Shown here in pieces: positions 1-64,000 of a DNA stretch of 64,000 nt (the first letter of the stretch is position 1; each line of letters begins with the position of its first letter). This DNA is from Berberis thunbergii (taxonomy: Eukaryota > Streptophyta > Magnoliopsida > Ranunculales > Berberidaceae). The notes below the pieces were generated by a model that did no database searches, was not told the origin of the DNA, and was given only the letters and a program-made list of their open reading frames with translations. The translations under genes and the position numbers were made by a program. The stretch covers positions 186,001-250,000 of the forward strand of contig QNQO01000797.1 in assembly GCA_003290165.1 (NCBI GenBank), written 5' to 3'.

Positions 1-480
1 TGATTATCCAAGAACCAAAAGAACTACCGAAATCTTCCAAAATCAAGTCTTAAAATCTTTGATATTGAGCCAATTTATGATTTTTTATAAAACCTAGATA
101 ATTTAAGGTTTATACTAGAATCTGTGCGACTATGTTTAAAGTCACATGAAGTATTAAATGGAGCAAAAATTCATTGGTTATCTAAGAAAAAATTCATGAA
201 ATTGTCCAAAGTACGTTATAGTCTTTTAAATTGAGCCGAAACTATGGAAATTTAAAAGCTTTAGAGTAAGGTTTATGCGACTATGGTTCTTTTGATTGAG
301 ATTTTGAAATAGGAGAAGAAAACAAATCTATGGTTATCTAAGAAATGGAAAAAAACGACCAAAATAGTGGTTTTACCCTTTGAAATCGAGCCAAATTTTT
401 TTATTTATAAAAACCAAAAAAATTTAAGGGTATATCCTAGGATTTATGCGACTACGTTTATACTGACATGAGTTAATGAA
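1..480. repeat. Degenerate satellite-like tandem repeat, three units
   Basis: Three diverged units can be aligned. Each holds a TGGTTATCTAAGAA-like block, an AAATTGAGCCRAA-like block, a (T)TTAAGG/AAGGTTTAT block and the anchor GCGACTAYG. The anchor starts at 126, 277 and 448, so the period is about 150-170 bp. The first unit is cut by the window edge. No coding capacity was seen. It may be the edge of a satellite array or a transposon subterminal region. Confidence 0.5.
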
Positions 481-1293
481 AGGCACCGAATGTTTCACAC
501 CACCATAAATATTGTCCCACACCACCTGCTTTATTTCCCACACCACCACTACTCTCCCACACCACCAATATAAACAGACATCCACTCTCTCCCCCATTCA
601 AAAGCAAATTCTTCTCCCTCATTCAAAATCAAATTCATCCATCTCTGCCCTAATCGAATCTTCCCTCTCTACTCCACTCTCTCCAGCGATTCTTCCCTCC
701 CCTTTTCTTACTTCTCCCATTCTCTTACCTGCTTTATTTCCCTTTCTCTTGTTGCTCCACTTCCTCCCCCATTCAATTGCTACACTACCTGCTCCACTTT
801 CTCCAGGTTCGTTTGTGATGTTTGCTTTAGAACGCTTTATACGATCTCTCCAATAGGTAATTTCAAACCTTTGGAACCCTAAATTGAACTCAAATCAAAC
901 CCAAAATTTAATGGGATGCGAGGGTAAGTATTCCCTTTGCATTTTTCTACCAAAAATCGACACCAAAATCGTGGTAACCCTTGCATTGGATAAATTATCA
1001 AATCAACCTGAATGTATGAACATGTAGTATAAAACATGTATATAAACTTTTCTATCCAAAATCGATTTTTCATCACCTAAGGTGATTTGATAATTTTAAT
1101 AAAACTTTTCTTTGACCTCTATCTCCTCAATTTTTGATTTAGTGATCTCAGTGTTATTTCTATACTACATGTTCATACATGCTCCTTGGCTAAAGTTTTT
1201 GTTAAAAATTTGTAGATTTTATTGTATAAATAAATTGACTTGAAGAATTTGTTTTAATATAATTTATTTTTCCCTTTTATTTTAAGGATTATT
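481..1293. other. Pyrimidine-rich stretch upstream of the plant-mobile-domain pseudogene
   Basis: Positions 490-830 are C/T rich with repeated CCCACACCACC motifs, followed by AT-rich sequence. The 114-codon open frame at 512-856 is made of low-complexity Ser/Thr/Pro/Leu and has no family resemblance, so it is not called a gene. The position just upstream of a decayed gene and the CT richness would fit a former promoter and 5' leader. That is inference only. Confidence 0.3.
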
Positions 1294-2524
1294 ATGTGTT
1301 CTATTGGCGTTGGTGATGGTGGTGGGGATGATCAAGGTGATAGAGGTCAAAGACGACCCATGACGGTGTCTCACCGATAGGCGAGAGTAGAAAAGGGCAT
1401 AGAACAGTTGGAAGAACGAAAACTAAAAAGAATGGAAAAAATAGGGAGAAAAAGTGAAGAAGAAAATGAGAGAGGATGAAATTGGGACTCAAAGAAATGT
1501 TGAAGAAGCAGCTAGACTAGTAATTGTATTGCATAGTCAAGCCCAATCAGAACTTGAAGGAGGTGGCATTGGTGTGGGTGTTGGACATGAAGATGAGGAG
1601 TTAGAGAAGGGTGACAATGTGTCTGTGGATGATGAGGAAATAGTGGTAGAAGAGGGCAAAGATGAAGGAAATGGTAGAACACGGTTTAGGGAAGGATTTT
1701 TTCCTATTTTATTTCAATAAGTAAGGATTGTTCCACATTAAAGGATTACCATGGACATATTTCTCATGCCATTTGTGATGGTGAGCAGGTAAGTAAATAT
1801 TTTTAATTGGTTAAATTATATAAACATGTTATATATATATATTTGGAGATTGGATTACTTAATGTATATGTTTATTGTATTTAGAAACGAGGCACATTGC
1901 GATGTCAGCATCAATATAGGAACTTATTAGATTGGAAGTTTAAACATGAGTTGAAAGATTAAAGAGAATGATCTATAATAAAGGTCTATATCCTTTGATT
2001 CATTATTATAAGGATCGTCTTGATAAGGTGACCATTTGTGCTTTCGTGGAGCATTGGCAACCTGAGACCAACACATTTTACCTACCTTTTGGAGAGATGA
2101 CCATCACCTTGGATGGTGTCTAATGTATAACTCATTTACCGATTGTTGGTAAGCCGGTAAGAACGTCGGCGAAGATGAAGACAGGTGAATGTGTTACATT
2201 ATTGGTGAAGGGTTTGGGCATTGAAAAGAAAGAAGCATGTCCAAAAGAATGGAACATTTGTGAAAATGAAGTTTATTCAGGACAATTGTTGTAGAAAAAC
2301 TACGAAAACCGATTCTCTTCAAAAGAAACAACAAATGTGTAAGGATTACTTGTTATTTCTTTTGGGTATGACTATATTTGCCAATAAAACTGGAACAAAG
2401 GTTTGGATTGAATATTTGAAGATGCTTATAAAGGTCGATGATGTTCAAAACTATGCATGGGGCGTAGGGCATTGGCATTCTTGCTTCATCAATTGGGCTA
2501 TGTTAGCAGAGATGGTACGAAACA

Positions 2525-3601
2525 TCATCATCATCATCATCATCAAAGCCCATTCCCGAGATTTTCGGGGTCGGCTACATGAATTTTGGTTCTCCAAGCA
2601 ATGCGATCTTCCCACATTTCCTCACCTAATCCAAGCTCAATGATATCATCATTCACCGTCTTCATCCAAGTTTTCAACGGTCGTCCCCTCCGTCTACACC
2701 CTCCATTAACTTGTCAATCTAAACATTTTCTAATTGGCGCCGTGCTTGGTCTCCTCCACACATGACCAAACCAAGTTAAACGTCTTTCTCTAATTTTTTC
2801 CTCCATGGACGCTACACCTAAGTATCTCCTAATTCTTTCATTTATAATTTTATCCTTACGAGTTTTACCACACATCCACCTTAACATACGCATTTCTGCT
2901 ACTGCCATCCTATGCGTATGTTGTCCCGTAGTAGCCCAACATTCTGAATTGTATAGCATGGCTAGTCGAACAATGGTCAAGACAATATCATCTGCAAATA
3001 ACATGCACCAAGGTACATCTTCTTGCATATGTCTCGTCAACTCATCCATGACCAAAGCAAAGAGATATGGACTTAACGCCGACCCTTGATGTAGTCCTAC
3101 TGTCACTGAAAATTCACTAGACATCCCACCTACTGAGCGAACACTTGTTACAACCCCTTCATACATATCCTTAATGATATCGACATAACATTGAGACACT
3201 TTCTTCCTTTCAAGCACCCACCAAATTAACTCCCTGGGGACCCTATCATATGCTTTCTCCAGATCAATAAAAACCATATGCAAACTCTTACGTGCCTCTC
3301 GATATTTTTCTACAGTTTGCCTAAGCAGGAAGATGGCCTCCGTAGTAGACCTACCTGGCATAAATCCAAATTGATTCTCCGAAATCGTGGTTAAACTCCT
3401 AACTCTTTGTTCTATAACCCTCTCCCAAAGTTTCATCGTATGACTCATAAGCTTTATCCCTCTATAGTTCGAGCAATTCTGGATATCCCCTTTGTTCTTA
3501 TAAATTGGTACTACAATGCTATGCCTCCATGAATCTGGCATTTTTCTAGTTTCCAGAATCCTATTAAAGAGCTTAGTTAGCCATTGAATCCCAACTTCTC
3601 C
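2525..3601 (-). mobile_element. RTE-clade LINE, 5'-truncated and internally deleted, with target duplication
   Basis: A non-LTR retrotransposon on the minus strand. Its 3' end is a (GAT)n tract, seen as (CAT)n at 2525-2547 on the plus strand, as is common for plant RTE elements. The insertion is bounded by an 18-bp direct repeat, CAGAGATGGTACGAAACA at 2507-2524 and CAGAGATTGTACGAAACA at 3602-3619, with one mismatch. Only about 1.08 kb remains, so the 5' end (endonuclease) is missing. The host sequence is the PMD pseudogene on the plus strand. Confidence 0.9.
2714..3601 (-). pseudogene. RTE reverse transcriptase remnant
   Basis: The minus-strand frame reads as the central and C-terminal parts of an RTE reverse transcriptase. 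Landmarks are NYRGIKLMSHTMKLWERVIE, the fingers/palm segment VFIDLEKAYDRVPREL, GLHQGSALSPYLFALVMDEL and the catalytic FADD box (FADDIVL, coded at about 2978-2998). Directly after the FADD box the frame jumps to IVRLAMLYNSECWA, and the usual connecting segment of more than 100 residues is missing: an internal deletion at about 2960-2980. The tail MRMLRWMCGKTRKDKI and RLTWFGHVWRRP is typical of the clade. The frame is otherwise open for about 300 codons, suggesting a fairly recent insertion. Endonuclease is absent, so it cannot move by itself. Confidence 0.88.
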
Positions 3602-4925
3602 CAGAGATTGTACGAAACACATTTCAGGATATTTGCCTCTTTTGGAGGTATGTTTAAAATTTTATATTTTGCTATACCCTTATAATATATAATAATTTAT
3701 TAGATTTATTTATGTTGTTTTCATTTATAGGCATGAATATATGACCACTTTAGACTTTGGGGTAATGCAAGTCTGAAATGAAATGATAGTCTCCCCACCA
3801 TGGCTAAGTGGGAAACCCCACAAATTGTAGTGGTTTTGGACAAAAAAAATCATCATTCTTAGAAAACATCTCGATGACATGTCTCCTGAAGAGGTAAATA
3901 TGCATCATTAAGTTCAAAAACATTTATTGTATGGTGTGTCATATATTAATAAGTTATAATTGTTATAATTCGCAGGTAATTTAAGACCCTTATGTAGAGT
4001 CCGAGCGAAACACTCTCCTTCATAGCATCACATGGTTCACAGGACGTTTGTTATGCTTTGACATAAAAAGCCCTATCACCCCGATAGAGTTATGAGACAA
4101 ATGGGAATGGTACAAGTCATCCCAAATCCCCCAATTCGAGCCAAATTCAAGAATAGAGGTCGACCTGGCAAAAACTATTCCGTGAAGTACGAGGTATTGT
4201 CTTCGTTTGCTGAAACTTGGGAGTATCATCTCGTGTCAACTAACCACCAATGTGCACCCGTGAAACTCCCATGGGATTGCAATGAGGATTACTTGGAGTG
4301 GTTTCACGTCATTAGTCATCATTTCATACAACCACCGAGCAAGAGGAGAACTCATCCCCTAAGAAGACAAATGTGTTTTTCGAACAAAAGGGTAATTATA
4401 AACATTTTACACTTATGGAAGAACTAAAATTTTACATGGTTTGTACTCGCATCAAATGTTTCCCTGTAGAATATTTCGGTTGCTCAGGCTCTTAAGATGC
4501 TCAACGCCTTTATTGATAAACGAGGAATGTTGGCAGGGTTCTGTTATTCTTATGAAAAAAATAGAGTACGATATTTGCTAGAAGAAATGTATATGCCCAT
4601 TACCTTGGAACAAAAGGAAGAAGAGTCCGTCGAATGCAAATCAAGGCATAAACAAATATAGGAATGTTTGGTGGCTAAGTGAGCGTAGAAATTGGTGGTT
4701 ATTGATACTTCACATTTTCTGGATTTTCATGTCATTTTGAGATATTCAAATAGAGCAATATTCAAACTTTACTATGAACAAGTTTAATGTAGTAATGAGT
4801 GCTTCTTTGAATATCAAATTGGATTAGTTATGATAATTGAGTTTTTGTTTTTTCACATTCATCATTGCATTGTGCCCTGATATATGTGTCCACAACAATC
4901 TGAAAATTTAAAACAAATGTAAGTT

Positions 4926-5560
4926 CTTCAGAAACTGAGAGCAATCTGAATTTATTTTTTCCAAAATGTAAATTCTTCATAATTGTTTTTTGCAAAAATT
5001 TTACTGTTTTCCTAGAACGATGCGTGGATCTACCTTTCCCTCATATTGATCCAGGTGAGGGTTTGGCAAAACCTCGCATTGTTCTAGGCGAACAGTAAAT
5101 TTTTGCAAAAACATATATTGGATAGAGCCTTGAAAAAATTATTATCACATTGGTCTAGGCGAGGGTTTGCCTTACCCTCGCCTAGAACAATGCGAGTACC
5201 CTCGCCTAGAACAATGCAATGCTGAGGGTTATCCTCGCATTATTCTAGGCGAGGGTAAGGCAAACTCTCACCAGGACCAATGCGATGGCGTGACTTATCC
5301 TCGCATTGTTCTAGGCGAGGGTAAGGCAAATCCTTGCCTGAACCAATGCGACTGAGTTTTTTTCAAGGCTTTGTCCAGTAATTTTTTTTGAATTTTTTTT
5401 ACTGTTCGCCTAGAACAATGCGAGTTTTTGCCAAACCATCGCCTGGATCAATGCGAGGGTATGGCAGATCCTCGAATTGATCCAGGTGAGGGTGACAATT
5501 CCAGTAAGTAAATTTCTAATTTATTTTTTTTTGTCTAGATTGCTCTCTGAACCATTCCAG
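4926..5560. repeat. Foldback-like cluster of CCTCGC...GCGAGG palindromic repeats
   Basis: Between 5010 and 5510 a motif of the type CTCGCCTAGAACAATGCGAG recurs at least eight times in both orientations, several copies forming CCTCGCATTGTTCTAGGCGAGG-like near-palindromes. The cluster is framed by short inverted repeats: GAGAGCAATCT near 4938 and AGATTGCTCTC near 5537. A TTACTGTTYKCCTAGAACRATGCG block occurs near both sides in direct orientation. This looks like the subterminal repeat region of a small non-autonomous DNA transposon. No clear target duplication was found. Confidence 0.5.
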
Positions 5561-5835
5561 TTTTTGAATAATTTTGAAATGTTGAAGCTCTCTGAAATTT
5601 TTCTAAAAAAGTTGAACACAAGCAAATCTATATACAGACAACACTAAAACAAGTCATCCGTAAATACAAAATTAAGTCAATATTATATATTTATATTAAC
5701 ATTAAATGAACCGTACAAGTCATCCTTAAACACAAAAATGACGACTTTTCTAACAAAAGGATGCTTCCCATGTCACCAAAAAATTAAATTTTCCATTTAC
5801 ATTTTTTCATCCCAATATTTACATGCAAAAAACAA

Positions 5836-6420
5836 TATGTGCGTCAATCGAATATGGTTACGACCTTGTTCAACTTTTTGACATTCTTCTCATTGAACTT
5901 CTTCACCATCATGTCATCAATCCCGAGTTGGGCATCGAATGAACTCTGCCATGAGATTGCTTCAGGAAATATGCGAGAGGGCCAAGTTGGTATTGTCAGA
6001 GGCAATGGTTGTTTGGGTTGCATATGAAGCAAGACATAGTGACTACTCTGTGCAAGGTGTGCCATAAAACATATTGGTTTGTCATGAAACTGTGATGGCG
6101 GGTAAAGATATGGAAAACATGTAGTGATTTGGTTCCCGTAACAAACAAAGACACACTAGTAACGGTTCACTGCGAGCTCTAACATATCTGGGTCCATCAA
6201 CCAAATTTTCTTTTCTATCCGCACATGGCCTTTTGAAATTAGCAAAGCATCCTTGACAACATTGACCCTGACTCATGCCACATTCCAACCAACAACTCTT
6301 AATTAGTTTCAAGCTCCATTAGTAGGTATTTTCATACCTGCATCCAATCACTTTCAATATCGTAATGTAGGAATTTGGCGATGCATCGAAATCACAATTT
6401 CCATCGCCTAGAACGTTTTC
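5836..6420 (-). pseudogene. OTU-like cysteine protease domain pseudogene
   Basis: On the minus strand an OTU-type domain can be followed. It begins with the catalytic-loop motif LGDGNC (about 6390-6410), in which D and C would be the active-site residues. After a frameshift it continues with IAKFLHYDIESDWMQV and LMELETN. The C-terminal part has the histidine motif SHYVLLHMQPKQPLPL (about 5990-6045). In-frame stops at about 6320 and 6235 and frame changes show that it is dead. OTU domains of this style are often carried by plant MULE or CACTA elements; here it lies downstream of a TNP2 remnant on the same strand. Identification is by motif only. Confidence 0.65.
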
Positions 6421-6439
6421 AGTGTTATTAATATAATCC

Positions 6440-6630
6440 CCAGGGGAGGCTCTCTGACACGTTTTTAGGAGAGAGAAAGGGGATCTAGGGGATCTTGATT
6501 TCTTGAGAAGATCTTGAGGAGATCTAGATCTTGAGTTCTTGAAAAGAATCCTTCATTAACAAGCCTTGAAGAACACCACTCCATGGAGTTTGATTTGGAA
6601 AATCCTCTATTAATGAAGAGCCTCCCCTGG
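6440..6630. repeat. Inverted repeat with 14-bp arms
   Basis: CCAGGGGAGGCTCT at 6440-6453 is perfectly complementary to AGAGCCTCCCCTGG at 6617-6630, leaving a 163-bp loop rich in GATCT/CTTGA repeats. It lies between the OTU-like pseudogene and the hAT-like insertion and interrupts the region upstream of the OTU motif. It may be a small MITE, but no target duplication was identified. Confidence 0.5.
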
Positions 6631-6688
6631 CACTAGGGGCCTGACTCTCTAAAACTTTTCATAATTTTTAGTTGATAATAGTAGTTAT

Positions 6689-7603
6689 CAAGGGCGAAGC
6701 AAATTTTTTTTTTTTAAACCTGAGCTAATAGCAAATAAAAAATACAACTATAAAAAATATATTGCATATACCAAATTGAATCCAGTGTAGTCCACTTTTA
6801 AGTCAAAATAAGGTCACAATATCGATAATATTAGCAAGGGCAAATGAGCCTAATAACTAGAATATATAAATAAAATCACAAAATAATTAGGATAGGTATC
6901 GAGTTGAAGCTTAAAAATATGAAATTTGCAAAAATAATAAGATCTTAATACAATTTCATAGAAAATAATGGTTTATGTGAGTCTCAAATTTTGTATGAAT
7001 TGGCTAATGGTATATATTTTCATTGATTTATATATTTAATATTTTAGATATTAATTTCAAATTTTTTTGAGGTTTTATACACTTGTGAACAAACATTTTC
7101 ATTTTTTAATGTATGTTTAATTACGTATAAATTTGCATTGAAAACAAATACGCAGGGGTATGTCACAATGACTGAAATAGTAATTGTCAATAGCCATAAA
7201 AAATCATACACTCCAAGAGGACCGAAAATAAGTTTAAACCAAACAATTTTTTATGTTTGCAATTATTAATAAAATGCATTGAAAATAATTTAAAAAAAAT
7301 CATATGCTCCAAGAGGACCGAAAATAAGTTTTTTATTAAACTAAAAGATTTTTTATGTTTGCAATTATTAATAAATTGCATTGAAAAAAATAGGTAGTAA
7401 AGAGTATCGAACTCGAGTCTTTCACTAAAAATTGTAAACTTCCAACCACTGCACCAATAAAAACATATAAAATGGTTGAATGAATAATAATTGTATTGCA
7501 TTAACCATTATATAATTGACTTTTTTGTAATGCTAAATATTTTGAAAATTGTAGGGGGGCAGCTGCCCCCCCCCCCCCTCGCCCCTTAGTAGATCCGCTC
7601 CTG
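6689..7603. mobile_element. Non-autonomous hAT-like element (915 bp)
   Basis: The left end reads CAAGGGCGAAGC and the right end GATCCGCTCCTG, whose complement is CAGGAGCGGATC. Both are variants of the CAGGGGCGGA-type terminal repeat common in plant hAT elements. The 8-bp flanks GTAGTTAT (6681-6688) and GTTGGTAT (7604-7611) agree at 6 of 8 positions and are a plausible decayed target duplication. The right subterminal region has a poly-C tract (7565-7578). There is no transposase. The element interrupts the minus-strand TNP2 pseudogene. Confidence 0.6.
7197..7390. repeat. Tandem duplication, period 96 bp
   Basis: Two adjacent copies share CTCCAAGAGGACCGAAAATA (starting at 7211 and 7307) and TTTTTTATGTTTGCAATTAT. 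They lie inside the hAT-like element. Confidence 0.8.
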
Positions 7604-7611
7604 GTTGGTAT

Positions 7612-8850
7612 ACTTATCAAAGGTATGCACACCATTTTCTCATAAGTCTTTTAACTCATCAACCAACGACTACAAATGAATATCAATGTCCTTTCCGGGA
7701 TGATCTGGAATTAATAGAGTCATCATTGTAAATTCTTTTTTCATACTCATCCAAAAAGGCAAGTTATAAGGAACAACAATGACAGGACAAATGTTGTGAG
7801 TTGAGCCCAAATTCCCAAACGAATTAAATCCATAGTTGTATGCCCCAATATGACATTGCGCGAGTCTTCTGCAAAATTGGGATACATATTATCAAATGTT
7901 TTTCAAGCCTCTCCATCAGCAAGATGTCTCAAAAAATCATCATCAACCCTTCCTTCCTTGTGCAATCCCGCGTGAATCGTAGTGTGCATCGACATGTACA
8001 ATCGCTGCAATCTGGGCTTTAGTGGAAGATAATGCATAACCTTTTGTGAAAATTTCTTCGTTCTATTACCAGAATTAGACTTATATCTTGGCTCATTGCA
8101 CACAGGGCATGAATTCATCCCTTTAGTTTCCTTATAAAATAGTGCACAATTGTATTTACAAGCATGAACCTTTTGACACCCCAAACCAAGACCATTCAAC
8201 ACTTTCTACGTGTTACGGTGATCATCAGGCAAAACATTTTCCTTCAGAAGCATCCACTTCATTATCCCCATTAAATGATAAAAACATTTATTCATGGTTC
8301 ACTTTGCAATGCATCAACTCCACAATGGCAGTAAGTAGGGAAAACTTTGTGCAACCCAGGTATGATGCTTGCTGGGCTTGTTTCAACAGTCTTTCATAAT
8401 TCTCTAACTCTCCACTTTGCAGCATGTTGGGAGGTACGGTATCTCTTACGATATCATCAACATCTTCGTTCCTCAATGCGTATGGATACACGTCATTTAT
8501 TATAACCATAACTTGGTCATTATCATTCATGGTCGTTTCATCAATGTGCTGCACAAGTGGTTGGGAATGCGATTAAGTCGAACCAAATTCCCATTGTTCC
8601 CCATGAAAAATCCACTTAATATAATTCTAAATCATCGCATACCTCGCCAAATGATATTTAACCGTATTGAATGTTTGCCACAAACAATTGTTACAACATT
8701 GGCACGAACACTTGATATGATTTGTCGTACTAGTGAAATGTGTCCTTGCAAACTCAACAAAGCTTTCGATCCCATTTAGATATTCATCACAACATTTGTC
8801 CTGATATTGTATCCACTATCTTTTCATTGTGTTTGTTTTCAATTTATAAA
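7612..8850 (-). pseudogene. CACTA (En/Spm) TNP2-like transposase, N-terminal part, pseudogene
   Basis: Reading the minus strand from about 8850: a transposase-associated zinc-binding domain (NGIESFVEFARTHF, then IKCSCQCCNNCLWQTFNTV and NYIKWIF); the linker NYERLLKQAQQASYLGCTKF (about 8355-8415); the TNP2 segment FYKETKGMNSCPVCNEPRYK with its CPVC pair (about 8080-8130); HYLPLKPRLQRLYMS (about 7985-8035); then HLADGEA near 7905. After a gap, LVDELKDL (about 7640-7665) matches the start of the TNP2 catalytic core. The rest of the DDE core is missing because the hAT-like element and other sequence follow. Stops and frameshifts are present, for example the stop in YAMI*NYIKW. Dead remnant of a family different from elements A-C. 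Confidence 0.82.
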
Positions 8851-9560
8851 TAAAACATGAGAATTCAAGTGAGTTAACAACACTAATGCGATTAGGTTTC
8901 GATGTGGGAAATTTTTTGCAACATCTCATTACACTTCAAGTGGATGATGTCGATATTATTAATTAATAGATATCTAGTATGCACTCAAAAAATAGTGTGA
9001 GACGCTTCTGAAAATCCCACAGTCGCAACATAAATTCAAGAAAATTGAAAAACAAATTTAAAAATTAAATTTGTAGTAATTTATTTACTGTTCTCCGTGA
9101 GAGAGAGACGTCTGGAGGTAGTGGCCAGTGATGCGGAGAGCGGGATGGACGAAGCTTAATTAAAGGTTGAAGATTTGAAGTATATAGTGAGAGAGATCGA
9201 TCGAGCAGAGAAAAAGAATGAAACGAGAGGAGGAAAATAATGAAAAACGCAGATCTGATTGTTTTGTTTCGTGAAGAAGATAACCAAGTCAGATCCTGTG
9301 CGACGAAATTTTTCGTCACCCTAGGATGTTTAAGTTGGTCGCTCAAAGTAATCGACTGAAAATATTAATGTCATTTTATAGCGACGAAAGTGATCGTTTT
9401 AGGCGACGACATTGTCGTTCATAATTTATGTGGCAAAGGTTTCAATTTTGTCGCTTCAGATATTTTTAAGCAATGAAATAGTGCATCGCTTTAGCTTGTT
9501 AACTATTCTTTGTAAATGCGTGACGATAGTAAATACATCATCACGCGAAGTTCATTTTGA
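8851..9560 (-). mobile_element. Probable 5' region and subterminal repeats of the TNP2-bearing CACTA element
   Basis: Upstream of the TNP2 reading frame lie a GA-rich stretch (9095-9250) that would suit a 5' leader, then repeated GCGACGA / TCGTCGC-type motifs in both orientations (9300-9540: CGACGAAATTTTTCGTC, TAGCGACGAAAGTGATCG, GGCGACGACATTGTCG, TTGTCGCTTC). Such arrays are typical subterminal transposase-binding regions of CACTA elements. The terminal CACTA sequence was not found; the element appears cut off where gypsy-like sequence begins near 9560. The 93-codon open frame on this strand has no recognisable domain. Confidence 0.5.
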
Positions 9561-11040
9561 GATACAAAAAGGCTGCATTGACCTAGTTCCACATATTAGT
9601 GGGAAGCCAAAAAATTGGAAAGGGGCCACACTATCTGCTTAGTCTCAAGCAGAAACAGGGTGAGACCTCAGAGAATACATCACTTATTTCAACGACGAGC
9701 TAACCCTAATTGACGGTTGCAGCGCCAACACATTGGTGATTGCCTTCACTTCTGGCCTTCGAGGAGGTCAATTCTATAACTTCCTCAGCCTGAAACCTTT
9801 GAGAGATATGGTGGATTTGCTTAAAAGTGCACAGAAGTATATCTGGAGGAGATGCTGGCCACCAAAAAGGAGAAGAAAATGAGGCCAAGTAGGCCCCCGA
9901 GCTCCAAAACAGGGGGAAAAATATGCGAGAATATGAGGACATGTCCAATAGGAGAAAGAATGACAACGAGACCGGGTCCAACAAGGGCAAACTTGAAAGA
10001 GCCACTAACTATGTCGGCGCAAGGTTCCCTAAGTACGCCCCACTCTACTCCAGCTTGGCCAAAATCCTTTTTGCCATGACAAATTGGGAGGACATCAAGT
10101 GGTCCCCCAAAAATCAAAATCGATCCTTCAATGCGTGATAAGGGTAAATATTGTGCCTATCACAAGGATCACGACACCACATCACCAGGACTGCCAAAGT
10201 CTCAAGAATGAGATCGATTACTGGGTTCGAAAGGGAAGACTCAGTGGTTTGTAAATTCTGATGAGAAACTACCCCAAGAGAAATAAGAGGTGACCCCTGG
10301 GGCTGAAGAAGAGTTGTAGCCGTCATTTAGGTCATGCACGATAAACACAACGAACCATGAAAATCTAACCGATCAAGAAAACTGGTAATTATGGAGTTGC
10401 GAATAGGTCCCCACAGTGGAGATCGCTCAGTCCAACACGTTTGGGTGGAACACCCAACCTTGGACCTGACATTCACCGAACAGGACATGCAAGGGGTCTA
10501 CTTCTCGCACAACGACGCCCTGTTCATCATGATTGCCATATCAAAATGGGACTTCAAAAGGTCGTTGGTGGACACCAGAAGCTCAGCCAACATCCTGTTC
10601 CTGGAAACATTCCGTTAGATGCGACTGAGAGAATAAGAACTGAAGTCGGACAACAAGGTGATGGTTGGTATCAGTGACACTTATAGTTATTCCGTCGGGA
10701 GCATCAACCTACATGTAGGAGCAGAGGAACCAATAAAATTCCTCATACAATAAAAGCAACTTGTCATGTGGATGCCCCCTTCGCATACAATATTATTCTA
10801 GGAAGGTCTTGGCTCTACCTGATAGGGGCAATGGTCTCCACACGACATGAGTGCCTCAAATACCCTGTCAATGGAGAGACATGGACTATCAAGGGAGACT
10901 AGTCTTCCATCAAAGATTGCAATTATGCGGCGATGAAGCTGTCGGGTAAGTAACAACGATCAACTCAAATCCCCTAGAAAAAAATGGACAAACAAGCCCA
11001 GGACTTACTGGTAAAGAGTAGCGAGGGTGGTATGTAGCAC
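9560..11040 (+). pseudogene. Ty3/gypsy gag-protease remnant
   Basis: Frames on the plus strand match the gag-protease of the Ty3/gypsy family found again at 31250-33650 and 41442-43660. Seen are LREYITYFNDELTLIDGCSA (about 9670-9729), AFTSGLRGGQFYNFL (about 9743-9787), the spacer LKNEIDYWVRKGRL (about 10204-10245) and an aspartic-protease-like segment AISKWDFKRSLVDTRSSANI (about 10536-10595). The usual D-T/S-G triad of the protease is D-T-R here. Many stops and frameshifts are present. No LTR, RT or integrase was found around it. Confidence 0.75.
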
Positions 11041-11424
11041 ATTTTGAAGTAGGTCAACAAAGTTAATCTCCCTCCCCTTGATTGCATATGTGACTAGTTT
11101 ACTTTCATCCTAGTTGAAGCAATTGTGACGACTAGAACAGTGCAAGCTTTTCATGTTTATTTGCATTAGAGTAGATAGTAGTTGAAAATAAATAATAAAA
11201 GTATTGGAGAAACTAATATCTACCTTTTTTCTTAGCTGAAGTTTAGTTTGATGAAGTTGTTTTAGTTTGTAGTTTCATTTGAAGAAACAGGGCCACTGGT
11301 TGCTTTTGCTAATTATGCATGCCCAAGGTTTATATGCTTCTCACTTTTCATTTGGCTAGGCTAGCATTCTTGTTTTCTCCTTGTGCTTTCATTTGGAATA
11401 TCCAAGAACTTTTTATATAACATC
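11041..11424. other. Unassigned AT-rich stretch
   Basis: No coding similarity, repeat end or RNA gene was recognised between the gypsy remnant and the first MITE. Confidence 0.4.
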
Positions 11425-11955
11425 CAAGGATTGTAAAAATCGTAAAAATTTCGAGGATACATGAAATATATATAATAAATTCCAAAGGTATATGAAATAT
11501 GTGAAAAAAATAAGATGCAAACAAGTAAATAAATCTATTGAACACATTAAATGAAGCCTAAATTCCAAGAAATGAAAGAAACGTGAAATCTATATATATT
11601 AGAAAATCTGGGGGGTGGTCTCAAAAATCAATATACAATTAGAAGAAATGATAATTAGAAAATCAGGGGGTGATTTCAAAAATCAATAAATATTAAGAAG
11701 AAATGATAATTAGAAAAAACCTCAAAATTTACAAAAAACTCTGAAATTTTTTTAAAAACTCTAAAATAATGTAATTTTTAGTAGTTGGTTTTTGTATTTT
11801 TATGAAAAAAGAAATTGACGAAAAAACTCCAAAATTTATGAAAAAGCCTAAATTTATTCGAAAAAATGTAAAATTACATTTCGCCATTTTTTTCGAAATT
11901 AAAAAAAAAATTTATCGACAAAATTTCGCTAGATTTCATGAAATCTCAATCTTTG
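11425..11955 (-). mobile_element. MITE copy 1 (hAT-like, ~531 bp)
   Basis: This segment starts CAAGGATTGT and ends CTCAATCTTTG, degenerate versions of the 13-bp terminal repeat of copy 2 (12267-12787). Its body matches the reverse complement of copy 2 over essentially the full length: GAGGATACATGAAA, GTAAATAAATSTATT, AGAAGAAATGATAATTAG and GATTTCAAAAATCAATA blocks in the same order. Flanking 8-bp sequences ATAACATC (11417-11424) and ATAGCATC (11956-11963) match at 7 of 8 positions. Target-site size suggests hAT. Confidence 0.8.
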
Positions 11956-12266
11956 ATAGCATCATTGGAAACTGATTTGTTTAATACTTTTTGGTTTCAA
12001 AGTTATGACATTTGTATGCTTTTTCATTGAGACCTTATGTGGCCTTTTCATTTTAAACTATTGTACGCCATTTCACAGATATTTTTTCTTTTCCTTCGTC
12101 CCTAGTTTGTGAGTACCTCCAATTTCTAACTTGCTCCAGTTGTAGGGCGCCTTCAAAGTTCAAGACTAAGATATCTACCCTTTTACAAGAAGGTCAATTG
12201 ATCCGGAGAATGAATTGAAGCTCGCATGCAATAATTGGGATTTGGTTTATGGGAGATTCTCATATC
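11956..12266. other. Spacer between two inverted MITE copies
   Basis: About 300 bp of unassigned sequence including the flanking target duplications of both MITEs. No open frame of note. Confidence 0.4.
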
Positions 12267-12787
12267 CAAGGATTGTGATAACGTGAAATTTCACCGAAAT
12301 TTTCGATTTTTTGAAATTACGAAAAGAAAAATGGTGAAAGAAAAAACTACATTTTTTTTAGGGTTTCTTTCAAAAATTTCGAGGTTTTTAGTAAATTTCC
12401 AGATTTTTTCGTAAATTTCATTTTTTGGTAAAAATATAAAAAAAAACTACTAAAAACTACATTTGAGTTTTTTTTTTTCTAATTATCTATTGATTTTTGA
12501 AATCAACCCCTAATTTCCTAATTATCATTTCTTCTACTTATATATTAATTTTTTAAACTTCCTATTGATTTTATAATTATAGGTATTTTGGTTTCATTTA
12601 ATCTGTTTAATACATTTATTTACTTGTATATTATTTTTTCACATATTTAATATACCCTCAAAATTTATTATATTTTTCATGTATCCTCAAATTTTTTATT
12701 TTTTCTTTACATATTGAAATATTTCACGAACTATTTCTTAAAATCAAGAGACCGAAATTAACTCGAAAAACGAAATCACAATCCTTG
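12267..12787 (+). mobile_element. MITE copy 2 (hAT-like, 521 bp) with perfect TIR and TSD
   Basis: Begins CAAGGATTGTGAT (12267-12279) and ends with its exact complement ATCACAATCCTTG (12775-12787). It is flanked by a perfect 8-bp direct repeat CTCATATC at 12259-12266 and 12788-12795. There is no coding capacity and the body is AT rich. It is inverted relative to copy 1, so the pair forms a large foldback of about 525-bp arms around a 300-bp spacer. Confidence 0.9.
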
Positions 12788-12799
12788 CTCATATCTAAT

Positions 12800-13846
12800 A
12801 ATAGGTAAGGTCCATCCCATCAATCCAGCGATGCATCCACTTGGCAACAAATGAAGTATCAATAATGCAACAAATTAGACCTTCATAGCCCTGATTCCAA
12901 AAGTTTTAAATCCTATTACTCCAGATAAATTCCAACCCATTGGACTTTGCAATGTCATATATAAAATCATTTCTAAAATCCTGGCAAATCAATTGAAACC
13001 CTTTCTGGACAACATCATTTCTTGCAACCAAGGTACCTTTCTCAAAGGTCGTTCCATTGTGGACAATGTATGTTTAACACACAAAACTTTCTTCCAAATG
13101 AAACATTGTTGCAAAAAGAAACCAGGTTGAATGACCATTAAAATTGATATAGCCAAAGCTTATGATATGGTTGAATGGCCCTTTCTGTTCCAAATCTTTG
13201 AGAAATTAGGTTTTGATAAAGGCTAAATCCAAATGATCGAACAATGCATTTCAACTTCCTTCCTCCAGGTCTTGCTTAATGGATCTCCTCTCCCTATCAT
13301 CAAACCTACTAGGGGTATTAGATAGGGAAACATAGTTTAACCTTATCTTTTCATCCTTATGGCGAAAGCATGATCCAGGCTGCTGGCCATAATAGAGAAT
13401 AAGGGCATTATCAAAGGCATTCATATCAGATGCCACTCCCCCTCTCTTAGTCATTTATTGTACGCTGATGATCTCATGTTGTTTTGTCGGTTTCTCTTGT
13501 GGAAGCTCACTTAGTTAAAGACATTCTCCAGCATTATTGCTTGGTCTCGAGGCAAGTAGTGAATTATGATAAGTTGTCTGTTTTTTACAGCTCAAATGCT
13601 CACCCAAGAAACTCCAAGATGATTAATAGGATCCTGAGTTCTAAGTTGTACTATCTCAATGTGAAATATCTGGGCTCCCCGCTGATCATGTCTAAGAAAA
13701 AATGACAATTTTTTAGTTCTTCCTTGATAAATTTAGCACGAAACTTTCAAGTTGGAAATCTAAAGTTTTTATCCCAGGCCGGAAGAATGGTCATGATCAA
13801 GGTGGTCCTTAATTCAATATCGGTCTATACCATGCAAACCTTCATT
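12800..13846 (+). pseudogene. L1-type LINE reverse transcriptase, 5' piece
   Basis: Plus-strand frames read as a plant L1 reverse transcriptase: PDKFQPIGLCNVIYKIISKI (about 12920-12979), FLKGRSIVDNV (about 13032-13064), DIAKAYDMVEWPFLFQIFEK (about 13145-13205) and the catalytic box YADDLMLFCR at 13461-13490. Stops and frameshifts are scattered, so it is dead. The upstream endonuclease is not seen; the remnant starts next to the MITE. The frame stops exactly at the CACTA element inserted at 13847 and resumes at 23104-23107 (see the 3' piece). Confidence 0.85.
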
Positions 13847-13865
13847 CACTACACCAAAAATGGTC

Positions 13866-14122
13866 ATTAGCAACGGTTTTAAACCGTGGGGGTAACCCAT
13901 TGGCACGGCTTAGAACCGTGGGCTGTGGGGGCGTCGCTAAATCCTCAGTAACGGCTAAAAACCGTGGCAAGTCTTAGCCACGGTTATAAGCCGTTGCAAA
14001 GGTTTTAGCCACGGTTTTAAGCCGTGGCAAGTCCTAGCCACGGTTATAAGCTGTGGCAAGTCATGGCCACGGCTCTGAGCCGTTGCAATAGTTAGCCACG
14101 GTTTTAAGCCGTGGCAAATTTT
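13866..14122. repeat. Left subterminal palindromic repeat array of element A
   Basis: About ten copies of AACGGTTTTAAACCGTGG-like units, many being palindromes (CCACGGTTTTAAGCCGTGG). In autonomous CACTA elements, subterminal arrays bind the TNPA-type protein; that role is inferred here. Confidence 0.85.
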
Positions 14123-14311
14123 TTTTTTTTTGTTATCAAATGACTTTTTATTACATCTTATAAGTTTTATTTCTAGAAAATAAAATTTTAAATATGCAAA
14201 ACTTTGTTTCATGTTGTGCACATTTTGTCATTTGTCAGTTGACCAGATTATACAATTACATCAAATGGTCAAAGAATATGCAATACATTTATTCTCATGG
14301 ACTTGTCCGAA

Positions 14312-14803
14312 GAGAAAGCTTGAAAGCACCCATGCAGTTGAATGCAATAGCAAGAGCATGATAGCACACCGCAGTTTGAATATGCTCCACACCTAAAAGG
14401 CGTTCATTCTTTTTTAATGCTTCTTGCAAGTAACGAAGTGCAATATTCATCTTTCCAATATCCTGATACATCATTGCAACATTAATGAATGCTGCAGCTA
14501 CATCAGGGTGATCAGGCCCACAAGACTGTCCTAACAGAAGCATTGTTCGAGACATGACGTAAAGCGAGCTGCGGTTGATTGAGGCCATGGTAAAAAAGGG
14601 CCATATTAACATAGCTGCATGACATTAACGCAGTTCAATTGAGTAATTATATCCATGATAAATTTCTCAAAAACAATCCAAACAAGTTCATACCTGTGTG
14701 CAGTATCAGGATGGTCCAAACCAAGGCACCTTTCATTAATGATGAGCTCCTTATGTTGATGTGTTATAGCTCCAGCCATGTCACCCGCATGATCGCAAGG
14801 TAC
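14312..14803 (-). pseudogene. FMT: Captured fragment of FRIENDLY/CLU (clustered mitochondria) TPR protein
   Basis: Two minus-strand exons. Exon 14694-14803, between AG and GT, codes for HAGDMAGAITHQHKELIINE and RCLGLDHPDTAH. Exon 14614 to about 14312 begins after AG and codes for NMALFYHGLNQPQLALRH, GPDHPDVAAAFINVAMMYQD and ALKKNERLLG...HIQTAVCYHALAIAFNCMGA. These are the TPR region of the plant CLU homologue FRIENDLY, a cytosolic protein needed for mitochondrial distribution. The order and intron position fit a genomic, not cDNA, capture. Similarity breaks after AFKLS near 14315. N-terminal two thirds are absent, so it cannot act as CLU. Confidence 0.85.
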
Positions 14804-15261
14804 CTGAAAATTGCAAATTTTGTATGTCAAAATGAATAACACAACCTTTTATTTGGAAGCTATTGTCAGTAAACTCGTTCAAGTTATAACTTAGAAGTGT
14901 CATAAAACCTTATCAGAAAAAATACATGACTATTTAAGAACTAATATACATTCTTCTTTAAGTTGTTATAAGTCACTATTAAATAAACACAAAACATGGA
15001 TGTCCGCATAATTATGCAATCAATAAATAGATAAATTTCAAACCATGACCTCCTGAGCATTATACATGTAATTCAGTGCTAGGAAAATGCTATCATCTTG
15101 CAAAATTGTCAGGTTCCACAAACTTCAAGCTTGCTTGGCCTTTTCTCAACTGGTATCCAATCCAAAACTTAGAATGGGTCTGTCTTACAAGAGTAGTTTC
15201 CTTGGGAATATTAACATGAAATAAAGACTCTAAGACACAGTGACAAAGATAATCATCTTAC

Positions 15262-15615
15262 CTGTTGCTGGAGTGAAAGGGTGACATCTAGGCAAACTGC
15301 CTGGATTGCTTGCGCATGAGGTGGTTGTGAGCTATATATTTATTCTGCAAGACGAACAGCTCCAGCAAGAAGCTTTGATCTAGAAGAAAAATCAAGGAGT
15401 GGATGTACTCCGGTAAGATCCAAGAAGAGCCTTTGGAAATTCCCATGTTGGGCAGTACAAGTAACTGACGCAAATAAATTAGTAAGAAAAGCAAATTTGT
15501 CCCCTGGGCCACAATACTTGATGCCACTAAGGCATTCATCTTCCCTTTGAGCTCTAACCAAAATTTCTCCAATAGCTGCAGTTGCCACAACCCCTTTAGC
15601 ATACAACAAAAGTTT
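15262..15615 (-). pseudogene. Captured exon of unidentified plant gene in element A
   Basis: A single minus-strand exon of about 354 bp, with AG before 15615 and GT after 15262. It encodes VVATAAIGEILVRAQREDE, GIKYCGPGDKFAFLTNLFAS, TCTAQHGNFQRLFLDLTGVH, LLDFSSRSKLLAGAVRLAE and, after one stop, SSQPPHAQAIQAVCLDVTLS. The regular composition and clean splice borders show a captured exon of a real gene. I do not recognise the family. One internal TAA (AVRLAE*IYSSQ) would stop translation. Confidence 0.6.
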
Positions 15616-15861
15616 CTAAAGTAGTAAAGTGAGAAGAAAAGTTGTAAAGATCATAAGAAAATGGAGTACATGTTATTCTATGCAGAGTTTGTGATGACTA
15701 GGTGTTGCTTTGGGTGTTTTCAAGCATAAGGGAAGAGGAAGACATTGTGTCTTCATGCCATGATTTGGGGTACTTGGCTAGAAATAAACAATCAAATAAT
15801 CAGGTTTTGGTAACTACAAGTTGTGCAGAACATAGTAAAAATGAAGAACCATTGAGCTTAC

Positions 15862-16163
15862 CTGCCGCTCTGTATCTGTAAGGGTAAGACCATCAAAAGG
15901 ACATCTAAGAGCTTGATCCAGAAGTTGGGCGACGTAAGTTGAAGACACAGAGTCCAGGTTTGTGTCTGCTACATATGCTTTGAGAAAAATGCTTCAAATG
16001 ATCTCTGAATGGAGATAGACTCCTCGGCCTTAGCCAATGCCTCTTCACGGTGACCAGTGTCATACAAAATCCATCCTTCGTAGACAAGCCTTTCATGCTC
16101 ATACCTAGAGTGATTTCGAGCCAATCGCAAACTGCGCATCAGCAAGTTCCTTCTTTATAGCAC
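15862..16163 (-). pseudogene. Captured exon of ETO1-like TPR protein
   Basis: The minus-strand exon, preceded by AG at 16164 and followed by GT, contains SLRLARNHSRYEHERLVYEG, WILYDTGHREEALAKAEESI and SIQRSFEAFFSKAY, then VAQLLDQALRCPFDGL. These match the C-terminal TPR part of ETHYLENE OVERPRODUCER 1 (ETO1/EOL), the BTB-TPR adaptor that targets type-2 ACC synthases to a CUL3 ligase. The last residues (LTLTDTERQ) depart from the family. BTB domain and the remaining TPRs are absent. Confidence 0.75.
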
Positions 16164-17116
16164 CTGGAAGACATATAGTCAAATACAAGAAATAGAGCTT
16201 TACATTCTTACGATTTCTAATTACTAATTAACTTGTACAAGCAACCTCATTGGCCAAACTAATTGAAGATATGGTGCTCAGTTAGTAAATAATCTAGTTT
16301 GGTCTAAGGCCATTTACAGTTTGAATGTGCTTCCCAAGACATGAAAGCATAGCTATGCAGGGATAGATGTAGGATAAAAAACTGTATTTGCTTCAATCAT
16401 AATAAAAGTTTTGATAAACCAGGTGTTTTAAACTGCAATTTGTGCAGGTGTTTTAAAACTGAAGCCAAATAAGAACAAGATAAGTATCATAAATAGTGCT
16501 TGAATTCAAATTATGAGGAAGTCACACAGTCAATACTCATAAACCATACTGTTACACTATTGGCTTGCTGATTTAATAGCCCCTACTGAATTACGAGCTT
16601 CATTTGTACTAAGTCTTGTAACATAGAGCAATGACTTCGAAGCCCATGTCATAACTCCATTACAATGCATCCCAACCACTGTCAGAGACTCAGGGTTGCC
16701 AAGTGGCCTTATGAAGTGTGGATGTGTGTAGTTAAACCATGTGTTTATGCACTGACATGTGTAACAACCTTTAATCAGAAAACAAAATTTTACAAAGATA
16801 TCGTTCACAAAATAGTAGAATAATGTGTACTACAAGTATGTATAGGGAAAACTTTAATGAAAATTGTTACAGGAGAAACATGTATTACCCTTTTCCTATT
16901 ACTTCGTTAACCAATAAATCAAAATAAGAAATGTGCATACAGATGCAACAAGTGACAATATGATAGTATCCATCGACTTTTTTCTCTTTATCGACGAAAG
17001 AACTTGGTTTATCTGCATTAAAATCAGAATAGGGTATCCACCCGTTAACACTGAAGATCAGTTTATCGAAAAACAAACTTCTACATTACATTTTAGAGTG
17101 GTTATGATTTTCTTAC
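16164..17116. other. Unassigned interior of element A
   Basis: AT-rich, intron-like sequence between captured exons. Minus-strand open frames at 16557-16808 and 16885-17076 have no recognisable domain. Confidence 0.35.
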
Positions 17117-17230
17117 CGTTGGAAGACGACTACTAACGTTGCTTAGCTTTGAGCCAATGCCTCCAAATGTTGAGCGCTGAAGGACAAGTGAACCAAGGGC
17201 TGCTTGTGCTTGGTTTATAACGTTATCCAT
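17117..17230 (-). pseudogene. Captured exon of Golgi SNARE GOS1 (GOS11/12-like)
   Basis: A 114-bp minus-strand exon with AG upstream of 17230 and GT after 17117 encodes 38 residues: MDNVINQAQAALGSLVLQRS followed by TFGGIGSKLSNVSSRLPT. This is the juxtamembrane SNARE-motif end of Golgi SNAP receptor complex member 1, a Qb-SNARE of ER-Golgi/intra-Golgi transport. The transmembrane anchor exon is not seen nearby. The frame is intact within the exon. Confidence 0.75.
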
Positions 17231-17791
17231 CTGCACACCACAGCACAACAACTTATAGTGAACCAAGAGATAATCAACTGGATGTTATTGCAGTTGGTCA
17301 AACAAATCAAACCAACCAGATTGCAATGGAAATAGTTTCAAATCATTACTCAAGTTAATATAGTGACATTTTTCTTCCAAGGATTTAACAGATGCATGAG
17401 AAAAATTAGTTGCTTTCATGCTTTGTGATTTTTTTCATTTTTACTCTATATCATCAAAACAATAAGTATTGTATTAATATAAGAAAGAAAGCACCCAGAA
17501 CACCAAGAAAGCAACAGAGTAAGTTCACTTACTAGAATTGGAGTTGCATATTTACAGGAATGGCTGAAAGGGTCTTTGTTGGTATGAGTGCCATTATTTG
17601 GTTCTTGACCATTCTCTGTTAGTGGCAAGATCATTGCCCGATCATGGTGATGCTGCACTGGTAATTTGGCTAGTCACGATCACTACTGTTCTTGCATATG
17701 AAAAATATAAATGAGGAGAGATCAGATAACTTTATGAAGGATCTGAATTTCAAACTCTGAATAATCAGGCAAAAGATAGTTTTTGTACTAA

Positions 17792-17937
17792 CGTCTTTTC
17801 TTTCCCTTCCAAGGCTTCTTTTTTCGCTTGACAGTCAGAGCATAAGAATGGGCCATTCCAAGGACGCGCTTTTCTTGGATTTGATGAACCAGCATGCACC
17901 GATGTTCCCTTGTTCGGTTTTATTTCTACTTGACAAA
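17792..17937 (-). pseudogene. Captured zinc-ribbon exon, PP2C12-like
   Basis: The minus-strand exon begins after AG at 17938 and encodes CQVEIKPNKGTSVHAGSS followed by RPWNGPFLCSDCQAKKEALE. The CxxC...CxxC pairs and the ISVHAGS/GPFLCxxC phrasing resemble the C-terminal zinc ribbon found after the catalytic domain of a small group of plant PP2C phosphatases (PP2C12 type). No phosphatase catalytic motif is present, so this is only the tail. Family assignment is from memory and moderately sure. Confidence 0.5.
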
Positions 17938-19236
17938 CTGCACACATGAACAATTTGAACATGTTGCATAAGTGATACTCTGTATTTAACCTGTGATTCA
18001 CATAAATGCATCAGATTCTGATAATTAGATTATCCACAAACAAATGCATATATCAGTTTTGAAGAAGAAAACTTTAATAGAAAGTGTGATGAAGCTTGCA
18101 AACAATCAATATTCAAGGAAACAACAAAATTTGGTGAAGCCAGTTTAAACATAGCAAGTAGAATGCACTAACTGATCTGTTAGCAAGTAATAAACTCCAC
18201 AAGCTATGCATCCTTAAAATGAAGAAAAAGTTAGATATTAGATAAATTATGCACTTCTCCATGTAACCATGCTCAATCCTTCACCCAAGCATGCTTATTC
18301 ACATAACTAAATTGAGGAACTACATTATAAAACTAACAAAAATGAAGAGTTCAAATCAGCTTTAAACTAACAAAAATGAGTTTCATACATACATGTGAAA
18401 CAAATATCAATTTAAAACATAATTAAACATAATGAGTTTCTGATTTTGAAATTGTTTTCTCGACTGCTCTATTACGCTTTCTAGGGGTACTTGGCTGAAA
18501 TTTTTGGGAAAAAAAATATAACATAAGCCACTACAGCCATAAATAAATTCTTTAGGTCATCTAAAAACACCATAGAAGATAGCACCAACACAAAATCCAG
18601 TTACAACCCCAACTACTGTTGCTACTACGTCCTGGACGAAATAACATGCAAGCAATTGACTAAATTGTGCTATTTACGCATAAAGAATCAAAATCAGAAT
18701 CAGTATAATCAATATTCAAAGTGACTCAGAATCAGTATAATCAATAACCGAAATGAGCAACAGAAATAGAACTATAATAACTAATTCACCAATATTCACA
18801 AAAGTTTACAATTCAAACTACAAGGTTTCATAATAGTCACTCCATGATTCTCATGGTATTTTATGAAAAATGTGAACTAGACTTTAAAATTATTGCTTGC
18901 ATTTGAATTGCAGAACAATAATGAGAACCAACAATAAATTTATAGCATTGATTTCAGTTATATATTTAGCACCCAAACTCCATTTTGAACTTCTTTAGCA
19001 GGTATGTTCCACAATCAGGGTTGATGGTCACCCTCAGACTTGAATAAGATAAACAAAAGAAAATGGTCATACATGAAATTCTTGCACATGCTCGTTTCTT
19101 CAAAGCCAAAGATAAGGAGATAAGTAGTAAACAATGAAAGGAAATAAAATCAACGCCTTAGCTTTAACAAGGTAAAAACTTGCACAAGAAAATTGAAACT
19201 CAGCTAAGTTATGAAGAATCTCTGCTTTTGTCTTAC
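17938..19236. other. Unassigned interior of element A
   Basis: AT-rich, stop-filled sequence without recognised exons. Probably captured intron sequence or decayed filler. Confidence 0.35.
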
Positions 19237-19498
19237 CGCCCTCTATCTCATATGAATCCAACTCACCAAGCTTTCCACTAGTTTCAGCTTCTCTTGATAA
19301 TCTACATCAAGCAAGCATCAGATAATGACAATGTACAGACAAATCCATGCTAAAAGTACCACTAAGGAAAAATACCTCCGGAGATAAAACAGTTGCCATT
19401 GTTGGTATGAACGCTACAACTGACTGGAACTTGTTAAAAACAATCCTCAAAGCATCATACTCAACGTTCTTCAAGACATCATCTGCCAGAATAGAAAC
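19237..19498 (-). pseudogene. Captured fragment of mitochondrial ATP synthase gamma subunit
   Basis: Two adjacent minus-strand exons with intact GT-AG borders. 19376-19498 encodes VSILADDVLKNVEYDALRIV then FNKFQSVVAFIPTMATVLSP. 19237-19301 encodes REAETSGKLGELDSYEIEGG. They are consecutive in the plant mitochondrial F1 gamma subunit (rotor shaft of ATP synthase), and the intervening 74-bp intron is retained. Capture was therefore from genomic DNA. Only the middle of the protein is present. Confidence 0.85.
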
Positions 19499-20172
19499 CT
19501 AAAAGTGAAAGAACATGTTATGAATCATAATCATGACATAGAGAGAGCAGTGTCTGTTGATACATAATCATTGCCATTAATAGAGATATTACTTTTTCTT
19601 GATAAAATATAAGAAATTAAAGAGAGCAGGGGAACCTATGTTTCTAAATGGATGCTTGTCTGATAGAATCCATCTAGATATAAATGGGTCAGATGCTATC
19701 CAACAACACTGTCAATGGATTCAAAAGTAAATCAGATCATATCCCCGATACAATAATTTATATAGCACACATTAGGGACGACCACAACATGTATAGGTTC
19801 AGTGACGACAATATTAAGTTCTTAAATTTAAAGAGGCAATCAAGACTTTTCTGAAAAACACAAAATTCTACAACGTATCATTCTAAGATTGTGTTGCTTC
19901 TATTCATCCATGGACTCCACAAATTAGCACAAGAGAAGTGTATAAAAGATTCCCAACTCTAAGCCTTGAACTTCCACAATCTAAGAACACCCCCATATCT
20001 CAAACAAAGATTAAATAGGCCCTGAGCATAAACAGCATAAACATTCAAATTAAATAGGCCCTGACACTTATATAATTTCAAAACCTCAAGACATAGACAT
20101 AACAATAGTCTAGTGACTTAGCCATAACAATAGTCTCAATATAAGTACAATAGGCCAAACCAATTTTGTTCA

Positions 20173-21984
<1,812 letters not shown>

Positions 21985-22257
21985 CTTTCCATGATTCTTC
22001 CTAAGATCTAAAAACTCACAGATATTTGCATGCCATGGCTCCAAATACACAGCAAATTCACCTAAACATATCATAAACAAAACAAGAGCTAATAAGGCAA
22101 ACATTGCAAACAAACTGAATTTTACTACATATCAAAAGCAAAAAAAGCACCACATTACCTTTCATCTTGCCTCCCCCTTGATCAACATAACGAGCAGTGT
22201 CATTGAAGACACGTAGCATTGGTACAATACCATTAGATGTTCCATTGGAACCACGAA
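21985..22257 (-). pseudogene. Captured fragment of ribonucleotide reductase large subunit (RNR1)
   Basis: Two minus-strand exons. 22159-22257 encodes [20 protein letters not shown] then DQGGGKMKG. 21985-22061 encodes [20 protein letters not shown] then KNHGK. They are consecutive in RNR1, the catalytic R1 subunit that reduces ribonucleotides; the intron between them is retained with GT-AG borders. Key radical-chain cysteines lie elsewhere in the protein, and this fragment has none of the rest. The exon is near the right end of the element, thus near the start of the presumed chimeric transcript. Confidence 0.88.
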
Positions 22258-22876
22258 TTTTTTTATTTTTTTTATTTTTTAAATGAGCAGGGATTTGGAG
22301 AACCTTGTTTGAAGTCATTCACAATTTCCCCATTTATTAGTGAAAATGGACCAAACATTCATCATAAACTTAAATGTAACAGAACAATTGAGATTGCAAA
22401 TGGGTATTACCTCTGGTCGAGATCGAGTTCAAAACTCAGCACGAGGTTGAACCACAGCTCGAGGTCGATGTCGCAAGTCAGCACGATGTTAGAGTTTTCG
22501 ATCGATTTCTCTGATTTCTGATTTCTCTGCAATCAACAACAAAACAAAATCAGTGATTTCGATTCTCCCCTCGAGTTTTTGAGCCAAAAACATATATGCG
22601 ATTTTCTTACAAAGCCATTTCTCACTGCAAGGTCGAGGTCGATGGCTAGAGATTTCTCTGATTTCTGATTTCACCGCAATCAACACAAAAACGGATATGT
22701 GATTTCAATTCTCCCCTCGAGCTTTTTCAGCCAAAATGATTTTCTTACAAAACCCTAAACCTCTTAAATGAAAATGGAAATGAGCCAAAATGGAGGCGGG
22801 AGCGCCAAATTTTTTGCAAGACCTCGAAATTTCTTTCGCCCGCGTGAAATCCACTCGAGTTCTTCAACGGTTTTGA
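22258..22876 (-). promoter_or_regulatory. Presumed 5' leader region of element A's chimeric transcript
   Basis: The region between the right subterminal repeats and the first captured exons contains duplicated CGAGGTCGATG...GATTTCTCTGATTTCTGATTTC blocks (22440-22540 and 22625-22690). By position and by analogy with the corresponding end of element C it could be the promoter and non-coding first exon. No defined core promoter was established. Confidence 0.3.
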
Positions 22877-23075
22877 TTTTTTTAGCAACGGTTTTAGAAC
22901 GTTGGAAAATATAGCTACGGTAAAAAACCGTGGCTATATGGGCCAACGGTCTAAAACCGTGGCTACAATGGCTAACAGTCTAAAACCGTGGGCCTCTTCC
23001 ATGGTTTTTATTTTTTAGCCACGGTTTTTAGCCGTGGAAAATAAACCAACGGCTTAGAGCCATGGCCACCTCCCC
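22877..23075. repeat. Right subterminal palindromic repeat array of element A
   Basis: Seven or more AACGGTTTTA.AACCGTGGCTA units in both orientations directly inside the right terminal repeat. Confidence 0.85.
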
Positions 23076-23103
23076 GTAGCTAAACAAGCCTTTTGGTGTA
23101 GTG

Positions 23104-24960
23104 ATTTTTCCTTGCTCTATCACTACCAAACTGGACAATATGGCCTGTAACTTTTGGTGGAATGAAACATTGGATAACAAGGCTAGACATATGTGTACCT
23201 GGGACCGTATTACATTACCTCGCCATTTGGGAGGTCTCAATATTCCTTCTTCTAAGAATAAAAATCTTTCCTTAATGGAATAAAACTTGTGGAAAGAGAT
23301 TTCCTCACCCCACAATCCTTGTATCCTCCAATTCAAAGATCTCTACTTCAATAAAAAAAACATTTTTCAACTTTCAAAGCCTCTACAACTGTTTCATTTG
23401 CTTGGAAAGGCAATCTGACTACCTTCTTAAAAATGAAACGACATTTCATCTTGCAAGTTTTTTCGAGGGTTCACATTAATTTTGGAAAGATTGTTGGGTA
23501 AGCCAGGTCTGGTCCTTGCTGACTGTCTGTTTCTACTTCTTACACTGACAAGCCCCCAAAGCATTCCTAACCTCTGGCCAAGGAATTCAATGGAACACAG
23601 ACCTGCTCATGTCCATTCTTTCCAGCCCTGTGGCTAGGGACATCTTGGACATTGCTATCAGACCGTTAGTGTACCCGGACAATCTCATTTGGTTGCCCAA
23701 TAAAAAAATGTTTCTTCTCTGTTAAAAGTGTTGCTAGAGCTTTCGCAAATAATCTACTTCAAACCTCCACTTCCAGTACACTTAATCTTTACCTTTTCAG
23801 CTAAACTTCTTAGGGAGTTGTGGAAAAATTAAAGTCCCCCCTCATGCTCTCTTTCTTATATGGAAGATCAGCCAAAACATTCTTCCGACCATGACCAATC
23901 TAGTCAGGCATCATGTGCCTATCGACAACTGTTGCATATTTTGCTAACAAAACATGGAGGATGTGACTCACATTTTCTTCCTCTGCCCTATCACCAATAA
24001 ACTTTGTCTCCTCTCCCTCTTGCCTATTGATTGACTCAAGGCCAACTTTAACACAATTTCTATTTTTGGGTTCTTTGCTTTCATGTGGGACACAACCAAG
24101 GCCCATCCCGTGGATAAAAGTCAAATGCAATATCAATTTACGACCGTTCTCTTAACTATCTAGCAGATTTGCAACAAAACTGTTTTCAACAAGACCAAAA
24201 TTTGCACAATCATTCCTCTCATCTTTCCATCAAACCTAGACATCCTAGCACAAATACTGGTTCACCACTAGTAATATCCCACCTACCCAAACTGTCACCA
24301 ACTCAAGGGAACTCTCTATTAGTATCCTCTCGGTTCCCCAAATTCTTGAAACAACTAAAACATACAATCAGGTTGCCTCTCTCACCTCAACATCTCACCA
24401 CGAGACCTGGTTGGGCCTTTTTTTTAGACTGTGACCTACCGAATTGCAATGACCCAAGCCCAAATTCAATCAGCAGGACACCACAGATGCATCTTTAGAT
24501 CTAATTAACCTAGGCCAATTCCCTCTGTTTGGACCCGAACATGATGTTTGTCAATTTTGATGCATGTTTCTTTGACTTTTCTAAACATGGAGCTTAAGGT
24601 GTGTTTACGATCGATTTGCATGGACAATTTCTAGCTATAGTAGGTTACTCAGTAGTAGGTAAGGTTTTTATAGTAACATGGTGGAGTGCTATGCGATAGA
24701 AGCAACCCTTCTACTTATTCGGGCACAACAGTGGAAGATAGGTTTCCTTTTTGGCAATTCGGTGAAGCTCATCGATCTTGTCCATGATAATGACTATCCA
24801 CCTACTTTTGCTATGGACTGGATTTGGCGTCCGATTATTAGTAATATTAGACGCCTGTTCTTTTTGCTTCCCTCATGGAACTGTAAGTATGTATGTAGAG
24901 ACCTCAATGTGGAGGTTCATAACTAGGCTACAGTCACAGGGCAACAAGTTTGTAATCGTA
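23104..24960 (+). pseudogene. L1-type LINE, 3' piece: RT C-terminus and RNase H
   Basis: After the ATT duplication the L1 frame resumes with FPCSITTKLDNMACNFWWNE (23110-23166) and the conserved WDRITLPRHLGGLNIPSS (about 23200-23254). Decayed sequence follows, then an RNase H-like domain at 24540-24930: VNFDACFFDFSKHG, VVECYAIEATLLLIRAQQW (about 24680-24736) and CRDLNVEVHN (about 24895-24924). RNase H at the C-terminus is a feature of some plant L1 elements. Several stops. The end lies just before the LTR element at 24973. Confidence 0.78.
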
Positions 24961-24972
24961 CTTAATTATATA

Positions 24973-25649
24973 TGATATAGTCAATTTTTGCTCCCTGGTT
25001 GACCTTGACTTGCTGACCTGCACAAGGAACGCACGTGAGCCCTGAACCGCCGCTGTGGTGGTCGATGGCACTCCGATGCTAAAGTCAGATAGGGATTTGA
25101 GGAAGGTGTAATGCGGTAAATAGGGAATTTGTAGCATACCGTAGCTTACCAATCTCATGTCTTATTTATAGTATTGGAGTCCCAGTTTGACCAGGCCATT
25201 GGTGGCATAGTTTGGTAAAGAAAATCTTCGTGGAGATCCTTATCTAATTAGGAGTTGTACTGTGAACGAAAGTTTCCCTGTTAGACTTGAGCTCCTAGAT
25301 ATACGAGAGATAGTTCCCAATCAGAGTGTTGTCCATAGATAGAAGCTTCCATGTGCGATGTATACTCTGGTATTTGCTTCCTAGTTGGAAGCAAAATGTT
25401 GTTGTCTTGCCTGTCCGAAGCTGATCCCCTAGATACTTGCCTTAATAGAGCTTACGAGTATCGGGGATAGCTGTGAGACATGTGGGCTTAGCAGGCTAAA
25501 GTGATTTGGGTCCGTCTAGTGGACTACATTATGTGGGCTTGAAACCGCTTGGGCCGGATCAATGTTGGCTGACGCTTGGTCTTGTAATTTCTTGAGATCA
25601 TCATGACACATGTATGGTGTAGAAGAGATGACGTTTTCGTGTATCATCA
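24973..25649 (-). repeat. R1 3' LTR (left in the window)
   Basis: 677 bp starting TGATATAGTC and ending GTATCATCA. It shares long blocks with the right LTR, for example GGCACTCCGATGCTAAAGTC, and the same start and end. Confidence 0.9.
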
Positions 25650-25665
25650 GCTACCCCCTCGAGTT
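25650..25665 (-). promoter_or_regulatory. R1 polypurine tract
   Basis: On the minus strand the bases immediately before the LTR read ACTCGAGGGGGTAGC, a purine-rich tract suited to prime plus-strand DNA synthesis. The related copies have GGAGGGAGCAGC (next to 44276) and AAGGGGGAGTAGC (next to 52953). Confidence 0.65.
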
Positions 25666-25910
25666 AGTGGGCCATCGTATCGGTTCACTAAGTAAATTTT
25701 TGAAAAGAAACGCCGCTAATGATGATTGAGTTTGAACTGTTACTTAAGCGACACACTTCATTAATTAAGTGTACGTCGATTCAATGGAGAAGAAGCGGTA
25801 AACCAATCCCTATTTAGACTCTCTTTCCACAGAGATTGACTATTCCATTTCTTCGCTTTTAGAGTCTATGTTTTGTTCGTCTTTTTATTGAAAGTTTATT
25901 CACCTTTTTC

Positions 25911-28031
25911 TTGGCTCGCCAAAATCACCTTGACGATGAGCTTCTAACCAAAGGCATCCAATTCTTTGAAGATAGGTCGGTGTTCGAATCACGCCTTGCT
26001 GATATCCGAAAGACATTCGGGGTCCTTGAGAACCTTCCATTCTATACTCTGCATGATGATCAGATGTCGATGTTTCTTCCAAAGAGGTTCGTTTATTTGC
26101 ACCGCAAGATACTTCAATCTGGAGTTCGTTTTCATGTTCTTGACGAGATCTGGGGCTTCTTGGATTTTCTTAGAATTCCTCTTGCCCAGTTGGTACCTAA
26201 CAGGAACAGGATTATCCTTCTCATATTGATCAGGGCGAAGGATGCTGGTGTTCGCGTGACTCTGAGGGTGATCCAGTTGCTGACTTCCCCTCGGCTGAAT
26301 GATCATGTCGTTTGTAAGATGACGTTGCCAGCTTGCTTCGAAAAGCTGCCGGATGACTTCAAATCCTAGCAGAAATATTGTTTTTTGGCTTCTTCGAATT
26401 TGAAGTACTTCGAGTGCAAGGGTCGTCCGCTTGAGCTAGAGTTCAAGCCACTTCGTAAGTGTAGTTTCACCCTTAGATTTCGTTGTGTTGATTGTATGCT
26501 GATCGTCACATGCATTTATTTGTAGGGGGGTTCCCCACTACTCCTCTTTCTTCGGAGGAGCAAGTTACTATGAAGGCATTCCATGACATGCCGTGGATGA
26601 GTGTGGAGGACGTTATTTGTCCTACTAACTTCACTCGCAATGGATTGTGGACCAACTAGCACGTGGCCCCCACTATTTACAGAGAGTCGAAGGTTAAGTA
26701 TGAAGGTGGAGTTCTTTCCAGGAAGAGGAGGCTTCCAAAGTTAAGGCCCCCGCCTTGTTCAACACAGAGGGGCTTTCTAAGACGCTCTCCTCCTTTATAA
26801 GCTCAAAGAGGTCTCGCGCCGGGGCCGAGCCGACTCCCAAATGGCTTGATCCAGTGAGGGAGAAGCGTAAAACTAACCAGCCCACTAGGGCGGAGGTCGA
26901 AGTATCTAGTTGGGAGAAGGACCACCTGTGATTGGTAGGGGTTGATGATGCATCGCAGCAGAGTACTGAGCAGGCTGAGGCTTTGAATGATAAGCTAATT
27001 CTTGCTACTATGGCGGCTTCTATTGGGGCTAGCCAATCCAAACCTGTTTCACAGGAAGGTTCTGATGATGATTCGCCTGCAGTCCCGGAGTTCAATTGTT
27101 TCGCTGGTGGATCGTCTGGCAGTGGCCATGGCAGCATGGGCCATCCCTCTTATAGTCCACATTGTTCCCCATCTCGTTCCAAACCGCATATCATGGTGAT
27201 GGAGGGTCCACTGGACAATTCGCTTCCTTCTCTTCTTTCGAATTCCCGCCGGCTTGCAATAAAGGGTTGGCTGCTGGTGACAAAGGGAAGGTCGTGGATG
27301 AGGTCCTAGGTGCGGAGGAGAGTACAAAGGGTGGTACTAGCGTGATTTCGCATCTGGGAGAGCTCCATCTAGATGTGAATATGAGTTTGTTTGCTCCGGA
27401 CATGGCGAAAATGAGCAACCAGATCTGGTACTAGAAGGTTGACATTGATTATGCATCGAGGAAGCATATAAGCAAACGCTATAGCTGGTTGGCGAACTGC
27501 GCTCCAAATTCGGAGGAGGATGTGCTAGAGGAACGCATGGATGAGGGATTGAAGCACCTTATGTTGGTGATGTCTCAATTGAGGCATGTGGCCATCGCTG
27601 GGATGGAAGGTAAAACGGCTTGTGATAGGGTGTACACCATGAAGCATATCTTCTCGACTATGCAAAATTCATATTTTGATGCACTTTTTGAGATTGAGTT
27701 GCTGAGAAAACAAATTCTGGAGAAGAGGCTGGAACAGTCAGCCAATGCCGAGACTCAGAGGGTTCGTCTGAAAGCCCTTGAGTCCAATTTAGTAGAGGCG
27801 ATGTCCGTGAGGGACAAATTTAAACAAGAGTTGAACTTGGTTTGCTGTGATCTGGAGGTTGCGCAGGAAGCTGCGGCTAAGATGCCTTCTGAATTACAGT
27901 ATTTTGTTGAGGAAAACACCATGAAGAAGTCTGAATGGGGTTGCCCAGAGACAACAGTTAGAGTCCGACGTGGAATTCAATGCTCAAGAAGCGAGGAAAG
28001 CTGGGGACCAACTTCTTCTGGAGCAACATGA
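25911..28031 (+). pseudogene. R1 antisense ORF with putative gypsy-type transposon domain (PF04195-like)
   Basis: Runs opposite to gag. The first exon (25911-26453) encodes PFYTLHDDQMSMFLPKRFVY, FHVLDEIWGFLDFLRIPLAQ and VRVTLRVIQLL, the pattern of the plant 'putative gypsy type transposon' domain found in antisense ORFs of Tat-lineage elements. A 72-bp intron with GTAAGT donor (26454) and TTTGTAG acceptor (26525) follows and is conserved in R3. The second exon (from 26526) has stops, and a coiled-coil-rich tail is at 27489-28031. The start codon is TTG here where R3 has ATG, so the copy is inactive. Confidence 0.72.
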
Positions 28032-28256
28032 GATTAGTGCAATTAAGAGTATCCTGGTTAACAAGCAGTGTCATTTAATGCCTTGACAGGAAAGCTGGAG
28101 CTGTTGGAGCGTGAACTTGTTGAAGCAAAGGTGCGCGAGGAAGAACTTTTCAAGGTGCAAGCCAGGTGTGAATTCCACTAGGTCGTGCCTGGGGGATTAG
28201 AACTGCTGGCACTGATGAAGGAAGAGCAACCGGAATAGAACCTTGATAATTTACAC

Positions 28257-28952
28257 AGTGTTCTAAAAAGCGCTAGGCGGTGGGCGGGCGACGAGCAGGT
28301 ACCAAGCGCCTAAGCGGTTTTAGGTTTTGTATTATAACTTTAATAATTTACAAAAGTTAAGCATAATACCTTATCAATTACATCCAATTTAATCCCAAAA
28401 TACATATGCAAAAGTTGTAAACATGAAAAATTAACAATCATAAAAAAAATTTATTAAAACTCAAATGACTGAAGTTGGTCATGATGGGTACTTTATACAA
28501 AGTTAATTTTGTGGACAAATATCCCAACCTACTATTTTATTTTTCTTCAAATTGCACGAATGACTTCAGTCATGTTTGATAAAATCTACATTACTAAAAT
28601 TGGTACTGCAGATCCTTTGAGAATTTCATTAATTAATCATCATTTGCTACATTCAGACATATACTAAATAAAAAATAATTAAATTGTTTCTTTCCTAAAA
28701 AGGGAAAAGAAAAATAAAATAAGAACACAATCAACCTTACTCAAATTAGTCTCAGCATCCTCTTTCGTCGGCCTGAGAACAACCAATTTCAACTCCTTGT
28801 TCACATAAAATTTTGCAGCCAGAAAAAAAAACCCCGCCCAAACCCTGCCTAGAACCCGACTAGGCGCCTATCCAATTTTTCACCCCGCCCAACCATTATT
28901 CTGGGCGTTTCTCTAACACCTAGGTGCCCCCTAGGCCATTTTTTAGAACACT
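28257..28952. mobile_element. MITE-like insertion with AGTGTTCTAAAAA terminal inverted repeats
   Basis: Starts AGTGTTCTAAAAA (28257-28269) and ends TTTTTAGAACACT (28940-28952), a perfect 13-bp inverted repeat. Next to the ends are complementary GCGCTAGGCGGTGGGCGG-like and CCGCCCAACC/CCTAGG-rich blocks. The type is common in plants (hAT-like). No convincing 8-bp target duplication was seen (ATTTACAC versus AGTCCTGA). Inserted in R1. Confidence 0.75.
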
Positions 28953-29138
28953 AGTCCTGAGTCAGGTTTTGTAAGCTTGGGCTGACATCCCGTGTAGCAT
29001 TTGTCCGTGTGTCAGTGGATTGATTTTTTAGTTGGTTAGAGTGGCCATTGCTGATAATAGAATGTCAGCCCGTGTGAGTGTAAAGACACTGCTTGAGCTA
29101 TAATTTACTTCAGCGACCACTGTCCTGAAAAAGAGCAG

Positions 29139-29790
29139 TGGTTGCGTGGCGAGCCGTTGACATCAGTTGTGGCTGACTGGGCTCCCACCTTCCGAACCAT
29201 CTATATCCGCGCGGAGCGGATCATAGGCTTGGGATGTGAGAATTTGGCGATCATGGTTTGTTGGAGAGCGATGATTTTGTGGCGAGCCGTCGACATTAGT
29301 CAAAGCTGACTAGATTCCCTTATCCAAACCATCTATACCCACGCGAAGTAGGCTACAAGTTTGGGATGAGAGAATTCGGCGACCATGGTCTGTAGAAGAG
29401 CAGTGGCCTCGTGGCAAGCCGTCGACATCGGTTGGATTTGACTAGGCTCCCACCTTACAAATCATCTATACCTGTGCGCATCGAGCTAAAAATTTGGGAG
29501 TTTTAGGTGACCATGGTTTGTAGAAGAACAGTGATACAGTGGCAAACTGTTGGCGTCAGTTTGGGAGTGACTATGCTCCCACCTTCGAAACCATCTACAC
29601 TCGCGCAGAGTGGGCCACAAGTATGGGAGTTGGTAATTCGGTGACCATGGTCCGTTAGGAAAGCAATGATCCCGTGGCGAACCATCGACATCAGTCGAAA
29701 CTGACTAGGCTCCCACCTTCCAAACCATCTACACGCGTGTAGAGCGGGCCACAGGTCTGGGCTTTGACCACAAGTTGTCGTTGTTAGTCG
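29139..29790. repeat. 132-bp minisatellite inside R1, five units
   Basis: The anchor GTGGCRARCC recurs at 29146, 29279, 29411, 29539 and 29674, so the period is 128-135 bp. Each unit holds GACATCAG, CTGACTAGGCTCCCACCTTC, CCATCTATACCCGCGCR, CCACAAGTTTGGGA and GGCGACCATGGT. Internal tandem repeats downstream of pol or aORF regions are known in Tat/Ogre-type elements. Confidence 0.88.
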
Positions 29791-31249
29791 TCACTGGCTA
29801 GGCTAACCTGATCGAGTTCGGCAATCGTTGTCCACGAAGGGGGCGACAATTCCTGACAAGTCGTCGTGATAAGGCGTAAGAGCGCTAATTAGACCCCCAC
29901 TTCCTGGACCATTGAAATCCGCGCGCGACGAACTTGGCTTCGGGATGAACCAAAAGTCATTGTCATAAGTCAAAACTGACTAAACTTGCCTGATTAGGTC
30001 AAGGCTCCGTCTGTTATGAGTGTGAGAGCCTACTTCCATAGGCGGAGTGCATTGTGGTGATTAGTTTCTTTCAAAAAGAAAGAAGCACCTTAAATCAGCT
30101 GGTGATATGCAAATGTTACCCGAGTGTCAAAAGTGATTAGGGTTTTTACTGTTCGCATCAGCGCACGTGATAGAATGTTGCTTGAATAGTGGGTTGAGCC
30201 CATGGGCCTGTAAAAGAAGAACTAGGCCATGTCGTAGGATCAAGACGCCATGTGTATAGCGTAGATCACGAGACGGTTGAGTATCGGTTACTCCACCCAA
30301 TTATTATGGTTGTGTGCAACATCATTAATTGTATGAACGTGTTCCAGTGCGATTTCCTTGGGAATCATAATCTCCTCATTGACCATACAGTATTCAATGC
30401 TGATATTAATGTTGAAGCGCCTGTTTGGTGAATCATTACGTCTATATAATGGTGTTCCTTAATCATTGTAGGCATTATCTTCTACATAGTGCACCTTTTA
30501 GAATGCTCTTACCTAAAGAATATGCTTGGGTTTTCCAAAGGCTGAAAGGAGATCTTCAACGCTGGAGTCTTCAAATGTTCTGACATTTGCGCCGATGAAT
30601 CATGATAAGACTTGTTGTTATGCATGGTTACCTACTTTGGGTGAGCACCAAATTAGTCCATTGATACCTTGTAATTTCTTCTCATGTTGCAAAGAAGAGT
30701 TATAGACTTCCTCCCAAGGGATGAGTCTGTCAACTATTCGCCAATGCTTCCGTGAAACCTTGTGCCATTTTGTCTATCGAGAGACATTCCCTGTTGCTAT
30801 TTTATGGTTGATCGAACTGTTGGCAGATGTTTCATTGCTTTCGGGGGTGGTATCTCTGATTCATCCCGAGTATCGCGCATGGGAGAAGTGTCCTCGCTTG
30901 GCAGCACTGTGAAACCTTAATTGTCTCTTCGTTCACATGCACCTTTGTCTGTCCTCTTCTACCTCATTCGGTAGGTCGTATGCCAAAGAAGTCACTAAGC
31001 GGAACTCTTAGAGGGTTCTGTAATTTAGCTTGGGTACCTTTGTTGTTTCTTTTGAGTCCTTTTTTGGAGTCGAACTATTTAGGCGAGTCTTTATTGTATG
31101 TCGCATCGGATTCAGATGCTTGTAGTTTGTAGTCTTTTGTACCCGCCTCTGGGTGATCATTGTTACATCTTTCCAGTAATCAATAGAGTGTGTTTGAGTA
31201 ATTCTCTTTTATTTCTTAAATGATTGTTAATCACATAAGTTCCTAAGAA
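29791..31249. other. R1 internal spacer without recognised domains
   Basis: Non-coding part of the element. 30215-31245 is homologous to 39995-41150 in R2, so it belongs to the family and is not a later insertion. No RT or integrase motif in any frame was recognised. Confidence 0.5.
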
Positions 31250-33660
31250 TTAAAACTCTACATTGACTATGGAAAGGAAATTAAACAACTGAATAGATTG
31301 ATTGTTGGCGGAGAGAGGTCGACCCGACCCTAAAGTGAATTCATGGCCCTTGTTTGGATCATGAGTACTTTCAGTGAACTGCCAAGTTTCGCTGATGTCG
31401 TTGAGGTTACTAAAGAGTAAACCTTGCATGGGAGGGTTCTTCCGCGCCCATTGATAGTAGTGGGTTCGTGCACCGTCTACAATGGCATCTCCACTTTGTC
31501 GGGTTGAAGAACGGACTACTTCTGCAATGCTGAAATGTTTTTTGCTGCTAAGTTGAGCCACTGCTGTTGGGATTTTGTTTCTGGGTTTGGCTTCTGTTCA
31601 ACTTGCCCTATGGGCTCCGGTTGGATCTGGAAACATTTTATCTGCTTCAGTGCAACATAATGGCAGCCCTGTGCCGTTGGTTGATCCCTGCGAATTGTTC
31701 CCTCTAAGTGGTTGGCGGTATACTTGACGCACTGGTAAAGGGTGGAGACTATTGTTTCTATCTGGTGAATCCACGATCTTCCCAAGATAGCTAGAAGGTG
31801 TGTCTACCACCATGAAGTCCAAGAACATGACGTTTCTTAGCCGTGGCTTTCCTGCCATCACTGCTAATCTTATCTTCCCGATCGGAAAACATTTCTTTCC
31901 GCTAAATCCAATCAGCATGTAGTCGGAGGATGACAGATTCTCCTCCTTGAAGTTCATACTATGGAACGCGTTGTAGAATAGGACGTTGAGGGAGCTTCTC
32001 GTGTCAACCAGTGCCCTCTTCTCTTCCCACCTTGCAATAGAGACCTAAATGACAAGAGTGTCATTGTGTGGTGCACGGACGCCTTCAAGGTCCTTGTCTG
32101 TGAATGTCAAGGTGGGGATGGGGCTCTGCACCCTCAAGTAGTATACGCATCTATCATTATTTGCAGGCTGTGTCCGTTTGCGGGTCCCGTTCGACTAGTC
32201 TTCTTCTGATCCGATTCCGTGAATGACATATATTATGCCCGGAGTTTCCTTCTCAATCTCTTTAACTGCCGCTCCCAATTCTATGGTTCAGTCCTGTCGT
32301 TTTTCTGAATCCAGGAATTCCTTTATCTTTCCCTTGCGAATTCAGTATTTGATCTCATACCTTAGACTCTTGCAATCGTTGGTGTCATGGTCACCCTCTT
32401 TGTGGTATGAGAAATACTTGTTGTTGTCACGTTTGGAGGGATCTCCACGCTACTTTGGGTGTCACTTCAGATCTTTCCAATTTTTCATGGAATTAAGGAT
32501 GTTAAATAAGCTAGAATTGAGGGGGGTTATGGATTTGGATCCAACGTAGTTAGAAGATTTCTATTGCCTGGCACGGCTAGAGTCTGACCTACTGTCGTTG
32601 AGCTTTCGCTTGTTCCTTTATTTGTCTTCTCGCCTTTTTTCCTCATTTATGTCCCTAGAAACGGAGGGTTTCTTCTCTACTTCAGTTTCCATTTTTGTTG
32701 TTTGTCATCTCTTCCTGGATGATGTACCTCTGGGGGCCCTTCAAGAGTTCTACCATATCCAGGGGGTTTCGAGGTGAGAAAGTCATAAAACTTTCCCTCT
32801 CTCAAGCCCGCGGTAAAAGTCGTCACGACTTTGTCATCGCTACAGCCGTCAATGAGCATCAGCTCATCATTGAAGCACGTGACATACTCTCTTAGTGTTT
32901 CGTTAGACTTCTGCTTCAAAGAGAGTATTTAGTATGGGCTTTTCTCTGATCCACTGGCTTCCGACAAAGCGCGTCAGAAATTCTTTGGCCAGTGTCTTGA
33001 ATGAGTCGATCGTCTTTAGCTGGAAGTTGTGAAACCATGTCAGTGTTGACTTCTTCAGGCTGGTAGGGAATGTTTTGCATATCACCTACTCGGAACATTC
33101 TTTGAGCACCATTACATGCTAATAATGACGCAAGTGATCGAACGGGCTGCATGTCCCATCATAGAAATTGATCTTTGGAGGGCTGAACTTCTTTGGCAGA
33201 GCCTCGTTCATGATGCGATCCTCGAATGGGGGAACGAATAAGTGGTATAACATGTCTGGGTCTTGAGCCCCTCGGCGGAGGGGGTTTTGCAGGGCTAGCC
33301 TATCTACGTTGAAGGTCAGGTCTGCCTTGACTGCGTCGTCACTTCTAGTCCAATGAGAACTAGCAGGGATTGACTCTCCTATGCATGTTCTTTGTTGTCC
33401 TCTTGAGATTGGGGTTAGTGCTGCTTCTGATCTCCATCGACGGGTGGAGGGTTCTGTTGTATGAGAATCTTCATTGCTTTAGCGATCTACTGTATTTGTG
33501 GCGACAACAAATCCATATGGGGTCTGTCGTTACTATTGCTGGCGTGGGGTGTGAGCCTACTGCCTGTGTGTCACTGGCACCCTTGGAGAAGTGGTATAGC
33601 GCCAGTTTGAGCATTTGACATGTTCACTTGTTCTCCATTATTGCATGATCTAGTGGTCAC
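31250..33660 (-). pseudogene. R1 gag-protease region
   Basis: Minus-strand frames from about 33660 downward. Gag core: SLKKSTLTWFHNFQLKTIDS, FKTLAKEFLTRFVGS, NETLREYVTCFNDELMLIDG and VTTFTAGLREGKFYDFL (32780-33070). Then a CCHC-poor linker with LRYEIKYWIRKGKIKEFL-like text (about 32320-32370). Then an aspartic-protease-like domain with WEEKRALVDTRSSLN (about 31985-32030) and the flap-side MLIGFSGKKCFPIGKI. The protease has D-T-R where retropepsins have D-T/S-G. Frameshifts and stops are present. No RT follows, so mobilisation would need a partner element. Confidence 0.8.
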
Positions 33661-33714
33661 CATCTTTTTGTATTCTGAAGAGAAATGATGCTAGTGATTA
33701 GTTAGGAACTTTGT

Positions 33715-33737
33715 CGTCTCCACAGACGACGACAAAC
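33715..33737 (-). promoter_or_regulatory. R1 primer-binding region
   Basis: Directly inside the right LTR the minus strand reads GTTTGTCGTCGTCTGTGG; the related R2 copy reads GTTTGGCATTGTCCGTGTGG at 43673-43692. Both are decayed versions of the TTTGGCGCCGTCTGTGGGG-type primer site seen in Tat-lineage elements. It fixes the orientation of the element. Confidence 0.6.
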
Positions 33738-34382
33738 TGATGCATTCGATTTTCGCTCCCTCTTGACTTTGACCTGCTGACCTGCACAAAAAACGGACAT
33801 GAGCCACAGACCACGTTGTGGTGGCTGATGGCACTCCGATGCTAAAGTCAGACAGAGATCTAATGAATGTACCTTAGCTTACCAACCTCATGTCTTATTT
33901 ATCATGTTGGAGTCCTAGTTTGACCAGACTATCAGTGGCATAGTTTATGAAAAAAAATCTCCGTGAAGATCCTTTTCTAATTAGGTGTTGTGCTGTGAAG
34001 GGCAGTTTCTCTGTCAGATTTGTGCTCCTAGATACACGGGAGATAGTTCCCAATCAGAGCGTTGTCTATAGATAGAAGTTTACATGTGCGACGTATATTT
34101 TGGTATTTGCTTCCTAGTTGGAAGCAAAGTGTTGTTGTCTTGCCTGTCCGAAGTCGATCCCGCGATACTTACCTTAATAGAGCTTACGGGTATTCAGGAT
34201 AGTTGTGAGACACATTGACTTAGCAAGCTGTAGTGATTTGGGATCGTTTGGCGGATTGCGTTGTGCAGGCTTGAAATCGCTTAGGCCGGATCAGTGTTGG
34301 GCTGACGCTTGAGCCTGTTATTTCTCGAGATCATCATGACATGTATACAGTGTAGAAGAGATGATGTTTTGATGCATCATCA
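33738..34382 (-). repeat. R1 5' LTR (right in the window)
   Basis: 645 bp starting TGATGCATTC and ending TGATGCATCATCA, homologous to 24973-25649. Confidence 0.9.
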
Positions 34383-34985
34383 ATATATATATATTATGCC
34401 TATGGCTTTAACAAAAAATAAAATAAAATTAAAATTAAAAATATCGTAACTATTGTGAAATGCTTCTCTGAATTTGTGTATATAGTTTAGATTTAAAGAT
34501 TCCTATCTAAGATTTGAAGAATTCCTCTCAAAATTTATGGAGTCCAGAAATTATTGTATTATTTGCTCGTTGTTGTTTAATTAACAAGAGTTTTGGAAAG
34601 GAGTATCAACCCAACTCACTCCTTTCATCGACTATGATGACTTTAGTACTTAAAAACTAAAAATGATTAAAGAACACCACAAGGAAAATCTGCAACAAAC
34701 TAAGCTCAAAGTTAGAAGCTCACAGCACAGGAAATATATATCTTAAGATTCTTTAGATCCGTTGGGAAGAATGGAAAATGAAAACTTATATAGCTTTACC
34801 ATCTGTTTGAAAACACCTCGACAGTCCTCCAACGGGTAAGCTTCAACAGAGCCGATTAAGAGAGTTTTAAATGGCCAAGGATATTAATGATAAACCCTAC
34901 GATTAGCTCTTTCCTCCTTGGTGACAAACTTAAAAGTAGGCATGGTTGGTTTAATTAATTTCTTGATTCTCCCTCCATATCGGCT
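34383..34985. other. Intergenic, includes 3' flank of the MATE gene
   Basis: AT-rich sequence between the R1 element and the MATE stop codon. The part next to 34985 should hold the 3' UTR. No repeat or RNA gene was seen. Confidence 0.45.
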
Positions 34986-37900
34986 CTAACTTTGTTCAAG
35001 TATGTGATTGTCATCAGACTCTCGAGGCAAAAACCATCTGTTCAGGCGCGCTGATGCTTTTTCTACCTGTAACAATTGAACAATTAGATATTAAATCAAA
35101 ACTTGAAGGAGTCAAGATGGTTACGGAACGGGAATCAAGAAGGACATGAGATTAAGAAATATTGTTCTGAGTCTACGGTACATCATCCTTTCCTTTTCAG
35201 TTTCAGTGCACTTCCACCTGCTCATCCTACCACCTTATAATAGTGTCCAAGACATATTGATGCAGAAGACACCAGATATGATCTTTTCTATATGCTTAAT
35301 ACTTATGGTATTTACCTGAGAATCCCAATTGGTTCTCCAAGTGATCAAAATGAGAATGAGTGTTTGTACTGCAACCCCAGTTATCAATCCTATCCAAAGA
35401 CCCTACATATAAAATAAAAACCAAACTGTAACAGTGAACATGAACTGTAGGTCTGAAACTTTACTAACATATCATAGCAATAACCAGATTACTAGGGTGT
35501 TAAAAAGTGTGAGAAACAACTCCAGTAATTGAAAGGAAAATAAATAAATAGTGCAAAACCAAAGGTTTATTTGGTCTTGAGATTGAGGAATAAGAAATAA
35601 ACCTTTGGTTTTGCATTATTGGAATATATATCTTACCATAACAACTCCAAATGGTTGCAAATGCATGAACTCAAATGGGTTCCAATAAATAATGCATTTG
35701 CAACCATATTGGAAATCAAATTATTTGGTCTTGAGATTGAGTATATATAATGTTTTGCATTATATCTCCAAATAAACTCAAATGGGTTTATTTCTTACTG
35801 GAATATATATCTCCAATATTGGAACCCATTTGAGTTCATGCATTTGCAACCATTCATATCCACTCAGATCTTAGGATCAAATATTATTTCTTACCATAAC
35901 ATTAAGATCTGTTACATAAGAAAGCAAAGCTCCAATAGGAATTCCAACTGCATAGTAGCTTCCAATATTCACAAAAGCAACAGGAGCTTGCCAACCAGCA
36001 CCAACAGCCACCCCTTCTCATAATTTCACAATAAACAAATTGAACCATTAATATTACCAAATTTTCGCATAGTAACTGTGTAACCGACATTAAGGATGAT
36101 TGTTATATCAAGTGAAGAAAAACTTGCCTGTAACCACTGGTTGAATACTGTTGAGCAAAACAGAGAAAGATAGTAGAACTGAGAGACTTGATACCGCTTG
36201 TGACACCTCTGTGCTACTTGAGAAAAGATAAGAGATTTGCTTGCCGAAAACCAATGTAAGAATCCAAAAGATCAATCCAATACATAGTGAAGTCGCCAAG
36301 ATGACTTTGATAGAAAACTTTGCAGCCTTTGCATCCCCTCTCCCCAACTCATTTGAAACCCGAACACTGAGAAAATTGATTATATATAGTTCTCAATACT
36401 AGGTGAGACTACAATGTGAATAGAAATCAATATATTGAACATACTCTTTAAACATATAGAATGAGATCTGTAGGTTGAATGGGAGAAAGTGAGTGAATAA
36501 AATGAATCATACCTCGCCGCAGTTAAGAAACCTAGGAAAATCATTAATTGCCATGCTACTACGTTCAAACTGCATGTTTGTGATTAGAACTCTATTAGTA
36601 ATAATGTAATGTACTCTAGAATGAAATGTTGTCTTTGCAATAAGTTCAAAGATTTGAGAAATTGAGAGAATGCGTTGAGAAAAGGCACAATTTGGGTCAT
36701 TTGTTACAGCTTCCCAACTTACAACTCTGGAGAAAAGAAAGAGTGATAGCTTTTGACAGTATGCAGCGACTCGAAAAGTAATATTTGTATGATAGAAGTA
36801 TCCCAACTCCATGAAGTTGTTACTTGTTGGAGTTGTTCCCATGATACATTTATAAAGAGAAGGAGAAATTTGATGAGACATACCAGATGGAGAATGCAGA
36901 GATTGAAACTTCTGCATTTTTCATATGACCTGCCAGCAAGACTAGGATTGCATAGTACCACAATTCCAAGCTATACAACTCAAACAAATGCAGACATGTT
37001 AAGCAGTGAAAAAATTTTAAATGCAATAAAAGTAATAGCAATAAGTAATAGCTTAAATTTTTTAAAACCATCCCAAACCATATACAGTAACTAGGGACAT
37101 TATGATTACCAGAGCATCACACCAGAAGATGCAGAGAGCTTGAAAACAGGGGAAAGATCAGATAAGGCACTGATAGAAAATCCTTTCCATGTATCAGAAC
37201 ACCAACCTCCATAAATATACACAAATAGTCCTAAGGTTGATGACCACATCGAGACAATCATAGCACCCATAGCCCCTGGTATCCCCCAGTTCAATTTACA
37301 AACAAAGAGCCAAGAGAAAATTAAGTGAATCACAAATGAAGCGCTCGATAACCAACCAACGATTGAGTTCTTCAGTTGAGCTTGAAGAAACATTTGCATG
37401 GTAAAGTTGAAAGCGAAATAGTAGATAATGGGGATGAACCATAGAGCGATTTCCCCTGCTACTAATGCTAATTCTTCCTCCTCACCCAGAAACCTAAGAA
37501 ATGGAGTAGCAAAGATATACAAAGGAAGTAAAATGGTTCCGGTGGCAAAAACAATGATCCATGATCTCTGCATGTAGATTCCCATCATGTGGTATTGCCC
37601 TGCTCCAAATGCCTGACCACATAACGTTTCAAGAGCACTTGCCATGCCCAACTAACAAACAACAAAACAATGAAATATTAATTTTACATTAATTTCTAAG
37701 TATCTTGCCAAGAAATTAACTCGAGTGCTTTTAAGGTACCGTACCAATATCCCATTTGCAAACCGTAAGATAATAGTTTGAACTAGTGCATATGAAGCGA
37801 GTTCTGTATCACCAATGTATCCCATGAACGCTTGTGTCACCACAAGGATTCCAAATGATGTTATTCTAGTGATTATAGATGGAAATGCAGTCTTCCAGAA

Positions 37901-37987
37901 CTTCTTGGATTCTATACAAACTCTTTGTTTCAAGTCCTTGTCTTCCCCTTCATATCCAAGTAGTCTATCCTCAATTTTGTTATCCAT
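34986..37987 (-). CDS. MATE-family transporter (DETOXIFICATION protein), eight exons, 484 aa
   Basis: Multidrug and toxic compound extrusion carrier, an H+ or Na+ antiporter expected in the vacuolar or plasma membrane with 12 membrane segments. Exons (minus strand): 37987-37745, 37651-37110, 36970-36884, 36569-36513, 36366-36128, 36013-35895, 35402-35316, 35066-34986. All phases agree, giving 1455 bp with the stop TAG at 34986-34988. Landmarks: [20 protein letters not shown] in TM1, [51 protein letters not shown] and [11 protein letters not shown]; the C-terminus is [20 protein letters not shown] plus a short tail. The length is normal for the family (about 480-500). The ATG at 37987 precedes a charged N-terminus as in DTX27/29-like proteins. 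Intron 5 has a GC donor (ACAG|GCAAG). Substrate cannot be told. Confidence 0.92.
35553..35614. repeat. Perfect 20-bp hairpin in MATE intron 6
   Basis: GCAAAACCAAAGGTTTATTT (35553-35572) is exactly complementary to 35595-35614, with a 22-base loop. It lies in the intron between exons 6 and 7. Confidence 0.85.
35651..35853. repeat. Perfect 35-bp inverted repeat in MATE intron 6
   Basis: 35651-35685 is an exact reverse complement of 35819-35853 (core GCAAATGCATGAACTCAAAT). The 133-bp loop contains partial extra copies of the same words (CTCAAATGGGTTTATTT, GCATTTGCAACCATATTGGA), giving a nested inverted-repeat patchwork. Confidence 0.85.
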
Positions 37988-39989
37988 ATTTGTCTTTGAT
38001 TGTCTTCAGCTTTATAACACAATCAAATCAGAAAATAGAATCAGATTTCATTCTATGAAAATCCAGTGAACATGAATTATGCAAGTGCCCTTATACATAT
38101 ACAAAAGTAACAAAACTAGGATAGGAATAATTTACATAGATCGAAATAAAAACATGTCGAACGGAAGGATGACAAAAAACACCAAGGAATCCACTGGATC
38201 GTTATATAGGGCTTGACTTGAGCTTCTGCCTTGTGTAGAAAATCTGCAAAGTAATCTGCAGGTCTATAGCTAACATTTGGAAAAGGTCTCAGTTTAGTCC
38301 TTGTGTACAGCTCTCAGCCTACTTCTCTTCAGTTAGCATCCAACTGTTCTAAAATCACATTTACTTATCGAATTTGCATATTTTTTTTAATGCATAAAAA
38401 AAACAATTCGTGGATTAAAAGGAAAAACAAAAATCACAGTTCCGAAATCAAAGTTCAATCAACTCAAAAAATAAAAATAATGAAAAAACTGTTGTGAGAC
38501 TAATTAAACCTCCCCTTAAAAAATGTAGCTATTTAAACATGTTATCACTCGTGAGTCAAATAATCCAACAAAGATTACATATGTTTATTAGAGATGGTAT
38601 AATACTAGTTATAAAATAGTATGTATCTCGACTTCTTCAATATAATGAACGAAAGAAAGGATGATGGGTACATTTAAAGCTGATAAGCACATAAAGACAT
38701 GAAGGGAAGCATATGAAATTTAGCAAGACATAGAAACTGGTTGTTCAAAAATCTAAAATTCATTGATGTTAAAAGCTTTTGGCAGTTTGCATTTGATTGC
38801 AGATGGCATCTAAATTTCCATGGCTAAAGTCGAAGACCTTAGTTCACTTTATAGCTCAGTTTGGTTAAAGTCATATTTATGGGACCCAATGTCTTGGACA
38901 CATCTTTCGCCAATCAATTTGCTAAGACTACATGTCTAAGACTATGGTTGCTTAGCTAGCTTTCCCAAAGAATTCATCATCATTCCCAGAGAGTTCTTTC
39001 TGAGTTTTTCCAAAAGATGAATCAAAACCATGTAAAGCATCTTCAAGCAAAAAGATTTCAATAAAACAAGAAACTGCCAGACAACACACTCTGCATTTTC
39101 AGTACTGAACTCAAAACTTATGAAGTATCATGTAAGCCAGGGAAAAAAAATAAGAGAGAGAGGGTACTCACTTGGGTTGTTTCTTATTTGGCTTCGTTCA
39201 ACCTTGGCAAGAAACAGATCTATTTTCTCTGCTTTGCTTATCTGACATGACAGTGCTATAAAGTTTGTGAGATATTAGTGCAAGAATAATAGAATATATA
39301 TATTATATATATCTGCAAGTCCATACCGTACTGACACGATTCCTTCTTGTAAAATTCTAAATGGCTGGGAAAGGGGGATGAAACGGGCGAGGGAGTGGGT
39401 GTGACTGCTCATCTCTCTCGAGATGCACATCTACATCTTTGAGGGGGGTGAGTGGCCTTCGCCCGTTTCCTTCTTAGAAAAACTATTACTGTTTCAAAAG
39501 CAAATACATATCCGCAAAGTTAATGGAAAGAATACAAAAATGCATATTAAAGGGATTTTATCTGACCTTATTTAACGGATAGATATTAAGTTTAGATAAA
39601 TAGCTATCAAGTTTTTATCTACGAGGACCATCAACTTTTTTTTTTTTCAAGGGGCCTTTTAAACTATAAGATCTTTACTGAAAAAACAAAAATTAGTCAT
39701 GTTCAATTAGTACCAAAATCTGCTACCCCCGGGATATAAATGGAAAAAAAAAGTTTTATTCGCAGAAATAAAAATATTTATGCAAGGGATTTGCACCTAG
39801 ATTAAATGGTGTAGGGCTTAGAATCTTACCACTACAATATAAAGTTATATAGAAAACCTAAAATGGAAAATGACTTTTAATGCTTATTTTTTCACAAAAT
39901 AGATCATTTAGATAGTTGAAGCAATGACTAATTGTTCCTACTTTAATTACCAACAAAGACTATTTTATTAATTCAAGTTAACCCATAAA
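37988..39989 (-). promoter_or_regulatory. Upstream region of the MATE gene with possible 5'-UTR exon
   Basis: About 2 kb between the MATE start codon and the truncated retroelement R2. On the minus strand a possible leader exon ends at about 39175 with CCAA|GTGAGTAC, a good donor. It follows ACTTTATAGCACTG near 39255, which could be a weak TATA region. A possible acceptor TTATAAAG lies about 30 bases before the ATG. This would give a ~1.2-kb 5'-UTR intron. Inference from splice-like signals only. Confidence 0.3.
39380..39469. repeat. Short inverted repeat upstream of the MATE gene
   Basis: GAAACGGGCGA (39380-39390) is complementary to TCGCCCGTTTC (39459-39469), with a GC-rich loop unlike the AT-rich surroundings. 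Confidence 0.55.
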
Positions 39990-42900
39990 TTTACAATGAA
40001 GATTGCATGGTAACATGTGTACGACAGATTGCGAGACGGTAGAGTAACAGTTACTCCCCCCAATTTAATGGGTTGTGTGCAGCATCGTTAATTGATTGAA
40101 CGTGGGCCTGTGTGGTTTCCTTTGGAACCGACGCCTCCTCGTTTTCCATACGGTATTCAATGCTGATGTTTGATGCTGACGCTCCTGTTTGGTGAGTCAC
40201 TATCTCTATATAATGGCGTTCCTTCACCGATGTAGGCATTATCTTCTACAGAACGCACTGTTCATATGTTCTTACTCAAAGAATATGCTTTAGGTTTTCC
40301 AAAGGCTAAAAAAAGATCTCCTCCATTGGAATCTTCGAATGTTCAGACATTTGCACCGATGAGTCCTGATAAGAGTTGCTATTATACGTGGTCACTTGCT
40401 CTGGGTAAACACTCGATTGGTTCGCTGAGAACTTGTAATTTCTTCTCATATTGCAATGAAGAAGTACAAACTTTTTCCTCAAGGGATGAGTCTGTCGTTT
40501 ATGTGTTGGTGCCCTGTCGGTGCTCTGAACCGCATAATTTATGAGATAACACCAGCAACCAACCTTGGAGCGGTTGCTTTCCTCCCTTCTCAGCTAGCCT
40601 TGACTCATTGTGCTGCGTTGGAGCTCGAAGTTGCAGGGCGGAGTGGGCCATTGACTCCTTGATGCCCCTCATCCCTCAATGAGAGGGTGCACTCAATCTA
40701 TTTCAACCGGATACTTGTCCCAAGTTCGTCTGGTTGGGCGAATTGAGCGCCTGAGTTGGTTGTAACTTCGGCAGGCATGTCACGGGGTCTCCAGTTGTTA
40801 ATATTTTACCACCTCAGGTCATTTTTGCAAGGTGGGTCCAACGAATTATTGAATTGAGTGTGTTTTTTCATACTTCTTTGTGTACACTTGCTTTTGCTCG
40901 TGGATCATCTTCTTCAGATAAGTTTACCCAGGGTACCTTTGTTGTCACCTCTGAGTCCTCTTCTGAAGTTGAACTGTTTAAATGAATCTTTATTGTTCAT
41001 CGCATCAGATTCAAATGCTTGTAGTTTGTAATTTTTACCCGTCGTCTGGGCGATCGTTATTACATATTTCCATTATTCAATAGAGTGTGCTTGCGCAATT
41101 CTCTTTTATTTATCGAATGAGTACAAATCACATAACTTCCTAAGAATTAAAACTCTAAACTAACTACTGAAAGAAAGCTAAACAGTTGGATAGATTGACA
41201 ATCAGCGGAGAAAGGTTGATCTGACCATAAAGTAAATTCACATGGCCTTTGCTTGTATCGTAAGTACCTTCAACGAATTGCCAAGTTTTGCCGACGCCGT
41301 TGAGGTTACTGAAGAGTAAACTTTGTGTGGGAGGATTCTTCCGTGCCCACTGATAGTTGTGGGGTTGTGCTCCCGATTGCAATGACCTCTCCGTTGGGCC
41401 TGAAGTCTTGCCGGACAGATTGTTCCTGTAATGTTGGATTGTTATTCGTTGCTAAGTTGAGCCACTATTGTTAAGTCTTGTCTACTTCTGGGTGGAGCGA
41501 CTTCTCCATAGTTTATGAGTCTGACTTCTGTCCAACTTGTCTGGCGGGCTCCAGCTGAATCTGAGAACATTCTATCTGCTTTAGTGCAGCATAATGGCAG
41601 GCCCTTGCTGTTGGTTGGTCCCCGCAAATTGTTCCCTCTGAGTGATTGGCGATATACTTGACACACTGATGAAAGGTAGAGATTACTGCCTCCATCTGAT
41701 GAAGCCAAAGTCTTCCTAAGATGAGGTTATTGGTAGACGGTGTGTCTACCACCATGAAGTCCTAGAACAGGACCTTCCTTAGTTGTGGCTCTCTGCCACC
41801 ATTGCTAGCTTTATCTTCACGATCAAGAAACATTTTTTTCCGCTAAACCCAATCAGAGGGTAGTCAAAAGGTGTTAGGTTATCTTCCTTGAGGTCAATAT
41901 TGCGGAATCCATTATAGAATAGGACGTTGAGAGCACTTCTCATGTCCATGAGGGCTCTCTTCACTTCCCACCTTGCAATAAAGACCGAAATGACAAGAGC
42001 GTCATTGTACGGTGCGCGGATGCCTTCGAGCTTCTTATCTGTGAAAGTCAAGGTCAGGATGGGGCTCTACACTAGCGAGTAATACACAAGTTTGTCCTTG
42101 TTGGTGGGCTGTGTCAGCATCTCAAGGAGTGTCCGTTTGCGGGACTTGTTTGACTGTTTTTCTTCTGATCTGGCTCCGTTAAGGACATATATTATGCCTG
42201 AAATCTCCTTCTCGATTTCTTTGACCGCCTCTCCCTTTTCCCTAGTTCGGTCATTCCTTTTCTCCGAACCCAGGAATTCCTTCAACTTGCCCTTGCGAAT
42301 CCAGTACTCGATCTCGTACCTTAGACTTTTACAGTTGTTGGTGTCATGGCACCCTCCTTGTTGTATGAGCAATACTTGCTATTATCGCATTTGGAGGGGT
42401 CTTCGCATTGCTTCGGGGGTCATTTCAGATCTTCCTAGTTTTTTATGGAGTTAAGGACGTCTGACAAGCTAGAGTTGAGGGGGGTCATGGTTTTGGATCC
42501 GACATAGTTGGAAGATTTCTCTGGCCTGGCGTGGCCAAAGTGTGATATGTCGTCATTATGCTTTTGTTTGTTTCTATCTTCGTCTTTTCGCTTCTTTCCC
42601 TCCTTTCTGTCTCTAGAAACTGAGGGTTTCTTCTCTACTTCAGTTTCCTTCTTTGTTGTCCTCATTTCCTCCAAGGTGATGTACCATTGGGTGTCTTCAA
42701 GAGTTTTGCCATATCCAGGGGCTTCCAAGGTGAGGAAGTCGTAAAACTTTCCCTGTCTTAGTCCCACAGTAAAAGTCGTAACAGCAGTATCGTCGCTGTA
42801 GCTGTCAATGAGCGTCGGCTCGTCATTGAAGCGCATGACATATTCCCATAGCGTTTCGTTTGAATTTTGCCTCAGGGAGAGTATATAGTGTGGGCCTCTC

Positions 42901-43692
42901 CTGATCCGCTGGCATCTGACAAAGCGTGTTAGGAATTTTTTGGCCAATGTCTTGAATGAGTCGATTGACTTTGGCAGGAGGTTGTGGAACCATGTCAGCG
43001 TTGACTTCTTCAGGCTGGTTGGAAACAACTTTGCACATCGCCGATTCAAAACCATCTATGAACGCCATTACATGTTGATAATGACGCAAGTGATATAACA
43101 GGTCACCGATCCAGACATGTAATTCAAGCTTCGGAGGGTTGAACTTCTTGTGCAGACCTCGTTCATGATGTGGTCCATGAATGAGGCAACAGAGAGGCGG
43201 TACACCACGTTTGGGTCGTGAACCCCTCGGCAGAGGGGGTTCTGCTGGGCGAGTTTGTCTACCTTGAAAGTTGGATTTGCATTGACCACGCCGCCAACTC
43301 TAGTCAAATGAGAACTAGCAGGGGCATGAATCTCCCGTGTTTGATATATGTTGTCATCTAGAGATTGAGGTATCTTTGCTCTTGATCTCCATCAGAGGGT
43401 GGAAGTTCTGCTAAATGAGAATCTCCACGGCTTTAGCGATCTGTTGTACTTGTGAGGATAGCAAATGCATCCTGAGGTCTATCGCTGTTGCTGCTGGCGC
43501 GGGGGTGTGAGTCTATTGCTTGTATTACCAGCACTCCTGGAAGTGGTGGTATAGCAAAAGTCTGAGCGTTTGACATGTCCCCATGTTCCCCATTATTGTG
43601 GGATCTGGTGGTCACCATTTTCTTGAACTTTGAAGAGAGATGATGATAGTGTTTTGCTAGGAACTTTGTCATCCACACGGACAATGCCAAAC
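39990..43692 (-). mobile_element. R2: truncated copy of the R1 retroelement family
   Basis: Homologous to R1 30215-33737 in the same orientation, joined on the right to an LTR (43693-44276). The left part (antisense ORF, minisatellite and other LTR) is missing; the break is near 39990-40010. PBS-like sequence is at 43673-43692. Confidence 0.8.
41442..43660 (-). pseudogene. R2 gag-protease region
   Basis: The minus-strand gag frame at 42435-43055 is open for 206 codons, with SLKKSTLTWFHNLLPKSIDS, NETLWEYVMRFNDEPTLIDS and FTVGLRQGKFYDFL, followed by a Lys/Glu-rich tail and SNYVGSKTMTPLNSSL. The protease-like segment at about 41900-42000 reads WEVKRALMDMRSALNVLF, so the catalytic triplet is D-M-R. 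The flap-like PLIGFSGKKCFLIVKIK follows. Frameshifts separate the pieces. No RT or integrase downstream. Confidence 0.78.
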
Positions 43693-44276
43693 TGATGCAG
43701 TCAATTTTGGCTCCTTGCTTGACCTTAACCTGCTGATTTGCACAGGGAACACACGTGATTCACGGATCACCGTTGTGGTGGCCTATGGCACTCCGATGCT
43801 AAAGTCAGACAAGGTTCGGCCAGACCATCAGTGGTGTAGTTTTGGGAAGGAGATCTTCTTGGAGATCCTTATCTAATTAGGAGTTATGCTCTGGAGGGAA
43901 ATTTTATTGTGAGACTTTTGCTCCTAGATATGCGGGAGATAGTTTCCAATTGGAGTGTTGGCCATAGATGGATGTTTCCATATACGATGTATATCTAGTA
44001 TTTGCTTCCTAATTGGAAACAAGGTGCTGCTAGCTTGCCCGTCCGAAGTTGATCCCTGAGATACTTGCCTTAATAGGTCTTGCGAGTATTAGGGATGGTT
44101 GTGAGACGTCTGGGCTTAATAGGCTGTAGTAATTTGGGTTTGTCTGGCGGACTACACTATGCAGGATAGAAACCACTTGGGCCAGATCAATGTTGGACTG
44201 ACTTTTGGGCCTGTTATTCCTTGAGATCATCATGACATGTGTATGGTGTAGAAGAGAGGATTTTGGTGTATCATCA
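43693..44276 (-). repeat. LTR shared by R2 and R3
   Basis: 584 bp, TGATGCAGTC...GTATCATCA, homologous to the R1 LTRs. It is followed on the right by the polypurine tract and antisense ORF of a further copy (R3) instead of host DNA, and preceded on the left by the PBS of R2. This LTR-internal-LTR-internal order is what unequal recombination between elements leaves. Confidence 0.85.
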
Positions 44277-46139
44277 GCTGCTCCCTCCAAGTTAGTAGGC
44301 CATCGTATCGGTCCACTAAGTCACTTCTTGAAAAGATACACCACTTCTGATGATTGAATCTGAACCGTTACTTAAGCAGCGTGTTCCATTAATTAAGTGT
44401 GCGTCGGTTTAGTAGAGAAAATGCGGCAAATCAATCCCTATTTAGATCTCCCTTTCTGCAGAGATTGACTATTCTATTTCTTGTTTTTAGAGACTCCGTT
44501 CTGTTCAACTTTTAATTGAAAGCTTATTCACTTTTTTCATGGCTCGCCAAAATCACCTTGATGGTGAGCTTCTTGCCAAGGGCTTCCCGTTCTTTGAAGA
44601 TAGGTCGGCTTTTGAATCGAGCCTGGTTGAGTTTGGAAGACATACAGGGTCCCTGCAGACCTACCACTCTACACCTTAAGTGATGATCAGATGCCAATGT
44701 TTCCTCTGGAAGGATTCATCTGTTTGGACTGCTGTATGCTTCAAACTAGTGTCAATTTTCCTGTGCTTGACGAGATTTGAGGCTTTCTGGAATTTCTTGG
44801 AATCCCTCCTGCTCAATTGTTACCGAATGGGTATAGTGAAAGACTATTCTTCTCATATTGATCAGTGCAAAGGATGCTGATCTCCGCTTGACTCCGAGTG
44901 TGATTCAGTTATTGACTTCTCCTCAGTTGAATGATCATGCCGTGTGTAAGATGAAGTCGCCGGCTTGCTTTGGGAAAATGACAGTTGACATTAAATTCTA
45001 GCAGAAATTTTGCTTCCTCGCTCCTTCGGATTCGAAGTACTTCAAGTTCAATGGTCGTCCATTTGAGTGGGAGTTCAAGCCACTTCGTAAGTATAGCTTC
45101 TCCCTTTGATTCCATTGTGGTGATTATATGTCGATCGTTGCACGAGTTCTTTGTAGGGAGGTTCCCCACTACTTTTTTTTCAAAGGAGGAGGCTGCTATG
45201 GAGGCATTTCGTGACATGCCTCAAATGAATGTGGAAGACGTTATCTGCCTTTCCAATTTTAGTTGCAATGGGTTGTGGACCTATTGGCATGAGGCTCCCA
45301 CTCTTTTCAGAGTGTTGAAGGTTAAGTCTGAAGGTGGAGCCCCTTCAAGAAGATTAAGGCTCCTACCCTGCCAGACATAAAGGGGCTTTATGAGACGCTT
45401 GCATCCTTCATAGGCTCAAAGAGATCTCGTATTGGGGCTGAGCCGGCTTCCAAGTTGCTCACTTCGTTGAAAAAGGAGCGTCATTCCAACATGTCCGCAT
45501 AGGCGGAGGTTGTAACATTTGGTTTGGAGAAGGACCACCTGCGACTAGTAGGGGTTGATGATGCATCGAATCTAAGTACTGAGCATGTTGAAGCTTTGAA
45601 TAAGAAGCTGATGTTGGCTATTGTGCCAACTTTTGATGGTGCTGACCAATCCAGACCCGTTTTATTAGAAGGCTCTGATGAAGATTTGCCTATGGTCCTG
45701 GAGGTCAATCGTCCTGCTAGTGGATCATCTGACAGTGCCCATTGCAGCATGGACCGTCATTATTGCAGTTCGTATTGCCCTCCATCTCGCTCCAGGTCGT
45801 ATATCAAAGTAATAGAGGGTACGCACTGGTCACAAAGGGAAGGCTATAGATGAGGGCCCAAGTGCGGTGGGGACTGCAAAGGGCGGTGCTGGCATAATTT
45901 CGCATCCGAAAAAGCTTCATCTAGACGAGTTTGTCGCTCCAAATGTAGTGAAAATGAGCAACCGGGCCTAGCACCAGGAGGTTGATATTGATTATGCTTC
46001 GAGGAAGCATATAAGCAGACGTTATAGGTGGCTCAGACATTGATTATGCTTCGAGGAAGCATATGTTGGGGATGTCGCATCTGAGACAAGTGGTCGCCGC
46101 TGATACGGCAGTTGAGGCGGCTCGTGAAAAGGTATACAC
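44277..46139 (+). pseudogene. R3 antisense ORF (PF04195-like), cut by CACTA element B
   Basis: Homologous to R1 25650-27640. The ORF starts with ATG at 44540 (MARQNHLDGELLAKG), retains the gypsy-type phrases FLEFLGIPPAQL (frame-broken, about 44770-44830) and VIQLLTSPQLNDHAVCKM, the intron with GTAAGT donor (45087) and TTTGTAG acceptor (45157), and DVICLSNFSCNGLWTY. Several frameshifts. The homology stops at 46139 (GTATACACC) where element B begins. Confidence 0.72.
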
Positions 46140-46159
46140 CACTACACCAAAAAACCCCC

Positions 46160-46640
46160 ATTAGCAACGGTTCTATACCGTGGGCGTAAGCCATTGTCAC
46201 GGCTAAGAGCCGTGGGCTACAGAGGCATCGCGAAATTCCTTGTGACGGCTATAAACCGTTGCTAAACATTGTAGCAACGGTTTTATGCTTGAAGGGGGGA
46301 GGTGATTTTCAGCATTTAGCCACGGTTCTAAACCGTTGCAAGAACAATAGCAACGGTTTTTAGCCGTGGCAAAAATAGCCACGGTTTTAAGCCGTGACAA
46401 GGTGTAGATATTAGCAACGGTTATAAACCGTGTCTAACAAGGTAGCAACGGTTGTTAGCCGTGGCTAACCCTGGCCACGGTTTAAAGTCGTGGCTAAACA
46501 GTGAGAAATAAACCGTGGCAAACGTGATAGCAACGGTTTTAACCCTGGCCACGGTTGTAAGCCGTAGCAAATGATGAAGAACGCCCACGGTTCCTAGCCG
46601 TGGCAAGCTGAAACCACGGTTGTAAGCCATTGGCAATTAA
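46160..46640. repeat. Left subterminal palindromic repeat array of element B
   Basis: About twenty AACGGTTTTAAGCCGTGGC-type units in both orientations, the longest such array in the window. Confidence 0.85.
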
Positions 46641-47106
46641 AACAAAATTCAAAAAAAAAATTTGTTGCAAACCATTGCAAATTAATATAATCGAAAAAAA
46701 ATTATATTTTTTTTGCTGCTGCAGCAAAATCACAGCCGTGGCACCTGCAAAATCAGTCCTTACTATGGTTTGTGTCATGCCTCCGGCACGAATAAGATTC
46801 CACCAAACTATATGCTAGATAAATACAAAATCAACCGTAAAAAGAAACTTGTCAAGTTTTGGCGCCAAACAAAAACATATAAAAAAATAGCACTAATGTA
46901 CAATAACAGGATTAACCTGAACAAATGGAACCTTGTTATATCATGTTTCGCTCGCATCTACAATAAAAGAATTTCTCTATGTTTTTTCCAACAATACAAA
47001 TCCACCTAGTTATAATGTAAAAAATACATTGATGCCCTTAGGAACAGGCCCCATTTCTTTCGGTAGTTGCTTGTTCAATATACTGAAAATGATGAGAATG
47101 CAGCAC

Positions 47107-47238
47107 CTAGTAGTTGCTTGTATATGGCACCGGTGATGGTTGATACAACGACACACTTTGCACCCCAGAAACAAACAATGTATGCGCATTCTCCTGTCCA
47201 ACATACTGCTGCCCGTACTGGCTCAGACCTTCAGAGCC
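47107..47238 (-). pseudogene. Captured terminal exon of unidentified gene in element B
   Basis: A 132-bp minus-strand exon after TGCAG encodes GSEGLSQYGQQYVGQENAHT, LFVSGVQSVSLYQPSPVPYT and SNY, then TAG. The Gln/Tyr/Pro-rich C-terminus with an intact frame looks like the last exon of a real gene, and would be the 3' end of the element's chimeric transcript. The family is not recognised. Confidence 0.5.
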
Positions 47239-48266
47239 CTGCAGTATAAAAATTAGTCAGTACTCAATGACAGACAAACATGACCTATAAAGATTGCTAA
47301 TAAACAAATGACAGACAAACATGACCTATAATTTCTGGTGTACTAGTATATGCATGAATCTTAGCCATAAAGACATGCCTGGAGATTTGTATATCTATTG
47401 TGATACATTAATTGTCTGAGACACCCAAGCTATATCATTGATGTACCAAAAAAGACTGACACATGTGAAATTTTTTAAGAATTTTTTTTCCTATTTTCAT
47501 TTAGAGAAGAAGATTCAAAACTATATGGATGGAACTATGAGATTAATCAGTAACATACCTCATGTTTTAAAAGGAATCAAAATATTTTATGGAAATCTTT
47601 GATTGGTATTTTACCATCCACTAGTAATCCAATTGATAATCATTTAAGAGTGGAGGGTGCCTGCCTGCCCTTTATCTCTTTCTACTGTTGAAACAGAAGA
47701 CCATTTGGTTTTCAAATGTGACTTTGCTTACCAATTCTTATTAGATGAAGTTTGGTGCCTTTAAACTCTTTGGATAGTCTGATTTCCTACTATTTCTTAC
47801 AGATTCAAACAGTTCAGATGAAAAAAATGAAGGTTTTCAAATCTTAGCAGCCATTATGAAAACCATTGGGTGTTTGCAATTGAATACCATCACTGCCCGC
47901 ACAATAAATTTATAGTGTTGCAGCTTCCCTATGATGATAATCATATTACTTATATTATGATTCTAACTCTGAACAAAATAGAAATAGGACTGTACAAACA
48001 AGATGGAAGCAGATCTGGATCCTTAGTAGGCATGTAGAAATGGCTAGGTATGATGATAGGCCTGAAGAGTCTGAAGACCAGCATATAAAGCAGTTAGCTA
48101 GTCAAGTTCAGGCCTTGTTTTGGGTGTGCAAGATCATGGTATGAGTGCTTAACAGTTATAAAACCATTGAATAAAATCACTAATGAATTCCAATCAAACA
48201 AGAAACTATGAATATAAGAGATTTATAGAAATTTTGATGTTTTGACATGTTGAGGAAGTCAGTTAC
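47239..48266. other. Unassigned interior of element B
   Basis: AT-rich, no exon recognised. Confidence 0.35.
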
Positions 48267-48370
48267 CTCTCAACAACAGGACCAGAAAGCTTGTAGTAAT
48301 CAGGAAAGCCTTGTAGCATGGCATTTTCACGGGGAGTGAGAACTCTGTCTTGCTCAGGATGCAGAAGAGT
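48267..48370 (-). pseudogene. Captured exon of chromomethylase (CMT-type DNA cytosine-5 methyltransferase)
   Basis: The minus-strand exon with AG before 48370 and GT after 48267 encodes [20 protein letters not shown] then [15 protein letters not shown]. [21 protein letters not shown] is motif IX and the start of motif X of plant chromomethylases, which methylate CHG sites. The frame is intact in the exon; the catalytic PC motif is not included. Confidence 0.85.
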
Positions 48371-48476
48371 CTGACAAACAAATTTGATGTTAGAATGAGA
48401 TTGCATGCAATCTTCAGAGTAGATATATTAAAAATAAGTCTAGCATATAAGGTCTAGCATACAAACCGGAGGTATT

Positions 48477-48578
48477 GCAAACAAGAATGGCAGCAATGGC
48501 ACCAAATGCGTGGAAGAATTTATCTACTTGACTTCCTTTGATTTTGTAATCCCGGTTACTATTTGTGTTGGACTTTCC
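48477..48578 (-). pseudogene. Captured exon of GABA/amino-acid transporter (AAAP family)
   Basis: The minus-strand exon between AG (48579) and GT (48476) encodes SNRDYKIKGSQVDKFFHAFG then AIAAILVCNTSG. This resembles the probable GABA transporter / LHT-like group, with the membrane-helix start FxAFGAIAAIxVxNTSG. Only one helix is captured. The assignment is from a short segment. Confidence 0.6.
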
Positions 48579-48755
48579 TACAAAAATCATGTCATCACTC
48601 CACTCACTCAGTTATGCACATTCCAGTTCCAATATGAAGAGAGAATGTGGTGTTCAAAGACTAAAAACTAAGACGTAAAAATACTACAAAAAAAAAGTAA
48701 ACAATAGCAGATTTTGGGACTTACTGCAAGGGATGATCTGCTGATGATGTGAGGT

Positions 48756-48866
48756 ACGCACTATCCTGCTGCTGCGAGGGAATCACTGCTGCTGCTGCGA
48801 GGGATGGACTGCTGCTCTGCGAGGGATGGACTGCTGCTCTGCGAGGGACGCACTGATGCGAGCTTG
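48756..48866. repeat. Short tandem repeat, ~20-bp unit, in element B
   Basis: Units of the type GCGAGGGATGGACTGCTGCT repeat four to five times with (CTG)n variation. It sits between the GABA-transporter-like and SEUSS fragments. Confidence 0.7.
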
Positions 48867-48895
48867 CTGCTGGTCGCAAACCATATTCTAGCATA

Positions 48896-49045
48896 AACGC
48901 TCTCCTGAACCGCCTTTCCATATTCTAGCATCATTACTCCAGAAGGAAATCGGCACTCACGTGGCATATCAAGAAACAGAAGATCATCAACAATGCCACT
49001 GTCAAATTTGACTTTATTAAGCCTGGGAAGTACTTCAAAAGTAGC
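48896..49045 (-). pseudogene. Captured exon of SEUSS/SLK (LIM-domain-binding co-repressor)
   Basis: The minus-strand exon starting after AAAG at 49046 encodes ATFEVLPRLNKVKFDSGIVD, then DLLFLDMPRECRFPSGVMML and EYGKAVQESVY. This is the conserved LDB-type region of SEUSS, the adaptor that works with LEUNIG in transcriptional repression. Right after ESVY the sequence departs, and a 14-base word CCATATTCTAGCAT is present both in the exon (48918-48931) and at the junction (48881-48894), suggesting a microhomology or template-switch junction. Confidence 0.82.
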
Positions 49046-50529
49046 CTTTATCCAAAGACAAACAAAATGTATCATGCAAGCACAAGTATGTAAGGGTAAG
49101 ATCACAAAATCTTTGTACACAACAATAGTGTAGATACACAAGGACAAGATCACAAAAGCACTCTTCCCACACCCATCACTCTAAGTTCACAAGCACTATC
49201 ATGGGGCACTAGTGTCTAAGCATCTTTGGAACACAGCCAAATTATGTATTAAAGGGTCTTTTGAATGAACAAAAAACATCTTCCAACATTCAAATTTTTT
49301 TCCTAACAGGAAATAGCCAAATTCCCCGACAACCATACTGATATGATCTGCAATATGGATCTCCACAATTCAGTTCCACATACAGATAATCAAAGAGCTA
49401 AATCAAGGTTCAACACAGAGTTAGGGTCACAGCAGATCAATGCACACTACAAACACAAGATATATAGGCAGCAAAAGAATGGATTCTTATTGAATGAATG
49501 TATAGGCTAATTTGAGATGCCAAATCTCCTTAGAGCAGAGCTCAATGTACAACAGAATTCAGTAAGTAAAAAGATCCCTAATTTCTCCTACTATTCTTAC
49601 ATTTATAGTAGTATCTAAGATGGAGAAAACTAACCGAATTTATAAGACTTGACAGACTACAGAACCTCTAGACATACTCCCCCCTTCACTAGCAAAGCAC
49701 TAACTGACAGACTTCACCATTTACTAACAGCGCAACTAACTGCACCCTTCACTGACAAAGCAATCAACAGATTGCTCCCCATTCACTGTTTTGTTTCTCT
49801 ATGCCTTTTCCTTGTACAAGTAAATCTGATTGGGGCCTATCACATACTTGTGGTATGTTGTCATCATTCTTCCAATGCTACACAAATTTCAAACTTCAAA
49901 GCATATAGTTGCGAGTAATGGAAATGATAATAGTAGATTCACCTGCCAAGTCATTCCCAATGCCACGAATGTGAACAACCTCCCATTAGAATATAGGAAA
50001 ACAACTAGGACAATATATGATGAGGTGCAAAACAACTATTCCAAAATTTTCTACTTGCATCCTTGCTCACTATCTTTTGTATGTCAGAATTCAGATTAGT
50101 AGAAAAATAATACCTTGTGGAATTTCAAAAATAAGAAATTAAATCCTTACCAAAACCCCTTCCTGATTTAGAGCCGCAAATGTCACATTGCCATGCTTCC
50201 TGAAACATAACAAAAAGACAGAGAATGTTCCCTGAACAACTAAAATGTCTTCACATTTTACAAACCAGCAAGGAAAAAAAGAAAACTAAACAAAAAAAAA
50301 TATATATATATATATTCCAAGCAGTTTATTTCCAACCATTTGAGAAACATTTAGAAAATAACTGGTTAATTGCATTTGAGAAACGGTATTTCAAACAACT
50401 ATCTTACATGAATCCTAAGAAATTCACTATTAAATGGTTGCTCCTAAGAAACCTACTTGTTCCAAAATAAGTTTCAGTACAAGTATTTCAAAACAGTATG
50501 CAAATTCAATTAACAAAGGGAGAAAGTAC
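49046..50529. other. Mostly unassigned interior of element B
   Basis: AT-rich. One short minus-strand exon-like piece at about 50143-50200 encodes EAWQCDICGSKSGRGFG between splice-like borders; the CxxC motif suggests a zinc-binding protein, but the gene is not recognised. Confidence 0.35.
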
Positions 50530-51568
50530 CTTCAACAGACAAGTCGTGTTTGACTCACAGAACCGCAAAACAAACCACCTCAAAAGTATATCAAGAAGTT
50601 CAATTATTTCCTTTCCACTGGATGGAAGAGCCTGTCGACAAAAAAGTGCTTTATATTAAACTACTTCAGAATTTACAATCAAACAAATACAATTATGTAC
50701 ATGATAATAAATTAATAAATTAATTAATTAATTAATAAATAAAAACCTTATGCAATATCTCAAGCCCGTCAACTTGCTTCTTGAAATCTGGGCTCAAAAG
50801 CCTCCTCTGCACGTCTTCTCTAAGGTATCTCATCATATCATTCTGCAGCAGATGTCTAATATGAGACAAAATTCAAGTGAATGTAGACAAGCAAGCCTTG
50901 ACTTGTGAATATTTAGCAGAAAAAACCTCAAGATCTTGAATTTGCTCCAATCGCAGCTCTTCAAACTTGCACCTCCGTATAACCATTCTCTCCCTATCTT
51001 CCTGCAGAAATTCTTTGATGAATCAAGCAACCAACTCGACAGAGACCGCATAGTAAATTCTTTAAACTTGCACACACACACACACAATTCAGATCAATCC
51101 ATTGTATACCTTGTTTGAATCTTTGACATTGAATAAGGCCTGAGACAGTACAGCAAGATCCTGAACTGACACCATGGATTCTGGCCTAGATCCCTTCGAA
51201 GAATAACCTTTCAGTTGTGGGAAAAAAGATCATTTTAATATCACAAGTTCTAAAGTAGAAAAATGAAGGGCCTCGAGTAAGATACAAAACGAAGAAATTG
51301 TTTTATTTCCTTGCTTCACGGAGCGATCAGTGTAACCATTTGAACTCGACTTTGCAGTCTTTAAGCTGGTTTTGGAAGCCACGCCAGTAGAAACCCCTTT
51401 CATTGATTCAAATGATTCTAAAAACAGTAAAAGTCAGCATTAAGACAGCATGAATGCAAAATATGGTTGTGATGGTTCGTTCACCTTGGATAGCCCCAGA
51501 AGGGTGCAACCGTTCTAAAACATGAGCTAAAGCTGGCCCACGTATATCTTTTAAATTTTTGGTCACCT
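50530..51568 (-). pseudogene. MOR1: Captured multi-exon fragment of MOR1 (XMAP215-type microtubule polymerase)
   Basis: Six consecutive minus-strand exons with GT-AG borders. About 51486-51568: VTKNLKDIRGPALAHVLERL. About 51289-51417: serine/lysine-rich linker. 51110-51207: MVSVQDLAVLSQALFNVKDS. 50927-51001: EDRERMVIRRCKFEELRLEQ. 50747-50842: NDMMRYLREDVQRRLLSPDF then KKQVDGLEIL. 50530-50631: ALPSSGKEIIELLDILLRWF then VLRFCESNTTCLLK. They follow the order of MOR1/GEM1 between TOG domains. Retained introns show genomic capture. Exon frames are open. It is the largest single-gene capture here, but lacks the rest of the ~2000-residue protein. Confidence 0.88.
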
Positions 51569-51689
51569 GGAATGGCAAATAGAAAACAGTTTTCAGGTTA
51601 GCAATTGTTGATATTTGAACTGATTGAATCTGAAAAGAATAACCAAGATGACATACAGCTTCCGTAACATCCTTGCCAGAAGGACTCAG

Positions 51690-52952
51690 ACGAGATGCAG
51701 TCCGAGCAGCGTCATGAGTAGAGAGTTGTCTCTTCCTTGAAACCTAACCAAGATCTCCCAACAATCGCCTCGATGGACTAACTCATGTTCCATCTTCCTG
51801 GAAGCCAGGCTTATGACATTGACGAGATCCGTAACACGCCTGTCCAAACTCGCTTCCCAATCCATGTCGGCACCACTAACGCTAGTACGAGTAGCACGAG
51901 CAGCGATATCCTCAACACATGATTCAGTAAGCAAGGTCCGTTATGCTTCATTCATAGTGTACAAACCACTACAATCCAAGATGTCCTCAGAGAGAAATGC
52001 ATCCACAGGGAACTAGAGAAGCTTCAAGAATTGGTCATTGATCCTCCGTTCCTCTGTAGTCAACTGTAGATCCTTCCTTTAGTTGGGAACTCAAAAAGAT
52101 CACAAAATCATACAATCTCACAATTGGAAGTTGCCAGAGTTAACAGAAGCATAAAACCAGGACATCGACCAATCGTTGATGTCATCGTTAAGCTTTGGGA
52201 AGTAGGTGAGGGAACGGAGGAAGTAGATATCCTTATCACCAATAGACCAACCACCGGATGCAGAACCCTCACAGTCAAACGAATGCCAAATAGAATAGCC
52301 CTCGCATAAAAAGAAACCGTGACTCTCCAACCATTAGGACCCATTTGGGCAGGAGGAATCCCCAAAAAATCCAAATACTCCCAAAACAGCTCTAAAACTG
52401 GGAGTCGAAGGCTAGAACAAAACATCAAAACATGCACGGATACAGTGCAACATACTCGGACCTTGGATGACAAGGACTGTCATTTTGTCTAGGCAAAATA
52501 ATCTCAAAGTCGGGTGGCAAATTATAGTCAGAACTAACGTTGTCCAATATTGTTGGGAGAAAAATAAGTCTCACAAGTAGCTAGCGGCTTACCGTTTAAT
52601 TTATCACCAACAGACATCGTTAAAGAACGGAGAAACAAAAAGAACAAAGGAGACGAAAGAAGAAAAGAACCCTAATTTCAAAGATAACGTAAAGAGGGGA
52701 AACAAATCCATCATGCACCCTTTTATAGAGCCAAACAATGAAGGGACTACTCATCGGACAGCTTGAGAGATATGATAGCTACGTGAAATTCTAGAAATGT
52801 GCGTAAAAGCAAATGGGTGAATAGAAAATCGAGACACTAACCCACAAAAAGTTGCCGACAATATTAAATACAAAGCAATGATGGAATTTAAAGACCGACT
52901 GTCACGAAGTTAGTGGCCACGTCAGCATACCCACTAACTAAGGGGGAGTAGC
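51690..52952 (-). pseudogene. R4: inverted related retroelement, antisense ORF and polypurine end
   Basis: This gypsy copy is oriented opposite to R1-R3 (sense on plus). Its antisense ORF reads on the minus strand from an ATG at 52617 (MSVGDKLNGKPLATC). It includes VLELFWEYLDFLGIPPAQMG and WRVTVSFYARAILFGIRLTV, the PF04195-like pattern, then a coiled-coil-like part (51690-51940). The polypurine tract AGGGGGAGTAGC is at 52941-52952, just before the LTR. The 5' side is missing: the homology stops near 51690 against element B. It is diverged from R1 and is a sister family. Confidence 0.7.
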
Positions 52953-53179
52953 TAATGATACATCAATTAGACTATCATCACAGCCATACACATGGAAGAA
53001 AACATCCATCACGAGGATCTGGCGTCCCATCTACTGGACCAGCTTGTAAAATCCAAGAAGGCAAAAATGATCATAAAAGGCCAAACAAGACCCATTAAAG
53101 GAAGACGTAATCGAAGCTCAAATCCAGGCCCACACAAATCAAAGCCCAAATCCAGGCCCGATACAAATTTTCTCATAAA
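52953..53179 (+). repeat. R4 3' LTR, left part (split by element C)
   Basis: Begins TAATGATACATC next to the polypurine tract. It is interrupted at 53179 by CACTA element C and continues at 63146. The combined length, about 565 bp, fits the family. Confidence 0.65.
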
Positions 53180-53214
53180 CACTACACCAAAAGGCCAGTT
53201 TAGCTATGCCGAGC

Positions 53215-53545
53215 TGGCCACGGTTCTAAACCGTTGGTTTATTTGCCACGGCTTAAAAACGTAGCTATAAGTACCAACGGCTTAAAACCATGGGTAAAAA
53301 AAACCTGGCCACGGCTTAAAACCGTTGGTATATTAGGCACGGCTAAAAATCGTGGCTATTAGTAGCAACGGCTTAAAACCGTGGGTATTATTCGCAACGA
53401 CTAAAAATCGTTGCAACAAAAAAATTTAGCAACGGTTCTAAACCGTGGCTAGGTCTAGCCGCGGCTCAAAACCGTTGCAAAAAAAATTTAGCAACGGTTC
53501 TAAGCCGTGGCTAGCTCTAGCAAAGGCTCAAAACCGTGGCTACAT
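53215..53545. repeat. Left subterminal palindromic repeat array of element C
   Basis: About a dozen AACGGCTTAAAACCGTGGCTA-type units in both orientations, ending with CCGTGGCTACATG. Confidence 0.85.
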
Positions 53546-53900
53546 GAAAAGCTGAAAAAAAAAATTGGGCGGGCTATTTTGATGCTCGACCTTCCCTTCA
53601 CTCGACTTCCATCGACAAAAACCTTCCCTCCCCTCCACAAACCTGCTCCTTCCCTGCTCCCTCCCTCGACTCTACTCCACTCGACTCTACTCCAATCGAT
53701 TTCCCTGCTCCTTCTCCTTCCCTGCTCCCTCCCTCGACTTCCCTCCTCCCCTCCTTCCATGCTCCCTCGACTTCCCTGCTCCTCCCTTGACTTCCCTCCT
53801 CCCCTCCTTCCCTGGTCTTCCCTCCTTAGTACTCGTCGTCTTCAAAAATAATCAGCCACTGCAACCATTCTCTCGTACAGGTACTCTCTCTCTCTCTCTC
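53546..53900 (+). promoter_or_regulatory. Presumed promoter and non-coding first exon of element C's chimeric gene
   Basis: Strongly C/T-rich leader (TCCCTGCTCCTTCC repeats, 53590-53830), then CTCGTACAG|GTACTCTCTCTC at about 53880, which resembles a donor site followed by a (CT)n tract (53885-53902). By position, just inside the subterminal array and upstream of all captured exons, it fits a transcribed 5' leader. Inferred. Confidence 0.4.
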
Positions 53901-56258
53901 TTTTATTTTTGATGAAATTAGGGTTCCTGAATGTAGAGAGGAAACAATGGATTTAGTAGAAACAATGGGTTTGTTGTGATGTCTGTAGATCTCTTCTTGC
54001 AATCTATTGTTTCCCCGTGGAAACAATGGATTTAGTAGAATGACTATATAAACGATTTAGGGATTCAATAATGAACCACTAGTAGCAAAAAAAAAAATCT
54101 GACTTTCTATTACCATTGATGTAAAGGGGGTAGATTATCATCTTTGAAGATAGAAATTGAATTTGTTCAAGATTAGCTAATATAGATAATGTTCATTTAG
54201 TTTTAAGATGTACCCAACTTTTTTATTTGCTAAAAAGATTTTGGTTTTGTTTGATTTATCATCTATAGTTGTCTTTTCTAAATCTTCTTGTGATTAATTG
54301 TGTTTTAAGCATACACCAGTTTCTCTTTGGTCACCTTTGGTTGAAAGATGCATGCTTATCTATTTATGACAAAGTTTGATAATATTAGTCATTCGAAACT
54401 GGAATGCAAACTTTTAGTCATTCGAAACTGGGTTGCAATTGATTGCATTTTTTTTGTAAAATCCTATTTCCTACCTGATGAAATTGTAGTTGATTGTAAT
54501 TTCTCGGCTTTAGCTTCATAGTTAATGAATTTGGTCATGGCATGTGTTTATCAGGCCTGGTATTGACTAAGGCTTGGATGCTTTTAAGGCTAGTATTGAC
54601 TAGGCGCAGTTTAAAGAAATGTGGAGGTTCAAGTTTAAAGAAATCAGGCCTCTGTTGAAGACCAAGGAAGATGGAAGGTGAGGTTTGGGTATTGGTCTTA
54701 ATTTAATTTGTTGGTGGTTAGTTGATGCAAAAGGAGTTTAGTTTGAGATGATTATGAATAGTCTGATGAAAAAAATTTATCTCATTAGATTGATAAGAAA
54801 GAGGGTTTTGGTCTTAATTCAATGAGATGATTTTGAATTTGCATGAATGTGGTTGTTGATTGGTGTGTTTGAAAAGATTTATCTGTGCTCATTACTGATA
54901 AGGAAATCATGCAATTTCAAGTTTAAACTCGAGAAATGAATTTGACATGGAAGAAGCCCTTAGTTTTTCTTTCTTTAGGGTTTTGATTAATTATTGCAAA
55001 GAAGTTCTATTTCAGATGATTTGGAATTTGCATGAAAATGGGGTTGTTGTTTTTCGTCAGTAGTGTGCTTGAAAAGATATATGTGTACTCATAGATTGAT
55101 GAGGAGTGTTTTGGACTTAATTTGATTTGTTTGTGGTTAATTGATGCAAAAGGAGTTCAATTTGATATGACTTTGAAGTTGCATGAAAAGGGGGAGAGGG
55201 TATTCTCTTCAATTAACTGTATTTCTATTTGAGACATCTCATGGCCTGATTTAATTCTTAGCATCCTTTGTTCTTCGATAAGGCATTATATCTATTTGGG
55301 GAACTTTTTTTTTGGCTTATTTATCTCAATGAATGTGAATTCATGTTGTTTCCACTGATCAAAAACATGTTTTTGATGTGTCAGATGCTTGTTACTCATG
55401 ATATGGATTTTTATTACTTTTTATTTTTTTTAAGTTGCTATTTCATCCTGCTTTCTATCTGCGTTTGTCTATCAACTGATTGTAATGAAATACTGTAAAG
55501 TATTGTTTTTCCAAATATTTTATTTATTTTAAAGTTTTTGCACATTCTCTTATTTTTTATGGTCTTATTTGAAACTCCCCCCCCCCCCCCCTTCCATAGG
55601 TCAAAGAGAAAAAAAGGTGCTTCAAGTGCAGAGAATATAGAATTTGTTGCTGCAGGTATGCCATCATGAAATTCATCTAAATTGTGACATTTGAAGTCCA
55701 TGTAAATTCTGGTTGTAGCAGGGTATTATGTTCTTGGTTGGGCCATCTGGCCATGTACCATGTGTAATCTGCAAATGACACACATTTTATCAATCTGTAC
55801 CAATCAACTTGCACTGTTAATGTGGACTTAGATATGTATTTTAGATAGAATATTCAGGGTCTGTGTAATAGAAATTTGTTTAAGGATCTTCAGTTGTAGT
55901 TCGCATTTTGGTTAAGGATAATTTGGAATTGGTTGACATTGTTTCTGGAATTTGTTATTCTTGTTGATGTTTGGTTAAATGCAGGTTGGGTATACACCCG
56001 ATTACCTATTTCTACTACAAACAATCCTCAGATCAGATCCCCAGGTATTTTACAATGTCTGATGCATGTAAATTTAGCTGTTAAGCCATCTTAAATAAAC
56101 ATGATCAACATTCTAGGATACAGTCTGTTTAAATTATTCATGGTGTGTTGGGACAATCATCAAATCTTAGTTCATTTTCAAATTTCATGGACTTGTGCTT
56201 CTATGTTCTTTCAGTCAACCTAAGTCAACATTAAACACATGATTTTCCTTCTATGCAG
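53901..56258. other. Interior of element C, largely unassigned
   Basis: T-rich intron-like sequence. A small plus-strand exon-like piece at about 55602-55653 (SKRKKGASSAENIEFVAA) lies between acceptor- and donor-like sites and is not identified. A poly-C run is at 55578-55591. Confidence 0.35.
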
Positions 56259-57030
56259 GTCCTGGAGATCAATCTAGTGACATTTCCAAATGTAGTTGAT
56301 GCCATATTGGCCAATGGTGTAAGATGTTTATTCTTTGTTTGTGTGCCTCCCTGCGGCATTACACTGAGTTATCGGATATTAAACGTGTCATTGTGAGTAC
56401 TCATGCAATTGAGCCCCAGGTTTGTAAAGTTTAATACTCATACTTTGGCTTGAGAGTGCATGTAATGTTATTCTAAAATATGGGTGTTGTCCAGTCACTT
56501 GTAGAGTTCTATGGAACCCTTTCCAGGGAGTGGGCATTGGAATGTATGAAGGACCTTTTGCTGGTTAATTTGAGAGGAAATCTTCAGATCATCGTGCAGG
56601 TACTTGTCGCTTACCTGCTTTCTTTATATACTAGGTTTAGTTTTATCTTTTTAACTCTAATGAAAAATGTTTTTTTGCAGGCTGCCAAAGAGTACTCTGA
56701 GCAGTTGGGTGTTGAGTCATGTATAAAACTCTTTGAGCAATTCAAATCCTATGAAGGTTTATATTTTATCTTAGGGTCGTATTTGAGCTCCAGGTATTTT
56801 TTTTAGTAACTACTGCCCTCCCCTTTTCCAGTACACTCACTTCTTTTTCTTGATTCTCACCAGTCATTTTCCTGGTACAGTGAGGATCCCGACATTCATT
56901 TTAAGTATATTGAAGTTGCGGCGAAAACTGGACAAATAAAAGAGGTCGAGCGTGTCACAAGAGAGTCAAGTTTTTATGACGCGGAAACAATGATTTCTAC
57001 TTTGCTCACTCGCTGGCATGATTGTGAGTA
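56259..57030 (+). pseudogene. Captured multi-exon fragment of clathrin heavy chain
   Basis: Five plus-strand exon pieces in the order of clathrin heavy chain: [20 protein letters not shown] (56259-56316), [20 protein letters not shown] (about 56357-56418), [20 protein letters not shown] then [14 protein letters not shown] (about 56495-56599), [20 protein letters not shown] then [12 protein letters not shown] (about 56681-56775), and [20 protein letters not shown] then [15 protein letters not shown] (about 56887-56995). Clathrin heavy chain forms the triskelion coat of endocytic and TGN vesicles. Introns are retained; one piece (56330-56356) is frame-broken. Only a part of the leg repeats is present. 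Confidence 0.9.
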
Positions 57031-58093
57031 TTTTCTGGATGCTGCTTCCCATTTTCAGTGCTCTACAATTCCTGTGAATCAGTGCTTGCATATTCCTTGA
57101 ATCCACTAGGGTGATTGCCTTAGTGGGAGTACAATTTGGTTTGATATGCTTACAACTTACCTGTTCAATTTATGGTGCATACTAGTGTAGTCCTACCCAC
57201 GAGAGGTTTGTAATTTTTGTATGCATTTCTGTTGTTGAAGAAAGTTTGAATTGAAGCCACGAAAATCATAGTTATGTCAAGAATGGCTGTAAAGTGAGAA
57301 TGTTCTTTGCATTCCTGAATTTGGGTTCTCAACCTTGATAAAAAAAACAAATAATGAGCACTACCCAGTCAATTGACTCTGATGTAGATTAGTATAGTAA
57401 CAAAGTGAAATTTGGCATGGAACTAGATCTACATTTGTTATCTTGCTGAAGTTATAATAACTGTTAATGATTCATATCTGTTCAAATATTTTACGCGCTT
57501 CTGTAATATTTAGTGAGGAATCATTGTCTAGCAAAAAGATCATGGCTCTGATTTTAAAATTCTTTTTTTTTTGTTCAAACTTTATTCACTCAATTACATC
57601 TCGACACCAATCTTGGCGGAGTTTTAAGTCACTGCCTTAGTTTCATTTCGGCATAAGTAGCAAGAATTTTTTCCCCAGTTTTGTGCGGGGTATTGGTATG
57701 CCAGTAATGCTGCTCCATCTGATAGGAATCTCCTCATAAAAACTTGGTTTTGTTATTCAATAGCATGGGAGGCAATCAGCTAACATGACTGATTTTAATC
57801 AGAATTGTATAGACTATAGTACAAATTCGGACAGTTTTCTCCTATGTTGGGGAATCAAGAGCTTTGCAAACTTATTCATCTGCATTGAGAGTAGCTTAAA
57901 AGCTTGGTTACAAGATTGGATTGGCCAAAGGGGTTGGGTTGGGGTCGACGTACTTCACTGTTTTCTGCTGCTACGCACTTCTACTTTGGTATGGAGGTCA
58001 TCTAGTGATAGGTGGACTGTAAGCACCCAAACACATCTCTTATTTGTATTGAATTAATTGGTTCCAAATTTTAAAACCATGCTATTTCCACAG
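57031..58093. other. Unassigned interior of element C
   Basis: AT-rich sequence; the 90-codon frame at 57785-58057 has no recognisable domain. Confidence 0.35.
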
Positions 58094-58255
58094 GGCTTTA
58101 GGACAATCAGCACCGAGCGTGGCTGCTTTCGCTAAGGCAAAAGTTGCAGCTGCCAAGATCATCTGTATTATTGATCACAAGCCAATTATTGACCAAAATC
58201 CACCAGTTTCTCGACAGATTTTACATGTCAAGAATCGGGATTCGTATGCTGATTG
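58094..58255 (+). pseudogene. Captured exon of ABCB (P-glycoprotein) transporter
   Basis: The plus-strand exon after CCACAG encodes ALGQSAPSVAAFAKAKVAAA then KIICIIDHKPIIDQN, the conserved end of the first membrane domain and start of the linker to NBD1 in ABCB1-type auxin exporters. The tail (PPVSRQILHVKNRDSYAD) does not match and may be another captured bit. Followed by a GTAACT donor at 58256. Confidence 0.82.
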
Positions 58256-58375
58256 GTAACTTCCTTTTCCATCTAATTTTATTGGTTTTGTTTGCCCAAT
58301 GTTAAAAGTTAGTTTTTTTATTTGTTAGAAATATCATATTCATTTGCTGAACCTTTAAGTTTTTTTCAAACTCAG

Positions 58376-58602
58376 GGCAGCGCATGGCATTGCATGATCC
58401 AAATCCTGAACCGGATTGCGTCGGCTATATACATACTAAAATGTTTCTTGTGGCTGTAGCACGTCATGCTAGTGAGGATGCCCGTTTTGTTTGTTTACGG
58501 GAGTATGGGAGCGCACCCAATATCGACATCTATGGTGATCAAAATTACGGGGATCACCAATCTGACATCAATATCCTTGTGGGGAATGACGGGGATCACT
58601 GA
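58376..58602 (+). pseudogene. Captured exon of pyruvate dehydrogenase kinase
   Basis: The plus-strand exon after CTCAG encodes GQRMALHDPNPEPDCVGYIH, then TKMFLVAVARHASEDARFVC and LREYGSAPNIDIYGD. This matches the central region of plant mitochondrial pyruvate dehydrogenase kinase, which phosphorylates E1-alpha, just upstream of its GHKL ATP-binding fold. After YGD (about 58535) the sequence becomes an unrelated repeat (ACGGGGATCAC twice) and ends in TGA at 58600. ATP-binding motifs are missing. Confidence 0.88.
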
Positions 58603-59447
58603 CAAAGGGGTTGTTCATCTGGTAAGTTAAATATAACTGCTTACTGAGAAAATTATTAAATTTGATTGTTCCATAATATGTTGTTATTGATCAAATCTTT
58701 TTTCCTGTCAGATATATTAGTGCACGATTCAGTACAAGAGTGTCTTTCTAAAAAGAAATGCAAACAAACCTTAACTGTTGCAAGTTGGTTATTTCCAGCT
58801 TTTCATAGTTCGTTGTAGCATTTGTTACAGAGCTTTACAATTTCAGAACTAAAACAATGATAATCAAAATTACGCGCTCATTCAGACTAACCCCCTGCAC
58901 CCACCAAAAACAAGTACAAACATGGAAGGAATTTTGGTGGTAAAACTTTAAAGTACAAAATTACATGTCTTCACCAAGTGATGTGTTAAATCCCAATGGA
59001 AAGAAAAATACACTGGTATTGGATCCTCTTCGAATTAAGTTTATTTTATTCATATGTATGATGTTACATCCTTTCTCTCTGTTCTTGTTGCAGTATGTGC
59101 AGGCATCATCTTTTAACTTGTTGCATGCAACATACATCTTTATTAGACTGCCTATTAATCAATGTTAATAATTATTTGTTCTCTATGATTTATTATCCAT
59201 AGGCATATATGAAGCAGAAGTACCGGTTTTTATATGTTTAAAGTTTCTTTCTATTTTCCCCTTGTGTTTGTCTCCCTGTTTCTAGGTTTGGAGGTTTAAG
59301 TTAAATATTTCACAATTTGACTTACCACAGTATTCTTTTTTGTAAACATTAGCATTCTAGATCAATCAAATGAAGAAGAACATGATTGTTTGTGCAACTT
59401 GGGAGTAGAATCAACAAAAAGGAGGGAAGAAGAAAGGTCAAGCAAGT
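58603..59447. other. Unassigned interior of element C
   Basis: AT-rich, no exon recognised. Confidence 0.35.
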
Positions 59448-60634
59448 ATGGGTAATTGTTGTTTCTTCAAATCAGCTCAAGTGAACCATAGAAGCTCAAC
59501 AACTTTAACTTCCTCAACTCCAGGTACTCGAACAATATTTTTTTTTGCAATAATTGATCTTTTCTTTTAATGGAGTCTCTTAAGTTTCAGTTTTTTGTTG
59601 ATGGGTTTTCCTTATTTTGCTTAGATTCTGTGTTTTTGTGTTAATATCTATATGAGGCAATGGGGTTTTGGTATATCTTCTTTCTTGTGAAAAATGTATG
59701 AAATGATTTTCTTGCTACTTCAGCATCCCCCTGTATGCAATTGTGTTAAGAAAAGTAACAAAATTAGACAATTGTATTGGAGGGACACCCATCTTTGAGT
59801 GCATTCATCAATTCAATAACTCCACACAAATTTCAACTTATCAATACTTGCATGAACCAACTGTTGCTTATCATGCCTCATCTTCAGAATTTATTTCACC
59901 AGACCTCATTACAACAAGTAAAAACAGCAAATTTCATTGTCCTTCAGAAGATTATGTCTTTCCTTCCATCCCAGTGGAAGATTCATCTAATTTCACATTG
60001 GTTGACTTACAGGATATTAGCATGAATTTATTGAATAGTTTGCAACAAGCTGAGGTTGTAGATGGTGAGTGGAATATCTCTTATTGCAGTTCCCGATATC
60101 ATTGCTATTATAACTCATGATAAAAGTACCATGCAAGTTCAATTGAAGTGTTGTTGTTGTGCTTCAGATCATCATGCGAAATTGCCTCCACTACCTCGCA
60201 ATTCTGAGAATGATACAAATGTAAGCATTGTACTTCATGTTCTGGATTTGTAGTTTGTTCCATCAGCAATGCTGAATGAGGCAAACTTTTTCCTGTCTCA
60301 CTACTTCTGCAAGCTGACCACAGTAATCAGTGATAAGATCCCATTCTTTTGTAAACCAAGAAATTTATTTTATTTCTTTTTTGGGCAGGCTGAGGTTTCT
60401 GAAAGAGAGAGAATATTGCTTCTCAAGGTTGCAGAACTACAGGCCAGGTAGGTAATTACTGGTGCAGATCAAGTAGCTTAGTTGAAATTTTTTTAATCTT
60501 TAGGATATATGAACTACTGATGACAAAAGACAAAATCTTATTTGAAGAAATCTCCTTTTTTACGTTCCATGTATTTTGTGCAGGATGGTTGGTTTAAACC
60601 AAGAGCTTACACTGGAAAAGTTGAAACATAATGA
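59448..60634 (+). pseudogene. Unidentified captured exons in element C
   Basis: Three groups of plus-strand exon-like pieces. 59448-59523: MGNCCFFKSAQVNHRSSTTL, whose MGNCC start suggests an N-myristoylated, palmitoylated protein. About 59727-60064: open frame with VTKLDNCIGGTPIFECI and FTLVDLQDISMNLLNSLQQA. 60168-60634: DHHAKLPPLPRNSENDTN, AEVSERERILLLKVAELQAR and MVGLNQELTLEKLKHNE, separated by GT-AG-like introns, with coiled-coil character. The families are not recognised; they may derive from one or more genes. Confidence 0.45.
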
Positions 60635-61078
60635 GGTATTTAAACAAGGATAAATCATTTTAATTTGCATCTTCTCTTTCTCTTTTTCGAGTAAATTTGT
60701 TCTAAGCTAAAGCTTCATGGATGAAACTCGAAGCTTGTCTGTTTGAATTAGAAGAGGGCTTATGTCAAATATTGAATGGATGGTGGTAATTTGTGTAACC
60801 CCCCAGCTCACATCCTTCACCTCTCTTTCAAAGGTTTTTTCCCCTTTCTTATTTTTGCCTTTCTTTTATAGGACATGCTGGTCTTATTTTTTCATTTATA
60901 CGGTCAAATAAATAAATCTTTACAAAGCACATAAATAAAACGAATAAAAATGATGGTGTTGTGTGTTCTCTGAGCAACCTATGTGGAACCATGACTGGTG
61001 GAACTTGATTAAAGGTTATAAAGCTAGTGTAGCTAGTGATTCTGATCATTATTATTTTGGTTATGTAGGAGGTAGTAC

Positions 61079-61384
61079 CAAAACGCATATTGCAAATGGA
61101 AGAAGCTATTAGAACTCGCGATTTCCCGTCATTTGCACGGTTAACCTGTGCTGATAGTAATCAATTTCATGCAACTTGCCTGGACACTTCACCCCTAATA
61201 TTCTATATGAATGATACATCCCACATGTCTGTACTGTTTACTTGCTGCCTTCAATTGATAATATCTCTTCGTATTTGTCAGATTTTGTGAATTATTCGAG
61301 ACTTCTAATGTTGGTAAACAACTGCAATTTTCCAGGATAATTAGTGCTATGGAAAAATGGAATCGTTCTGAAGGGACACCACAG
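61079..61384 (+). pseudogene. Captured fragment of diphosphomevalonate decarboxylase (MVD)
   Basis: Two plus-strand pieces. From 61079 to about 61226: [40 protein letters not shown] and [11 protein letters not shown]. 61336-61384, between CCAG and GT: IISAMEKWNRSEGTPQ. They are consecutive in MVD, the GHMP-kinase-fold enzyme that converts mevalonate diphosphate to isopentenyl diphosphate. The first piece runs on without a clear donor. Only the C-terminal middle part is present. Confidence 0.88.
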
Positions 61385-62749
61385 GTATTATTTACTGACA
61401 TATTCAGTATTGACTACTTATGCTATAAGCTGTATATTACCTACCTACTTTGCTTCATTGTTTTGGTGCCTATTTGATATGTTTTCAACTTTTCATACTG
61501 AGAATCAAGATTAAATAGAAAAGTTACTGCTGAACATATTACTTATAAGAGTTTTTTTTTTCCTATTGAAACTCAAATGGAGCACTTTTGTATTATGAAA
61601 AAATGGACTCCATGGTTGCAATATTAGAGTATGATCTGCTTTGCAAACTGTCAATATACATAGTTGAGGTAGACACTTAGGGAACAAAACTTGTTCATAT
61701 GGGTGAATTACGACCTAGTGAATGTGCTGATATTGGCTATTTATATATGAAATAGCTGAGGTACTCAATGTGCTAATTTTTAAAAGTGATGGAATAATCA
61801 TTTATTTGCTTCCTATTTAATGATCAACCATCTATAAATGTAATGCATGGTGGAAGCATGTAGGAATCAGTACAATTATATTGGAATAAACAAAAACCTA
61901 TTAGATTGCTCCATTTCCTATATAATATACCTCCATTTCCTTTCGTAATGGTAATTTTTCTTGTATACTATTATCTTTATGCATTTTTCTCATTAAAGAG
62001 TAATGTTTAATTACTTTAGCAACTTCAAAATACTGATGCTTGGTTTACTTAGGAAGAAAGATATCAATTACTTTAGAATTACACGATCCAAGCAGAGTTC
62101 ATGAGGAAGCATAATTGCTAGGCAAACGTAGCATTAGAGATCAACTTGCTTGCATCCGCTTTAGACCATATAGTTAATACAGAATATAATTAAATTAAAT
62201 TTTAGACAAACAAGTGTAAGAAATTATAACGATTGCTACCACACACAAAATTTATGTTGTTCACCTTACATGCTCTACACTGTTGTTTTATGCAGTCAAG
62301 TACAACAACACATTTCCATTTCATATTTTATAAACCTTGTTGTTCAATCACGTACCTGGATTGTTATTGTTTGCATTGCTTCATATGTTGTCTTACACCC
62401 TCTAATTTTTTGTTGCTAGGACTGGACTTGATGACGAGGTTGCAGATCAAGATTTTCACGTTCCAGGCTTAATCCCAAAACTGCCAGGTCGTTTTGCAGC
62501 AGCAGCATTGTTCCACTTTCTTTGTATTTGAGATATTTAAGTTTGTGTGTGTGTCATTGTATTTGAGATATTATTTGATAAATTTTGTGACTCAATGTAA
62601 TACATTATCTTATTAATTACATTACTTTGCCTCCATTCATGGAAATGTTTAAGTTTGGCACATTAAAATTTTTATTTTCTAGAAATAAAACTTATAAGAT
62701 GTAATAAAAAGTCATTTGACAGCAAAAAAAAAAAATTATTAAAAAAAAA
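61385..62749 (+). other. 3' part of element C; possible last exon
   Basis: Mostly AT-rich. A possible last exon begins after CTAG near 62420 and encodes GLDDEVADQDFHVPGLIPKL then PGRFAAAALFHFL before a stop. The gene is not recognised. It is placed where the 3' end of the element's transcript would be, as with 47107-47238 in element B. Confidence 0.35.
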
Positions 62750-63125
62750 TTTTGCCACGGTTTTAAACCGTGGCTAATTATTGCAACGGCTAAAAACCGT
62801 GGCTACCTTGCCACGTCTTATAATCATGGCTAGTACTGGCCACGGCTTAAAACCGTTGCTAAAGCTATTGCAACGACTTAAAACCGTGGCCAAACTTGCA
62901 ACTGTTTTAAGCCGTGGCTACTCCTGCCCACGACTTAGAACCGTGGCTAAAATTTTGGCAACGGTTTATAACCGTGGCTAAATCATCAACCGTCCTCGAG
63001 ATAAAACCGTTGCTAATATTTTAGCCACGGTTTTTAGCCGTTACTAGGGATTTAGCGATGCCTCTACAGCCCACGGTTCTATGTCGTGCCTATGGGTTAC
63101 CCCCACGGTTTAAAACCGTTGCTAA
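62750..63125. repeat. Right subterminal palindromic repeat array of element C
   Basis: About fifteen CCACGGTTTTAAACCGTGGCTA-type units in both orientations. Confidence 0.85.
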
Positions 63126-63145
63126 TGGCCATTTTTTGTGTAGTG

Positions 63146-63485
63146 AAAGAAGTGGAACGTTGCACAAAAAAGAGTTGTGGGGGAGTTACGCCTCCACGGA
63201 CGCATTTCCATAAAGGATGAGACTGTTACAAGAAACATCTCCTTCCATTGAGACTCACATGTTTAAGTCACGCAGAGATTAATCGCGACCATTATAAAAG
63301 GTAAAGTGAACATTCGACAAAGGTATACAACTTTAACTGAGTTTTGTACAGATTTACTTCCTTCTTCAAACAGAGTTGTTAAATTAAGCATCGGAGTGCT
63401 TTCGGCCACCAAAAATGTGGTCCTTAGTAGTCTAACATTAGTTTTACAAGTCTAACTCACTAGAGGACAAGATTTGGACGCATCA
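63146..63485 (+). repeat. R4 3' LTR, right part
   Basis: Continues the LTR after element C. It contains GCATCGGAGTGCTTTCGGCC, the counterpart of the conserved GGCACTCCGATGC block of the R1 LTRs in reverse, and ends GACGCATCA at 63485 like the other LTR ends. Confidence 0.65.
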
Positions 63486-64000
63486 ATAAGATATCTTAGT
63501 ATTTTTATAACATATATAGATTTTTTTATTTTCTCTATATGTTACCATCACTGAATTTTTTTCATAAATGTTTTTATGCAATTATATGAATACATTAAAA
63601 TGAAAAAAAAATATTTTTTAATAAAGACTTGTTTATTCAAGTAGTATGAAACCCAAACAAAAAACAATGTCATTTTATAAAACCCACAAAAAAACTTGTA
63701 ATTAAAATCTTTGATAACAAACTATAGAACTCAATTAAAATATATATCATTATTCAACTCATATAAAATTTAGGGGGTGGATCAGCTCATAAACCCCCTC
63801 TCCCCATTTTTTCTATAAAGTTGTAATTAGGATCTTATTATGTTCGCACATTTCAAATTTTTCAGATTAAACTTACATATTTATCTTAATTATTTTGCAT
63901 TTTTAATCATGTATTCTAATTATTAGGCTTCTATGCATTTGTTAAATTGTCGCGACTTGATCACAATTTGGCTTAAAATATTATACTCGTTTAGTTTGAT
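63486..64000. other. Unassigned AT-rich end of window
   Basis: No coding sequence, repeat end or RNA gene was recognised. Confidence 0.4.

Follow-up and report, generated by a model that had tools for sequence, protein, structure and literature searches.

In the portions of the literature considered here, CACTA elements that carry pieces of host genes are described from several plants. The Tpn1 family of Ipomoea nil has 339 copies with a mean length of 7,081 bp and mostly 3-bp, AT-rich TSDs (PMC5105172), and its 28 types share common subterminal regions and contain varied captured gene fragments (PMC8195511). In soybean, the 5.7-kb Tgm-Express1 contains both exons and introns from five host genes, and a single pre-mRNA is spliced with these pieces as its exons (PMC1947982). 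Maize Pack-CACTA elements contain the most distinct loci; the local-insertion statistics in the same account are those of hAT and PIF elements, and for Pack-CACTA, local insertions are mentioned in Arabidopsis (PMC8903248). A total of 140 CACTA gene-capture events are reported for wheat 3B (PMC4290129). The way in which cut-and-paste transposons acquire fragments from several host genes remains under debate, with gap repair set against fusion of neighbouring copies.

The window, by which we mean the whole 64,000-nt stretch of DNA analysed, contains three elements with related ends, A, B and C (Table 1), and 5.5 kb to its left, at contig C797:172956-180458, is a fourth member, D. The TIR CACTACACCAAAA, which starts CACTA, is found at both ends of A and D and at the left ends of B and C, and the right TIR of C is the same sequence with one mismatch. 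The two copies of the 3-bp TSD are equal in A, in C and in D (AGA), and C lies in the opposite orientation to A and B. The initial annotation had proposed three complete or near-complete members; this holds for A and C, which have TIRs and TSDs at both ends, but not for B, for which no second TIR was found in the window (with a search tolerance of up to two mismatches) and no right TIR with at most one mismatch in the 30 kb past it. Because this other end is missing, the coordinate 51690 is an approximate, unmapped break, taken over from the initial annotation. We further note that a LINE-like frame runs open through 97 codons across the joined flanks once A and a single TSD copy are taken out. 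The intact frame indicates that A is an insertion and no syntenic host segment.

Table 1. Coordinates of elements A, B and C, their flanking and subterminal repeats and their host-gene cargo (positions within the window)
Feature	Position	Strand	Support or remark
Element A, complete, 9257 bp	13847..23103	+	TIR and TSD; cargo on minus strand
Element B, without right end	46140..51690	+	intact left TIR; cargo on minus strand
Element C, complete, 9966 bp, opposite orientation to A	53180..63145	-	TIR and TSD; cargo on plus strand
TSD of A, left copy ATT	13844..13846	.	equal to right copy
TSD of A, right copy ATT	23104..23106	.	equal to left copy
TSD of C, left copy AAA	53177..53179	.	equal to right copy
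TSD of C, right copy AAA	63146..63148	.	equal to left copy
A left subterminal palindromes, 7 copies ACGG(N7)CCGT	13873..14112	.	pattern count
A right subterminal palindromes, 3 exact copies	22917..23035	.	pattern count
B left subterminal palindromes, 10 copies	46167..46601	.	pattern count
C left subterminal palindromes, 5 copies	53220..53508	.	pattern count
C right subterminal palindromes, 6 copies	62757..63119	.	pattern count
A: TPR_12 protein fragment, two ORFs	14298..14848	-	best 1.4e-18
A: possible second TPR gene piece, weak	15817..16154	-	TPR_2 0.0011, below cut-off
A: V-SNARE fragment	17105..17284	-	4e-9
A: ATP synthase gamma fragment	19193..19498	-	search support for 19376-19498 (6.4e-5; 0.0082)
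A: Rab2 GTPase exon	20236..20376	-	6.3e-24
A: ribonucleotide reductase large-subunit exons	21985..22255	-	1.1e-7; 1.8e-12
B: cytosine DNA methylase exon	48266..48370	-	6.3e-6
B: LIM-binding co-regulator exon	48860..49045	-	2.5e-8
B: XMAP215/CKAP5-type protein, three exons	50530..51013	-	4.4e-11 with exons joined; no Pfam match
C: clathrin heavy chain exons with introns	56259..56986	+	search match
C: ABCB transporter exons	57900..58199	+	ABC_membrane 3.3e-4; second search 4.8e-11
C: mitochondrial dehydrogenase kinase exon piece	58198..58257	+	2.5e-8
C: mevalonate diphosphate decarboxylase exons	61069..61384	+	1e-22

The grouping of these elements is further supported by their subterminal regions. 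Palindromes of the form ACGG(N4-9)CCGT occur 33 times in the window, and all but two of them lie inside the five ends of A, B and C (counts per end in Table 1); random controls, comprising 30 Markov-1 sequences, contained 0 or 1 each. The repeated unit is a 15-bp palindrome of the CCACGGTTTTAAACCGTGG type, often spaced at 29 bp. The ends themselves align, A-left with C-right at 80-82%, A-left with B-left at 71% and A-right with C-left at 84% over 94 bp. Matching TIRs, clustered palindromes and alignable ends thus bear out the common termini and palindromic subterminal repeats proposed at the outset, and the ends are common to four members on one contig.

The interiors carry pieces of host genes in all four members, with 15 firm fragments in total: five in A, three in B, four in C and at least three further ones in D. 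The initial annotation had counted at least seven fragments in A and four each in B and C, of which the number for C stands and those for A and B fall to the supported five and three. A additionally contains the weak TPR piece and unnamed exons; those at 15343-15615 had no Pfam or PDB match. A LIM match at 17768-18010 in A was dropped (0.031, and absent on re-search of the trimmed piece). We take 19193-19300 in A to belong with the ATP synthase gamma fragment, and the LIM-binding co-regulator of B to be SEUSS-like. Neither 47110-47256 in B nor 59707-60600 in C matched Pfam, and 58351-58599 in C, which matched neither Pfam nor PDB, is presumably a second kinase-like exon. Other cargo pieces we presume to correspond to MOR1, CMT, GOS, ETO1, CLU and SHI/SRS. 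Matches in D to Prominin (0.0016) and raffinose synthase (0.0084) were left out of the count, and Rft-1 (4.1e-4) stays outside the firm count because the ORF tested for it, L029:6773-7000, matched nothing.

Beyond their end regions, the interiors of A, B and C have no blastn match to one another at E 1e-3, in agreement with the non-overlapping cargo first described. Four different mosaics are found inside 76 kb, a cluster noticed in a window chosen for that cluster. Among 24 exon pieces, AG lies directly upstream of ten and GT directly downstream of nine, and these edges indicate that introns were carried along with the cargo; at several pieces the splice edge is not clean. The cargo is also partly decayed, with frame breaks in ORFs and, in C, a fusion in which the kinase exon piece is joined to the ABCB exon in a different frame.

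No transposase family was detected at E 0.01 in the 279 interior ORFs of at least 38 aa in A, B and C (134 + 145), as the initial annotation had it, and none in the 354 such ORFs of A-D (134 + 145 + 34 + 41). An autonomous partner with the ends of this family was not found in the contig. One TNP2-bearing element is present there; its TIR and subterminal unit differ from those of the family, and no left end was found for it.

CACTA-start TIRs, 3-bp TSDs and both direct and inverted subterminal repeats place these elements in the CACTA (En/Spm) superfamily, and the lack of an internal transposase, the host coding DNA inside and the repetition of the family with common ends (four members, one contig) are the features of Pack-CACTA. 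We are therefore highly confident that A-D belong to a single family of CACTA (En/Spm) transposons that are non-autonomous and of the Pack-CACTA type, and from this structure we infer that they captured pieces of host genes. The original observation is in this sense partly confirmed: complete elements A and C, their ends, the separate cargo and the missing transposase remain, and the completeness of B and the fragment counts are amended. Its idea that the family specialises in capturing genes agrees with the four members found on this contig, each of which carries gene fragments.

Degraded islands of host genes, or tandem pseudogenes between CACTA-like repeats that no single element ever carried, would also account for the decay seen in places in the cargo, with its frame breaks and out-of-frame fusion. 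This explanation is very improbable given that three elements have matched TIRs and equal TSDs, that A closes cleanly in the LINE-like frame and that neighbouring fragments stem from unrelated genes. Indeed, where examined, neither intact neighbouring genes nor a syntenic segment appeared: side by side within TIR/TSD bounds lie incomplete genes with unrelated functions, A is an insertion and the interiors do not overlap, so that the initial interpretation is supported. Helitrons lack TIRs and TSDs, and a Helitron reading is already refuted by the paired TIRs and TSDs of A, C and D; that Helitrons or another gene-capturing class produced these segments, with CACTA-like ends by coincidence, has next to no chance, since the CACTA-start TIRs, 3-bp TSDs and subterminal repeats fit CACTA, even though Helitrons, in the part of the account consulted, likewise gather several gene pieces stepwise (PMC3288121).

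For the Pack-CACTA family, we envisage that a CACTA transposase encoded elsewhere would recognise the TIRs and subterminal repeats and could move anything between two compatible ends. Host pieces may enter as DNA, when the gap left by an excision is repaired or when two neighbouring copies move together, and would accumulate into a different mosaic in each copy. The close packing of the four members suggests local transposition.

The most interesting feature of these elements is one-way cargo in a tight cluster. All identified host fragments run from the A-right/C-left end to the A-left/C-right end. We read this direction as a sign that capture or selection favours cargo able to serve as spliced exons in a putative transcript entering at the A-right/C-left end. 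Sense ORFs yielded 16 Pfam families among 145 in A-C and five among 41 in D; antisense ORFs yielded one weak retroelement match among 134 in A-C and none among 34 in D. With both strands of A-D scanned alike, 13 host domain kinds appear, all of them in the same direction, a comparison drawn from the Pfam scan, which is the only fair one between strands because PDB searches covered sense ORFs only. Tentatively, this CACTA family could collect host fragments one-way, from the end at which transcription enters towards the opposite one, such that copies become multi-gene arrays of spliceable exons and local copies a nursery of chimeric exon sets, the direction being imposed either by how capture works or by selection acting on transcripts of the elements; we consider this possible, if somewhat doubtful. 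We give about an even chance to the uniform direction having arisen by accident, or through a small number of captures, each bringing in several pieces at once, with no directional mechanism. There are only four elements, fragments inside one element may not be independent, and four orientations agree by chance one time in eight when counted per element. Against this stand the derivation of the pieces from unrelated genes, the like-for-like contrast between strands and the observation that in Tgm-Express1, too, five fragments are joined by splicing within one pre-mRNA (PMC1947982).

A local cluster with different cargo, kept introns and uniform direction makes the capture question testable: donor junctions, capture order and transcript direction could be read in one genome. 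It also carries a warning for annotation, where such an array of real exons may pass for a gene.

No report of one-way cargo in CACTA elements was recognised in the parts of the literature covered, and the string CACTACACCAAAA does not occur in the literature searched. Like Tpn1 in the portion of its description consulted, A-D are non-autonomous CACTA elements with conserved termini, subterminal repeats and captured host genic interiors, but the subterminal repeats of Tpn1 are 122-bp and 104-bp tandem repeats (PMC5105172), whereas those of A-C are 15-bp palindromes. Chenopodium CACTA elements also carry host gene pieces, there upstream of transposase domains (PMC8978399), whereas no transposase was found in A-D. 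As in the Pack-CACTA elements of maize and Arabidopsis, coding DNA of several loci lies between CACTA ends (PMC8903248); the parts examined of that account and of the wheat account do not report the one-way cargo seen in A-D. Like Tgm-Express1, the present elements hold host exons together with introns (PMC1947982), but Tgm-Express1 is one element and A-D are four different mosaics within 76 kb. A-D are thus Pack-CACTA elements, of a kind already known from morning-glory Tpn1, soybean Tgm-Express1, maize and wheat, and a rich new example of it.

Four elements were recovered by a paired-end scan of the first 290 kb of the 516-kb contig (QNQO01000797.1, here C797), which required CACTA-like ends 1-25 kb apart, equal 3-bp target-site duplications (TSDs) and at most two mismatches between the terminal inverted repeats (TIRs). 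These are A and C within the window, D, a member of the same family to its left, and E, an element of another CACTA family to its right. Element B has a left end only, its other terminus being absent from the window and from the next 30 kb. Thus, of the three complete or near-complete members proposed in the initial annotation, A and C are complete and B is not. Element bounds, ends, cargo (the host gene fragments inside) on both strands, flanks and the literature were analysed along with this part of the contig, in which the window spans C797:186001-250000. Its genes are of plant-like appearance.

Features of the window and contig (bare coordinates, window; C797-prefixed, contig)
Feature	Position	Strand	Details
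Element A	13847-23103		identical 13-bp TIRs; TSD ATT both sides
Element B, left end	46140
Element C	53180-63145		TIRs with one mismatch; TSD AAA both sides
Element D	C797:172956-180458		7503 bp; TSD AGA; 5.5 kb left of window
Element E	C797:251733-260043		complete, 8.3 kb; TIR CACTACAAAAAAA; TSD ACA
TNP2 ORF	C797:21341-23545		735 aa; Transposase_21 (4.7e-99) and Transpos_assoc
Likely CACTA element with TNP2 ORF	C797:21341-31844		DUF4216 beyond the 735-aa ORF
Palindromic repeat	5011-5486		~480 bp; self-complementary at 74%
Retroelement regions, diverged direct copies	24973-27488, 33738-34382, 43693-46031		~76-82%
Retroelement regions, diverged direct copies	31024-33854, 40923-43811		~76-82%
Tandem-like repeats	29106-29767		~72% alike
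MatE transporter match	37109-37651	minus
gag domain	42438-43055	minus

Joining the flanks of A through a single ATT leaves one frame open for 97 codons across the joint, with no stop or shift; A is therefore an inserted element. Judged by eye, this is a LINE-like reverse-transcriptase frame, and the surroundings of C are LTR-like. To the right of B, ~52.26-52.44 kb resembles at the protein level a retroelement copy at 26.1-26.3 kb (40% over 62 residues, opposite direction).

The kinship of A, B, C and D is evident from their ends. The palindrome ACGG(N4-9)CCGT, often spaced at 29 bp in A, has 33 copies in the window, 31 of them within the five ends of A, B and C, versus 0 or 1 per sequence in 30 Markov-1 random sequences. 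Alignments group A-left, B-left and C-right as one end type and A-right and C-left as another, which upholds the shared termini and palindromic subterminal repeats first noticed in A, B and C and indicates, since C-right matches A-left and C-left matches A-right, that C is inverted. In alignments of 128 bp, D-left matches A-left at 91% identity, C-right at 93% and B-left at 86%. We further note that A-D are all packed into 76 kb (C797:172956-249145), with no further exact TIR of their type in the other 214 kb of the 290 kb examined. This clustering, in a window chosen for its richness, fits local hopping, which one account reports for Pack-TYPE elements (PMC8903248).

Fifteen firm host gene fragments are found over A-D. 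Those in A are from ribonucleotide reductase large chain, Rab2, ATP synthase gamma (PDB match 6.4e-5; Pfam 0.0082, below cut-off), a V-SNARE and a TPR protein; those in B from an XMAP215/CKAP5-type protein (without Pfam match), a LIM-binding co-regulator and a cytosine DNA methylase; those in C from clathrin heavy chain (Pfam matches below cut-off), an ABCB transporter, a mitochondrial dehydrogenase kinase and mevalonate diphosphate decarboxylase; and those in D from ribosomal protein L24, a DUF702 factor and plasma-membrane H+-ATPase, with Rft-1 (4.1e-4) as a weaker candidate. At least seven, four and four fragments had been claimed for A, B and C; the four in C stand, while the firm counts are five in A and three in B. 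The interiors of A-D outside the end regions share no similarity at E 1e-3, in keeping with the non-overlapping cargo sets described earlier for A, B and C; A and C have ~90 bp in common immediately inward of the subterminal repeats. AG lies directly upstream of 10 of the 24 exon pieces checked and GT directly downstream of 9; other pieces miss these dinucleotides by one or two bases, having been trimmed to codon boundaries, and some lack a clean edge. These splice edges show that introns were carried along, which implies that capture occurred at the DNA level. In C, the ABCB exon continues straight into the kinase exon in a different frame.

The cargo is also biased in direction. With a single minimum ORF length of 38 aa applied to either strand of A, B and C, and Pfam at E 0.01, the sense strand (that of the cargo; the minus strand for A and B, the plus strand for C) yielded 16 Pfam families in 145 ORFs, representing 11 kinds of host protein, and the opposite strand one weak retroelement match in 134 ORFs. 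In D, scanned with its outermost parts left out, five families were found in 41 sense ORFs, two of them counted (L24 and DUF702), and none in 34 antisense ORFs. The total of 13 kinds of host protein sense versus none antisense has a chance of about 2 in 10,000 if independent, and of 1 in 8 counted by element. PDB searches covered sense ORFs only and were thus excluded from this test. The bias is worth testing.

No transposase match was found among the 354 ORFs scanned in A-D, as had been stated for A, B and C. The TNP2 ORF elsewhere on the contig belongs to a likely CACTA element. The likely right end (TIR) of this element is CACTACAAGAAAA, accompanied by a TAGCGACGGTT-type unit, and its left end was not found; it is a cousin, at most a candidate partner. 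CACTACAAGAAAA occurs 6904 times in the 2.24-Gb assembly (11,732 contigs) versus 197 for the reversed pattern, so CACTA-type ends are abundant in the genome. The contig scan that revealed the TNP2 ORF took in 52 ORFs out of the 54 that measure at least 160 aa and lie whole within one analysed piece (the two omitted are in D); four of the 52 match MatE, and one matches a caulimovirus-like coat domain (4.1e-4) and is perhaps an endogenous pararetrovirus.

The A-D family shows the tested features of Pack-CACTA elements, which carry host coding DNA and lack transposase. In Tgm-Express1, one pre-mRNA is described as splicing five fragments with GT-AG introns, which agrees with the one-way cargo of A-D; a single chimeric ORF read in minus frames is noted as well in the discussion of that paper (PMC1947982). 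The nearest family-level case in the literature consulted is Tpn1 of morning glory (PMC5105172). Pack-CACTA elements are already known, and A-D are a new member of this kind, notable for a cluster of unusual quality and for a bias in cargo direction.
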